Of a DNA stretch of 64,000 nucleotides, positions 1-64,000 are shown piece by piece. A model generated the notes under the pieces. The model made no database searches. It had not been told where the DNA came from and saw nothing but the letters and a program-made list of their open reading frames with translations. Made by a program: the position numbers and the translations under genes. Positions within the stretch are counted from its first letter, which is position 1. Each line of letters opens with the position of its first letter. The stretch is from Owenia fusiformis. Taxonomy: Eukaryota; Annelida; Polychaeta; Sabellida; Oweniidae. Where the stretch lies: NCBI GenBank assembly GCA_903813345.2, contig CAIIXF020000008.1, positions 29,700,005 through 29,764,004 of the forward strand. The letters are read 5' to 3'.

Positions 1-405
1 TTGTCAAGGAGATATAAATATTTAGAGAAATTTATGTAGAGTTATATCTCCCTAAGCAAAACTTTCAAATATTTTCCGCATTGTTAAAATTATTTCTTGT
101 GATAACTCCAAATTAATGGGAGTATTTCCCAAAAACCCCAAAAATGCAATATTGTATATGACCCATATCGATTCAGTTCTTTCCCTAGGATTTTCTCAAC
201 TAAAGGTGCACACTCTCAAGATTTTTCAACTTGGAGAATAATTTTGGGTGTGAGTTCTAGTGTCAATATAGTAGATCACTAACCAATGTTTTCAACAGGA
301 TTCCTCAAAATATGGGCAAAATTTTGATAATTCTTACAAATAAGTTTTCAATGTTGGGGGATCACTAATCATCTTACCTTTCTGTTCTAACACCAGCATC
401 CAAAA

Positions 406-3400
406 CTACAGTACCCTGTACATATGGATATTGGCCAAATCACTATCATCTGAATCTTCACTACCAAATAATATAAAATTCCCAGCAGCTAGATACTCCT
501 CCATTGGACTGGGTTTTAACCATGTTCCTATATCAATTGTGATACCTAGTTTGTACAGTGATTCTTCTAGGGAGGGAGATGTAATCACAATTGTTCCTTT
601 TTTGCGGATGTTCTCATATAAGAGTCCCCATATTCTGAAAAGATAGTCGAGAAAGTAGAGGGAGGGTTTAATATTTTTTCATGAATCCAAGTTATATTAT
701 CATGACTTTAAATTTAAGCTTTACAAATTGACTACATTTTTTCATTACCTTTTTATAAAAGTTCATTTAATTTGAAAATCGAAAAAAAATCTCTTAAGAT
801 TATGAAACATTTATACCAGATTTTTCATAAATGTTCTTAACAGACAAAAGAACCCAATTCTGGTGAATTTGTGGTCTGTAATGAGTTTTAAATCATACCC
901 TGTTTACTCAATTCCTTGCTCATTTCACTTTTATTCTATTTCGTGTTTAAAACATAACTATCATTATATTTCTGTTTAGTTTCTTACTTTGATTGGATAT
1001 CTTTTGAAGCAAAGAACTCAAAGACATTGTTCATAATGACCACATCCGCTGAAAGTAGAAAATAGTATTGCTTTGGGTTATGATAAATATTCAGGTACCA
1101 GGCCCGTAGCCAGGATTTGCCAAGAGGGGGTTCAGTTTTCAAAAATTTCCAGGGGGGGTTCACATTTGACAACTTTGGCCCAAATATGGCTAAAATCACT
1201 TAAGAAGTGCTCAAAATGGTGAAGAACTGCATGATTTTGAACGATTTTTTGGCCGGGGGGGTGGGGGTTGCCTGAACCCTGCAAACCCTCCCTGGCTACG
1301 GGCCTGGGTACAAATTGGAATCTGATGAAGGGGATTTCCAATTAGGAAAACACTAGGACTAGCTTAGAGGGTTTTGCTTCCAGGTAACAACCAGTATTTG
1401 CTAAGACAGTTTTGAATAACAATACAGGTATGTCAAGACAACACTTCTGCTGGTGACATAAAAATCAAAATTTTCTCTTATTATTCAACCAAGTCACGTA
1501 ATCAAGGTATCTTCAGGACAGGAGCTTTGTATGAAGTCTTATGCTAGCGCAAATTGCAGGATGTTATGAATTTATGTTGGGTATTCTCGAGACAGACCCC
1601 TTATAATAACTACATACCTGATTGAATAGCTTCTAATTGAGTACATATATCAGCACAAATCACAGAGACCCTATCACTCATGTTGTATCGTTGAACTACA
1701 TCGGACTGAAGTCCATGGAAGAATTCGTTCATTTCAACACCGATAATCCTGCTAGCTGAGCTATAGTAGTAAGCCTAAAACATGGAAATAGATATGGTTT
1801 ATTAATATTGGGCTTAAATGACCAAACCAAAGAAAATATGTGTAGTATCTTAAAATTAATTTTCAGATTTCTTACATTTGAAGTTTATAAACGTTAACGT
1901 GTACACATGATTACTTATGATTTTTTAAAATGTAAAAACGATCAGGACACATTTATATTGTGCCTGGTACTATAAAAATCTTAAACAACCTAGCTTTACA
2001 AAACTTCGGCCTGTAGTAGGTTGATATGGAAAGTCTGAATTACAAGGGGAATTCAACAGAGTTTCTGACAACAGTCACTTTGTTGAATGCAGAAATGTAA
2101 ACATGATGTGAACTCTCCGGGTGAATCTGAATCCACTACACCCCCAAAATGCAATCTGATTTTCGACGCCGTTTCGGTGCCGGAACGATGTCGAAACGGT
2201 GCCGGAACAGTGCCGAATTTTTTCGAATTATATTGGCTGTGTAGAGAGTACCTACCCCATAGAGGACTGCCCCTAGTCTTGAGCCGATGTCTAACACAGT
2301 TTTCCCCTCCAGTCGAGGCACAAGATGTTGAAAAATAAACTTGACCTGTTGCAAAGACGCAGAGTGAGATAAAAAAGCTGAAATAAAAACAAAAAATCAG
2401 ATAAAAAGATGGCAGCACTGTCTAAATTATTTTTATCACGACTGGAATCTTTTATGTTCAGTATGGACACAAATTGAGTATACAGTGGGTACTGGCTGAT
2501 TCTCATGGTGATTCTAAATTAACTGTACATGTACCCCCAAAAAATCAGGATGAACTGCATGATTTTTTGCGCATTTCTATGCAACTTGAGATTGTTGACT
2601 GACACAACTTTATTTTATTCCTTGCTGATTGGCCTAATTTCCATTCCATGTGGCATTTCAAAATATGACCATAGTGTTTTATACAATTTAGAGTGTAATG
2701 TTGACCTCATGCCTGTTTATTTTATTCCTTGCTGATTCCACTTTTTTAACCCTATATCAAAATTGGCCACTAAAACATTATATTGCCATGTTTTTCACTT
2801 ACTCAGAGGCTTGACTTCATGTGAGCCACATTTTGTACAAAAATTGCGACTAATTTTTCCTTCATCCACCAAAGTATCAAGTGTGTCTTCGTCATATAGA
2901 AATGCATCAACATGAAGTGATGTAGCAGCATCACAGTCTTCAATCTGAAAACATACAATTTTACATGTTATTGATTTGGATTTACAAAATGACAGTGGCC
3001 AAACACTAAGTTTTGAAATGCCTGTAACTTTTTCCAATTTTTAAGTTGAACGATGATACTTGGCAAATCTCAATGTAACTTTGGATAAGCTTTAAAATGA
3101 TATATGACACATACTATGGGAGCATTTGTGTATGTCTGCCTAGGGGGGGCTCCATACTTTCGGGACACCCTGTATATGCTTATTTTTTGTTAAATGCACA
3201 ACGCATCACGAACCTGATGGTCAACATGACCAAAATACTATAAACAATGACTAGAATATTATAATATGACCTACATTTAAGGAACATGATTCCCATATTT
3301 CATGAACAAGACTGATATCTCCTGAGCCCAATCCATATATCATGAACATGCTGGTCAACCCATCATGAACATGACCCTCATTACATAATTATAAACATGG

Positions 3401-3852
3401 CCCACATATCAGTAACATTATCCATATATCATTAGCATGACCTAAATCATATGGCTCAAATGGTATGAACATGACCTTGTATCATGCAAGAACCACATAT
3501 TATGAATAGGACCCACATATTATGAACATGATCCACATATCATGATCATGGCCCACATATTATAAATATGACCCACATATCATAAACATGACCCACATAT
3601 CATGAACATGACCAACATATTATGAATATGACCCACATATCATGAACGTGACCAAACTATTATGAATATGACCCACATATCATAAATATGACCCATATAC
3701 CTGAGCTCCGGGTGGGACAAGAGTTTCTCCAGGGGCAAGTGCATCAAGTGGGACAAGTTTCCTGATGTCAGTCTGGATACTCGCCATCATCCTATCTTCA
3801 TTTGAGGAACACATCTCAGACAGATTGCTATCTGAAATGTCAGTGAGCAAAT
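406..3852 (-). CDS. SAM-dependent methyltransferase-like protein, multi-exon gene
   Basis: I reconstructed exons on the minus strand at 3852-3701, 2944-2803, 2377-2256, 1774-1618, 1048-988 and 634-406; all junctions are GT-AG and phases agree through to a TAG at 408-406. The protein has a Cys-rich stretch (FCTKCGSHEVKPL), then a class I methyltransferase motif I (LDIGSRLGAVLYG), an acidic SAM-contact strand (IIGVEMN), ADICTQ and DVVIMNNVFEFF, ending HMYRVL. This is a Rossmann-fold methyltransferase layout; the substrate is unknown and I cannot name the family. The 5' end is unsettled: acceptors at 3871 (phase 0), 3852 (phase 1) and 3831 (phase 1) are all open, with an internal ATG at 3825-3823. 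The phase-1 acceptors fit a candidate first exon at 13188-13083. Intron 4 carries a 208-bp MITE, and intron 1 begins with a 20-bp tandem array. Confidence 0.8.
1099..1306. mobile_element. MITE, CAGGCCCGTAGCC family, copy 1
   Basis: Terminal inverted repeats CAGGCCCGTAGCCAGG and CCTGGCTACGGGCCTG are flanked by the 5-bp duplication GGTAC. It is G-rich next to both ends and has no coding capacity. It lies in an intron of the methyltransferase-like gene. Related copies are at 19067, 41917, 48063 and 51366. Confidence 0.9.
3020..3174. repeat. Solo transposon end (GGGACACCCTGTA type)
   Basis: The stretch ends in GGGACACCCTG followed by TA, the terminal sequence of the ~1-kb TA-flanked elements elsewhere in the window. 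Its interior (around ATATGACACATACTATG) resembles the 53.65-53.77 kb terminal segment. No opposite end was found, so it is probably a fragment. Confidence 0.5.
3200..3700. repeat. 20-bp tandem array abutting a splice donor
   Basis: Imperfect 20-bp units of the form ATATCATGAACATGACCCAC, about eleven clear copies between 3480 and 3700 and more degenerate ones back to about 3200. Read on the minus strand the array starts with the first intron base after the donor at 3700, so the donor lies inside the first unit. Confidence 0.85.
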
Positions 3853-4070
3853 CTGCATGAAACTCAACAGACTGATGGTGATATATTATTACAGTTTGAC
3901 ATGGTAAATTTTGCTAAAATTTATTGATTCTAAAAAGCAAAAAATTACAAACATATTACAGAGATACTATCCAAGTCTGTGTAAAAATCTCAGAAGTCCA
4001 GTTACAATATCATTCAGTATAAAGTTATGACCTCTTGTAATTTTGACATTTTCAATACACTTGCTTATTA

Positions 4071-4168
4071 AGCCTTGCCCGAGTCGGTATTTTTTTACTT
4101 ATCTGATTTTGAATTCTTACCATAATAGAAATCAAGTTAAGTAAAAGAAACCGACTTGGGGCAAGGCT
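4071..4168. repeat. Short foldback repeat
   Basis: GCCTTGCCCGAGTCGGT near the left end is mirrored by ACCGACTTGGGGCAAGGC on the right, about 60 bp apart, so the segment could fold as a hairpin. Probably a small MITE. An open frame starting ATG-ATG at 4302 on the minus strand runs into it and is not supported as an exon. Confidence 0.6.
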
Positions 4169-4540
4169 AAACGCTTGCATTCGTCGAACTTCTTAAAAGC
4201 TTTGTTGACATGAAGAGAAATCTCTGAACTAGCCAGATGGCAACCACATCTTGTAGTTGGCAAAGGACACTGTTCTATTACCATTTTCTCTGGTGTCATC
4301 ATTAACCCTTTAAAATATGTTTTTCTGCTTACTGATAAATTGAGAAAATGTTAGCATGATGGGTTCGCATTGATTTTATGACCCAATTGTGGGGGTTAGG
4401 TGTAAGGACGGGGCTGCTTAACTTTAAAATTGTCTAATTCATTCGAAGATTAGTTTAGAGCTAAATGTTGCATTCAAGGACAACATTTAAATTAATATGC
4501 ATGTGCTTCACATACATGTTAGAGCTGAGGCTGCACATTT

Positions 4541-4880
4541 GTCGTATTTTTGAGACCAATTGTTGGTACCTAAAATGCTGTAATTTAATTGGTCAACATA
4601 ATTAACTTCAACCAATAGAAACCTTACCTGTTGTCACATGACCCAATATTATAATTATTACCCGCCAATTTTACTTACCTTCACTTACACAAAGAACTTC
4701 CTTATATCAACACCTTCTTTTTAAAATTCCAGGTAAGGTTTTTATACTTTCATTATTTCAAATCAAGTTATTTTCAATATTGTAATTAATTAAAGTAATT
4801 TCAATCTTTTATTTACACAAAGAACTTCCTTATATCAACACCTTCTTTTTAAAATTCCAGCCCACTTTAAAATTCATTTC
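4541..4880 (+). repeat. Ngaro split direct repeat A1
   Basis: 340 bp, almost identical to 9818-10157. It contains an internal duplication: an ACACAAAGAACTTCC segment ending in AAATTCCAG occurs twice about 130 bp apart. Just downstream (4881-5010) are short tandem units (TGCAACCAACAATTTTATTC, three times). Confidence 0.9.
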
Positions 4881-5034
4881 TGCAACCAACAATTTTATTC
4901 TGCAACCAACAATTTTATTCTGCAACCAACAATGCGTAACAAATAAATACGAAACTAACAATGCAACCAACAATGCGTAACAAATAAATACGAAACTAAA
5001 CTGAGCGAAAATACGAAACTACAAACGCCATATT

Positions 5035-6448
5035 ATGGCGACAACGAGAGTGAAACCTGCAGTCGACTATGCCAAGCTAAATTCCGTCGGAAAAGAACAA
5101 AGCTCTGACGAACAACCAACAGAGAAAGGAGCACACAGTGATCAGACGATTCAACCGAATCTTCCGCCCCCTCTTGCTGAAAATCTAGACGAACAAATCG
5201 CTAGAAAAAGACTAGAAGTCGAGAAGAAAAAACGACAAATTCTTCAAAATTTAGAAGCAGAATCTATCAAAATAGACAATATCGTGCAAAGTTCGTACAA
5301 AACAAATGATTCCAACGACGAAACTGAAGAGGAGCCTGAAAGCATTGACCTCAGAAAAGCCAGAAGACAGGAAATCGCTCCTGGACTTCAGAACAAAAAT
5401 CGTACAAAGGAGCCAGCCGAGCCCAGAACAACTCCCAACAAAAACAATGTCAGTGAACAATTAAATATACACACACTACGAGGAATGCAAAGACTTCAAG
5501 ACGAGGTTAATCAGAAGTTAGCCCAAATCGCACCCGGATTCCAGAATCGACCAATCACCACAAAAACCAACAAAACCAACAAAACCAAACAGAAGAAAGA
5601 GAAGAAGATCCCCAAAGACAAAGACATTAAGCACAAAACCAAAAAAGGTAAAAAAATTCACATAGGTCTAGTAAGAATTATTTTTCCTCAAGTGAATCCT
5701 CGACATCTTTAAGTTCAACCTCAGATTCAAGCTCCGAGTCTTTGTCAAGTGAATCAGATTATGATACTGAGTCTGAATCAAATTCCTCTGAATCAAAATA
5801 TTCAAAAAAATCAAGAAAGACCAAACATAGATCAAGCAAAAAAAATCAGGAATAAATCAAACCCATTCAAAGTCTTGTAAAAATCCTCAAAAATATCCTC
5901 ATATAGGCCTCAAATATGAATTTGCAAGAATGAATGTCAAATACAAAGACCTAGACATAAATCTGTTCGTGGCAGGAGTTTTGAATCTGGTGGTCAATGA
6001 GATAGAATATCATAAAATCTCAAGGTCAGGTGTTGTCATCAAATTAAAGCATTTAATGGAGTTGATGTATTTGAACAAAAGAGGTTTTTCATGGGTCCAA
6101 GTTAGAAATTTCCATGCTAACATTCTAAGTGAGATAAAAAGTGAGTCAGGGGAATTTTCTTGGGGTGACGATACGACTCACATTTTGAACCACCTCTCTG
6201 TACAGAACCAAGTTAATAAAAAGCCTCAAAACATCCAAGTTCATACAGGTCAAAACATTAGCTGGTACTGCATAGATTTCAACAAAGACAACTGCGCAGA
6301 AAATTCTGCGCATATGTCAAAACAGCAGATCAAAGGACAAGTTAGATTATTAGAACACATTTGTTCGGTTTGTTATAACAAAGACAGGTCCAAGTCAAAT
6401 CATTCAAAAACTAAATGCCCGCAAGGCATTTCTCATCCGAGTAAGTAA
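5035..6448 (+). pseudogene. Ngaro gag-like ORF, frameshifted
   Basis: The ORF starts MATTRVKPAVDYAKL at 5035 and is Lys/Gln-rich. It shifts frame in A-rich runs near 5640-5660 and again near 5840, with a Ser/Glu-rich low-complexity stretch between. The third block (5930-6448) carries a gag-like domain (DLDINLFVAGVLNLV) and a C-terminal Cys/His cluster (WYCIDFNKDNC, then HICSVCYNK and a later H and C), a zinc-knuckle-like arrangement seen in DIRS-order gag proteins. Probably once a single protein. Confidence 0.75.
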
Positions 6449-6714
6449 TTTAGAAAAAGAACCTACTTCAACTTTGGACTTATCTCTGTTAGATCAAACA
6501 GAAACTTATGTTGTAGATAAGGATAAGAATTACAATTTTGACACAACACAACACTTAGGGTACACAAACCCAACAAACACAATTTTAGCATGCACACAAA
6601 CAGAAAGTACATGCAACAACCACAAACACAACAACACACAGAGTCTACATACAATTTTGACAATTTTGACCAACACATTTACAATCACCACATGAACAAT
6701 GGCCCCCTACGTTA

Positions 6715-8385
6715 GTTCAAAATCACGGCCTATACATTGAATTACACAACAACATCACACAAACAGGGGCTTACAATTTTGAAAAGGCACGTATACCTCT
6801 ACCAACACCTCTGATAATAGAAAATTGGAAAAAACTCTTGTCAGACTATTCAGATAAAGAAATAGTCAAATTTTTGGAATTTGGTTGGCCCATAGGTTTC
6901 GAGGGAATTATAACACCCAATAACAAACCTACTAGCCACGGCAATGCTCACAATTTTCCTAAACACATTGACCAGTTCATTATTAAGGAGGTGCAAAAGA
7001 GAGGTACTATAGGCCCTTTCAACAATAACCCTTTTTCACACAACATACTTTTATCCCCACTCAATACAGCGGATAAAAAGAATTCAGAATTACGACGCAC
7101 TATTGTAGATCTCAGTTTCCCACCAGGAAACAGCATAAACGATGGTATTCCTGAAGGTCAATTCCTTGGAGAAGAAATCAATCTTACTTACCCTTCAATT
7201 GATGATTATTCACAAATCATAATCAAATTAGGTAAAGGTTGCGCTTTATTCAAGGTCGACCTGTCTAGAGCATATAGACAATTGCATCTAGATCCTTTTG
7301 ATTACGACAAGATCACCTTTTGTTAGAGACAAAAAATCTTTTTTGACGTAGTTCTGCCTTTCGGTCTCAGGACTGCGGCATACATTTGCCAAAGAGTTAC
7401 TAATGCTATCACATACATTCACCAACAACAAGGTTACCATGTAATCAATTACTTGGATGACTTCGGAGGTTGCGAACCTTTTGATAACGTGAATTCAGCA
7501 GTCAGTCACTTAAAACAAACACTCACTTCACTTGGCTTATCAGAATCCTCAGAGAAATATCTTGCTCCAAGTAACAAAATGGAGTTCCTGGGCATTCTGG
7601 TAAACACCAACAATATGACACTCTCAGTCACACAAGACAGACTATTAGAAATTACACAACTAATAGAACATTGGTTAACTTTAAACAGTGCGACCAAAAA
7701 ACAATTAGAAAGTCTTTTAGGTAAACTCCTCTTTGTCTCAAAATGCGTTAGAGGGAGCAGGGTGTTCATTAATAGACTCCTGGTTAAGTTCAGAAGCTTG
7801 AAAAAACAACATCATAAGTTCAAAATCTGTTCACAATTCAAGAAAGGCTTAGTGTGGTGGAAACATTTCATGGGCACCTACAATGGAGTCACAGTCATTC
7901 CTGATAGTGAATGGACGCCTTTAGATTCCATTGTGGCCACTGATGCATGTAACACAGGTTTAGGTGGATATTCACATAACAAATTTTATCACACTACCAT
8001 CCCACTTTTCTTACAATCTCACAGCATTAACGCTTTGGAATTACTAGCTATATTATTAGCATTAAAACTCTGGGGTCACCACTTTCAAAGGAAACGCGTT
8101 TTGGTCAATTGTGACAACCAAACTTCAGTATTGGTGATCAACACCGGTAAATCCAGAGATAAGTTTTTACTGTTGCTCTTAAGAGAAATTTCTTTCGTAG
8201 CAGCTACGCACAACTTTCAAATCAAAGCAACACACATACCCAGTCATACCAATGTGTTAGCAGATAGTCTCAGCAGGTGGCATACAGACTTAGAATTCCA
8301 AAACAAAGCTAAACAATTGCTCCCAGTGAATTCAGTCGAGTACAAAATCAAATCCTTTCATTTCAATTTTAATGAATGTTGGTAA
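6715..8385 (+). pseudogene. Ngaro reverse transcriptase/RNase H, nonsense mutation
   Basis: Frame 1 reads RT motifs KVDLSRAYRQLHL, DVVLPFGLRTAAY and the catalytic NYLDDFGG, then an RNase H domain with acidic residues in VATDACNTGLGGY, INALELLA, LVNCDNQTS and VLADSLSRW. The frame is broken once by TAG at 7324-7326, probably from a Trp codon. The start is uncertain; the frame is open well upstream of 6838. Its stop overlaps the recombinase ATG by 10 bp. Confidence 0.88.
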
Positions 8386-9369
8386 TTTTTCCAGATCAAA
8401 TCAAGGAGCTCAAAAAGCAAGCTAATCGCAACATGATGTCTGCATATAACAGCAAAACCTGGCAGAATTTATACACACAATGGAGGACTTTTCTTTTATT
8501 TTGTGTTTATTACAACATGGCATTTTTACCGGTTCAAACAGACACCGTTCTTATTTACATGCAATTCTTGAGTAGGACTTTCAAATCAGTGTCTTCAATT
8601 TTAAATTATGTAAACGGCATAAAAGTTCTACATTTATTACATGAATTGCCCTTTCCTTTACTTCATAGGGAATTCCAATACAAACTCCTTTATAAAGGTT
8701 TACAAAGAAATAATCTACACACCGTCAAAAGAGCTTTACCTATTACCCCGGAAATTTTAACTCAAATTTTTGGCTCTTTAGATCTAACCTCAGATTTAGA
8801 GTCCACATTTTGGTTTCTAATCCTCACACTTACGTTCTTATTCGCAAGAGCAGGAAACATTATCCCTTATACAACTTCTACTTTTGAGAACAACAAACAT
8901 CTGTTACAACAAGATATTTTCAAACAAGACTCAGATGGTTTGATTTTCCTCATAAAACACTCTAAAACAAACCAAGCAGCACAACGCATTTTAACACTTC
9001 CCGTGTTAGCCAAAGAAAGTTCTCCCTTAAATATTGTGTCCGCATTCAATCATAAAAATTCTTTCCATAAATATAAGAAAACTTCTCCAGCCTTTCTTTA
9101 CTCAAAGAATGGTAAATTGATTACATTTACAAGGCAAAAAATTCGTTAAAATTTTGAGAAACAAATTACAAAATTTAGGATATAATCCTTCATTTTATAG
9201 TGGACATAGTTGCAGAAGAGGGGGAGCTTCCTGGGCATTCAACGCTAACGTTACTGGTGAAGCCATTAAGGCACATGGAGATTGGGCTTCGCAGTGTTAT
9301 CTTAGATACATAGAATTGAATATCGCTTCCAAACTAGCAGTCAGTCAGAGAATGTTAGCACAAATTTAA
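8376..9369 (+). pseudogene. Ngaro tyrosine recombinase, frameshifted
   Basis: Begins ATG at 8376. The catalytic signature of the DIRS-order recombinase is visible: Arg in LFARAGNIIP, the H-x-x-R box in GHSCRRGGASWA, then GDWASQCYLRYI with the likely nucleophilic Tyr. The frame breaks around 9135-9150 at an A-run, so the H-x-x-R and Tyr parts sit in a different frame from the first Arg. One inserted base would explain it. Function expected: integration of the circular cDNA. Confidence 0.87.
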
Positions 9370-9429
9370 TCAAATTCACTACTTTACGCATGGTAAATGT
9401 TCATAAGTTTATTCTTGGCGCCTCGGCTT

Positions 9430-9819
9430 GGTGGGCGCGACCAGTTTGATTACTTTAAATTATCATGAAAACATAATAAATATGTTTTCTTGCAAACTAG
9501 TCGCCCTTGCGCCAAATAAATGTGTTATAAGTTTCATTTTACTTTATGTTTTTATGTTTTGTTTTATTTTACGTTGTCTTGTTTTGAGTCTTATTTAATT
9601 TATGTATGTTTTGTCAATAAACTGTAATATTTTAAGTGTCATAATATGTCACTTTATTGTTTGTATTTAACTAACAAACTAAGAGTTTGTAATGTATTGT
9701 ATTCTTGTGTTGTAACAGTTTCCATACAAAGAAACACAAATCTTATTTGAATGAATCATCAATAAACTATAAATTATTATTTTAACCAATTTTCAGTTAC
9801 TTGGATCAATTTAATTTGT
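9430..9819 (+). repeat. Ngaro split direct repeat B1
   Basis: 390 bp from GGTGGGCGCGACC to CAATTTAATTTGT. It repeats as B2 at 10206-11593 once the nested 997-bp insertion is subtracted. It meets A2 with a 2-base shared overlap. Confidence 0.9.
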
Positions 9820-10157
9820 CGTATTTTTGAGACCAATTGTTGTTACCTAAAATGCTGTAATTTAATTGGTCAACATAATTAACTTCAACCAATAGAAACC
9901 TTACCTGTTGTCACATGACCCAATATTATAATTATTACCCGCCAATTTTACTTACCTTCACTTACACAAAGAACTTCCTTATATCAACACCTTCTTTTTA
10001 AAATTCCAGGTAAGGTTTTTATACTTTCATTATTTCAAATCAAGTTATTTTCAATATTGTAATTAATTAAAGTAATTTCAATCTTTTATTTACAACAAAG
10101 AACTTCTTATATCAACAGCTTCTTTTTAAAATTCCAGCCCACTTTAAAATTCATTTC
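9818..10157 (+). repeat. Ngaro split direct repeat A2
   Basis: Same length and nearly the same sequence as A1, with a few substitutions and single-base indels (for example in the CAACAAAGAACTTC segment). Followed by about 48 bp of linker before B2. Confidence 0.9.
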
Positions 10158-10205
10158 CCCACCCTAAACCCACCCTCTACATTTTATCAAGATTTCACAA
10201 TTAGG

Positions 10206-11593
10206 GTGGGCGCGACCAGTTTGATTACTTTAAATTATCATGAAAACATAATAAATATGTTTTCTTGCAAACTAGTCGCCCTTGCGCCAAATAAATGTGT
10301 TATAAGTTTCATTTTACTTTATGTTTTTATGTTTTGTTTTATTTTACGTTGTCTTGTTTTGAGTCTTATTTAATTTATGTATGTTTTGTCAATAAACTGT
10401 AATATTTTAAGTGTCATAATACAGGGTGTCCAAAAAAAACAGGACTGTAAGAAAGTTGAATAACTCGGTCAATTTTACATATTTTGCCTTGAAATTTCAG
10501 AATTACTTAGTTCATTCAATGTGAATTTTGTTGTGAAAGTTTGATAATAATCTAACAATTGAGTCAAAAACTACAGCACCTTACAAAACATGACCAAAAT
10601 GTGCAAATCTCATCTCTATGCACAATTCAATCCGGCGAACAAAGCTGTTGATGATCCTCCTACACACATGTCTTTCTGAATGGACAAGTTTGTTCCAAGA
10701 ACAATTGCTACTGGGGCTTACATCCTCCTGATGAAGTGTTACAGCATCCATTGCATTCTGAACAATGCACTCCCTGGGTGGTAATGAGGAAACATGGAAT
10801 CATCAGTCCCTTTTGGTTCGAAGGTGACTGGGGACTTGCTATCACCATGAAAAAGGACCAGTAAGTTCTCACCAAGTTTTGGAGGTCACTAAGCACCAGA
10901 AGGGACATCTAAGAAGATAATTAAGCAGTGGTTTCAACAAGCCAATACCACCCCAACAGTGCAAATGATATGCTGAAATGGTTTAGGCAATGCTTTGGTG
11001 GTCAGCTCATCAGTTGCAGAACGCAAACCATATGGGCAGCTCATTTGCCTGATCTAAATCCCCCAAATTTTTATCTTTGAGGATTTCTCAAAGCCAATGT
11101 GTATACTGACAGGCCCCTAACAGTCTAAAGAGGGCAATAACTACCCCAATATTTACCATTCACATTAATGTGTATAGGTAAGGGTCATTAACAACTTTGT
11201 TCACAGGATTCGTTTGTGCAAAGAGAGGAGAAGTGCCCAATTTGAGCATGTTTTGTAAAGGACTGTAGTTTTTGACACAATAAACAGATTATCATCAAAC
11301 TTTCAGAAAAAAATTCACATTGAATGATTTAAATAATTCTTTAATTTCAGGGCAAAATTTGCAAAATTGACCGAGTTATTCAACTTTCTTACGGTCCTGT
11401 TTTTTTTTGGACACCCTGTATGTCACTTTATTGTTTGTATTTAACTAACAAACTAAGAGTTTGTAATGTATTGTATTCTTGTGTTGTAACAGTTTCCATA
11501 CAAAGAAACACAAATCTTATTTGAATGAATCATCAATAAACTATAAATTATTATTTTAACCAATTTTCAGTTACTTGGATCAATTTAATTTGT
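10206..11593 (+). repeat. Ngaro split direct repeat B2, interrupted
   Basis: Matches B1 on both sides of the insertion: left part to 10421, right part from 11419. The uninterrupted B1 gives the exact pre-insertion target, CATAATATGTCAC. Confidence 0.9.
10422..11418. mobile_element. Nested mariner-type (IS630-Tc1-mariner) element, 997 bp, decayed
   Basis: Ends CAGGGTGTCCAAAAAAAAC and its inverted copy, flanked by TA duplications (10420-10421 and 11419-11420). Extended inverted repeats include TTGAATAACTCGGTCAATTT. Between 11035 and 11110 the plus strand reads AAHLPDLNPPNFYL, stop, GFLKANVYTDRP, a relic of the third-acidic-residue region of mariner-type transposases (usually PDLNP..FFLWGYLK). 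The remainder is too decayed to read as a gene. Confidence 0.9.
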
Positions 11594-11665
11594 TAGTGTA
11601 ACATTTGCCAGAAATTTATTGATAGAAGTTATTGATTATATCATGGGCTTTCAAAGTCTACTTAT

Positions 11666-12638
11666 CAGGGGCGTAGGAAGGTGTAAATTCAACACTACGC
11701 AAATAGATTTGAGAAAATTGTGTCAAATTTTCTACCTATATCAGAACACCTTGTACTATTTTATGCTTGTAAAACGTCATTTTTATTATAATCTATCCAA
11801 ATAATGTTCATTAAATGATCAAATGTTTTTCATTATTTATAATCACGATGGAAAGCCGATCTTTGATATGATTTAAAGAAAATATCAACTATGTTACACG
11901 ATATAACGCAGGTTTGCGAAATGAAATTCAGGTTACAGATTTCATTTGGAACGGTAGGGTTTCCTAAAATTCATAAGAATTGTTTGAGAGAGGCATAAGG
12001 CATGGGTGATTTTCGGTGCACTATTAAATCAAACATACATGAGGAGTAGCTGACATGAATTCCAGCAATAGTTATTGACATTAGAATTCGACATCGCCAC
12101 AGACCACAGAAAAATACAACAATTTATGTAACATTTTGATAATATTTACACAAGTTCTCTACTTTAATAGCATTGTTATTATTGAATTATTTCAGCATTT
12201 TGGTATATTAGAAAATACGATCCATAATATTTATTCAATTAACATTTTTAGGCGATGTGGAATTCTAATGTCAACAAATTCGGAAATATAAAAACTATGG
12301 CTTTTTAATTAGTGCACTTCAAAGAAGTAAAATCAACCAAGCCTTATATCTCTCTCAGAAATTTCCTCATGAGTTAAAATATGACTGAAGAACGATGGGA
12401 AATTATTGAGGCTGTATTTTTGTACATGCTTTTTGACCACGAGCATGATTTTAATCCTAAAATTAGCTAAATTGTGCTTATACCACAATAGTATGTGTGA
12501 AATACCATTGGGTAAAAAATTTGAATATTACACAACCGTATAAATTTCACTTGAACCGCGGTCGTAGGAAAATACACCCTAAGCCTTTCTTCAACACTAC
12601 GCATTGGCGTTTTGGCGTACATTGTTCCTACGCCACTG
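11666..12638. mobile_element. Foldback DNA element, CAGTGGCGTAGGAA ends
   Basis: Terminal repeats CAGGGGCGTAGGAA and TTCCTACGCCACTG match at 13 of 14 positions and are flanked by the 5-bp duplication CTTAT. Matching inverted segments recur inward (TTGACATTAGAATTC near 12075 with GAATTCTAATGTCAA near 12260; GAGAGAGGCATAAGGC near 11987 with GCCTTATATCTCTCTC near 12342), so the whole 973 bp is an imperfect palindrome. No coding capacity seen. Confidence 0.88.
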
Positions 12639-12925
12639 CTTATTGCATATTTTCGATAAATCTGAACTAGCAACTTGCACATTTCAACTGTCTTCAGCGA
12701 ATTATGGCAGATAACAGCATCTGCTAAATATCGACCTGATTTTATAATTTGGTGACAACAACTGAATCAGCCCTTACCTAGACTGGAAATAATATTCAAG
12801 AGAAATGTATCAGTACATTAAAGAGCCGAGCCTACATGTATGATGTAGACTCATAGACAAATAGGACATGTATGTTGCTAACATGATTGATAAATCGAGG
12901 ACGCATCATTGGTCAAAATCCCAAT

Positions 12926-13060
12926 AGTCGGTTGGGATTTGGACGAATGGGAATTGGATGATTGGGAATCTGACGATTAGGATTGGGACGAGAAGAATTC
13001 GGAGCATTGTGATTCGGAGGAATGGGATTCGCACCAATGAGGTTCGGACGAATGAGTCGA
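12926..13060. repeat. Short degenerate minisatellite
   Basis: Repeats of roughly 14-15 bp built on GGGATTCGGACGAAT with many substitutions. It lies just downstream, on the minus strand, of the candidate exon ending at 13083. The Pro/Asn-rich minus-strand frame across it is an artefact of the repeat. Confidence 0.6.
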
Positions 13061-13082
13061 CCCCGATAAATCAAATCCTTAC

Positions 13083-13188
13083 CTGAGCAATAAGAATTTT
13101 TCAGCTTCACTAGAAATAAAGGCAATATCTCTGGCTTCAGACGAGATACAATACCATTGAACTCAGTCACAGCTTCTTGTAAATTCAT
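13083..13188 (-). CDS. Candidate first coding exon, divergent from RRP15
   Basis: On the minus strand an ATG at 13188 opens MNLQEAVTEFNGIVSRLKPE... and ends at a strong donor TCAG|GTAAGG in phase 1 (106 nt). The upstream ATG of RRP15 lies only 266 bp away on the other strand, so a shared divergent promoter is plausible. Phase 1 agrees with two of the three possible acceptors of the methyltransferase exon near 3.85 kb. If joined, the Ngaro element would sit in a ~9-kb intron of that gene. The join is inference; it could also be exon 1 of another gene or a chance frame. Confidence 0.5.
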
Positions 13189-13454
13189 GATTGATTCTTA
13201 TTATACGTGCTTATCGACGAAAACCTGGCAGATGTTTGAAAACTAAATTTGTTTTCACATTTTTTAAATTTCGTGACAAGACATGTCTTTGTTATGAACA
13301 ATTAGTAATATATATTAATTTAGCTTTCTTGCTTGTTTTGATGAAAGAATAATCAGTTTTTAGAACTCAAATTCTATACTGACTTTTTTTGTCTATTAGA
13401 CTTGCTTACAAAAGAAGATTTAGAGAAGAAATTGTTGGAAAGTAGAGTTCTGTC

Positions 13455-16400
13455 ATGATTCGCGCATGCGCAATTAAAAATATGGCAACATCCGGTGTAA
13501 AAGTATCCTACGAAAGTTCTTCATCATCGGATGAAAATGACGAATCTGATGGCAGTTCAGAAGAAATTTCCGATGTGGAAGGTAATGATAGATATTGTTT
13601 TACCTGTCATGGTAGTTTGGGCTTATACACTAGAGTAGATCGCACAGAAATAAAATTTTCAAATATTCTCGTGTGTAAAATGCTCAATTATCACCCACCT
13701 CATTGACTTAATTTCAAGCATAGTTCCCCTTCTATCAGGCTAGCAGCATAAGTAATTTGTAGAAAACGCAGAAAAATTCAAAATTTGAAAGCGTTCCCAC
13801 CACAGGTGGTTGTATAAGGTTACCCCCATAAAAATACTCGAGTCTCTAGCCAAATCTTGGCTAGAAGTAATCTGGAACAGTGAACCATTTGAAAAAGCTG
13901 GCAGTTGTGTTACATATTTATTAAATATTTAAAAATCGTGAGATAAATAAATCATGAAATGAAATGGAACTGGCTTGGCTCCTTCCCAGATAGCACAAAG
14001 ACGTCGGGCCGACGTCGCTATTGGTGGCCATTGGTTGGCATGGTCGCAGTTGGCAAATTGTAGTTGGGCCAACGTTGGCCCGTCGTTGGCTGCCGCTAAT
14101 AACAGGATCAAAATTGCAGTTGGCAAATTGTAGTTGGGCCAACGTTGGCCCGTCGTTGGCTGCCGCTAATACCATGGATCAAAATTGCAGTTGGCACAGT
14201 GTAGTTGGGCCAACGTTGGTCCGTCGTTGGCTGACGCTAATAACAGGATCAAAATTGCAGTTGGCAAATTGTAGTTGGGCCAACGTTGGCCCGTCTTTGG
14301 CTGCCGCTAATACCATGGATCAAAATTGCAGTTGGCAAATTGTAGTTGGGCCAACGTTGGCCCGTCGTTGGCTGCCGCTAATACCATGGATCAAAATTGC
14401 AGTTGGCAAATTGTAGTTGGGCCAACGTTGGCCCGTCGTTGGCTGCCGCTAATACCAGGGAGCCACCTATCGATAAATCAGTGCAAAATTGCAGTTGGCA
14501 AATTGTAGTTGGGCCAACGTTGGCCCGTCGTTGGCTGCCGCTAATACCAGGGAGCCACCTATCGATAAATCAGTGCAAAATTGCAGTTGGCAAATTGTAG
14601 TTGGGCCAACGTTGGCCCGTCGTTGGCTGCCACTAATACCAGGAAGCCACCTATCGATAAATCAGTGCAAAAATGCAGTTGGCAAATTGTAGTTGGGCCA
14701 ACGTTGGACCGTCGTTGGCTGCCGCTAACACCAGGAAGCCACTTATCCATAAATCAGTGCAAATGCTTTGCTTAAAAATAGAAAAAAACATACCAGCAGT
14801 CATTAAAAATATTAAGGTAAATTTTATGAAATATTTTCTTTCAAAATTATCTGATAATGTTGTTTACCTCAGAAATATGGATTTTCGCCTTGTAATACAG
14901 TTGAAACCACTTATAAGGCTACCAAATATATTTAGTATGGAAAAACAAGCCACCATATTTTATTGATGTCGAACGGATATTATATGTGAACACATTTACG
15001 AAAGAGTATCGAATGCCCAGATATCACAAAGACGTCGGGCCAACGTCACTACTGGTGCCCATTGGGTGGCATGATCGCAGTTGGCCCATTGTGGGCGGCC
15101 CATTGTGGGCTGCCGCTAATACCAAGGAGCCAACAATGGCTGTACAAAAAAGTAAATTGTGTCAATGGTGGGCCAACGATGGGCCAACGTTGGTTCTTTG
15201 GTGGCTGCCAACGTTGGACCAACGTTGGCTGGCTGGACACGCCAACGTTGGGCCAACGATGGACCAACATTGGGCCAACGTTGGGCCAACGATGGACCAA
15301 CGTTGGTTCTTTGGTGGCTGCCAACGTTGGACCAACGTTGGCTGGCTGGACACGCCAACGTTGGGCCAACGATGGGCCAACGTTGGTTCTTTGGTGGCTG
15401 CCTCCAACGTTGGCTGGCTGGACACATCAACGTTGGGCCAACGATGGGCCAACGTTGGTTCTTTGGTGGCTGCCAACGTTGGACCAACGTTGGCTGGCTG
15501 GACACGCCAACGTTGGCAGCCACTGTTGGCCCACTGGCTGGCATGCTGTTGGCCCAACGTTGGCCCAACGTCGTTGTGCTATCTGGGTTGATGATGGAAT
15601 TTTTGTTAGATCGCCAATTGTATGGGTTTATCGGCAGAACGAAGATATTTTCGTTTTTGATAGCAATATTTGCGTGTATTATTTAACTTATTTCAACAAC
15701 ATAAAAAGAATTCTAAAATACTCTGGAATGTATCGAGGTAGGTCATTTAATAGTGCAATGCGTAGTTCATTCTCCGACATTGTAGAAAGACAGGCTTACC
15801 AATGATACGGGCGTACGACCACATTCTAAAGTGGTCGGTAGGATACGATAAGGCCATGATAGTGGCCTTAGAAGAAGGTAAGATTTTTCAAATCATCCCC
15901 ACAACTACTTGTTTATTGAAAAGTTGGGGTTGTAAAACGTTAGTAGTTGACATAAAGCTGAATTTTATTTAAATAACCTCTATTCCATCTTATTTACAAC
16001 CCCAAGATTTCAGTACACAAGTAGTTGTTAAGGTGATTAGAAAAATCAGCTCCACATTTATGGGGGTTAAGGTGCCGTGGAACTTAACATGAAATTACAA
16101 AACAGGAAGTGACAAGACCATGCGGGATTTCAAACATTTTTTGAACCAAGATAACAGAGTTCTGTTTACAGCAGGCAACAGGCGATTTTCAATGGTTGTT
16201 TTCACAAAACGGCCTGTTGTTTTTAGGGACTTTTCAACTTTTCTTTGCTAAATTTATGATTTCCATTAATTTTGCCTGTTGTTTTTATTATTTATTTAGC
16301 CTGTTGTGAGAAATTCTAGTGAAACCCCTGAAATGTGTCCCTATAAGTCATTTATGACCTAATGCATTCTCATTTGTTTAGATAAGTCTTATTTAATTTC

Positions 16401-18222
16401 AGACGAGGAATCTCTGGGAGGTGACAGAGATTCACAGTGTAGTGACAAGGGCTCCCTAGGGAGCATTAACATTGACCTCATGGACACAACCCCCGGTGCT
16501 CCCCTAAGCTCGGGGAGTATTGACAATGACATTGATGATACTACTGGTGGTATGGCGGATGTTCTTGCAAAAATAATCGGCAAGAAATCAGTAGCCAGTG
16601 ATGTGATTTTATCCAAAGGTCAGACTGATAAGGAAAGATTTAAATCGAAAAAAGTTGTCGATAAAAATGAAATAGAAGTTGTTGGAGATGACAATACTGT
16701 TATAAAGGAAAAATCAATCAGTAAATTAACAGAAATTGATGAAGAGACATTATTAAAAGATGCTAGGCTGCAAAGAAAAAAGGTGAGAAGATAAAACTTT
16801 AAACAAAACGGCTGTAGAAATTTTTAATTTAGAGTGAATCCGGTTAGAAATAGTATTCATTACCTGTTAATTTTTTCGCATTTTAGGACTCCATATATGA
16901 TTTTGAATTTCTTTTTTATTCCACTCAGTCACCTGACATTGTTTACAATTTTTTCTTTAGAAACGACATTGGGAGAATATGTGTCATGTAAAACCTGACA
17001 TCACACGGCGGGAACAAGAGAGAAAGTTGCAAAGAATCGCTACACGGTTAGTAATTTAATATACGGTTGTCTCCAAGCATTGAAGCAACCAACCATGACA
17101 CTCATTCCAGAGTTTGAAATCTGTATGTTAAAAAATGAGTGATGAAAATTTAGTCACAGTCGCGTGAGTAAGGAAAATGAGGAAGCATAGACCAGTTTTT
17201 GACCTTTCCACAAATACCTGGTTAAGTTCTGCAATCATGAAAGAATTCAGGAGATCAGATGGCATAGAAACTACTTGATTTTTTGAAGTATGCATTATAT
17301 TCTTTAAAATCCATTTGCACCCACTTAAAATTCCATTTGCACCCACTTGAAAATCCTATTTGCACCCACTTGAAAATCTCATTTGCACCCACTTGAAAAT
17401 CCCATTTCAAATGCTTGAAAACCTATTTTTCCATTTCGATTAAATTAGTTAAATCTTAATATTGACTAGTTTTGCACACAATTTGAAACTCCATTTGCAC
17501 CAACTTGAAAATCACATTTGCACCCACTTGAAAATCACATTTGCACCCATTTCAAATGCTTGAAAACCTGTTTTCCCTCTCTTTTAAATGAGAAAAAACT
17601 TAATATTGACTAATTTTTGCACTCAGCTTGAAAATCCTGGAGAGAACACTCACTAAATTGACCTTTTGCATTATGGATAAAATTTTAATAGGAAAGGAGT
17701 GCTAATTATTTAAGGTAATTATTAGGGCTCTTATTTGGACAGTACCTTTTAACAATTTTCAACTTTTTAAACAATTTGGAATACTGAATACATGCCATTT
17801 ACTCTATTCCTTCCTGATTTTACTCGTTTCCACATTATTTTACATTGAGTAACTTGGCCATAATAACATGTATTTTTTCTTGATTTTCCAGGGGGGTTGT
17901 CCAGCTATTTAATGCAGTCAGAAAACAACAGAAAATCCTCGATGACAAACTAGAAGAAGTTGGCTCTTCTGTGAGGAAACAAGAAAAGGCAATGAAATCT
18001 GTCGATAAACGGACTTTCATCGATGTGCTTAAAGGAACTGAGGTCAAAGGTCAAATAAAATCTGAAATAAAACAAGAAAAAGACGATTCAAAAACGAAAA
18101 AATCATGGAGTGTGCTAAGTGATAATTTTATGATGGGAGCTCAGATGAAAGATTGGGACAAAGATGATCACAATGATGAGCATGAAGACAATGATGAGAT
18201 GGAGCATAGTGACTCTGAGTAA
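13455..18222 (+). CDS. RRP15: RRP15-like ribosomal RNA processing protein
   Basis: Four exons: 13455-13581, 16403-16782, 16961-17046 and 17892-18222 (TAA), phases 1, 0 and 2, all GT-AG; about 307 residues, or 298 if the in-frame ATG at 13482 is used. The N-terminus is acidic and Ser-rich; then GGMADVLAKIIGKK, a basic stretch, HWENMCHVKPDI, LQRIATRGVVQLFNAV and near the end DNFMMGAQMKDWDK followed by an acidic tail. These are the conserved blocks of the Rrp15 family (human protein 282 residues), nucleolar factors for 60S pre-rRNA processing. AATAAA overlaps the stop (18222-18227). Intron 1 is swollen by minisatellite-bearing transposons. Confidence 0.93.
13985..14760. mobile_element. Minisatellite element A in RRP15 intron 1
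   Basis: Starts with CCCAGATAGCACAAAGACG, then about ten tandem units of 70 or 92 bp built on GGGCCAACGTTGGCCCGTCG. The longer units add CCACCTATCGATAAATCAG. No matching right terminal repeat follows at 14760, so this is a one-ended copy or part of a composite reaching 15587. The units lack stops in several frames, producing spurious protein-like ORFs. Confidence 0.82.
15016..15587. mobile_element. Minisatellite element B, both terminal repeats present
   Basis: Left end CCCAGATATCACAAAGACG and right end CGTTGTGCTATCTGGG are inverted copies. The interior is dominated by repeats of TTGGGCCAACGATGGGCC and GCCAACGTTGGACCAACG. A non-autonomous DNA transposon carrying a minisatellite core; no convincing target duplication. 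Long ORFs on both strands are repeat artefacts. Confidence 0.82.
15879..16054. repeat. Foldback MITE in RRP15 intron 1
   Basis: The left arm (AAATCATCCCCACAACTACT, then AGTTGGGGTTGTAAA) is mirrored on the right (TTTACAACCCCAAG, then AAGTAGTTGTTAAGGTGATT). About 175 bp, non-coding. Next to it, 15815-15870 holds two short perfect hairpins (GACCAC/GTGGTC and TAAGGCCA/TGGCCTTA). Confidence 0.75.
17285..17560. repeat. Tandem repeat in RRP15 intron 3
   Basis: About ten irregular copies of CATTTGCACCCACTTGAAAA at 22-24 bp spacing. Two further copies lie outside the gene at 18592-18630. It is in the middle of the intron and does not touch a splice site. Confidence 0.8.
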
Positions 18223-18227
18223 ATAAA

Positions 18228-19066
18228 TGATTTATTTACACATTATACATAATATATGTATGTAATCAATAGTAATGTATTTCAATACAACATTGAAACA
18301 ATGAGGCCTGCTGTTGAGTAGTAATCAGGGATTTGGTGGTAACAGGCACATGTTGCCTAATAGAGATGAGAAGAGCTTGTTTGTACAAATGTCCCTAAAT
18401 TATGGTACAATATTGTGGCTCAATATTGTCACCTGCTTGGTGGACTGGGTCTCCCCTTTCTTTTTCTGTGCATTTCCAGTCAAGCCACTTGATATACCTG
18501 CATACTGATTTTAGATTTTCAGGAATGCTTAGATCTCCCTAGCATTAAAGCAAGTGGGCGCAGCACCCACCTGAGATTAATAAAATAGGCTTGCAACCAC
18601 TTGAAAATCCATTTGCACCCACTTGAAAATGAGAAAAATCATGAAAAATTGGCATATTTTGACCATTTTTGATCTGAATTGTGAAAATGAGAGTATTGCA
18701 CTCACTTGAGAAAAAAAAATCATGTTGAGATCACTGGAATATGCCTTAGTTTGAATTTTGCCATTTCAATGAAGATGTTACCATTAAAATGGATATTGAC
18801 GGAGAAGAATATTCAGTAATTGTGTTACTATTCAATAATTGGATTCTTAACTTTAATTTGAGTGGTATGTGAAAATAAATAAACAATGATGGTAGTAAAT
18901 AATTATATCCTGTTTAAGTAGAAATTTGTTAGATGGGATTAAAAGGTTATCAGATCCACTTTAGTAGATTTTGAAAAAATATTCACATCAATTTCTTTTA
19001 AAGAGTATGCCACTTCTACATTGAACTGCAATATTAGAAATGATTAAATCAATGTAGAATACTTCC
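18228..19066. other. Intergenic, RRP15 downstream
   Basis: AT-rich sequence after the RRP15 polyadenylation signal. Apart from the two TTTGCACCCACTTGAAAA copies near 18600, I see no gene or structured element. Confidence 0.6.
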
Positions 19067-19262
19067 CAGGCCCGTAGCCAGGATTTGCCAAGGGGGGGGG
19101 GGTTACTTTTTTGAAAATTTCCAGGGGGGTTCACTTTTGACAATTTTGGTCCAAAAATGGCCAAAATCACTTAAAATGTGTTCAGAATGATGAAAAACTG
19201 CATGATTTTGAAAGAAGTTTTGGCCAGGGGGGTTCGAACCCCTCACCCTGGCTACCGGCCTG
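19067..19262. mobile_element. MITE, CAGGCCCGTAGCC family, copy 2
   Basis: 196 bp with terminal repeats CAGGCCCGTAGCCAGG and CCTGGCTACCGGCCTG and the 5-bp duplication CTTCC on both sides. The interior matches the copy at 1099 (AAATGGCCAAAATCACTTAA). Confidence 0.9.
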
Positions 19263-20226
19263 CTTCCTTTGAAAAATCTGACAATCTGGGTTCCAAGTAG
19301 TCTTTTCATTTAGACTTATATATCCGTCCGTTATTCAAGGTATTTAACAGGCTAAAGTTCATCATCAAAATTAAAATGAATATTTAAAAGGTTAAGATGC
19401 AGTTCAGCTTTTCCAAAAGAATGTTGATAGGATAGATTTCACTTTGTGACAAAGAGGATTGACTTCCAACATTCTTTGAAAGAATTGCTAAATTCTTTGA
19501 AAGGATTAGTTGTTGGAGTCAATCAAGCGTTTTGCTGTATGGAATATTGTCTACATTTAGAATGTAACAAACTGAGTTCAAAGGTCTTTCATATTTTTTA
19601 ATCAATTGCAAGAGTCTATATCTAAAACCCGGAATAAAAAATACGATTTTTTAACTTTTTATTCAAAGCAATTAACTTTTAAAAGTAAGGATTTTCATTT
19701 AATTCTTCAATATAATACACGGCCGGGTCAAATTACTAGAGCAAAATGGCCCCAGAATTAGTAAAGTATGAATCGGGATGACTAGAACTGTCAAAATGGC
19801 CACCGGAATTACAAGATGTATGTTAAAAGTTCAGCGGAACTGAAATTTCAAACTTAGTACCATCATGATGATGCGTTCTACACTTTCGATGAAAAGACAA
19901 CGTTTACTTGAGTCACGCTGATAATTGCAAAAATACCAATGCAGTTATCTCGAACAATCATTGTCGATCAATCAGTTCTTATTTCTTGGAAACATATGAG
20001 TAAGCTAAGTAGAAGTTGTTTAAAATATTCATGGGGCCGTTGTCCAAAAGGAGGTTGACGTCTACGCCAAGATCGTTTTACTTAGGCACCCACGCCTTAC
20101 TGCGGTTGTTTGCTTACTTAAGGTAAGAAAGGGGTTCAATGTCGTAAATTACGAGAACTTGGGAAGTGCTCTCAAACGGATTATATTTATAGACAATGGT
20201 CATGCAAAGGAGTGTTACATTGGTGC
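19263..20226. other. Intergenic, no feature recognised
   Basis: Unique AT-rich sequence between the MITE and the promoter of the NHL-only gene. I found no ORF, repeat or RNA gene. Confidence 0.5.
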
Positions 20227-20235
20227 TATAAAAAG
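20227..20235 (+). promoter_or_regulatory. TATA box of NHL-only gene
   Basis: TATAAAAAG, followed by a plausible untranslated exon 1 from about 20257 ending at a donor AAG|GTACGA at 20338. The acceptor TTTCATTTCAG at 21251 leads into the coding exon 39 bases before the ATG. The same TATA-untranslated exon-intron-coding exon layout is seen in the 28.8-kb paralogue. Confidence 0.6.
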
Positions 20236-21289
20236 GGAAAACTGGACAATGTCAGATCATAATGAACACTATTTGCATGATCGGGAGCGGGAAAAAATCT
20301 AACGAATTCAAGAGGTCTCGATAAAACCGAACTTTAAGGTACGATTTCATTTCTAGATAGTTTTGTCATTGGGAAACATTTTTTAATTATTTCAATTCGT
20401 TCAGAATAACGTATGAATTTAATTTAATTAATATTTGGAGAAAATGTTCAGATTTGCACTGGAAAAAATGAATTTTAACTTGATGAGTTTAACTTTTGAA
20501 TCAGAAATATTCCTTGGTAAGTGATCTTTACTTTTCTTGTTCCAGTCTATAGATAGCTATACATTTACATTTTGGGAAAAAAGTCGAAATGGTATACATG
20601 GTACAGGTGTATACGACACTTGCAATGACATTTGGTTTGTTTTCATACTGGGATAAAGCAATTCGTTTTTAGCTTATCCGACTACAGTAAAATTTTAAAT
20701 GTTTGGAACAACTTTGAATTTAAAAAATACCTAAAAAATAAGCAATCAAATGACTATATTGCAACAACAGTAAATGAAAAAATGGAAACATATGTACAAG
20801 TTCTAACTTTTTGTATATTTCAGATAGTTATGTATAATGTGCAGCAAAGCTGTGGTCTTTTGTAATTTAGGGAGTTTCAGCTATGTTAATTTTTCGAAAA
20901 TAATATGGCAGAGAAGCATCAATATATAAGAGGCCACAGATACGAAAGCTAAACTATACAAAACAAACTAAAATATACAAAAGTTAGGACATGTATAAAT
21001 GTTTCTATTTTTACATATTCTGTTCCAATATGATCCTTGATTTGCTTATTTTTTAGATGAAAAGTAGTTCCAAACATTTTAAAATTTACTGTAGCAAAAA
21101 TTATGTTCTGAATGATCAGTGCAGATTATTGTGATACTCTTTATAGTTTTAATACTGTTTTGTTTGATCGTTTTGTTTCTGATGGACCTAAATCCAAAAC
21201 TATATTCGACTTTATACATACGTATACTACATCACAAATATTTCATTTCAGAACTGAACCTCGGGAATCTATTGTCAATCTAAATCACA

Positions 21290-22075
21290 ATGGCATGCTC
21301 GACATTGAGTAACCCAAAGATTCAAAGAAGATGTAACGTGGGTGTGAATATACTTGGAGGCTCTATTGGGCACGGCAATAATATCGTGGTCTGTTGTTCG
21401 AACCATATCTACACGTACGATGCCGATTCGCTCAACAGGCGATGTACTAGCGCGGCCGGGGGGTCATACTACGATGTCTGCCGAATCAACTGCAACCAAT
21501 ACGCTGCGACTGATTCCAGAAACAAATGCATCGCCATCTTTGATGAACACCTCTGTCGTGTAAAATCCATTGGGCATTTTCAATATCCCCATGGGATATG
21601 TGCGACATCAGACGGCCAACTTCTGGTGACCGATAAAGTAGCCAAGTGCGTCTATCTCGTCGACAGCAGTAACGGATCCATATGTGCTACTATTGGACAA
21701 GGCCAATTCCGCCATCCGGAACATGTCGCCGTAAACAGTAACAACGTCGTCTTTGTCACTGATTACGAAGCCAACGTTGTGAAGGCGTTCAATATGCAGG
21801 GTTGCCAGCTATTCAGTATCAGCACGGCTGGCAATTGTGGTGGAAGCCAGCTATGTAAGCCACGCGGGGTCACCATCGATAAATGCGACAATATTATCAT
21901 CACTGACTTCGGAAACAACCGAGTCATCATTTTTGCGCACTGTGGGAAATTCCTCCAGTTTCTCACGACGCCATCCGACCAAGTAAATGGCCCCAAAGCA
22001 GTGCTGACGGACTATCGCAACAATGCCGTCATTGGGAGGAACACGGAGTTAGTCACCGTTGACTACTTAAAGTAG
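21290..22075 (+). CDS. NHL-repeat protein without RING, B-box or coiled coil
   Basis: Uninterrupted coding exon of 261 codons. It aligns along its length with the C-terminal NHL beta-propeller of the gene at 28837 (shared GGSIGH, IYTYDADS, YAATDS, PHGICA, GQLLVTDK, VTVDYLK-type end) but begins where the propeller begins, so it lacks TRIM-type ligase or dimerisation parts. It has about 17 Cys, against about 6 in the paralogue's propeller, with extra Cys at positions such as VCCSNH, GNCGGSQLC and AHCGKF. NHL propellers bind protein or RNA; the partner here is unknown. The exon runs past the stop to a donor CAG|GTAAGT at 22081, giving a 3' UTR intron with a possible acceptor at 22633. Confidence 0.82.
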   Translation: MACSTLSNPKIQRRCNVGVNILGGSIGHGNNIVVCCSNHIYTYDADSLNRRCTSAAGGSYYDVCRINCNQYAATDSRNKCIAIFDEHLCRVKSIGHFQYPHGICATSDGQLLVTDKVAKCVYLVDSSNGSICATIGQGQFRHPEHVAVNSNNVVFVTDYEANVVKAFNMQGCQLFSISTAGNCGGSQLCKPRGVTIDKCDNIIITDFGNNRVIIFAHCGKFLQFLTTPSDQVNGPKAVLTDYRNNAVIGRNTELVTVDYLK

Positions 22076-22081
22076 ATACAG

Positions 22082-23313
22082 GTAAGTCTAATACTATAAG
22101 CCACATAAATTAAAAGACTTCAGTAATACTCGATAATATTCAGGGATAATGTAACAAAGCGTATAGTTGATATACACAATTCAGTCTCATGTAACCACCA
22201 GAAATGGTGACATATATTGTTATTGTTTTGAACTTTTTTGTTGACGGTGTTCGGCGGTTGGTCTTCGGCGACAGTAACAAATAACAGGTCGTGGCATTTT
22301 GCATGTCAATTCCTTGTACTTTAGTTTGTACTTAAACTCATTTAGTTTGTTATGCGACTTGAATAACTGCGAATCGATAAACGATAAACGATATTGCGGC
22401 AGCTAGCTCTTCTCAAAATAAATTCCTGATTTTTGCAAACTTGATTTTTTCAATACAACGACTAGATGTGGTACCCAGAACAACACAGGCCCCCGGCCAA
22501 AAACTTTTAAAAGCATGCAATGATTTCAAAAAATCATCCCTGGATTTTTTTTTGAAAAGTAGCAAAAGCTGCAAAATGTCTGTATTGATACAGCAATTTT
22601 GGGTTATTCGTATATTAATTAATCTTTTTTCAGACTGTATACACCTGCCAATAGATGGACGTATTGGAATGAAGCAACAATATATCCCGCATCATGACCA
22701 CCTTACCCAAAACAACAGCCTGCTCACAAATCGATGGACATTTTTTGTGCAAAACGCATAATCAGTAATTTTAAACTAGTACACAAATCAATAGATATTT
22801 CAATACAACTTGCACCAATGTGCAACCTTTTGTACATAGATAAAGACGTTTTTCAAAATGCTTATATTTTAATCTCGAATCAAGAGATATTGTACCCCCC
22901 CCCACCTTATGATATACAAACATTATATCTCAACTGTGTTGAGAGTAAGAAGAGGCAGACTACATGTACATGTAGGTGCAAAACTGTATATTAAAACAAG
23001 ATAGAAAATAACACAATGCGACATTTTCTTACAAACGAGGATCTAGCCACTCACCTCGTGTTATTAGCGTTAAATGCTGGTACCAAAATGATTTGATTTC
23101 ATTTTTTCAAATGTCTACGTTTTATATATTTTAGTCATAACATCAACTATGCATGCTTTTCTATGTTATTATAGGGTTTATTTGTACTTATGCCCTTGGG
23201 CAAACCGTACAGCAATACATTATCTATAAACCATATAAACTGTGTTGGACGTTTTATATGAAATTGCGATAAAATATATAAAAGTTGAAAAATAGGAAAA
23301 CATATAGTTTTAT
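22082..23313. other. 3' UTR intron and intergenic sequence
   Basis: AT-rich. Holds the putative 3' UTR intron and exon of the NHL-only gene. Short ORFs at 22441-22994 have no recognisable domain. No repeat structure stands out. Confidence 0.4.
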
Positions 23314-24133
23314 GTAGGGGAACATGGGGCAAAACGGCCCTCTGGGGCAAAGTGGCCCATCGAAATATCTTTTAAACTATAAAAAAAGGTTCTTCAAAAG
23401 TCACATAATCGAATTTTGAAATTTAACCAAGCAGCGTCTCGCTTTAAGTAAGAGGTAATTCTACTTTTCACCCTCTTTTGTAAATTACCCCTCCAACGAG
23501 AATCTCTAAAAAATCCGGCAACAATAGAATATCTTTTTGATTTAACATAGAGTTCGAGTATGCACATTTATTCTTTATTTGTAAAAATTTCGAGCTTCAA
23601 ATATTAGGCAAATTAAAACGACGTCTATTTGAAAATTCACAAGTCTTTGGGGCAAAACGGCCCACACATGTTATAACATACAAAAATCTTATAGTGCAAG
23701 AGCAATTGGTTTTCAAATATAACGATTTTAACATTTGGCTTGTACCTTATTTCCTTTCGACACATATCGAATGACTAGAATTATGTTAGGGGTTAAGAAT
23801 ACTTTATCTGTCAAAGGTTTGAAGGTCTGAGATAATATGTGTGTGGACGAGTCTTGTAATTGATTAATTCTGGTTTTAAAACCCATGTAACAGAGGGTGG
23901 GCCGTTTTGCCCCACCCATGGGCCGTTTTGCCAAACTCTCGACACTATTTTTGACCATTGAAAAATCACAGAAGATAGTCCTAGGAAAGTATAAAACACT
24001 CGAAAAATGTAAACCACAAACCATTGATAAAGTGGAACATCAAAGTGCACGATGATTGACAGATAAGAAAATACCCCGTACAGAACAACTTTAAATTAAA
24101 TTTTTAGGGCCGTTTTGCCCCATGTTCCCTTAC
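23314..24133. mobile_element. TIR element with GGGGCAAAACGGCCC motif
   Basis: About 820 bp. Left end GTAGGGGAACATGGGGCAAA and right end TTTGCCCCATGTTCCCTTAC are inverted copies over about 27 bp. The GGGGCAAAACGGCCC motif or its complement recurs inside (near 23340, 23650, 23900 and 23925), a subterminal-repeat pattern. No intact transposase frame. The target duplication is not clear. Confidence 0.8.
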
Positions 24134-24149
24134 ATATAGTATAGCATGT

Positions 24150-24328
24150 AGTTGGACACTTTGGACACGATTGCCAGTCATCCATGACAGTTACATAATG
24201 ATCTAGGTACCATTGGATGGGGAACAAAATAGGCCTTTTACTGCTACCTTTGTATTTTTAGAAAAATGCTCAGAATTGTAGTATCCTGGCTTTGAAGTTG
24301 GGTATACTTTTTGTGGACGCCCTGTAAA
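24150..24328. repeat. Solo end related to the 42.6-43.6 kb element
   Basis: CAGTCATCCATGACAGTTAC through GGCTTTGAAGTTGGGTATAC to GTGGACGCCCTG followed by TA matches the right arm of the 975-bp element at 42627-43601. The left arm is missing. Confidence 0.75.
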
Positions 24329-25429
24329 GCGTGCAATACTGATGTTATCATGTGAAAATCGACATTTTCCCATTCTGATACTCAAAGCATCTTTCTGTGT
24401 CACCTGAAATATCTCAGGGCTGAGAAGAAATGAGATGTCATGATTTATCATGATGACATTTTCCAAACAGTTTTGAAAACAGAGATTTTGAAACTTAGAG
24501 ACGAATTGTAATTTCATCACCATGCTCTTACACAGACTGTCAACGTCATGCATATCTGAGTAATAAGCGAATGCCCTGTAACGAACATGTATAGGTTTTG
24601 TTGAATTTTTTTATATTGATGTGTTTATGTTATACGAGGTATTGGTTGAGTATTGGCTGAGAAAAAAGTGAATCATGACTAAAACTAGCTGCGGTTGTAT
24701 TCCAAGAAACTTATCAATTTAGAAAAAATTATTGAAAATGTCACCTGTAGAGAACAACGTTTACAAGATTATCTAAAACAGAGATACTTACTTACGTAGC
24801 ATTCGTTGGCATGTGTCAGGGAGTAAATAAGAAGAATATATGCTTTTGATTCTACAGGTATATCTTGTTCCCAAAGGAATTTTTTAAGGAGCATTGATTC
24901 GAGATGTACTCAAAACTTAAAATGTGTATTATTATCTTCATAACCACCTCACAAATTATTTTAGATATCAAAGATATACGATTTTTGAGTTTTTTTATTT
25001 CGAATGTTGACTTAGTTACTTGATTTGACTGTACTATCCCAATATTTAAGGAAAAGTTGTAACTCGGCTTATTTCAATATTTATTGTTTTTTGCTCCGTA
25101 TATCCTGAGACTAGTTCATGTATATCTTTCGAAGATCCCTAGAATGCTTGACGTCCCAATCTAAAAATTCTAAATTGAAGTATGACCTGCAGAGGTGGAG
25201 ATCACAATTCGAGGACAATAAATTCGACAAGTCACGGGGACCCAGACAATCATATCCTACCTTAAACGCACGGGCCTAAGATAGTATTGATTACACGAGT
25301 ATAAGGGACTACTTCTATATCAGACCGATCCAACCCGCCCCCTCTGACTGACACAGTTCTTAGTCAATCAAAGCACATGGCCCACAAGTGATACGTTGGT
25401 GTCCATAGACAATGCAGTGTGTAGCGACT
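24329..25429. other. Intergenic, no feature recognised
   Basis: AT-rich unique sequence. A 116-codon minus-strand frame at 24203-24553 overlaps the repeat relic and has no recognisable domain. Confidence 0.4.
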
Positions 25430-25694
25430 CACTTGCGGATCCAGAAGTTAAGAAGGGGGGGGGGCAGATTTCCAGGAAAATAAATACATAAGCCCCATCC
25501 TTTGGTGATTTAGCTTTAAAAGGCCCAAGGAAGGTTAAGTTATGCCAAAAGGCCCACTAATTGAGGCCCTCCACTAGTTGAGGCGCTACAGAACTTTTGG
25601 GCCCAAAATATTTTTTGAACCAATTTTTTTCTGGGCCCACTCAACGGGGCCCCATGCCCCGCCCCTTCCCCCCCACCCCCTGGATCCTCCAGTG
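25430..25694. mobile_element. MITE, CACTKGCGGATCCAG family, copy 1
   Basis: Ends CACTTGCGGATCCAG and CTGGATCCTCCAGTG, flanked by the 5-bp duplication CGACT. The interior is rich in GGCCC motifs (AAAGGCCC, GGGCCCAA). 265 bp, non-coding. A sister copy lies at 35498. Confidence 0.88.
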
Positions 25695-26458
25695 CGACTC
25701 AGGATACACATTTCAGACACACTATAGCCGGGATGATATGTTATCAAATTGGGCCAATGTCACGCTGATACAAGCAGGTGACTTGCTTCTGTTTGAGTTT
25801 GGCAATTTTCGAAAATTCATCAAATTTTAAATGTACTTCTGACCTAGTATGTAATTCAAATTAAAACACAAACAGTTTCCAAACTCTGGGAGGGGAGTGT
25901 AGTTCTATGTATATGTAAAAAGTACAATGTTTTTTGCAGAGGTAGGTATTAAAAAACGATAAACAATCAAACACTTTTTTTAAACTCCATACATGATATT
26001 TTGTAAAGCATATTCCCAATTTTTGCCATCTGTGATTCTTCGTCCCTCAAAAATGTTTTAACTCTATTTTGTATTTAAAGATTATGAAATGAGAAGGAAA
26101 AATTAGAATATCTTTTCTCACGTCAAAATTAATGCCATTTCTAGGTATTGTGTTAAATTGTCTTTCCTTTATGTGGGACAAGGAGCTCCGTTTCGTTTAG
26201 CGAGAAAATGGAGTAGGTGGTGTCTTGATTCACAAGTTTCGCGACTATGGCGTAGGCGTAGATAGCGTAAATCAGAGGGTTGGGGTGACCATCACTGCGC
26301 GCTTTACTCAGAAATCAACCTTGAGAACATTTGTTAGCAGGAGTGTTATGTTTGTATCTTATTCATTTTTCTTCGAAATACAACACATCAAGTAAATAAC
26401 TTTAGAAAATGTATATGATCGGATCGATAGATGGCAAGCCCCGTGAGAACCGTAGTGC

Positions 26459-26467
26459 TATATAAAG
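26459..26467 (+). promoter_or_regulatory. TATA box of B-box/NHL gene
   Basis: TATATAAAG upstream of a short untranslated exon ending at a donor GAG|GTAACA (26546). The coding exon begins at the acceptor GTTACAG (28799), 37 bases before the ATG. Confidence 0.6.
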
Positions 26468-26689
26468 AAACGTACAACATTTAAACTCAAAAGCAGGGAC
26501 AGCATCGGGCAGACACATTTGAGGACAGTTAGACGCATTGATTGAGGTAACATCTAAAGATATTTATAATATTATGATAACATAATATAGCTCTCAATAT
26601 AGCTCTTCATGTAGTTAACATATTGACAATGTTATTGTTTTTTATAAAAGTGCAAAAAATTATTTGTAAATATTTCTCAATTTATCAAC

Positions 26690-28335
26690 ATTTAGCTTTG
26701 TCGGAATATCTTATTAGACCGTTTACTTGTTCTCATTAGACTCTTGACTTATTGTTGTTAGACACTTTATTTGTTCTTTTTATTGTCTTAATTTTTCCAA
26801 TTCGACTATTTACTTCTGCATATTAGACTCTTTTCCTATTCTTAATAGACGTTTACATGATTTTTGTTAGAGTATACATTCTATTTACGTGTTCGTATTA
26901 GACTTGTTCTGAATTGACTATACATGTGAACTTGATTTTGTTAGCGTCTATGTACATCTTCTTATTAGGCTTTTTACTTGTTCGTATTAGACTATTAGAC
27001 TCTTTACTTGTTCGTATTCGACTCTTTGCATGTTCGTATTAGAATATTTATTAGTTCGTATTAGACTCTTTGCATGGTCGTTCATAGACTCTTTACTTGT
27101 TCGTATTCGACCCTCTGCATTTTGTATTAGACTATTTGCTTGTTCGTATTCGACCCTTTACTTGTTCGTATTAGGCTCTTTGCATGTTCGTATTAGACTA
27201 TTTACTTGTTCGTATTCGACCCTTTGCATGTTCGTATTAGATTATTTACTTGTTCGTATTAGACTCTTTGTATGTTCGTATTAGACTATTTACTTGTTCG
27301 TACTAAACTCTTTGCATGTTCGTATTAGACTTTTTACTTCTTCGTATTCGACCCTCTGCATTTTGTATTAGACTATTTGCTTGTTCGTATTCGACCCTTT
27401 ACTTGTTCGTATTAGGCTCTTTGCATGTTCGTATTAGACTATTTACTTGTTCGTACTAAACTCTTTGCATGTTCGTATTAGACTTTTTACTTCTTCGTAT
27501 TCGACCCTTTACTTGTTCGTATTAGGCTCTTTGCATGTTCGTATTAGACAATTTACTTGTTCGTACTAAACTCTTTGCATGTTCGTCTTAGACTTTTTAC
27601 TTCTTCGTATTAGGCTCTTTGCATGTTCGTTTTAGTATCTTTACTTATTCGTATTAGACTCTGCATGCTCGTATAAGACTATTTACTTGTTCGTATTCAA
27701 CTCTTTGCATGTTCTTATTAGACTATTTACTTGTTCGTATTCGACCCTTTGCATGTTCGTATTAGATTATTTACTTGTTCGTATTAGACTCTTTGTATGT
27801 TCGTATTAGACAATTTACTTGTTCGTACTAAGCTCTTTGCATGTTCGTATTAGACTTTTTACTTCTTCGTATTACACTCTTTGCATGTTCGTTTTAGTAT
27901 CTTTACTTATTCGTATTAGACTCTTTACTTGTTCGTATTCAACTCTTTGCATGTTCTTATTAGACTATTTACTTGTTCGTATTCGACTCTTTGCATGATC
28001 GTATCAGACTATTAAGTTGTTCGTATTAGATTATTTGCATGTTCCTTTTAGACTCTTTACTTGTTCGTATTCAGCTATTTGCATGTAGGTATTAGACTAT
28101 TTACTTGTTCGTATTCGACTCTTTGTGTTATCTTATTAGACTATTTACTAGCTCGTATTAGATTCTTTGCATCTTCGTATTGAACTATTTACTTTTTCGT
28201 ATTAATCTCTTTGCATGTTCGCATTAGACTCTTTAATTGTTCGTATTCGACTCTTTACTTGTTCGTACTATTCTAGTATCTTTGCATGTTCGTATTAGAC
28301 TATTTACTTGTTCGCATAAGACTCTTCGCATGTTT
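26690..28335. repeat. Long 22-bp tandem array in 5' UTR intron
   Basis: About 70 imperfect units, largely alternating between GTTCGTATTAGACTCTTTGC and GTTCGTATTAGACTATTTAC types, i.e. a 44-bp higher-order period. The array fills most of the first intron of the B-box/NHL gene without touching a splice site. Confidence 0.9.
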
Positions 28336-28369
28336 GTAAAATACAATTAAATAGTTCTAAATAGATTGT

Positions 28370-28720
28370 GTTGACTGTATTCCAGAGTATTCATTTTATT
28401 GCAGTGTGGTGATTTTATTACAGAGGAGATATTGCATTGTAGATTGGTGACTGTTTTGCAGAATTGTGATATTACAGAGAAGCTATTGCTTTGCAGATTG
28501 GTCTGTATTGCGGAATTGGGATTGCATTTCAGAGTGATTTTATAACAAAGAAACATTTTGGATTGTAGATTGGTGACTGTACTGCAGATTGTTGACAGTA
28601 TTGCAGAGTGGTGATTTTATAACAAAGAAGCTATTGTATTTCAGAGTGGTAATTATATGGCAGAGAAGTGATTACATTGCAGAAGAGCGGAGAGTTATCA
28701 CAGAGTGGTGAAGATTGTTA
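28370..28720. repeat. Second degenerate array, TTGCAGA-rich
   Basis: Irregular units of about 20-60 bp built on TTGCAGATTGGTGACTGT, TTACAGAGAAGCTATTG and CAGAGTGGTGATTTTA, following directly after the 22-bp array. It consists of repeated pyrimidine-CAG|A strings resembling the true acceptor (TTACAG|A) 80 bp downstream. Confidence 0.7.
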
Positions 28721-28836
28721 ATGATAATGTTTGACTCAACAATGAAGACACTGCATTGATAAATGAATGACACTACTTGTATGTACTTTTATGTTACAGA
28801 ACTACAGTTGTTCCTTTCACACCACTCCAAACTACG

Positions 28837-30423
28837 ATGGATTCTATTTTGTGCGATATATGCAAGGAAAGTGGCGATACAACCACGGCCGAGTCACGTT
28901 GTATCGAATGCGCAACGTTCTTATGCAAGTACTGTGAAAGGGCACACCGAAGATTCACGCAGACGAAATCACACCAAGTGTATAAGCTAACTGGAGATTC
29001 CAAAAAAGACAGAGAGAGGGCCAGAAAAGAGAGTAAATTACGCGACGTCAATTGCGACAAACACACCGACGAAGAGCTGAATTTGTTCTGTACTGATGAC
29101 CAAACCGTCGTATGTAACGTCTGTGCAAGAGAAGACCATCCTGGTCACAATATCGTGGATATCGAAGAAGCAGCAGATGACGAGAAAACTAATCTTAGAC
29201 TTTTGCAAGGACTTGCTATCCAGCGAAAGGCACTGCTCGATGACAATCTAGAAGACTCGACGGAAGCTTTGCAAGAGTATGGTCGAAAAACCAGAGCGCT
29301 TTTAGACGCCATTAATGCCGACTATGACGCCAAACGTCGTGAGCTGGAACAACATTTCGATATGCTACGTAATGATGCAAAGGCTAAAACTGATGTGGAA
29401 GTTGATAAGAAGAAAGCCAAACAAAGAGTCATAGAAGGTGACATTAATATTACCGAAGACACTAAACAAGCAGCGACTGATCTTATTAACGACGGCCATC
29501 CTATTGAAATCATGAGAGCTAGCAAAGGAACAGCAAAGAAGCTAAACGATTGGAAAGAACTGCCTGAAAAAGATACCGTAGAAATGCATACGTTCACCTA
29601 TGAACCGGGAACCCTTAACCTAACGAACATGGGTCATGTAAAACGGGATCTGAGGAATTTGTGCGAGCCGAAGGTCGAAAACAGAATGAATGTGGGCACA
29701 GTCTTTACGGGAGGCTCTATAGGGCATGACAACAACATCGTAGGTTGTACCTCTTCTCATATCTACACCTACGATGCCGACAGTTTCGTTAAACAACATA
29801 CTAGTACAGCAGATGGCACATTCTACGATGTCTGTCGTATCCAAGGAAACCGTTATGCAGCAACGGATTCTAAAAATAAATGCATCACTATTTTCGATAA
29901 GAACCTGGCCCGTGTAAAGAGCATTGGCAATTTCCAAATTCCCCACGGTATATGCGCTGCCCCGAAGGGACAACTACTTGTGACGGACAAAGGAGCCAAA
30001 TGTGTATTTCTTATCGAAAGCGATACTGGCGCTCAAGTGGCTACCATCGGGAAAGGAAAGTTCGATCATCCAGAAAATGTCGTCATTACTAGCAACAACA
30101 TTGTTGTAGTTTCCGATTACAATAAATCGCTTGTGAAAGGTTTCACATTGAACGATGGCGAGATTTTCAGCTTTGGATCGTACGGTACAGGGAACGGGCA
30201 AATGCGTAATCCATGGGGAATGACGATCGATGCAAATGATTACGTTCTAGTGGCTGACTATACCAACAACAGGACCCTCATTCTTGATGATAAAGGAAAA
30301 TTCGTCAAATACCTAGCAACCCCTGGGAAAGTGAAGAACCCAACTGTTGTTATGCTGGATCACCACGACAACGCCATCATTAGTACACATCCAGATTTGG
30401 TCACTGTAAAATATTTGGAGTAA
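28837..30423 (+). CDS. TRIM-like B-box/coiled-coil/NHL protein lacking RING
   Basis: A single coding exon, 528 codons from ATG 28837. Residues ~1-50 form a first Cys-rich B-box-like finger (CDICKES, CIECATFLCKYC). Residues ~70-115 are a B-box 2 (CDKHTDEELNLFC, CNVCAREDHPGHN). Residues ~130-255 are charged and helical, a coiled coil. Residues ~290-528 are an NHL-type propeller (GGSIGH, PHGICA, LLVTDKG, VLVADYTNNR). No RING precedes B-box 1, so it is not expected to be a classic ubiquitin ligase alone. Invertebrate genomes often have many such genes. The exon continues 20 bases past the stop to a donor at 30443; a 3' UTR intron with acceptor at 30620 seems likely, as in the NHL-only paralogue. 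Confidence 0.9.
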   Translation: MDSILCDICKESGDTTTAESRCIECATFLCKYCERAHRRFTQTKSHQVYKLTGDSKKDRERARKESKLRDVNCDKHTDEELNLFCTDDQTVVCNVCAREDHPGHNIVDIEEAADDEKTNLRLLQGLAIQRKALLDDNLEDSTEALQEYGRKTRALLDAINADYDAKRRELEQHFDMLRNDAKAKTDVEVDKKKAKQRVIEGDINITEDTKQAATDLINDGHPIEIMRASKGTAKKLNDWKELPEKDTVEMHTFTYEPGTLNLTNMGHVKRDLRNLCEPKVENRMNVGTVFTGGSIGHDNNIVGCTSSHIYTYDADSFVKQHTSTADGTFYDVCRIQGNRYAATDSKNKCITIFDKNLARVKSIGNFQIPHGICAAPKGQLLVTDKGAKCVFLIESDTGAQVATIGKGKFDHPENVVITSNNIVVVSDYNKSLVKGFTLNDGEIFSFGSYGTGNGQMRNPWGMTIDANDYVLVADYTNNRTLILDDKGKFVKYLATPGKVKNPTVVMLDHHDNAIISTHPDLVTVKYLE

Positions 30424-30620
30424 AATGACAGCCATTCTAACAGGTACTCTCCATTTCATTAGAATTCAAAAAGGGTGTCTACTTTTTATATATTTTCATC
30501 TTTTAAGTCTAAAAATCCTTATCAATTGCTTATAAACAAACTGTCCTGCCATTCTAGGTGATTTGAGAAAATCGGCATATGTGTATTCTGTAATATGAAT
30601 TTAATTTTCTCTTTTTTCAG

Positions 30621-31065
30621 ATAGCTGGAAATGGCAGTATTGACAATATACGAAAGTATCAAACCTCACGTTATTCTTCGGCACAAACACAATCCATGCT
30701 TTAAGGGGCTCGCTCGGTCCCTTCAATAGCCTACAGCAATTTCTAAAATTCGCAACAACCTGCAATTCAAGTTGTACCATCGATCTAATTTTGGTACATA
30801 ATTTCTTCCTGAAAATACCAAGACTTCAAAATGATTGCTCACCAAAACGGTCTGGGTGATAAATTGTGCGTTATTCTGATTTTTCAGGTTTCAGTTTATT
30901 TAAAAATCTGAAATTAAAAAGGGACTGAGTCCCTTTAATATGCATGAAGAAATGAAAGCTGATTTAGACTACACCCACATATGCATGTAATAAGAAGGTT
31001 TTCAATAATCATTAAGTAGAAAATAGTAGAAAATATCAACTTCTCCCACCCTATAAATCTTCACG
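30621..31065. other. 3' UTR exon of B-box/NHL gene and flank
   Basis: Begins after the acceptor TTTTTTCAG. Nothing further was recognised before the LINE. The paired GGGACCGAGC-like strings (near 30710 and 30925) are short and were not counted as an element. Confidence 0.4.
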
Positions 31066-31252
31066 TCATAGACTTGAAAAATTGGTTCTAACCATGATTC
31101 CTGGCAAATGAGCAGCAGAGAGTTGCGAAACAATGTTTTCCATTGAAGAATGGGCGTCGCCCGCAATGTAGTTCCACGGAAAGAATGGCTGACGGACCAG
31201 TTTTAACTTATTCGATATCAGTAAACTACCAGCATCATTTGTATCATGATAT

Positions 31253-34200
31253 TTACAAAATGGCGTTTGTTCGATGTTGGTACATCGCATACAAAGTGTT
31301 AACAATAAATATACAGTCATCCTGCTCATCTGGAGCGAAGATAAAGGGCAATACGCCATCCCCATATTTGTCAATAAGGGGTTTTAATAATAATCGACGA
31401 CTCTTAAGTTCAGAACAATCCTTTATAAAATGAATTAATGTTTCACACTCTCCACATAAAGGACACAATCTATTTTCTTTAGCTTCTGCATACCTTCCAA
31501 TGGCTTCCCCCACCAGAAGCCGTACCATAAACTTACATTTGAAAATGAGGTCAGGCCTAAATTTACATAATTGGTACCATATTATTGGAACTCGATTATT
31601 GACGACATCTCTGTATGTCTTAATCTTAGTATACATCATGCATTTTAGATGCCATCTATTTATGTAGTAATTGGATACCGCATTTTTAGAAATTTTCTTC
31701 CAATGACGCTTTTTGGGGAAAATACCTTGGTCGATATAGCTCTTCATTTTATCTAAGAGATTAAACCTTGTACCTAGTTTGATTATTTCAGCTATAGGTG
31801 ATGACACTGACATCCCTACGATAAATATTTTAAAAAGTAGGATGTACCATCGAGCAATACTCACAGCTTTACATTGACCAGCACAAGTGTTAAATATATG
31901 CCAAAAGAACATGAGTTTCTTCATTGCAATAACTTCACTGATGTCACACCAGCCTATCTGTGACAAAGATGCACAATCTGTTGTATGTTTTGGTAAACCT
32001 TGAATATTTTTAGCTGTTTGGGTATGGAAACGTTCTAGTTTACCCAGGCTGGAGTCATTGTATTCAAGAACCTCTGCTCCATAAAGAACTGTGGGAATTG
32101 ACACTGCCCAGTACAGTTTGGAAGCTGATAGAGGGTTTACAGTACAATTTTCAGGAGTTATACAGTCGACTGTAGCATATAAATTCCTTCTCCCTTTAGA
32201 AATACCATTCTCAATGTGGTAACCAATGTCTCTCTGTGTAACAGGGAGTCCTAAATGAACAAGTTCATTTACAATGGCAATATTGTCTAACCCGAAATTA
32301 AAAGGGAGTACGTCTTTATTCCTCCCTTTAACAAAATGAACTGCAGAGCATTTTTTGGGATGAATCTGAAAACGCCACCTATTGGCGTAGTTATAAACTA
32401 TATTTAACATTGATTGCATGGTATTTCTAAAAGACGAAATTAAAATGGTGTCATCTGCATAGAATGGAGCACAACATGACATTCCTCGTATAGCACAGCC
32501 TAGCCCAGAGTTAACGAGCTCTTCCAATAAGGGATTCATGAATCGTACATATAATTCCATTGATAAAACCCCTCCCTGATGAACGCCCTGACTTACAATA
32601 AATTTTTCACTACATTTACCCTTTACTCTGACACAGCATTCATAACCTTCATAAGTTTCAAGGATCATCTTCCATAATTTGCCATTTATACCCTGGTTAT
32701 ACAAAATGTACATTAAGCCATTTAACCACACAGTATCAAAAGCTTTTTTAACATCAATAGCCAGAGCGTAAGCCTCAGACCCATTTTCTAATTGATTTGC
32801 AATAGTCTCCCTTAGTATTAACGACGTGTCAAGACAAGAAGCGCCAGGCTGTGCAGCATACTGTAATTTGGATCGACAAAAATCACCACATAGTTTACTC
32901 CGTTCAAGTATTAATCTGTCTAGAATTTTGCTATACGAACACATGAGAGTAATACCCCTGTGGTTATCCTTGTCTAAGATATCCTTGTTATTACCCTTGT
33001 ATAACGTAATTATGACACCAAGCTTTAAACTGCACGGGACATACTCAAGTTTAAACATACAATTAAAAATCATAGTAAGGACCTCGATAAGGGTCTCACC
33101 ACCATACTTTAAGTGCTCTGCTGAGATACCATCTATGCCACATGCTTTATTACAATTAAAGGATTTAATTGCCATGGCCAGATCATTCTCAACAAAACAT
33201 TCATTAAATGAGCCATCATTATTTTCTGAATATCCACGCTTCATTAAGTCCATCATTGCATTAACATGTGCTTTAAAATCTGTGTCAAAATTATCACATT
33301 CCTTTGGAGTAAAAAGCTGACTAAAATAATTAGACCATTCTTGCCTTACAGCATCTGGCTCTTGAAGTACTATACCGTGGTCATTTCTAATACAATTGGA
33401 ATTTTTCCCAGATTTCTTGTGCCTATTGGCCAAAAACCAGTAGTACCTTGCATCTATATCTTGACTTTCATCAATATCTTTCTGACAATTAATATTATAT
33501 TCTACCTCAGCCTGTCTCAAGGCACGTCTAAATGCTCTTTTGGCATCTTTGTATCTTAACCAAAAAGCATTGTTACCACGATGCATACCACTTCTTTTCC
33601 ACTCTGACCAGATTTTATTTTTGGCTTTCATAAGGTCTTTAATGCTAGAATTCCAATAAGGTTTAAGTCTCTTGTTATATTTCCTTTTGGGAATTCTATC
33701 ATTGGAAACAGATTTAAGGACATCCGTAACATGGTTTAACACAGAATCTATATACTCTTTACTGACGTCACAATCTAAAATTTTATTCTCGAGGTTAATC
33801 TTAATTTCCGCAAGAACCTGACTAACACCCTTGGTAAATAATTCTTCAATGTCACATTTTGAAAGCTTATCCCATGCATTGCGAAAATTATTTCCAGGTG
33901 CACTATTACCAGCATTGAAAACGTTTATATTTGATAAGTTTACATTTACAACTAAGGACAGATGATCTGATGTGTTGAGTAGTTCATCTTCATTTGTAAT
34001 CCCCCCATTAACATATCTATAAAAAGTGCTTGATATAACACAATGATCAATGTAAGAGGTCCCCAAGTAATCCCTGTTAAAAGTGTAATTAGGCCCTTTC
34101 CACAAATCATTATACATGTCGATAGCCATCAGGCCATTCCTCTGCATAAATTCATGAAACTTAAAACCATTACGCGAGGCACAGGTCTGACCACGATCTC

Positions 34201-34811
34201 CACATAAACCATCAATGCATGCATTTATATCACCAAATATGATAATATCGCTATCCGCCATTAAGGAGGACACACATGTATCCAGCTCATCAAGCACCTA
34301 AACATAATTAACCTTTTTACAATTCTGTTAGTGGTAGATAAACACAAAATAATATAACACGTGTGTTATTATTACATTGCATGCTAACCGCACATATTCT
34401 ATCCTTGTATTTAATCTTAAGATTAACTTTAGATACCACTGCCTGCAAAGATCTATTAACCATAATGGCAATACCGCCATGACCAATCATGTGACCTTTA
34501 TTTAATGGACATAAGTCCGGACTAGATTCAAAGCATTCACAGTAAAAATCCTGGTTAACGTTTTCCAAAATATGTTTTGAATGTTGATGTAACCAATGCT
34601 CCTGTAAGAGGATAATATCATTACTCTGCATTAACTTAGAAAGATATGGGATTGAAGTTCCAAGCCCATTAGCATTCCATGAGCATATATTTATGCCTGA
34701 TTCAAATTCAGATCCACTTATTTTGTTAAAAAAATGTGAAGTACCGTTTGGTTTTTGAAAAGATACCAGTGCGCAGACTATAAACAGGATCTTTATTGTA
34801 TGTGCGGGCAT
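31253..34811 (-). pseudogene. LINE ORF2: AP endonuclease and reverse transcriptase
   Basis: Minus strand. The N-terminal block (34811-34317) carries APE-type endonuclease motifs (NICSWNANGLG, LLQEHWL, HGGIAIMV). A stop/frameshift region at 34297-34317 separates it from a 1014-codon frame with the rest of the endonuclease (IIIFGDINACIDG, SYIDHCVIS), reverse transcriptase including the catalytic FYADDTILIS, and a C-terminal Cys/His finger (CPLCGECETLIHFIKDC). The layout is that of non-LTR retrotransposons of the CR1/Jockey/I group; I cannot assign a clade. The break makes this copy inactive, although most of the RT is open, so the insertion is fairly young. Confidence 0.9.
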
Positions 34812-34843
34812 ATTGAATATTAAGTGTTATAACAATACAATCC

Positions 34844-35290
34844 TTAGTTTCCATCATCATTGACGGACCAAATGCTATCACCGACGGCTTTAGCCCGTAA
34901 TCGGGGACCGAAATAACTGGGACCAGATTTACGGAACCACTCCCTGCATGTCACATATTCTGGCCATTCATAGTCATACATTAAATAGTATTTGTTTTCC
35001 TCAGTGACATTAAGGCGTATGCCCACAGTGTCATCTGCATACTTATTTTTCACCACCTTAACATTATAAGCCCTAATGTTCAATTGACTCATAGTATCTA
35101 ACATTTGCTTTTCAAGATCACTGGGGGTCTCATCAGACTCCATGGCAATATTTCTTACATATAGAGTGCATGTTTTTTCTCGTCTGACACCGTGCAGCCC
35201 GCGGTGTTTTGGGTTCCTCGTACATGTAGATCTATATTGTCGTTTTCTCGTCACGGTAGTTGACTGTACAGGAGGTTTCTTAACGGCATC
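34844..35290 (-). pseudogene. LINE ORF1 remnant, 5'-truncated
   Basis: Minus-strand frame ending at 34844, just upstream of ORF2. It contains a basic start and a segment (CTLYVRNIAM, ADDTVGIRLNV, EWPEYVTCREWF) like the RRM-type nucleic-acid-binding part of LINE ORF1 proteins. The frame closes upstream near 35290 without a proper start, suggesting 5' truncation of the element. Confidence 0.7.
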
Positions 35291-35497
35291 GACGTAAGAT
35301 TAAGGGCCCTTGTGATCTGAGAACATTCTTGAAAAATGAAACATTCTAGAGAGCGCAATGACGTGTGTGTGCTACTGTTATATCACCGTTAGTTGTACAT
35401 GTATACTAGCCTTAATAAAGTCGGCAATATTTTGTTTTGCTTTTAATAAATTTTTGATTCAACAATATTGTGTTTCTCTTTCGCCGCGTATTATATT

Positions 35498-35792
35498 CAC
35501 TGGCGCATCCAGAGGGTAGGGGGGGTAGGGGTGGGCATGGGGCCTTTTATTGGCCCCAAAACTATTTTTAGGGTGTCAAAAAATGTTGGCCCCAAAGTTT
35601 TGTAGGGCCTCAAAAAATGGATCTTTTGGGGATAATTTGGCTCTTTTAGGCCAAATTATCAAGAAATGGGCCTTAAATTTTCAAAATTTGGGACCACTTT
35701 TTGGTTTTAAGGGCCCAAATTCTTTTGAGCAGAAACCTTTTTATGATTCAAAATATGCCTTCTTCCCTTGCTAGCTTTTGGATCCGCCGGTG
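35498..35792. mobile_element. MITE, CACTKGCGGATCCAG family, copy 2
   Basis: Left end CACTGGCGCATCCAG and right end TTGGATCCGCCGGTG are inverted copies. The interior is GGCCC-rich (GGGGCCTTTTATTGGCCCC), like the copy at 25430. The flanks ATATT and TTTTT give only a partial 5-bp duplication. Confidence 0.8.
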
Positions 35793-36129
35793 TTTTTTCC
35801 TAAAATATGTCAAAAAGTGTCATGGTAATTACGTAATCCACTGTTTCCTCTAGATTTTGAACCATGCATTGTTACACTTAAAATCAAGCACAAAAGCTAA
35901 TAGTATGCGCCAAATCGCTTCCAAAGTGGCTTAGTTAGTCTAAACCAATGTTGAGGTAGATTACTAAGAAGTGGCAAATAGTCATTATAGATTGGTTCAT
36001 TGACTTTTCATTTTCACTTGTCTGCAGTTAAAAAGGTGACACGAAAGGGCTAAACGGCTTGCCCCAAGGTGCAACCGTCAAAAATGTGAGTTTGAAAAAA
36101 TCATGTTTTTCAAATAATAGCAGTGAGTA

Positions 36130-36800
36130 GATGAAATAGGAGGCATACTGGATATTGATATGTATGATAGTCTATTTGGGTGTGGTCATTTTTATTAAAA
36201 ACAATAATGGTGAAGAATTATATATTGCTGACCTTGAAATGCCATTTTAATTCAAAAGTCACTGTTGCTGATGATAATATTCCTATTTTACGTATTCAAT
36301 GTTTTCTAAATGTTTCAATTACCATTATGTTAGTTTTTGGCAAAGTAAATAATTATAGGGATCACACAAGGATCCACTTTATTTACAACTTTTTCATATT
36401 TAGTGATGATTTAAAAAAATACTAAGTTTAACACAATTTTATTTGTCAAATATCAAATAAAATGATGGTATTGTGTTTGTTTCATTGTTTCAACTAAAAT
36501 TCGCAATTCATTGCTCTTGCTCTTAGAGCTGCAGGGCATATACCAGTACAAAAAGTCTTCAATAAAGTTGATCCTTGTGTGAGCCCTATGATTATTTACT
36601 TTGCCAAAAATGAATATAACGATCATTCAGATATATAAAAATCCTTTAATAGGTTGAATAGGAATACAATGTTTGACTTTTGAATAAAAAGGCATTATAC
36701 ATGTACATATATATGTAGTTGTTGCAGTAAAATTACCACACCAAAGTGGACTATCTTTCCATATTAATATCAAATGGGCCTTCTATTTGCATTTTACTGA
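36130..36800. mobile_element. Long imperfect palindrome (foldback element)
   Basis: Arms mirror around about 36470: GGCAAAGTAAATAATTATAG near 36340 with ATGATTATTTACTTTGCC near 36595; TTCAAAAGTC near 36250 with GACTTTTGAA near 36677; and outer parts GGTGTGGTCATTTTTATT with AAAATTACCACACC. Non-coding; the 81-codon ORF inside is incidental. Confidence 0.75.
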
Positions 36801-36860
36801 AATTATTTGTAACAAAAGTTTATTGTGATAAAGCAGGCAGTGATTTTGATACTTTTTTAG

Positions 36861-36998
36861 CTTGCAGACAGTGATCTAGTCGAGACAACATCTTGTAGTA
36901 ATGGGTGTAACAGTGATGAGACAGGAATTGATTTTATAAATGCAACTTTTGACAATTCCATTATTGATGGTTTATCTAACAATGTCAATGTCCAAGAG
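36861..36998 (+). CDS. Possible orphan exon
   Basis: A 138-bp open stretch bounded by an acceptor (CTTTTTTAG) and a donor (CAAGAG|GTGACT), encoding 46 residues rich in Asp, Asn and Ser (starting LADSDLVETTSCSNG). I found no partner exon and no family. It could be a relic exon or chance. A single copy of the 30-bp unit expanded at 41 kb (CAAACTTATGGAGGGGAGTG) lies 17 bp downstream. Confidence 0.25.
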
Positions 36999-37079
36999 GT
37001 GACTTCCCACTTCCAAACTTATGGAGGGGAGTGTACAAGAATCATGGTATTTTAGCTATTAGTATTTGCTAGTATTTGT

Positions 37080-37260
37080 AGTGTGGATACAGAGATCCCC
37101 CGTTCGAGTCCGTGTCGCAGAGACTTTGATCACTGAACTAACTACAGGCCTGGGACAATCTGTCCGCAGGTCAAACCGGTTCCCAGCACATGGATACTTC
37201 CCTCAGAAAGATATCAATGGTTTTCAATAGTGTACACGACCGGCAATTGTTTCGAGGGTT
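37080..37260 (+). repeat. SINE fragment with tRNA B box
   Basis: CCGTTCGAGTCC is a good Pol III B box, and the body downstream (CTGTCCGCAGGTCAAACCGG, CACATGG) follows the pattern of the more complete element at 50.7 kb. The A box is not visible, so it is probably 5'-truncated. Confidence 0.55.
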
Positions 37261-37436
37261 GTTCTACCGTAGTCACACCTATTGTATTACCTTGAAATAT
37301 CAATGACAATGCATGTACATTATAAATAATCAAGAAGTAGAAATTGACTTGGAGAAAATTATCCATTAAACGTTATATAATCTAGTACATGTAATGGTAA
37401 TATTCCCAGGCTGAAAGAGGTTATCAGAGACATATA

Positions 37437-38431
37437 CAGGGTGGTCCAAAAAAAGTGAACCCCTGCAACTGGCCATATTTCCCTTATTACTCGCAGGAAT
37501 TCTTTTATATTTTCACATGTTGTAGAGGAAGGTCTAAAATTTATGTTGGTACCATACATTTTTCTTAGTCATGAAATTTGCAGAAATTATAAGCCCTAAC
37601 CAAACATTACTGAAAATGGACAAATTGTGATTTTCAATATCCGCGATTCTTCAACTCTTTAACACCTTTCCCCTGAGAATTTTTTGAGCTGCAGTCTTAA
37701 AGAACTAATATTTTCTGACTTTGTTCAATTTTAAATCCTGCACATTATGGCTTAAAACTAGCATCCTACATTTGTTAGTTGCAAAGTTATTATGATCCAA
37801 AGAGATGTGCTAAGCTTCCACAGATGAAAACATTTTCCAGTGAAATCATAAACATACCCCTATATGATCTTGAAATGTCAATATCATCATAAATCATGGA
37901 CCAATTCTAATGATTTATGGCTCAAAACATTGAATATTGGATTTTTTAGATTTTTTAAAGATATTTGATGAAGGGGTTATCAGATTCCTGGCCACAGGGG
38001 GAAACTTCCTTCCATAAGAGGCCTTCCTCTAACTGTTGGTGTAGGTAACATACCCCTGAACTGTTGAACAGTTAAAAATACTTCAAAATGATCAATGAAA
38101 GTGTGAAATGTGTTTTCTGCTTGAATGGTGTCCCTTTTGTCATATGGTAGGGTTTTAAACTTGTATCTCTAACTGAAAGCTGTTTAAGATCATCCAATGT
38201 GTTTCAACAATTTTCGTGAATCACTTTTGTAAAATTTTGTACAATATCTAATTTCCAGGCATGTTTGTTAAACGCTTGTAATTTCTTCAAAATTTAAGAC
38301 TGAGAATAAATTATGGCATCAACCAAAATTTCAGACCTTTCTCTACAACATGTGATAATATGAGCCAATTTATGCATGTATTAAGAAAAATGTAGCCTGT
38401 TGCAGGGGTTCACTTTTTTTGGACCACCCTG
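37437..38431. mobile_element. TA-flanked ~1-kb TIR element, CAGGGTGGTCC ends
   Basis: Ends CAGGGTGGTCCAAAAAAAG and its inverted copy, TA on both sides. Inverted similarity extends more than 100 bp inward (CACATGTTGTAGAGGAAGGTC against GACCTTTCTCTACAACATGTG-type sequence). 995 bp, no ORF of note: a non-autonomous mariner-like element. Confidence 0.88.
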
Positions 38432-38469
38432 TAAAATATATGTCTCTGAGGTTATTCACCGAAAAAGAA

Positions 38470-39145
38470 TGAGTCAATTGGTTTATTTAACACGTCTATC
38501 TGTTTATTCCCTCTCATCTCTCCAATAAAATGTACAAGTACATTGTCCCAGTTCTTAATCCCAATAATATATGTAGGTTTTCCAATAATTATAGAAATAT
38601 TTCAACATAGAAACTGCCCATGTCCTTGTATATAGTGACCAACCCACGTACTTCAAATTAAAATGAATCATTTGGTTTATTATCCACTTTTATACTGCCC
38701 TCTTTACTGCCCTCTCCAATAAGACTTACAATTGCATTGTCCCAGTTCTTAAACCCAATAATATATGTAGGATAATTGCTAAAATATTTGAACATAGAAA
38801 CTGCCCATATCCTTGTATATATTTGACCAACCATGCACTTAAAATTAAAATGAATCATTTGGTTTATTATCCACTTTTATATCTTTACTGCCCTCTCTTT
38901 ACAACTGCATTGTCCCAGTTCTTAAACTCAATAGTATATGATTGAGGGTTGTACAATAATTACTAAAATATTTGAACATGCAAACTGTCCAATCTCTATA
39001 TCTTCGTATTTATTGAACAACCATCGTACTCCAAAATATTAATCAACTGATTTTATATGCTTACCGCCCTCACATCTCTCCAATAAAACATTCAAATACG
39101 TTGTTCCAATTCTTAAACTTAATATTATACGAAGGAAAACTTGCA
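38470..39145. repeat. Tandem repeat of ~180 bp upstream of monooxygenase gene
   Basis: Nearly four copies of a 170-185 bp unit containing CCAATAAAAC/TGTACAA, CATTGTCCCAGTTCTTAA, CCAATAATATATGTAG and AAACTGCCCAT. The last degenerate copy ends about 40 bp before the start codon of the monooxygenase gene, so the array occupies its proximal upstream region. Confidence 0.8.
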
Positions 39146-39182
39146 CCGGTCAAGCTGGAATTAGTTGCATTGGCATTTTGTA

Positions 39183-42100
39183 ATGATAAAAATGAATTTT
39201 GAAAAGTTCGTATTGTTCTTTACGATTTCGACATTGAATGCAGTTGTTGGCTACAAGTATTTCCAAGATAAGGTACCAAATGGAGACAACATTCCCCACC
39301 CCTGTAAGCCTAATTACATATGGCAGGGATTAGGACACAAAAATGCGATGGGTGGTGGAGACCGAAACCCATTTGGATTGGCATTTGAAGCAAACGGAAA
39401 GGTACTTAAATTATTCAATTACTCAAACCAAAATCAAAAGTTTGGACTATCCATAAATCCAAGCTAGGAGGGCAAAATTCCGTGCTAGAAAAAGTACTTT
39501 ACTTTTGCAGTAAGTGCAGTACCTTTACTTCAAAAAGCAATTGGCGGTGTTATATTGCAAGTAATACTAAAAGTGTAAATATCCAGTATGGGGCAAAAAA
39601 CGACATTTATTTGATAACTTTTTCATGATTCATACATTTTAAAATATTTTTAAGGGAGTTATAGAACCCTCTTTTGTTTTGTTAGAATTCATAAAATGGG
39701 ATAGATTAATCCTCATGGGTTCCGGAAAAAGATAGGTCTACAGAAATTAGGCCTCTAAACGAAAATTTACACTTCAGGATCTTAAATCTTCAGGAACTTA
39801 AACACAGGGTGTGTACCAAATTAAGCGTGACAGCTGAACACGCGGGTTAAGGTAATAATCACTTCTAGAGATGATAAAATAATTTCGACTTTGGGACAGG
39901 TATGCAAACAACCCACCCACATGTTTTTTCTGAAATTATTTCCTAATTTTCGACCCCTTCCACCCCTGCTTTTTTAATTTTTCTTGCATCAATATGTTGT
40001 GTTTTGACACATAGTTGACCACTTTAAAGGAATAAGAGATTCCTCCATGGGTTTTAAAGATACCCATTATGGGTGACCAAACTTAGCTGAAAGCAATGGG
40101 AAAATAACATGGGAAATATTGTTTTCCACTTTATCTAAAAGGAATCATTTATTCCTTTTAAGGGATTAACTGTGTGTCAAGACGCAACATATTGATGCAA
40201 GAAAAATTTAAAAAGCAGGGATGGGAGGGGTTGAAAATCAGGAAAACATTTCAGAAAAAACATGTGGGTGGGTTGTTTGCATCTACCCTGTCTCAAAGTC
40301 GAAATTATTTCATCATCTCTAGAAGTGATTATTCTGGAGGTAATGCATTGACCTAACATACCCACCTGTTTAAATCCTCAGGAAATGGCCAAAATCAAAC
40401 ATATGCCTGTCCAAAATCTGTTGCGCTAATTTCCCTCCTCCTTTCTATAATAACACCCTAGACAGTGAATTCCATAGTTAAACCTGAAATGAAAACATCA
40501 GTTTTTGCTCTTTCATCACCCTCGTGTTGTACCTTACCCCGCGAGTTAACTGTCACGCTTTATTTGGTACAGCTCCTGTGTCAAAGCAACACTTTTACCA
40601 CTACATATAGCTATTTACCATACCTCAAATAAACTACCTCGTCTGACATCTTATAGTATGTAAGAGAACACATGTGGTAGGGTGGTTCGTCAACATCAAC
40701 TCTGAATATACAGTATATACAAGGGGCGATCCATATATTCTGATAAAATCCCCTCCCCTCCATAGTTAAGTCAACCGGAAGTCCCCATTTGGAGCACATA
40801 TCGAAGCCTGTTTGCGTTTGGTAATTTAAAATGAATCATCACATTCAACATAAATTCGAACGACATGATTGCAATGAATGAACAAAACAAAGATCTAAAC
40901 ATCGACATGCTTCGATATGGTATCTAATGAAAATCTCCGGTTGCCAAACTTATGGAGAGGGGTGTATATTGAGTCAAACTTATGGAGGGGAGTGTACATT
41001 GAGTCAAACTTATTGAGGGGAGTGTACATTGAGTCAAACTTATGGAGGGGAGTATACATTGAGCCAAACTTATGGAGGGGAGTGTACATTGAGTCAAACT
41101 TATGGAGGGGAGTGTACATTGATTCAAACTTACGGAGGGGAGTGTATATTGAGTCAAACTTATGGAGGGAAGTGTACATTGAGCCAAACTTATGGAGGGG
41201 AGTGTACATTGGGTCAAACTTATGGAGGGGAGTGTACATTGATTCAAACTTACGGAGGGGAGTGTATATTGAGTCAAACTTATGGAGGGGAGTGTACATT
41301 GAGCCAAACTTATGGAGGGGAGTGTACATTGAGTCAAACTTATGGAGGGGAGTGTACATTGAGTCAAACTTATGAAGGGGAGTGTACATTGAGTCAAACT
41401 TATGAAGGGGAGTGTACATTGAGTCAAACTTATGGAGGGGAGTGTACATTGAGTCAAACTTATGGAGGGGCGTGTAAATTGAGTCAAACGTATGGAGGGG
41501 AGTGTACATTGAGTCAAACTTATGGAGGGGAGTGTACATTGAGTCAAACTTATGGAGGGGAGTGTATATTGAGTCAAACTTATGGAGGGGAGTGTACATT
41601 GAGTCAAACTTATGGAGGGGAGTGTACATTGAGTCAAACTTATGGAGGGGAGTGTACATTGATTCAAACTTATGGAGGGGAGTGTACATTAAGTCAAACT
41701 TATGGAGGGGAGTGTATATTGAGTCAAACTTATGGAGTTGAGTGTATATTTAGGTGTGGAATGCAGCATTGTGTAACGCCGATTCAGACAATGATGGAAA
41801 AACAAATGGTGCTGAGCTTGGAGATCCCGATTGTACGTGGACTGAAGGTTCCATACCCAAAATTACAACTGGGCTTTCACATCCAGGTATAAGCAATATA
41901 TTATTGAAAGAGATTACAGGCCCGTAGCCAGGCGGGGGGGGGGGGGTTCGATGGGTTAGAACCCCCCCCCGCCTTGTCAAAAAATCTTTCAAAATCATGC
42001 AGTTTTACACCATTCTGTGCACTTTTTAGGTGATTTTGGCCATTTTTAGACCTAAATTGTCACAAGTGAACCCCTTAGGAAAAAAGTGACCCCCTCCCTT

Positions 42101-45100
42101 GGCAAATTCTGGCTACGGACCTGGATTTAAAGTTGTCAGAGTTTGGATTGTTAAAAAATCCCTTATCATTGTGTATCATATTATCAACATACGTGCATTT
42201 AACTTAGAGATATATAGAATAAGTGACTTAGTCAACATATTTGATGACATAGATGTTGTTGTTTGATATCGAAGTTAGGAGAGAAATGGAAAATGTATTT
42301 CACAAGTCTTCCCTTGAAATACAATTTTTACCCCTTCCATGACTTATTAACTATTCTATACCTTATAGCATAGGAGTGAAGTTCCCTTGAGATTAACCCC
42401 GTATCCAACACCCCTAAATATATCACTTATCTATATATCTACTTGTCTAGGAGTTTGTGAACCCTGGGATTCTGCAGAGTGCTTGAATCAAAATCAATGG
42501 GAATTTTGTGATAGCGATGTCTTCTCCTGCCCAGCTATGGATGCTACAGGTATGTCGGATGATTAACCCCTTCACGACGATAGCCTTCACATGGAGTCCC
42601 ATTACGTAATACCTTTCGTGACTATACAGGGCGTCCACAAAAAAGTATACCCAACTTCAAAACCAAATTACTAGAATCCTGAGCAATCTTTTTAAAATCC
42701 AAAGGCAACAGCAAAAAGCCTTATTTGTCCTCCATCAAATGGTACCTACATCATTATGTAACAGTCACGTATGACTGAGCAATCATGACCATTCTGATAG
42801 GTGGTAAATTTAGCACTGTGCCAAGTTATCTTCCTATGCTGCAATCAATGTGTAATTGGCTTAGTATTCTTTTTCTGTTACATTATGTTAGATGGCAGGA
42901 CTTTCATAATGAACTGGACTGAGGGCTGTAGCTCTCTTTATGAAAAAAAGATTTGGCAAAAAGCTTACTTACTCTAAAATAGGCCTGCAAACATGGTTCA
43001 ACTGACACCTGAGCAGAAGAGCCGACAAAAAGCGAGTGCAGTGAACTGTTTAAGAATCCCTATTCTTACTATTGAAAATGGATTCTAGCAATACTGTCCA
43101 ACATGAATCTACTTGTTGAGACTCAATCAACTTGAGTTCTTCTGAGAAAATGAGGATTTCAGCAAGGGTGTATTGACTTCAATGGGGGATCCTATTGACT
43201 TCAAGGCTGCATATCATCAAGTAGAAGTTTCATTGCTGTTCAATAGCCTCTTGGGATCAAATTTCCGCGAGGGAGGTAGCAATAAAACGTCATGGAAAAT
43301 TATGCAAAAAGGTTGAAGAACATGGAACAAGTTTGAATTTGAACATTAAAAATGTTTTGAACACAAAAAACATTCATTGTGTCAATCCTACTTGAATGCT
43401 AACTTGGCACAGTGCTGATTTTACCACCTTTCATAAAAGTCATGATTGCTCAGTCATCCATGACAGTTACATAATGATCTAGGTACCATTTGATGGAGAA
43501 TTAACTAGGCCATATACTGCAGCCTTTAAAAATTAAAAAAATTGCTCAGAATTCTGGTATCCTGGCTTTGAAGTTGGGTATACTTTTTTGTGGACGCCCT
43601 GTATATCAATAAAATGACAATGTCTCCAGTTCTAGTAGTTCTATCCTGTATTTTTACACCAAATTTTGACAAGTTTTATAAAAAATAATGTCATGTGACA
43701 ATCCTCATTAAAAATTGATTTTCAGTGATAAAATACAATGTATAGGTTTTCTACTACAAGCAGCTTTTATTTATCCGCCAACATTTTCCTCTTATATTTG
43801 AATCGACAAAGGGTTAATCCACATTAGCTATTGTGGGTTTGGTCCCAACTGAGCTGTATTGAGTTTTTAAAAGTCCTTAATAATTATTCAATCTTGACGG
43901 ATAAAACTACATGTAGTTGGATTGTACAATAATGGAGGAAAAACAAAAGACAATACAATAAAACAGAAAATAAACGCTTCAAAGAAATATAAACTTTTTA
44001 AAGTAAACAACTCCACTTTAATCCTTTGGGATGTGATACTTTGAATGTAGAAGTACAATTGTGATTTCAAGATGATGTTCGAAATGTCAGTGTTCGCTTC
44101 CCGTCAACACAAGTACCTGCCACAGAGACGAATTATTATTGTATGACGGTGGAGCTGCCGGTGGATGGAGACTATCATCTCATTGCGACAACTCCTACGA
44201 TCGATAATGCTTACGTCATGCATCATATGCTGTTGTTTGGATGTAAAGAAGGTACAAAACATTTAATCCTGTGTTCATCCTTCTCACAACATAATTTTTT
44301 TCACAATACAGTTGACTCTCATCATTTATTTCAATTATTGTCACGTGTGCGTAGGGTTTTAGATAATCTAACGGATGGTATCACGTGCGCGTCAGCTCTA
44401 AATTTGCCACTATGGGATTATATATACTATATCTTGTATTATGCATGTTTGATTTTAGATGATCTAACGGGCGATGATTCTGATGTTCGCACTAAATTTG
44501 CCACTCCGAGATTATGTGGGATGGACACGGGTTGTAAAAATATTATCACTACCTGGACACTTGGGTCTGCGGGAGAGTGCTACTCCGATCTTGCTGCTTT
44601 TAGAATTGGAAAACACGGATACAAATATGCAGTTCTACAGGTGAAAAAACTTGCCTCAGTAACATTTGTTCTACGGCTAGGATACGGCGGCTCTAGGCTC
44701 TGTTTTCTCAAATCTAGACTAATTGTCAAAAACCTACTGCATGGCCGCCGCAGGGAAGCCCTAAGGTGACCGTGTGCAATCACTTTTTAAATGTGCCACA
44801 GCAACTGTTCAGACTTTCCGTGCCCGCGAATTCAAAATACGTAACCTTGTATTCGCGAATGCAACTAACGCCTGTCGGCTACCGAACCAACTACTATTTT
44901 ATGACCAACTCATTTAAATTTCATGGTTACCCATAAAATAGTAGGTTAATCCGGTAGACGACAGGCGCTATTTGCATTCGCGAATGCAAGCTACTTAAGC
45001 AAAAAATAATCTTATTTATATTGTGTGATATTTTGATACGAATAAAATCATTTTAACATACAGTATATTCATATTTTGGCCATATTCATAGTATAGTTTA

Positions 45101-48100
45101 GGAATAAAATATTAACCATTTCATTTATCATATCCATGAAAATGATTAAGAATTCTCATCATGTGAAAACATCATTTGAAGCTTTCATTTCCGCCCCTGC
45201 AGCCCATTCAGCCAAATACGATACATCGTACGCGTTCTATTATATATTTGTATTCCAGATGCATTGGAACAACCCAGAACTGCGCTCTGATTACACAGAT
45301 AGCTCTGGCTTGACGTTGTTCTACACTCCAAACTTGAGGCCTAATGACGCAGGGTATTTTATTGTCGGCCAGAGACACCTTGAGATCGAGGGCGGACAAG
45401 AGAGTCATATGGAAACTGCTTTGATTTCACCGAGCTGTACACGACAAAACTTGCCCTACTCTATTAACATACTAACTACTGCTCTACATATGCACTATCT
45501 AGGTAGGTTAAAGCGTAATGCATGACGTTCAGCAAAATGAACACGATCTGGGTTGGTTAAAGCGTAACGCATGACGTTCAGCAAAATGAACATGATCTAG
45601 GTTGGTTAAAGCGTAGCGCATAACGTTCATCAAAATGAACACGATCTAGGTTGGTTAAAGCGTAGCGCATAACGTTCAGCAAAATGAACACGATCTAGGT
45701 TCGTTAAAGCGTAATGTATAACGTTCAGCAAATGAACACGATCGAGGTTGGTTAAAGCGTAACGCATATCGTTTATCAAAATGAACACAGGTTGCGCAAC
45801 GCATATCGTTTATCAAAATGAACACGAGATTGATTAAAGAGTTATGTATTGGTTTTCTGTTTCATGTTCTTTTATTCTACCAAGATTCATTCAATTTTAC
45901 CCGATGCCAATAAATACAGTAATTTAGTAATCGTATGATCAGTAGAATGAAGTCTTCTGATTGGTCAGTTCTTGTGATATTGATCATCTCTGTCGCAATA
46001 CAGAAAATATTGGTACAGAGGGGACATTCTCAGTAGCAATACAGAGGATCACACGATAAAAACGGTATAGAATGATTTGAAGTGCAACACAGGATATATG
46101 ATGCTCTCGATATTCTGTATTGACAATCGACTTCGTCTCGTTCCAATACGGAATTCTCGAGCAGAATATATCCTGTATTGCACTTCAAATCATTCAAATA
46201 CCCGATCAGCCTCAGAGTTGTGTTTAGAACGGGTTTACAATTTTGCGTCGGTGCCAACGGGAATCATTCCATCATGTCTATTGAATTTTATGCTGGCAAT
46301 TTTGATTTCGATGCACAGTACCATAGTGATTTCTGAAGAAAATGATTTTGTCATACATGTTTTTTGCTCCAAATATCTTACGAAACGAGCTTGTTTAAAA
46401 TATGTATCATAGAAAAGCTATATAACTGTCAATGGCAAATTACACGATGATGTGTAGCCTATAAGTAACGGCCTTAGTAAACACTGTAACTGAACGATTA
46501 TTTATGTGAGAAAACTACATGCATTTGTATAGGGGTCTTTTTCAAAAGTTCGTCACTCAAAAGTTCAAATATTACATGCTCGATATCTCAACATTTTGAG
46601 AAGTATAGCCAAAAACGATTATTTTATTCAACTCAGTAAAGGTCAAAAAGATACTGAGGATAATATCAGGTGAAAATGTTAAAATTTGTTGAAGTTATTC
46701 ACTTTTTTGGGCTTCGTGTCCAGCTGTTTTTGCAGTTTTTTAAGCAATTTTGGGGGGTACATCAGAGATACATCCCCTGGATCTTTCTTTCTGGAAATGA
46801 GGCGGAAAAATGTGTTGCCACAAGTCTACAGAGGTTATCTATGTGAATCATTTCGTTTTCAGATAATAAATCTACCATACTCGAAAAATAAGACAATGTC
46901 AATTTAGAACTAACGTGCGTGATGCATGGTGTCAAACACCATCACGCACGTTATTCATGAGCTCCAGGCTGATTATTTTTACAAAAAGTCAGATGAGTGT
47001 TTTTTCGAAAGGAGGATACACCGAGCTCTCATTGTGTTCAATGCTATATGAAGTATATATGGAAAATAATTTTTATGCTCAGTTGCGTGCATTATCGTTT
47101 TTCGTGTCAAACTCGTCACGCACGTTAGAAAGCCTATTTTCATACAAAATACGCGATCACATGTGCAAATGAAATTGTATTTTATTTACACATTTACGCG
47201 ATGTTATAGATCCAGTGGTAAGTTTCAACTCTGAAGCGGCAATATGGTCTTTATAAGTTGCTCGAAGATTGGTGTCAAACTTCGTTACGCACGTTAATCC
47301 GCCACGCACGTAGTCCTTTATCGTGTCATACTCTCGCATTAACGAATTACTTAAATTTTTCGTTGATATAAAACGATTTTCACACACACCTAAATGTAAG
47401 AAAGGGAACATTCATCTGGAATCAGCAAATATTGTGGTTGTTTTCGTCATTAATCTGTTTTTTGACACCATAGCTTAATTTATGTGATAAAAGTGTTCGT
47501 GTCAAGCAATCACGCACGTTATAAAAGATGTACATCTTGTCCTTATGTTGATGGTTATGTCAATAGTCTTGTCAGGAGTGCCAAGCACTGATTTTTATTG
47601 CTTTGTCTAATCTCAGTTTCACAGTTCAGAAAATTTCGTCAATTATTGTATGCAGAAAATAGAATAGAACCAATAAAATTCTAACGTGCGTGACGTTTGA
47701 CACCAATGGACAAGTGATTGAGCGTCGATTCAGATGGACTCAATTCTTCTCGACTTCACTGAAAACAAATTCTTTATGCATGGTTATTTGAATTATATAA
47801 ATGATCTTTGATCGACTATTTAGACTATTTATTCCATAAATGATATTGCATTGATAGAAATTGCTACAGTTTCGTTCCACATAGACCATTCGCAATTTAG
47901 ATTCGTCCCGGCTAAGGCCATTTTGGCTAGCAGAAGACGTTAAGTATTTCGTATAATTCGACGTATTTTCCCCATAACTTGTATTGCTTTCAACATATAT
48001 TCAGTTCCAGTTACAAGATATGTTGGTCTCATGAAGTCCATTAGCATTTTACTATTGTTATTCATACCCGTAGCCCCCCCCGCAACCCCCCCCCCCCCAA

Positions 48101-51100
48101 AAAAAAAAATTCCCCATGCTAAACCAAGCCCCTTTGTATTGTAAAGGACAGTGGCGGATCCGGAAGCTAACAAGGGGGGCCCACACTTCAAGTCATGAAA
48201 AAATATCCGCACCTGCGAGGAAAAACTTTTTAGGGCCCTAAAACCAAAATTTGGGCCAAAATTCTGAAAATTTATGGCCAGCTTTTTGAAAATTTGGCAT
48301 AGCATTGAAAAAATAAGGCCCAAAAAGGTCAAGTAAAGGCCCAAAAGGGCCCACTAAAGAGGCCCTACAATATTTTTGGGCCAACATTCTTTTCTTGGCC
48401 CATCCTATGGCCGCGCAGAAAACCTTTGAGGGTCCTACAACCAAATTTTGAAAATTTTGAAGGGCCCAAAAAGGTCAAGTAAAAAGGTCAAGTAAAGGCC
48501 AACTAAAGAGGCCCTGCAATATTTTTGGCCCATCATTTTTTCTAGGCCCATCCTAAGGCCGCGCGTAAAAGTTTTAGAGCCCTAAAACCAAAATTCAGGC
48601 GAAAATTTGGCCTTAAATTGAACAAAAAATAAAGGTCAATTAATACCAAATGAGGCCCACTAAAGAAGCCCTACAATATTTTTGGGCCAACATTTTTTTC
48701 TGGGCCCATCCTATGGCCACGCGGAAAACCTTTTAGGGCCCTAGAACCAAAATTTGGGCCTAAATTTTGAAAATTTATGGCCCGTTTTTGAAAATTTAGC
48801 CTAAAATTGAAATAATAAGGCCCAAAAAGGTCAATGTAAAAGGTCAAGTAAAGGCCAACTAAAGAGGCCCTACAATATTATTGGCCCAAAATGTTTTTTC
48901 TGGGCCCATCCTAGGGCCGCGCGTAAAATTTTTAGGGCCCTAAAACCAAAATTCGGGCGAAAATTCTTAAAATTTATAGCCCGTTTTTTGAAAATTTGGC
49001 CTTATATTGAACAAAAAATAAAGCCCAAAAAGGTCAATTAATGCCAAATGAGGCCCACTAAAGAGGCCCTACAATATTTTGGGGCAACATTTTTTTCTGG
49101 GCCCATCCTATGGCCACGCGGAAAACCTTTTAGGGCCCTAGAACCAAAATTTGGGCCTAAATTTTGAAGATTTATGGCCCGTTTTTTGAAAATTTAGCCT
49201 AAAATTGAAATAATAAGGCCCAAAAAGGTCAAGTAAAAAGGTCAAGTAAAGGCCAACTAAAGAGGCCCTACAATATTTTTAGCCCAAAATTCTTTTCAGG
49301 CCCACGGTGGGCTCGTCCAAGCCCCCAGAGCCCCCCCCCTGGCTACGGGCCTGTTATTGTTATTATTTTACTATCGTTTTACTATTGTTACTACATTTAC
49401 ATTTTACTATTGTTATTATTGTTATAGTTATTATTGTTATTACATTTACATTTTACTATTGTTATTGTTAAAATCGTGTCAACTTAAAATCGTCACGCAC
49501 GTAGAATTCAAGCAAACATTTTCTTGAATAAAATAATGAATACACATAACAATATATCGCTATGTCATTCTTCAAACTAAATAATTTGAGGAAAGCTATT
49601 AATGTTAATTGTAACGTATCCTGCTGGGGAAATGGAATGACCATGAAGCAAGATACTGTACGTTATAGAATAATTTACTTCTGTAGTTGAAATAAGTCCT
49701 AAACCATTGTATTAATCGGATATCCATATTTTGCCAGTTTAAAAATATAATACGTATGATGTTTGACAAGGTATAACATGTATTATACACTAATAAATCG
49801 ACTGCTGTTACTTTATCACTAAGATGTACACTTATTATTGAGTTTAACATATTTCGTGTCAACACAATCAATTCATCACGCACGTTAGTTTTTAGTAAAA
49901 ACCTTGCTTAATGCCTTATGACACAAAACTTACAAGGGTAAAACGTTCATTTAAAGCTTTAGATTGGTTAAAACATATTTATTCCTAATATATCATGTTA
50001 TATGAGAAACTCAGGATAGCAGATGAAAAACGCAGATATTTAAAAACGTCACGCACGTTAGCATATTGAAAATTAGCTGAGAAACCTTAAATGCATAAAT
50101 TCATGAAATATCGACAAACGATTTTTTCGTCATATGCATTTACACAGTTTAAGAGACTCAAATGTATTTTATCGTCTGTATTACAAAAGTAACTGTTGAT
50201 TTCATCAAAAACGTCACGCACGTTAGATTTTTTACATTTTGCTGTGTTATTTCGTAATTTCCACTTAAACTATCTTTTAAAGTCACTTTTCTGGAACAAT
50301 GTTCGTTGTTCGTCCCAAAAAATCAAAAATTGATTGAAATATCAACCGTTTTAATTTTTCGGAGAAAGTGACGAACTTTTGAAAAAGACCCATAGAGCAA
50401 CGTGTGCGTACAGGTTGACGTTTCGATTTTATATGCATTGCTTAAAGTCTCCATTACCATGATATCGACGCCTATTTTTGCCTTGGCTTTGCTCATATTT
50501 TGCCTTTGTACGACGCATTTACACGTGCACGAAGTAGCAAATTAGCTAATTACACGTTTGCAAGTGCAAAGCGATTGGCGGTGTTTATAATTAGTTATTC
50601 GAATACAAAATAAAAGTGATTGAGAAAATAAGATTACTGGCCACTTCCATATTCATTCATGCAAAATATTAGAACAAATATTATATTTTTGAGTAGTGTT
50701 GACACCTGAGCAGTGTAGCCTAGGTGGTTAGTGACTGTGGTCGTGCGTACCGAGGGATACAAGGTCCCGCGTTCGAGCCTCGGGTACGGCGTTCTAGATA
50801 ATAGTCCTACAGGACACTCGGTCCGAAGGTCCAACCTCCGGCCCTTTGCATGGGTTGGCCGGTTCTCTGACTGCTCTTGTCGGAGACAGATTGTGAGACT
50901 GTGGTTGGTTCCTCCACTGACGGGCTATAGGAGACGCCGGGAGTCATACAGTATGGTAGCGAGCCCCCACCAAGGGCAGTAGTGGAACGACACGAATCGG
51001 TCCCAGTATGGTTGCCTTGCAACTGAAGAGACTCGAGGAAATCATGCCATTCGCGGTGACCCAGAAAAGGCTTTTGCTTTTTGATACAACAATCACCTAT

Positions 51101-54100
51101 TTATTTATTGAAAACAAATGAATATTTTAATGCATGATAGGCTCACAGAATGCGAAAAATGGATATGTTAAATATTTCCCTAAAAAGGTTTTTATATTGT
51201 ATTGGAAGTGTTAAACGTGTACGCCTTTAAGAGAACTAATAAATTAAATCTCCTTTGGGTAGTACACATGTCACTGACGGTCACCATCCGCGCTCCGATA
51301 ACTTATGGAAGAAAACTACAATGTCAGTCGTCGGTTCGTGAGAAGACAGGATTTAGAACCTCTTCCAGGCCCGTAGCCAGGATTTGTCAAGGGGGGTTCA
51401 CTTTTTAAAAATGTCCAAGGGGGTTCACTTTTGACAATTTTGGCCCGAAAATGGCCAAAATCACTTAAATAGTGCTCAGAATGGTGCAAATTGCATGATT
51501 TTGAAATAATTTTTGGCCAGGGGGAGGGGTTCCTCCCTTCCCCTGGCTACGGGCCTGCTCTTGAGTTAATTTGATTGTTTTAATTCGTTGAAAAACTGAA
51601 ATAATATAAAGTAGGTCATCTTAGTTAAAGAGACGCGAAACAAGGATAACGTTTACTTGGATGTTCATGGAGTGTGTCATGTTGGATACTTATCACTCTA
51701 ATTTAAAGTTAGCCATTGATACTTTTCCCATTGGAATACGATAGGGTTCTCGTTGATATTTTGATTGATATTTCCTCAGTTATTCTACATGTTCATGTAA
51801 TTTCACTCCACGTAGCGATCGATTTAAAACAGCATGTCCTAACATGAACTCAGTTGATTGCATTTTTATTCAGTTTTCTCTTTTTAGGAAAGTCAGGCCT
51901 TTCGGAGCATCGCCGTGATGGGAACAAAATATTGACGTTCGGAAGAGATGACGTTTACAGTTACGACTCTCCAGTGACACACGTGTTAGTATTTTACGTT
52001 CTTTCACTTTTTCTCATAGGCCTACCATTATTTTAATACTACCACTACCAGTATATTCTAAAATCAAATTCAACAGGTCTAAATCTAATATGATGAAAAG
52101 TCTGTTCCTGCAGCATATTTAAACAATTAGTCCTTTCTTCATTTAAAAAGGAAGCGATCCGAGTCATTTAAAGTTGTACTATTTTTTGAGAATTTTTTGA
52201 GAAATTCGGGCCACTCGTCTGCCCTTGAAAATGCCTATTGTCCGATTGATGCTAAAACCCTTCTTTATGGGGGGATGAGGGGATGTCTATACTAGAAATT
52301 TACATAATCTATACAATCTTAATTTGGACATGTACCATTTCACAGTAGATTATGATTAGATTAGTACACCCTTGGTATACGTAGCTAACGAAAATTGACC
52401 GGTACGGGTCAAAAGCTGAACCGGTACGAGTTAATTAACGGTTTTATTTGAATTTAAAACAGCCATAACTTGCTCAATATTGTCTTCCTCGTGTCTAATT
52501 TGAAATATATGATGCCTGCCGATGCTTTTAAGTACCCCAATTTTTTACAGATTTTTAAACGGACCAAAACTCTCTAAATGCGCATTTATGCTCTTTTCTC
52601 TCGAGAACGACTGTCTCATTTTCACGATAACTTTTATTTAGTACTTGTAACATATAAGATATAGAGGTTCTTATATGAGTACCTGTGCAAGATCGTCCAT
52701 TCTTGATGAGCTTTGATAATTCCTCTTTATCGAGTCGCAGACGAGATAAAGAAACATTATCAAAGGAGTCAAGAATGGACGATATTGCACAGGTACGAGT
52801 AAAAGAAAGTTTTTCTCATATGACTCTGTATTATGCTTTATTTTCACGTTTTTATGATAAAACTGGGTGAAAAATAGCTTCAGATTAATGGAACTTCATC
52901 TTTCAATTGTTATGACGTCATAACAATATTGTATAAAATACATGGATACATGAGGCAACAAAGCTCGATTGTTATGACGTCACAGCTTAGGATTGTAGAA
53001 TGAGCATGGATACTCATAGTAACGGTGTATCCGTTGCTATGTTGTTGATGTTTATAGACCAGTGATGTCACAAGTAAATCTCATCTTGCACGTGTGACTT
53101 TTTAGGATGAAAGATGGCAATATCTTGCATGGGGTAAAGATACCTGTATCTTTGTTAGTCATATGAGAAATATTTTTCCCCATCAAGGTATGATGTGACA
53201 TATTGTGTCATACATCATTTGAAAGATAATTTAATTCTGGAGTTACTCCTCAAATTTCATTTATAAAAACATTATATTAAAAAAGCTACATTGTTTTTAA
53301 GTTTGCTACTTTGGTACTTTATTTGCTGCTCTGTTACTGGTTAAAGGTCAAATCTTCAGAAAGTGGAATATGAAAGAATTAGCTCAGATCTGAACTGCAC
53401 TGAACATATGGGTTCAGTTCTGAAAAACATGGTATAGGAACTGATGGACGAAGAGCCTCTTGAAAAAAGATACATTGAGGATGTATTTCTGAAAAATTTG
53501 AGGAAAATGCTTAAAGGATTATGCAATGCTACACCTTTATCTGAATTTTCATTGAAATCATATCCGTCCAGATAAGCTGCTGTTTGAACAGCAACTGACT
53601 GTCATACCAACTACTAAGATTCAGCTGTAAATCTGTAAAATTACATGATATAAAGCTGATATTTCTCAGGTAACTCCAGAATTAAATTGTCTTTAAAATG
53701 ACATATGACACACCATGTAATATTAAGTACTTTTTGCTGTAGAGGGGGGTGCCGTTGTTTTTTGACACCCTGTACATCTATTTGCGTGGTTCAATTTTCA
53801 TATAACCCTTATGTATCTATGCAAATTAAAATATGTCCAGTAAATGAAAATGTTATCTGACAAACACAAGAACAGATATTTCACTTTTTGTGATTTTGTA
53901 ATATGGGGTCTATGGGGAATCAACCCGAGCAAGAAATCACATTTTCAAAAAAAATTAAATTTTCAAAGTTGATAGACAATTTTCGAAACCATATTTCTAG
54001 ATGTACTTTTACATGCAGATTTCAAATATGACATCAATTTGACTGAATTTTGAATATATAATGACGTAAATCAAGATTATTTCTAATCGCATCTAGTATA

Positions 54101-55208
54101 TTTAGGAATCTTTATACATGTGTTTTATTGCCCCGAACCGGTCCGTCTTCTCGCTGCAAGTAGGAGGAAATTCTTTGTCACAAAGTTTGGCATTTTTTAT
54201 AAAATCAAACGCGCGTCATTGAAACTCACAAGATGTAAATAGCATGTCATTTATATGATCTTATATATTTGAAGTACTAAATAAGAGTTATCGTGGTCGT
54301 TCTCGAGAGAAAAGAGCATAAATGCGCATTTAGAGAGTTTTGGTCCGTTTAAAAATCTGTAAAAAATTGGGGTACTTAAAAGCATCGGCAGGCATCATAT
54401 ATTTCAAATTAGACACGAGGAAGTCAATATTGAGCAAGTTATGGGTCTTTTAAATTCAAATAAAACCGTTAACCCGTACCGGTCCAGCTTTTGACCCGTA
54501 CCGGTCAATTTTCGTTAACTGCGTATACCAAGGGTGTAGTATATACATGATTTGACCAATCACAAAGTAGCGTTGTAGATCATGACATGATTTGACAAAT
54601 ATAGCAATATCGATCAAAAGTGATGATCTAGTGCTAACTGTATATATTGCAGGCATGATCCCCCTCGGGAGTTTCTACCCGGTGATGAGGTCTACGTCAG
54701 TTGTACATTTGATTCCCAGTCAAGAACTGAAACCACTTACTACGGCGATGATACAAAAGCCGAAATGTGTTACGCATTTTTCCAGTACTATCCAGTGATT
54801 AAGAACTTGACAGCAATGCTAAGGTTTAAGGACATTGAAATTTGCTCCCCAAGAAGTGGGACTTTAATGGTTCAGGGATGTGACGTGCGTAGCGTAATGT
54901 CTCAGACGGCATTGGCGGAATTTTCGGAGAAAGTCTTGGATAAATGTTCAGCGACCGGCGATGTGTGCAAACCAGAATGTAAAGATATGGTTAAGGAAAC
55001 CAGGTTAAATGACAACTGTATGGGAAATGAAGAGGTTTATGAACTGGTCAAAGCTCTAACGGAGAAAGAATCACAACTTCTGAACATCTGGAGAGCTTTC
55101 GAGTCATGCGATAGCGAAATTAAGAAGGACGAAATGGCTGGGTCGGCCTCGATTTTATGTGCATCAATCACACAACTTATAGTTGTACTTCTCACCTCAA
55201 TAATCTAA
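39183..55208 (+). CDS. Secreted temptin-copper type II monooxygenase (DBH/PHM-like)
   Basis: Eight exons, all GT-AG and phase-consistent: 39183-39401, 41754-41886, 42451-42549, 44072-44251, 44459-44640, 45259-45502, 51888-51984 and 54653-55208; 569 residues. A signal peptide (MNFEKFVLFFTISTLNAVVG) is followed by a temptin-like domain (GDNIPHPCKP, GGGDRNPFGLAF, CNADSDNDGKTNGAELGDPD), a short Cys-rich link, then two copper monooxygenase domains. Copper ligands are visible: His-His in VMHHMLL and His in VLQMHWNNP (CuH), His-x-His in ALHMHYLG and Met in AEMCYAFFQYYP (CuM). This family hydroxylates catechols or peptide/amine substrates with ascorbate; the substrate here is unknown. The C-terminus is hydrophobic (SILCASITQLIVVLLTSII), suggesting a GPI signal or membrane anchor. 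Introns hold arrays and several transposons. Confidence 0.92.
39802..40581. mobile_element. Foldback element in monooxygenase intron 1
   Basis: Terminal repeats around GTACCAAATTAAGCGTGACAG and the inverted TGTCACGCTTTATTTGGTAC, with ACACAGG outermost. Long inner arms also pair (AATAATCACTTCTAGAGATG near 39855 with CATCTCTAGAAGTGATTATT near 40315; CAACCCACCCACATG with CATGTGGGTGGGTTG). About 780 bp, non-coding. Confidence 0.82.
40965..41753. repeat. 30-bp minisatellite ending at a splice acceptor
   Basis: About 26 nearly identical units (TCAAACTTATGGAGGGGAGT plus GTACATTGAG). The final unit is mutated to AGTGTATATTTAG and directly provides the acceptor of monooxygenase exon 2. 30 bp is a multiple of three and the unit lacks stops, so long repetitive ORFs appear on both strands; these are not genes. 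Confidence 0.95.
41917..42123. mobile_element. MITE, CAGGCCCGTAGCC family, copy 3
   Basis: 207 bp with ends CAGGCCCGTAGCCAGG and TCTGGCTACGGACCTG; flanks GATTA and GATTT are a 4/5 duplication. It begins 31 bp after the splice donor of monooxygenase exon 2. Confidence 0.85.
42627..43601. mobile_element. TA-flanked ~1-kb TIR element, CAGGGCGTCC ends
   Basis: Ends CAGGGCGTCCACAAAAAAG and the inverted copy, TA duplications on both sides. Inverted arms of about 170 bp (GTATACCCAACTTCAAAACC with GGCTTTGAAGTTGGGTATAC; GGTACCTACATCATTATGTA with ACATAATGATCTAGGTACC). 975 bp, in monooxygenase intron 3. Confidence 0.9.
44355..44455 (+). pseudogene. Decayed tandem copy of the exon 5 acceptor region
   Basis: GGTTTTAGATAATCTAACGG through CTAAATTTGCCACT and GGGATTATAT mirrors the true acceptor and exon 5 start (GATTTTAGATGATCTAACGG, CTAAATTTGCCACT, GAGATTATGT) about 95 bp downstream. 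A two-copy tandem duplication spanning a 3' splice site in the monooxygenase gene. Confidence 0.75.
44847..44990. repeat. Foldback MITE
   Basis: Arms TTGTATTCGCGAATGCAA / TTGCATTCGCGAATGCAA, ACGCCTGTCGGCTACCG / CGGTAGACGACAGGCGC and ACTACTATTTTATG / CATAAAATAGTAG form one hairpin of about 144 bp. It lies in monooxygenase intron 5. Confidence 0.85.
45495..45840. repeat. ~49-bp array containing a splice donor
   Basis: About seven units, each beginning like the end of exon 6 and its donor: the true ATCTAG|GTAGGTTAAAGCG is followed by copies reading ATCTAG|GTTGGTTAAAGCG. The unit continues ACGTTCAGCAAAATGAACAC. The array begins exactly at the exon-intron junction. Confidence 0.92.
46069..46197. 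repeat. Foldback repeat
   Basis: GAATGATTTGAAGTGCAA and ACAGGATATA on the left pair with TATATCCTGT and TTGCACTTCAAATCATTC on the right. About 129 bp, non-coding; the ORFs on both strands are incidental. Confidence 0.8.
46533..50391. mobile_element. 3.9-kb TIR element with dispersed TCACGCACGTTA motif
   Basis: Ends GGGTCTTTTTCAAAAGTTCG and its inverted copy (25-bp perfect TIR), flanked by the 4-bp duplication ATAG. The interior carries about eleven copies of TCACGCACGTTA on both strands (near 46911, 46942, 47116, 47285, 47302, 47510, 47682, 49492, 49876, 50048 and 50212), many preceded by GTGTCAA a few to 20 bases upstream. No long ORF. Another element is nested at 48063-49353. Lies in monooxygenase intron 6. 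Confidence 0.85.
48063..49353. mobile_element. Large CAGGCCCGTAGCC-family element with tandem core
   Basis: Ends CATACCCGTAGCC and GGCTACGGGCCTG with the 5-bp duplication TTATT on both sides. The core holds several diverged ~430-bp (partly ~200-bp) repeats with GAGGCCCTACAATATTTTTG, GGGCCCATCCTATGGCC and TTTTAGGGCCCTA. A CAGTGGCGGATCCGGAAG string at 48149 is the end of the other MITE family, so this looks composite. Confidence 0.85.
50703..51070 (+). repeat. tRNA-derived SINE
   Basis: A-box-like TAGCCTAGGTGG (near 50716) and B box GCGTTCGAGCC (near 50770) are spaced as in tRNA genes. The body continues with ACACTCGGTCCGAAGGTCC and ends near GGAAATCATGCCATTCGCGG. No acceptor-stem pairing, so it is not a functional tRNA. 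Confidence 0.72.
51366..51557. mobile_element. MITE, CAGGCCCGTAGCC family, copy 4
   Basis: 192 bp, ends CAGGCCCGTAGCCAGG and CCTGGCTACGGGCCTG; flanking CTCTT on both sides, with one extra C on the left. Interior as in the other copies. Confidence 0.9.
52678..52797. repeat. Strong hairpin palindrome
   Basis: Arms of nearly 60 bp: GTACCTGTGCAAGATCGTCC, ATTCTTGA and TTTGATAAT pair with ATTATCAAA, TCAAGAAT and GGACGATATTGCACAGGTAC. Nested in the 2.17-kb element. The 61-codon ORF here is incidental. Confidence 0.88.
53200..53768. mobile_element. Nested element fragment, TTTGACACCCTG end
   Basis: Inverted arms: GATAATTTAATTCTGGAGTT (53224) and AACTCCAGAATTAAATTGTC (53673). The right terminus is TTTTTTGACACCCTG followed by TA. 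The matching left terminus was not found, so the left boundary is approximate. Related to the solo end at 3.1 kb. Confidence 0.6.
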
Positions 55209-55254
55209 ACATGAATGATGATTTCAAATTTACACTTATTTTTACATGACATGA

Positions 55255-55420
55255 TATAGGTTGATATAAACAATGTGTTTATTCAGACTTATATTCACAA
55301 TGAATAAGTTTATTCAGACTTATATTCACAATGTGTTTATTCAGATTGATATTATAACACTGTGCAGTGTTTACTCAGGTTGACGTTGACTATGCATTTA
55401 TTCAGGCTGATACTCACAAA
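55255..55420. repeat. Tandem repeat downstream of monooxygenase stop
   Basis: About five imperfect ~30-bp units on GTTTATTCAGACTTATATTC, starting about 50 bp after the stop codon, so probably in the 3' UTR. Confidence 0.75.
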
Positions 55421-55719
55421 ATTCCTGAAACACCAGGGGCATTCAATAATGCAATTCTTAATAGAATGTCAAGATTCACGTTTCTTAGAAATATCACACA
55501 AAATGAACACCAAAATTAAAAATGAATATATGAGATACAGCGAATATAGTAGTGACCTTTACTTTTTTACTAAATATAGCCTTTTCAAGTAAGTTGAACT
55601 GAATAAATAATTTGGCTAAAATATTATGTTACACCATGGTGGATATGTATACCTTTAAATGAAATATATTCAGGTTGAATAATAATGGTCTTCTTGGCTT
55701 AGTCTGTATTTCATTAGTT

Positions 55720-55988
55720 TAGTAAAGGATTCCCAAAAACTAATCTATAATTTTTTGCTTGGAGCTTTCGAGACCAACTGGTCATTTTAACTGGTTACTT
55801 CAACAACTAGTCACTCTTAAAACCGAGTCTGAACTTGGGTTTTAAGATTTACAGATCCCTACTGGACGTAAGGTCAAGGTTAAAATGAGACAAGTGTTGC
55901 CGCCAATTTTTCAGATCATAAAGTGACCAGTTGGTCTCGAAAGCTCCAAGCAAAAAATTATAGGTTAGTTTTGAGGAATCCTTTAGTA
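55720..55988. mobile_element. MITE with 70-bp TIRs
   Basis: Inverted arms of about 70 bp including TAGTAAAGGATTCC, AATTTTTTGCTTGGAGC and CGAGACCAACTGGTCA on the left, mirrored on the right. 269 bp between the converging monooxygenase and ATG2 genes. Confidence 0.88.
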
Positions 55989-56358
55989 CAATAATTGATC
56001 TAACCCATGAACATTTTTGGAACTATTTCATTAGTTCTTTCATGTATTCTGTGTAAAAATCACATTTTTTAGAAAACTCTAAAGACACTTTACACAGTTT
56101 TACACGTTTTCAAGTCTCTGAAATTCTCGTCAGACTAATATGGATTATGTGATATGTATTCATAAGGATGATGTCATCTTATAATTCCTGTGTAGTAACC
56201 ATAGCGATAGAAAAACGAAATCAGCCAATTTGTCTTGCAAATGTCCCACCATACACAGTTCAATCAACGATACTCCACAAATAGCATTCCGCAAAAGCAT
56301 TCCATCATTAGCATTCCACAAATAGCACCAATAAATATTGTTTTGTTAAAATGTTCCG

Positions 56359-59300
56359 TTAACTGTCCTTCTTCCACTTTTCTGTTTCTTCTTTCCTAGC
56401 ATCAGGCAAGAGTTGGTTCCTCATCCCCCCTGAAAAATGTTCTAGACATTTAGTCATGATTTCAAATGGAAATTCATGTACAGTAAAATCTGTAAAGTGG
56501 AACATCTATGTTTGTGGAACACCTCCATATGTAGAACACTTCTTTTCAGTCTTGTTATCCATTGGATTATTGTATAAAATGCCTCTCTTTAATTTGAACA
56601 CTTCCCAAATGCAAGACTATATTGAAGTACCGAAGGTATTGGGACACACTTTAACTGAACTAAAACTGTTTTTTTTCCAATTATTCTAACAATCATATTT
56701 CATTGAATAAATATATTTTCTTAATTCTCCTTCTCGTGTAAAATAGTGTCAAACATTTACACAACAATTTACTTAAAAACATGAGTTTTAGCATTCATAA
56801 ACACATAAGACATTAAAGTGTTCATAGGGCTTTAAAAAACATTCATGAAATCCATTGTTTTAATATCCAATCCTACCTAGAACATTAGATGTCGCCTCTG
56901 TAGCCAATATAATTGGTTGGACCACTGTGCCAGGGAGTTGACGAAGTACCCCTCCTACTGCCCCAGTCACCCCTTTCTGCTCATTCTCTTCCTTAGCAAC
57001 TTGCATCATGGTTTGTGCTGTTTCACTTATACCCTAAAATCAGGATATTCATTAGTCATTACATAATGTACACTTCACTTATACCCTAAAATCAGGATAT
57101 TCATTAGTCATTACATAATGTACACTTCACTCATACCCTAAAATCAGGATACATTATCATTACATGATGTACACTTCAAATTAATAATCTGTTTCTAACA
57201 TTTGTTAGATGATTTGTTATACATTTGTTCTAACATATGCTTTATATATCAAAAAGGATATCAAGCTGTTAGAATATTGTATTAAATGTTTGAATATTCC
57301 TGCTGAATAAAAAAAATAAATAACAATAAACAGTGAAACCTATATATCTGAAATATGTGAAGACCTCTCTAATCCGAACACCTCTCAATGTGAACTCTTT
57401 TTCCTGGCCACATATTTGATATATTCCATTGACATACATATTTATAAAACTTGAAATATGAACCTGTTAATCTGAACACTTTTGACGGGTCCCAGAGGTA
57501 TTCAGATTAGACAGGTTATAATGAATATCTTGCTGATATCTTTAATATTTCAAAAAGGACTGTGGATTGAATTAAATGAGCAAATTTTTTTGCTAACATG
57601 TGATTGGTTCTATTTACATTCATTATGATAAATATTACATTCAAATTTGTGCAAAATCACAGATTAATGTGGATCAAAACAGTTTGGGGTTATTAAATGT
57701 AATCATAATTACTCCATTAAACAGATAAGAATCAATAATTGAAAATATACAGAGCATGGTAGTCAACATATTGTATTGTTCTTAAATGACACAGCGTTTG
57801 GTACCTCTCTAACAAGGTGATATGCATTAGTGACGCCCTCTCTCAGGTCAGCAGGTTGCAGGACACGGTGTTTACGTCGATAGATCCGCTTCCGTCGTGT
57901 CACACTAGGACCCGGTGAAACCATATCAAAGGCAAATTCAGCACAGTACTGAAACAAAACAAAAATACTTTGAATACTTTATTTCTATGGTTTTCATTTT
58001 ACTTCTTTGATGTATTTATGACTAAATTAAATAAAAACATCAAAAAGGTATGGCTTGATATCAAAATATCATATCAGACAGATAATCTCATTGATTGTTA
58101 ACTGCATACCATTTTACTACTTTCTATCTTGCTGACTTTATTTTCCAACTGTTCTCTGGATTTTTAAATGATCCAATATTACAGAAAGAAAAATACAGCA
58201 AAACTGGCAAGTGGAACACCACTGTAGGTGGAACATTTCTGTAAGTGAAATACATTGCATATTGCAAATGGAACTGTTTTTATTTTAAATGGCACCATTA
58301 CCTGGATTAACATGATGGAAATGACAACAAATGAACCATTACCTGGATTAACATGGTGAAAATGACAACAAATGAACCATTATCTGGATTAACATGGTGG
58401 AAATGACAACAAATGAACCATTACCTGGATTAACATGGTGAAAATGACAACAAATGAACCATTACCTGGATTAACATGGTGGAAATGACAACAAATGAAC
58501 CATTACCTGGATTAACATGGTGGAAATGACAACAAATGAACCATTACCTGGATTAACATGGTGGAAATGACAAAAATGAACCATTACCTGGATTAACATG
58601 GTGGAAATGACAATAAATGAACCATTACCTGGATTGACTGCACCAGTCTGTTGGTGAGCTCAAGGGCTGCCATAGCAGTAGATGTGGTGAATGAATGCGC
58701 ACCACGTTGTAAGCCACGTACTATCCTCCCATCTTTTTTATATTGCTCCACAGGTAACCAAAACAGATCTTTAAGCCCTTGGACTATAACAGAAATATAA
58801 CAATGGTGACTAATATTTTGTACAGCTCATTTTAACATTTGTCCTTTTTACTTTATATATTTCTTTCGAAAACATAGAGTTCCTAAAATCCCTAGAGTTA
58901 CATTTTATAATTCCTAGTCATAATAGCAAGTTTCATTAGAGAACTACATTCCAAATAATTTATTTAATTGATAAAAGACATTTATCATGAAAATTGCATG
59001 CATTCATGATACATTCAACAGACAACGTTTGAGATTTGATTTCTCAAAAATTTGAATTGAAGAATTATAAAGATGAAGCTCCGGCTGAAACTACATGAAT
59101 TCCAAAGCATGTAGAAGAAATCTCAAAGCTCAAAAATTAGGAAAAGTAAAAACCAAATGTATTGAATATAAGAAGAAATTCTACCTAATTGTACTAAAGA
59201 ATGCATTGGTCCTACTCCACCAAGTATACTTGGTAACTGGTTCTTTTTAATATCACTCAGCCATTCATTCAGACAATACGCCAGGAGCTTGTCATACCCA

Positions 59301-62300
59301 AGTAATCTAGGAGAAAAACATTACAATATAACAAGGCATTAACATGCAAAATATCACCACCTGCTATTTATTACAGACAATGTTATTTGTTTGATGCTGA
59401 GCCCTAAACACGAAGTTTGAGACTAACGATATGGGGCTACTTCAGGTGGTGACATAATAAATAAAAACATTTTTTAGGCTTGATTTTTTCTGGAATATCG
59501 ATTGAAGTGAATGAAGGGACCATGAGAATGTCAGATTTCTACATTAAATATGACGATTAACCTCTTGAATCCCAGACTCTAAAATCGGTTGAAACCAGAG
59601 AATTTTTCATTTTTGCCACCTTTTGACATTTTACTATATACGTATAGAATTTTGGATGCTCAACTTAGTAAAATTAGTCGGCAGAGATAATTTCTACACA
59701 TTTTAAAACAATTTTTGTGTAAATTGGTCAAAAATTGTTCAAATAAGAGCAATTTTAGTGAAAAAATTGTGAAGGATTTTCTTGTCACTCTGGGTTTCAA
59801 GGTCCTTTCTGAGGTGACGAGAAATCTCGTCAGTCCAGGTAGTCAAGAGGTTAAGATTAATATTACTAGTTAATATTTATTTGGCCAGGATGTCAGAATT
59901 CCTGGTGCCCTCTAATAAGTAAAAAACCTTTGTAATGCCACTTACCCATGGCGATGATTCAACCGCTTCAGTCTGAGCTCACTACAATTCAGCTGGGCCA
60001 ACCCAACGATGAGGCCAGCAAATGTTCCATGCCCAAAATCTATCCTCTTTCCAGTATAATCCAGCCTTATAGGCACATCAGGGGAGAACACAAAACATCT
60101 TGAAAAAAATACTTAATAATCTGATTTTCTTGAAATTAAAGAACTTTATTAACCAGACTAAATGTGCAGTCTTTCCAACCATAATAAAATTTGAGAAACA
60201 TACAATGTGGTACATATTTTATAGAATAATCATTTGTGTCTTACATTAAACTTTGTCTGACAAATAGTTATAAATAACATTTACAAAAAATTCTTTAAAA
60301 GTCAAACATTTGTCATAACCTAAGGACATGCACACATTTTAATCCTCAAATTTTTTCAATACAATATTCAGTCTGAAATAGTGCTTAATTATTAATAATT
60401 ACAAATCAATAAATTTCTAAATATGGCATTACTTGAAATAAACAGGTGCATCATGGGAAGCGACATCATCTGTGCTATTGGCACTTTCTCCCATATTTTC
60501 TTGCATTTCATCAAACTGTATCAGGAATTCCTGGGGGTCCTCTTGGGGGGAATCAGGGGATGGTTCCCCTACCATCATTATAGGTGTATTCATAGGTGGT
60601 AATGACTTTGTGGGCGGAGTTCTTGGTGTGGGCGGGGTTTTTTGATGTTGATTTACATCTGGGGGCGAAGCTGAAAGAACTGTCGGGGAGGAGTCATCTT
60701 CATTTTTTCCAGTTAAAGATGAGAAAAACTGACGGAAGAACATCAAAGCATCCTGAAGTAAAAAGAACATTTCATGTTATTTTATAAAATACTCTCCTTT
60801 ACTCAGTTTAGAAAGTGAAATTACATACAAGCTGACATGGAAAGAGACATTAAAAGAGCCTAAGCAGCATTAAAATACATATATCCTGATCTAGATTCTT
60901 AAATTTGGAATTAGTATTTTATGTTTTACCAGACCTTATTTCAGAAATGAATGCAGGTTAATCAATACATGGGTTTCCTATCATCAGGGTCAGAGATTAC
61001 ACAGTTTCTCCAAACCATGTTCAAGATCACATTTAGAGGTCAAGGTTATTGAAAATATGTGTATTATTTTGGACACCTCAGCCTCTCTCTTGTAGCCTAT
61101 TGATGATTAATGAAGGCAAGAAAAAATATATATATTTATTCAAATATTATTAATATTTCAAGACCAACCTGATCTACATTGAGTCTTAGAGGGAGTAGCG
61201 CCACCTTTAGTGAGCATTCTTGGGGCGCTAACTTTGGATTGGGGCGCACGTGTAGAGCCTTTATTACAACCTGGAGAATAGAAAGGTTAAACTAGACAGT
61301 CGTTAAATGAATCAAATAACTTAATGATTCAGTAGAAACATTCCTCCCAGTTTTTTTCAAGCTGAAATGATTTTTTGTTACTTCATTACTTTTGTTTTTA
61401 AAGTGAGAATTCTACTCTCAAAAGCTATTTGTGTTTTGTTGAATTACACAGCATTTGTTCATGATACATGTACAAAGTTTATGAAAAATGTGCATAAATC
61501 TTGAAGAACTCACCATATTTGCGTGTGATTGTCTAGGGCAGGTCTCACTCGCATACTGATATAAGAATTTATTGATCTGGGAGTGGCCAATTCGATCTCT
61601 GATCTCAACCTCGTTGATCAAGAGGATCTGACGGGATGCTTGCTCTGTGTGCTCAGGGAATGTTTCAAATTGCATTCTCACCTGAAGTTATTGAATTGAG
61701 AATCAGTAGGAATTGGAAATAAAACGAAAAACAAAAAGAGTGGAACAGTTAATACTGTAGAAAAGCAAGTCTATTTTTTTAAATTATTTATATGCAGAGA
61801 ATTATTCTAAATATGTACTAAAGTATTTATCATATCATCCTCAGTTCCCCTATAGGGTTATGCATTATATTGCTACCTTATCTAATTATTTATATGGAGA
61901 GAATTAACAATTTTCTCCCAAGAATGTGTAATTTTTTTTTTTATTCAGATAAATTTATTTCATTACAAGATATAACATTGTATCTCATACTTGAGTGGGT
62001 TTGGGGTAGATATCACCCGGGAATATATAGCATATCTGAGGAGCGGGCAGGATATATAATATATGTCCCGCTCCAGGGCAAATGCGGGCAGATATAATAT
62101 ATCCATCCCGCTCCCGGGAATTTTTCAAAAGTTTTAAAAATTTAAAAAAATTAGCATTTGAAAGTTTAAAATTTATTAAAAAGTTTAAACTGTTAAATGT
62201 TACAATTTCATTGTATTGAACTATTTAAGGAATATTACGAAAATGTTAAATACAAATTGTGCTTTTACAGTATAGGCCTATCTTGTCATTTAAAAAAGGT

Positions 62301-63325
62301 GGAACCCCAAACCAACTTAAGTATGAGATACACCAGTTATGTACGATCGGTTTTGGATATAGGGTATATCCCTCGGGAAATATTTATATCTCCCCTTTGT
62401 CCCTTCGGTCCCTCGGGATGATATAAATAAATTCCTCAGGATATAACCTATATCCAAAACCTCCCAGTACATAACCCTTATATACATCCCTTCAATCGCC
62501 CAATGGCATTATAGAAGGGTACAGTAAGATTATACAAATACAATATGAATAAGGTCAAGGGGGTTAATACTGCACTTGAGGTTGACCATGGTATTTCCCA
62601 AAAATGTGTAATAAAGTACCTGTATTTATCATATTGTCTGCAGTTCCTCTTGTATAAAACATATTGTTCCAACTTTACCTCTATTAAATATCCATATACC
62701 ATATTATTCCCTGGACTTCCTCAAAGTTCTTACTTTATTTAGATGTAGCTCCATTAGGGTGTCTATATCCCTACCAGGTCCCCCTCTGGCTTGCCACCCT
62801 AACTTGTCCCCACTGCCCTTATAAGGGTTATGGCCTATTGTAATTGGGTCAGACCTAAAAAATGTTTTCAGATATAGAAATAAATCAGTTCACATTGTGA
62901 AAATACTCAATGAATCCAAACAGGTTTGAAACATTTTCATACAATGAATACAGAAAATTGAGATACTTGAAAACATTGGCATGATATATTGAAAGCCATG
63001 TTGTTCCTCATTGAGTAGCTGGGCATTGCGCTTCATAAATTGTTTTGTGGACTCGAATCAGATGTTTTAACCAACCAGGGAACAGTATTACCTTTGGTTT
63101 GAGTAGCGACTTGCATAATAGTTGGGCATTTTGGCTTAATCGAATCTATCTCAATTGATTTATGGTTTGAAGTATGATGTTTCAATCAAATATCTTTCTT
63201 ACCTTTGATTTGAGTAGCGTATCGGGGAATTGTGCTTCACTTTTTTCCTGTGTAATGAATCTTTATCACCGAAATCACTTCCACCATACATGCACCACAC
63301 AAGTGACATCTCTTTAAGAGTATAT
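56359..63325 (-). CDS. ATG2: Autophagy-related protein 2, C-terminal part
   Basis: Minus-strand exons: 63325-63203, 61681-61514, 61270-61169, 60752-60433, 60098-59946, 59306-59185, 58783-58629, 57948-57805, 57033-56877 and 56429-56359 (TAA at 56361-56359). From 61681 down all phases agree. Diagnostic blocks: MYGGSDFG, INKFLYQYASE, LLPLRLNVDQ, PIRLDYTGKRIDFGHGT, LAQLNCSELRLKRL, LGGVGPMHSLVQLVQGLKDL, DGRIVRGLQRGA, DLREGVTNAYHLVRE, TEATSNVLGGMRNQ. ATG2 is the large lipid-transfer protein joining ER and growing autophagosome. Exon 60752-60433 is a Pro/Ser-rich loop. The 63-kb exon ends in phase 2 while the next begins in phase 0, so a short exon between them is missing or mis-placed. The N-terminal majority lies beyond 64000. 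Confidence 0.92.
56470..56690. repeat. Possible pogo/Tigger-like fragment
   Basis: GTAAAATCTGTAAAGTGGAACA followed by TGTGGAACACCTCC and GTAGAACACTTC resembles the terminal repeats of pogo/Tigger-type transposons. Similar strings appear near 57333-57500 and 58197-58275. Boundaries are uncertain. Confidence 0.35.
57020..57175. repeat. 52-bp array containing a splice acceptor
   Basis: Three copies at 52-bp spacing (57022, 57074, 57126). On the minus strand each carries CCTGATTTTAG|GGTATAAGTGAA, the acceptor and first 12 bases of the ATG2 exon 57033-56877. Only the copy at the exon continues into coding sequence. Confidence 0.93.
58280..58640. repeat. ~41-bp array containing a splice donor
   Basis: About nine copies of CCATTACCTGGATTAACATG plus GTGGAAATGACAACAAATGAA. 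On the minus strand each unit reads AATCCAG|GTAATGG, the last seven bases of the ATG2 exon ending at 58629 plus its donor. Confidence 0.95.
61980..62115. repeat. CCCGGGA/GCGGGC-rich repeat
   Basis: Contains CACCCGGGAATATATAG and CCATCCCGCTCCCGGGAA as inverted ends around GATATATAATATAT segments. Probably a small MITE related to the hairpin at 62337. Lies in an ATG2 intron. Confidence 0.45.
62337..62475. repeat. Hairpin repeat in ATG2 intron
   Basis: TATGTAC, GGTTTTGGATATAGG and TATATCC on the left pair with GGATATA, CCTATATCCAAAACC and GTACATA on the right. About 139 bp, non-coding. Confidence 0.8.
63010..63202. repeat. Tandem copies of an ATG2 exon end and donor
   Basis: On the minus strand the true CGCTACTCAAATCAAAG|GTAAGA at 63203 is followed about 110 bp downstream by CGCTACTCAAACCAAAG|GTAATA (63091) and, more decayed, by CAGCTACTCAATGAGG near 63020. 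The intervening TGATGTTT..AATCAAA strings are also shared. Confidence 0.8.
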
Positions 63326-63465
63326 CTGCAAAACAGAGAACTTTAATTCTGCAAAATAGAGAACCTTTTAGAGTATATATGCAAAACAGAGAATCCTTAA
63401 TCTGCTAAATAGAGAACCTTTTTGAGTATGTCTGCAAAATAGAGAACCTTGCAAAATAGAGAGAT
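63315..63465. repeat. ~30-bp array containing a splice acceptor
   Basis: On the minus strand the true acceptor TCTCTGTTTTGCAG|ATATACTCTTAAAG is preceded by copies such as TCTCTATTTTGCAG|ACATACTCAAAAAG and TCTCTGTTTTGCAT|ATATACTCTAAAAG. It abuts the ATG2 exon 63325-63203. Confidence 0.88.
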
Positions 63466-64000
63466 TTAAATTATTCTCAATAAATCAAACTATTGTTTAT
63501 AATCATATCTGTTATCTTCATTATTAGAATTTCTTTCGAGGAAGGTAATTTGGAAGATTAAAGCTACGTGAAAACAAGATACATCTGAGAGCAGGGAGGA
63601 CGGGAGGTATAACTGAGTGGGAGGAGCTTTCAGCTGACAATAAAAGACAAAACAGTAAAATGGGAGGAGTTTCAGCTGAGTGGGAGGAGCTAAAACTGAA
63701 TGAAAGGAATAACAGTTAAGAGTAAATTGTTACAGCCACGGGGCAGGTAAACAGGTGAGTGGGAAGAAGTTCCAACCAAGTGAGAACACCTGAAATTATG
63801 TTACAGATGCAAAACACCAACCATCGAACACCAACCACTGAGTTCCGAACACCATCCACAAAAAAAAGTTGGAGACCATAACAATATGTCATCACTTGTG
63901 ATAAGGTGACATAAAATTACAGACAAAGGGGAGCTAGAGATCAGTGGGAAGAACTTAAGATGAGTGGGAGGAGTTACACATCTGAGTGCAAGGATTTAGA
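63466..64000. repeat. GTGGGAGGAG-rich degenerate repeat
   Basis: Irregular copies of GAGTGGGAGGAGCT/TTCAGCTGA between about 63610 and 63990, the last near the window end. No exon recognised; it lies in ATG2 intron sequence. Confidence 0.5.

Follow-up and report, generated by a model that had tools for sequence, protein, structure and literature searches.

Tandem repeats lie on or against exon-intron junctions at several genes of the annelid Owenia fusiformis, and the question raised by this locus is whether such arrays reach splice junctions by chance or whether junctions are in some manner favored. The stretch analyzed here, referred to as the window, comprises 64,000 nucleotides (C8:29700005-29764004) of an assembly of 498 Mb and 525 contigs, in which twelve large contigs of 32–62 Mb each sum to approximately 477 Mb. 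An initial annotation of the window had claimed tandem copies of eight junctions, seeded on the junction with a precision that chance would rarely achieve, and had recognized no named system to which they belong. In our analysis, these arrays are probably best explained as mirage-type minisatellites, that is, duplications that straddled a junction by chance and were subsequently amplified and homogenized, with the coding sequence spared by splicing at the exon-proximal site.

A named system does exist. In the available parts of two reports on amphioxus (PMC3087553, PMC3902484), “mirage” minisatellites are described in Adh3, troponin C, the globins BflGb6 and BflGb9, and PGBD5; repeats with units of approximately 10–160 bp lie across the 5′ or 3′ exon-intron boundary, AG/GT is retained in many, not all, copies, and regular splicing is reported to proceed without interference. 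As far as these parts describe them, the amphioxus repeats resemble those in Owenia in spanning the boundary with exon bases included, in occurring at both intron ends, and in mostly retaining AG/GT. They were studied in single cephalochordate genes with RT-PCR and haplotype data, whereas the present arrays are known from one genome assembly of an annelid alone; the latter also extend to 18 copies and 260-bp units, and their rate has been measured across three families of genes. A literature search that excluded most subscription journals found mirages described in lancelets only and, since the host is an annelid, the known kind extends to a phylum distant from lancelets.

Related cases are recorded elsewhere, again judged from the accessible portions of the articles. 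In a potato RdRp gene, a duplication crosses an intron-exon boundary together with splice signals, as the present arrays do (PMC4974935), although the arrays described here lie within introns of known genes and are not shown to be new introns. Human segmental duplications contain internal tandem repeats at exon-intron boundaries, the gene-modifying repeats averaging 30-bp units and four copies (PMC2812944); these are likewise minisatellites at boundaries, and in the human paralogs the transcript is altered. Earthworm metallothionein genes carry a minisatellite and untranscribed exon duplicates (PMC12783039), although repeats that straddle a splice site are absent from the portion of that description available. 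The name and the anatomy are thus already known; new are the occurrence in an annelid, the rate, and a null model under which short introns account for a large share, though not the whole, of the pattern.

Tandem arrays in the window were identified using TRF and self-blast, and repeat arrays were confirmed at six of the eight junctions claimed, namely the donors 3700(-), 45503(+), and 58628(-) and the acceptors 41754(+), 57033(-), and 63325(-). Four of these arrays straddle the junction, and only these contain exon bases within the repeat. At the donor with first intron base 45503, a 49-bp mirage array of 6.1 copies (45493..45788, forward strand; TRF, copy ladder) repeats 10 exon bases, and its five decoys all carry GT, with differences in the next bases, mostly GTTGGT versus GTAGGT. 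The other three lie on the reverse strand. A 52-bp mirage array of 3.1 copies (57022..57178) crosses an ATG2 acceptor with first exon base 57033, repeating 12 exon bases (TRF, self-blast), and a 41-bp mirage array of 8.4 copies, counted as eight to nine (58294..58635), crosses an ATG2 donor with first intron base 58628, including 10 exon bases by self-blast and 7 by TRF. A 53-bp mirage array of 2.6 copies (63312..63450) with 14 repeated exon bases crosses the acceptor with first exon base 63325 (TRF, self-blast, copy ladder), which is assigned by its position to the ATG2 gene.

The two remaining confirmed arrays abut their junctions. A 20-bp minisatellite on the reverse strand (3465..3699; TRF, self-blast, copy ladder) lies beside the donor whose exon ends at 3701 and whose first intron base is 3700; by self-blast the repeat is free of exon bases, the array ends one base within the intron, and two registrable copies lack GT at the corresponding position. 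A 30-bp minisatellite of approximately 27 copies on the forward strand (40945..41753; TRF, self-blast) extends up to the final base of the intron, directly ahead of the Temptin_C exon that begins at 41754, and likewise lacks exon bases by self-blast. At the final two junctions, 44459 and 63203, self-blast detects one degenerate duplicate each and no array: 44357-44421 matches the acceptor region 44453-44515 with 71% identity over 65 bp (44357..44515, forward strand), and 63038-63108 matches the donor region 63153-63219 with 69% identity over 71 bp (63038..63219, reverse strand).

The genes bearing these junctions are supported to different degrees. Of the seven exon reading frames between 56863 and 63342 in the ATG2 gene, five give collinear matches to the ATG2 model of Pfam, one of the five exceeding the whole-protein cut-off, and the exon at 58628 matches ATG2A in PDB 8kbx. 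The Temptin_C match at 41754 exceeds its cut-off, and its first aligned residue is the second one past that position. Exons at 44065 and 54627, both matching copper monooxygenase in Pfam above cut-off, flank 44459-45503 on both sides. No Pfam match was obtained for the frames 45202-45525, 57766-57978, and 63202-63342 or for the five frames tried in the gene at 409-3913, and the junctions there are accordingly supported by reading frame and splice consensus.

Two of the arrays also differ in their relatives elsewhere in the genome. A query with the 41754 array returned a total of 172 genome matches, those within its own array among them, and among the matches listed, relatives of the unit with 72–89% identity occur on ten other contigs, so that the unit, being one of a dispersed repeat family, does not simply copy its junction. 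The corresponding query with the 58628 array returned no match beyond its own array in a genome search that skips very common words. The 41754 array, belonging to a dispersed family, and the 3700 array, lacking exon bases, are therefore cases separate from the mirages.

Whether junctions carry more arrays than random placement predicts was assessed in genes outside the window, identified by genome searches with the myosin head, dynein AAA_6, and kinesin domains. The first set comprises 55 regions (18 myosin, 17 dynein, and 20 kinesin), and a hold-out of 10 further kinesin regions, with thresholds fixed beforehand, raises the total to 65 regions, 30 of them kinesin. Regions were picked for exon density and not randomly; one dynein cluster, several long-intron myosin loci, and several kinesin clusters were left out. 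Exon models were produced by a purpose-written protein-to-DNA spliced aligner, and model exons shorter than 30 bp were merged into the adjoining intron, which reduced 298 raw introns in the first 55 regions to 284 with a median length of 348 bp. Under the null model, each array is collapsed to one unit and placed uniformly over all introns, junction-straddling positions included. An array was counted as at a junction when it straddled the junction or lay 6 bp or less from it, and arrays with a TRF score of 150 or more are termed strong. The P values assume that arrays are independent.

In the first 55 regions, the excess at junctions grows with array score: 15/63 arrays at a score of at least 50 (10.0 expected, P 0.051), 14/37 at 80 (7.7 expected, P 0.008), 13/22 at 150 (6.0 expected, P 0.0007), and 12/19 at 250 (5.5 expected, P 0.0006). 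The 13 strong arrays also exceed the 8.15 expected when each array is placed within its own intron (P 0.007), and P for strong arrays stays between 0.0002 and 0.0043 when any one locus is left out. Widening the tolerance from 6 to 30 bp leaves the picture unchanged, with 14/22 strong arrays at a junction versus 7.65 expected under the pooled null (P 0.003) and 9.84 under the own-intron null (P 0.02). The planned hold-out of 10 kinesin regions alone shows no excess (1/5 strong arrays versus 1.25 expected), and in three of its regions (L058, L063, and L066) the hold-out rule leaves uncounted strong arrays that lie at, or adjacent to, the exon end outermost in the alignment. The first set and the hold-out together yield 14/27 strong arrays versus 7.3 expected (P 0.003), and 16/72 versus 11.7 expected at a score of at least 50 (P 0.096). 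Arrays with a score of at least 80 occur at 15/624 modelled junctions in the three gene families.

When the flanks are added across the 65 regions, a post hoc extension in which flank exon ends are homology ends and not proven junctions, 20/39 strong arrays are at a junction versus 9.5 expected (P 0.0001), and 22/101 versus 14.9 expected at a score of at least 50 (P 0.029). Divided by family, strong arrays with flanks number 6/14 versus 3.5 expected in myosin (P 0.10), 3/7 versus 1.0 in dynein (P 0.06), 7/10 versus 3.1 in the first kinesin set (P 0.006), the sole set significant alone, and 4/8 versus 1.9 in the hold-out kinesin regions (P 0.10).

Junction straddling is thus enriched approximately twofold over random placement in the genes sampled, and the enrichment is not overwhelming. 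The proximity of arrays to junctions holds against random placement through the post hoc count, whereas the hold-out alone is at expectation. The rarity of chance hits that the initial annotation had assumed is not borne out, since introns are short and random placement alone predicts approximately 24% of strong arrays at junctions (the 9.5 of 39 above). This expectation, together with the hold-out, gives some weight to the alternative according to which junctions have no link with the arrays at all and numerous intronic minisatellites in short introns straddle them by chance. The same alternative accords with the lack of excess among degenerate and two-copy arrays, and with the exonic part of the arrays, which ranges from none, or 4 bp in the clear cases, to approximately 127 bp. 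Such variation indicates that the repeated segment has no fixed register with the splice site, and the arrays are accordingly less precise than had been supposed. Nevertheless, strong arrays exceed the null under pooled and own-intron placement, with any one locus left out, and over the 65 loci together, and chance alone appears a rather doubtful account of the whole pattern.

The excess is concentrated in amplified, homogeneous arrays. Over the 65 regions, 16/25 strong arrays with at least 90% match straddle a junction versus 6.6 expected, compared with 4/14 versus 2.9 for strong arrays below 90%; likewise, 17/48 arrays with at least 2.8 copies straddle versus 8.6 expected, whereas arrays with fewer than 2.8 copies show no excess (5/53 versus 6.25 expected), contrary to the notion that repeats are seeded at junctions. 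Straddling arrays are also more homogeneous than interior arrays (median 96 versus 83, P 0.005). These observations suggest that the influence of the junction, if any, is on amplification or upkeep rather than on the first duplication. Amplification might accordingly act preferentially at junctions, owing for instance to changes in chromatin, transcription, R-loops, or base composition at exon edges, a tentative reading that we do not favor. The numbers are small, the thresholds were explored afterwards, and a younger age or better homogenization of straddling arrays would look alike. Since many of the two-copy rows from TRF may be fortuitous matches and the data were split in hindsight, the excess in amplified arrays is a lead and not a result.

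Outside the window, junction arrays recur at donors and acceptors in other genes on several chromosomes, in support of the initial annotation, and the two junction types are equally affected (6 and 7 of the 13 strong arrays in the first 55 regions). Copy ladders were drawn for 14 locus arrays, 13 of which include exon bases, L033 being the one without. A single myosin intron (L006) holds arrays at both ends, with seven copies of an 83-bp unit at the donor and 12 copies of a 91-bp unit at the acceptor. In a kinesin gene (L055, C6:40703900-40710600), one modelled intron has a donor array of 17 copies, another has an acceptor array of 4 copies, and a further array lies at the first aligned exon, an example indicating that arrays may cluster by gene. 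In another kinesin gene (L037, C2:23266359-23269174), 18 copies occur at 159-bp spacing, each with approximately the first 114 bp of the exon; the coding sequence continues from the last copy, whereas four upstream copies that were read in frame each reach a stop. The spliced aligner misplaced exons here, and aligners and gene finders may do so in such arrays generally. For the L028 array and the second L043 array, the exonic part exceeds one unit, so that a copy other than the outermost may have been modelled as the junction.

As had been proposed, the introns contain ladders of decoy splice sites. Across the 18 laddered arrays (14 locus and 4 window), GT or AG is retained in 99/104 located decoys, a count biased toward intact decoys, since a decoy had to share at least 50% similarity with the true site to be located, and many decoys score equal or close to the true site. 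Such conservation could point to a role of the arrays in alternative or regulated splicing, or in protection from the loss of a splice site. Use of the nearest decoy, by contrast, would produce a frameshift or a stop in 15/18 arrays, the unit length is divisible by 3 in 5/18 with no bias toward multiples of 3, and the 95% of decoys found intact is, by estimate, approximately what overall array identity predicts; a splicing function is therefore very unlikely. The exon-derived part of the decoys is more conserved than the intron-derived part in 10/14 arrays, equally conserved in 1, and less so in 3 (P 0.08), from which nothing is drawn, as outermost partial copies bias the comparison. In some ladders, the outermost copy has diverged (copy 11 of the 91-bp acceptor array of L006, copy 4 of L028, and copy 6 of L021).

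Long homogeneous arrays are difficult to assemble, and repeats expanded in the assembly where exon edges had been collapsed or duplicated could in principle mimic the pattern. Copies carry private differences in many arrays, however. Moreover, the arrays are spread over many contigs, and resequencing data upheld comparable arrays in amphioxus PGBD5, according to the part of the report available (PMC3902484). We consider an assembly artefact extremely improbable.

The mirage-type explanation preferred here would proceed as follows. A local tandem duplication of approximately 30–260 bp would happen to cross an exon-intron boundary, and amplification and homogenization would follow, presumably through slippage or unequal exchange. 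The additional copies lie on the intron side, and the coding sequence would remain intact, probably at little cost, as long as the spliceosome keeps to the exon-proximal site. That site may be favored by exon definition because the decoys would define over-long exons. The excess of amplified arrays, but not of two-copy repeats, at junctions is outside this explanation. It is conceivable, albeit unlikely, that junctions themselves promote amplification of straddling duplications and that, in some lineages, mirages come to occupy a few per cent of junctions, supplying spare splice sites for new introns or exon copies. If the rate measured in the three families (15/624) holds genome-wide, thousands of junctions would, by extrapolation, carry intact decoy ladders. 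Such ladders would constitute a natural experiment on intron gain by tandem duplication and on how the spliceosome settles on a single site where as many as 18 nearly identical ones are present.

Several further observations were made in the window and the genome. A lone copy of the 30-bp unit of the 41754 array lies at window positions 37014-37037, approximately 4 kb upstream of the array. A 22-bp minisatellite of approximately 60 copies (window 26993-28326) lies upstream of an uninterrupted B-box/NHL frame (28771-30423), and the long open frames at window 5005-9149 (+) and 31253-34826 (-) presumably represent two retroelements, which they resemble. On C6, five exact matches to the FMRFGK(R) codon pattern occur within 674 bp, a cluster that we take to be an FMRFamide precursor; the NGFFYGKR codon pattern, which would have pointed to an echinoderm, had no match in the genome, and mitochondrial COX1 had none in the assembly. 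The PF16915 erythrocruorin-linker domain, presumably an annelid family, has three C6 matches just over the cut-off (38, 31, and 28 bits versus 27). The muscle myosin most closely resembles the myosin chains of striated muscle, such as 1dfk/1dfl from scallop. At C9:37986009-37994334 (L002 and L003), a muscle myosin heavy chain gene has 12 listed copies of one exon (Myosin_head ~18-84), a candidate for a large mutually exclusive exon cluster. In a dynein heavy chain gene (L023, C9:7081392-7088707), an exon of approximately 300 bp is present in three diverged, open copies (7082562, 7083728, and 7087077), which is a whole-exon duplication.
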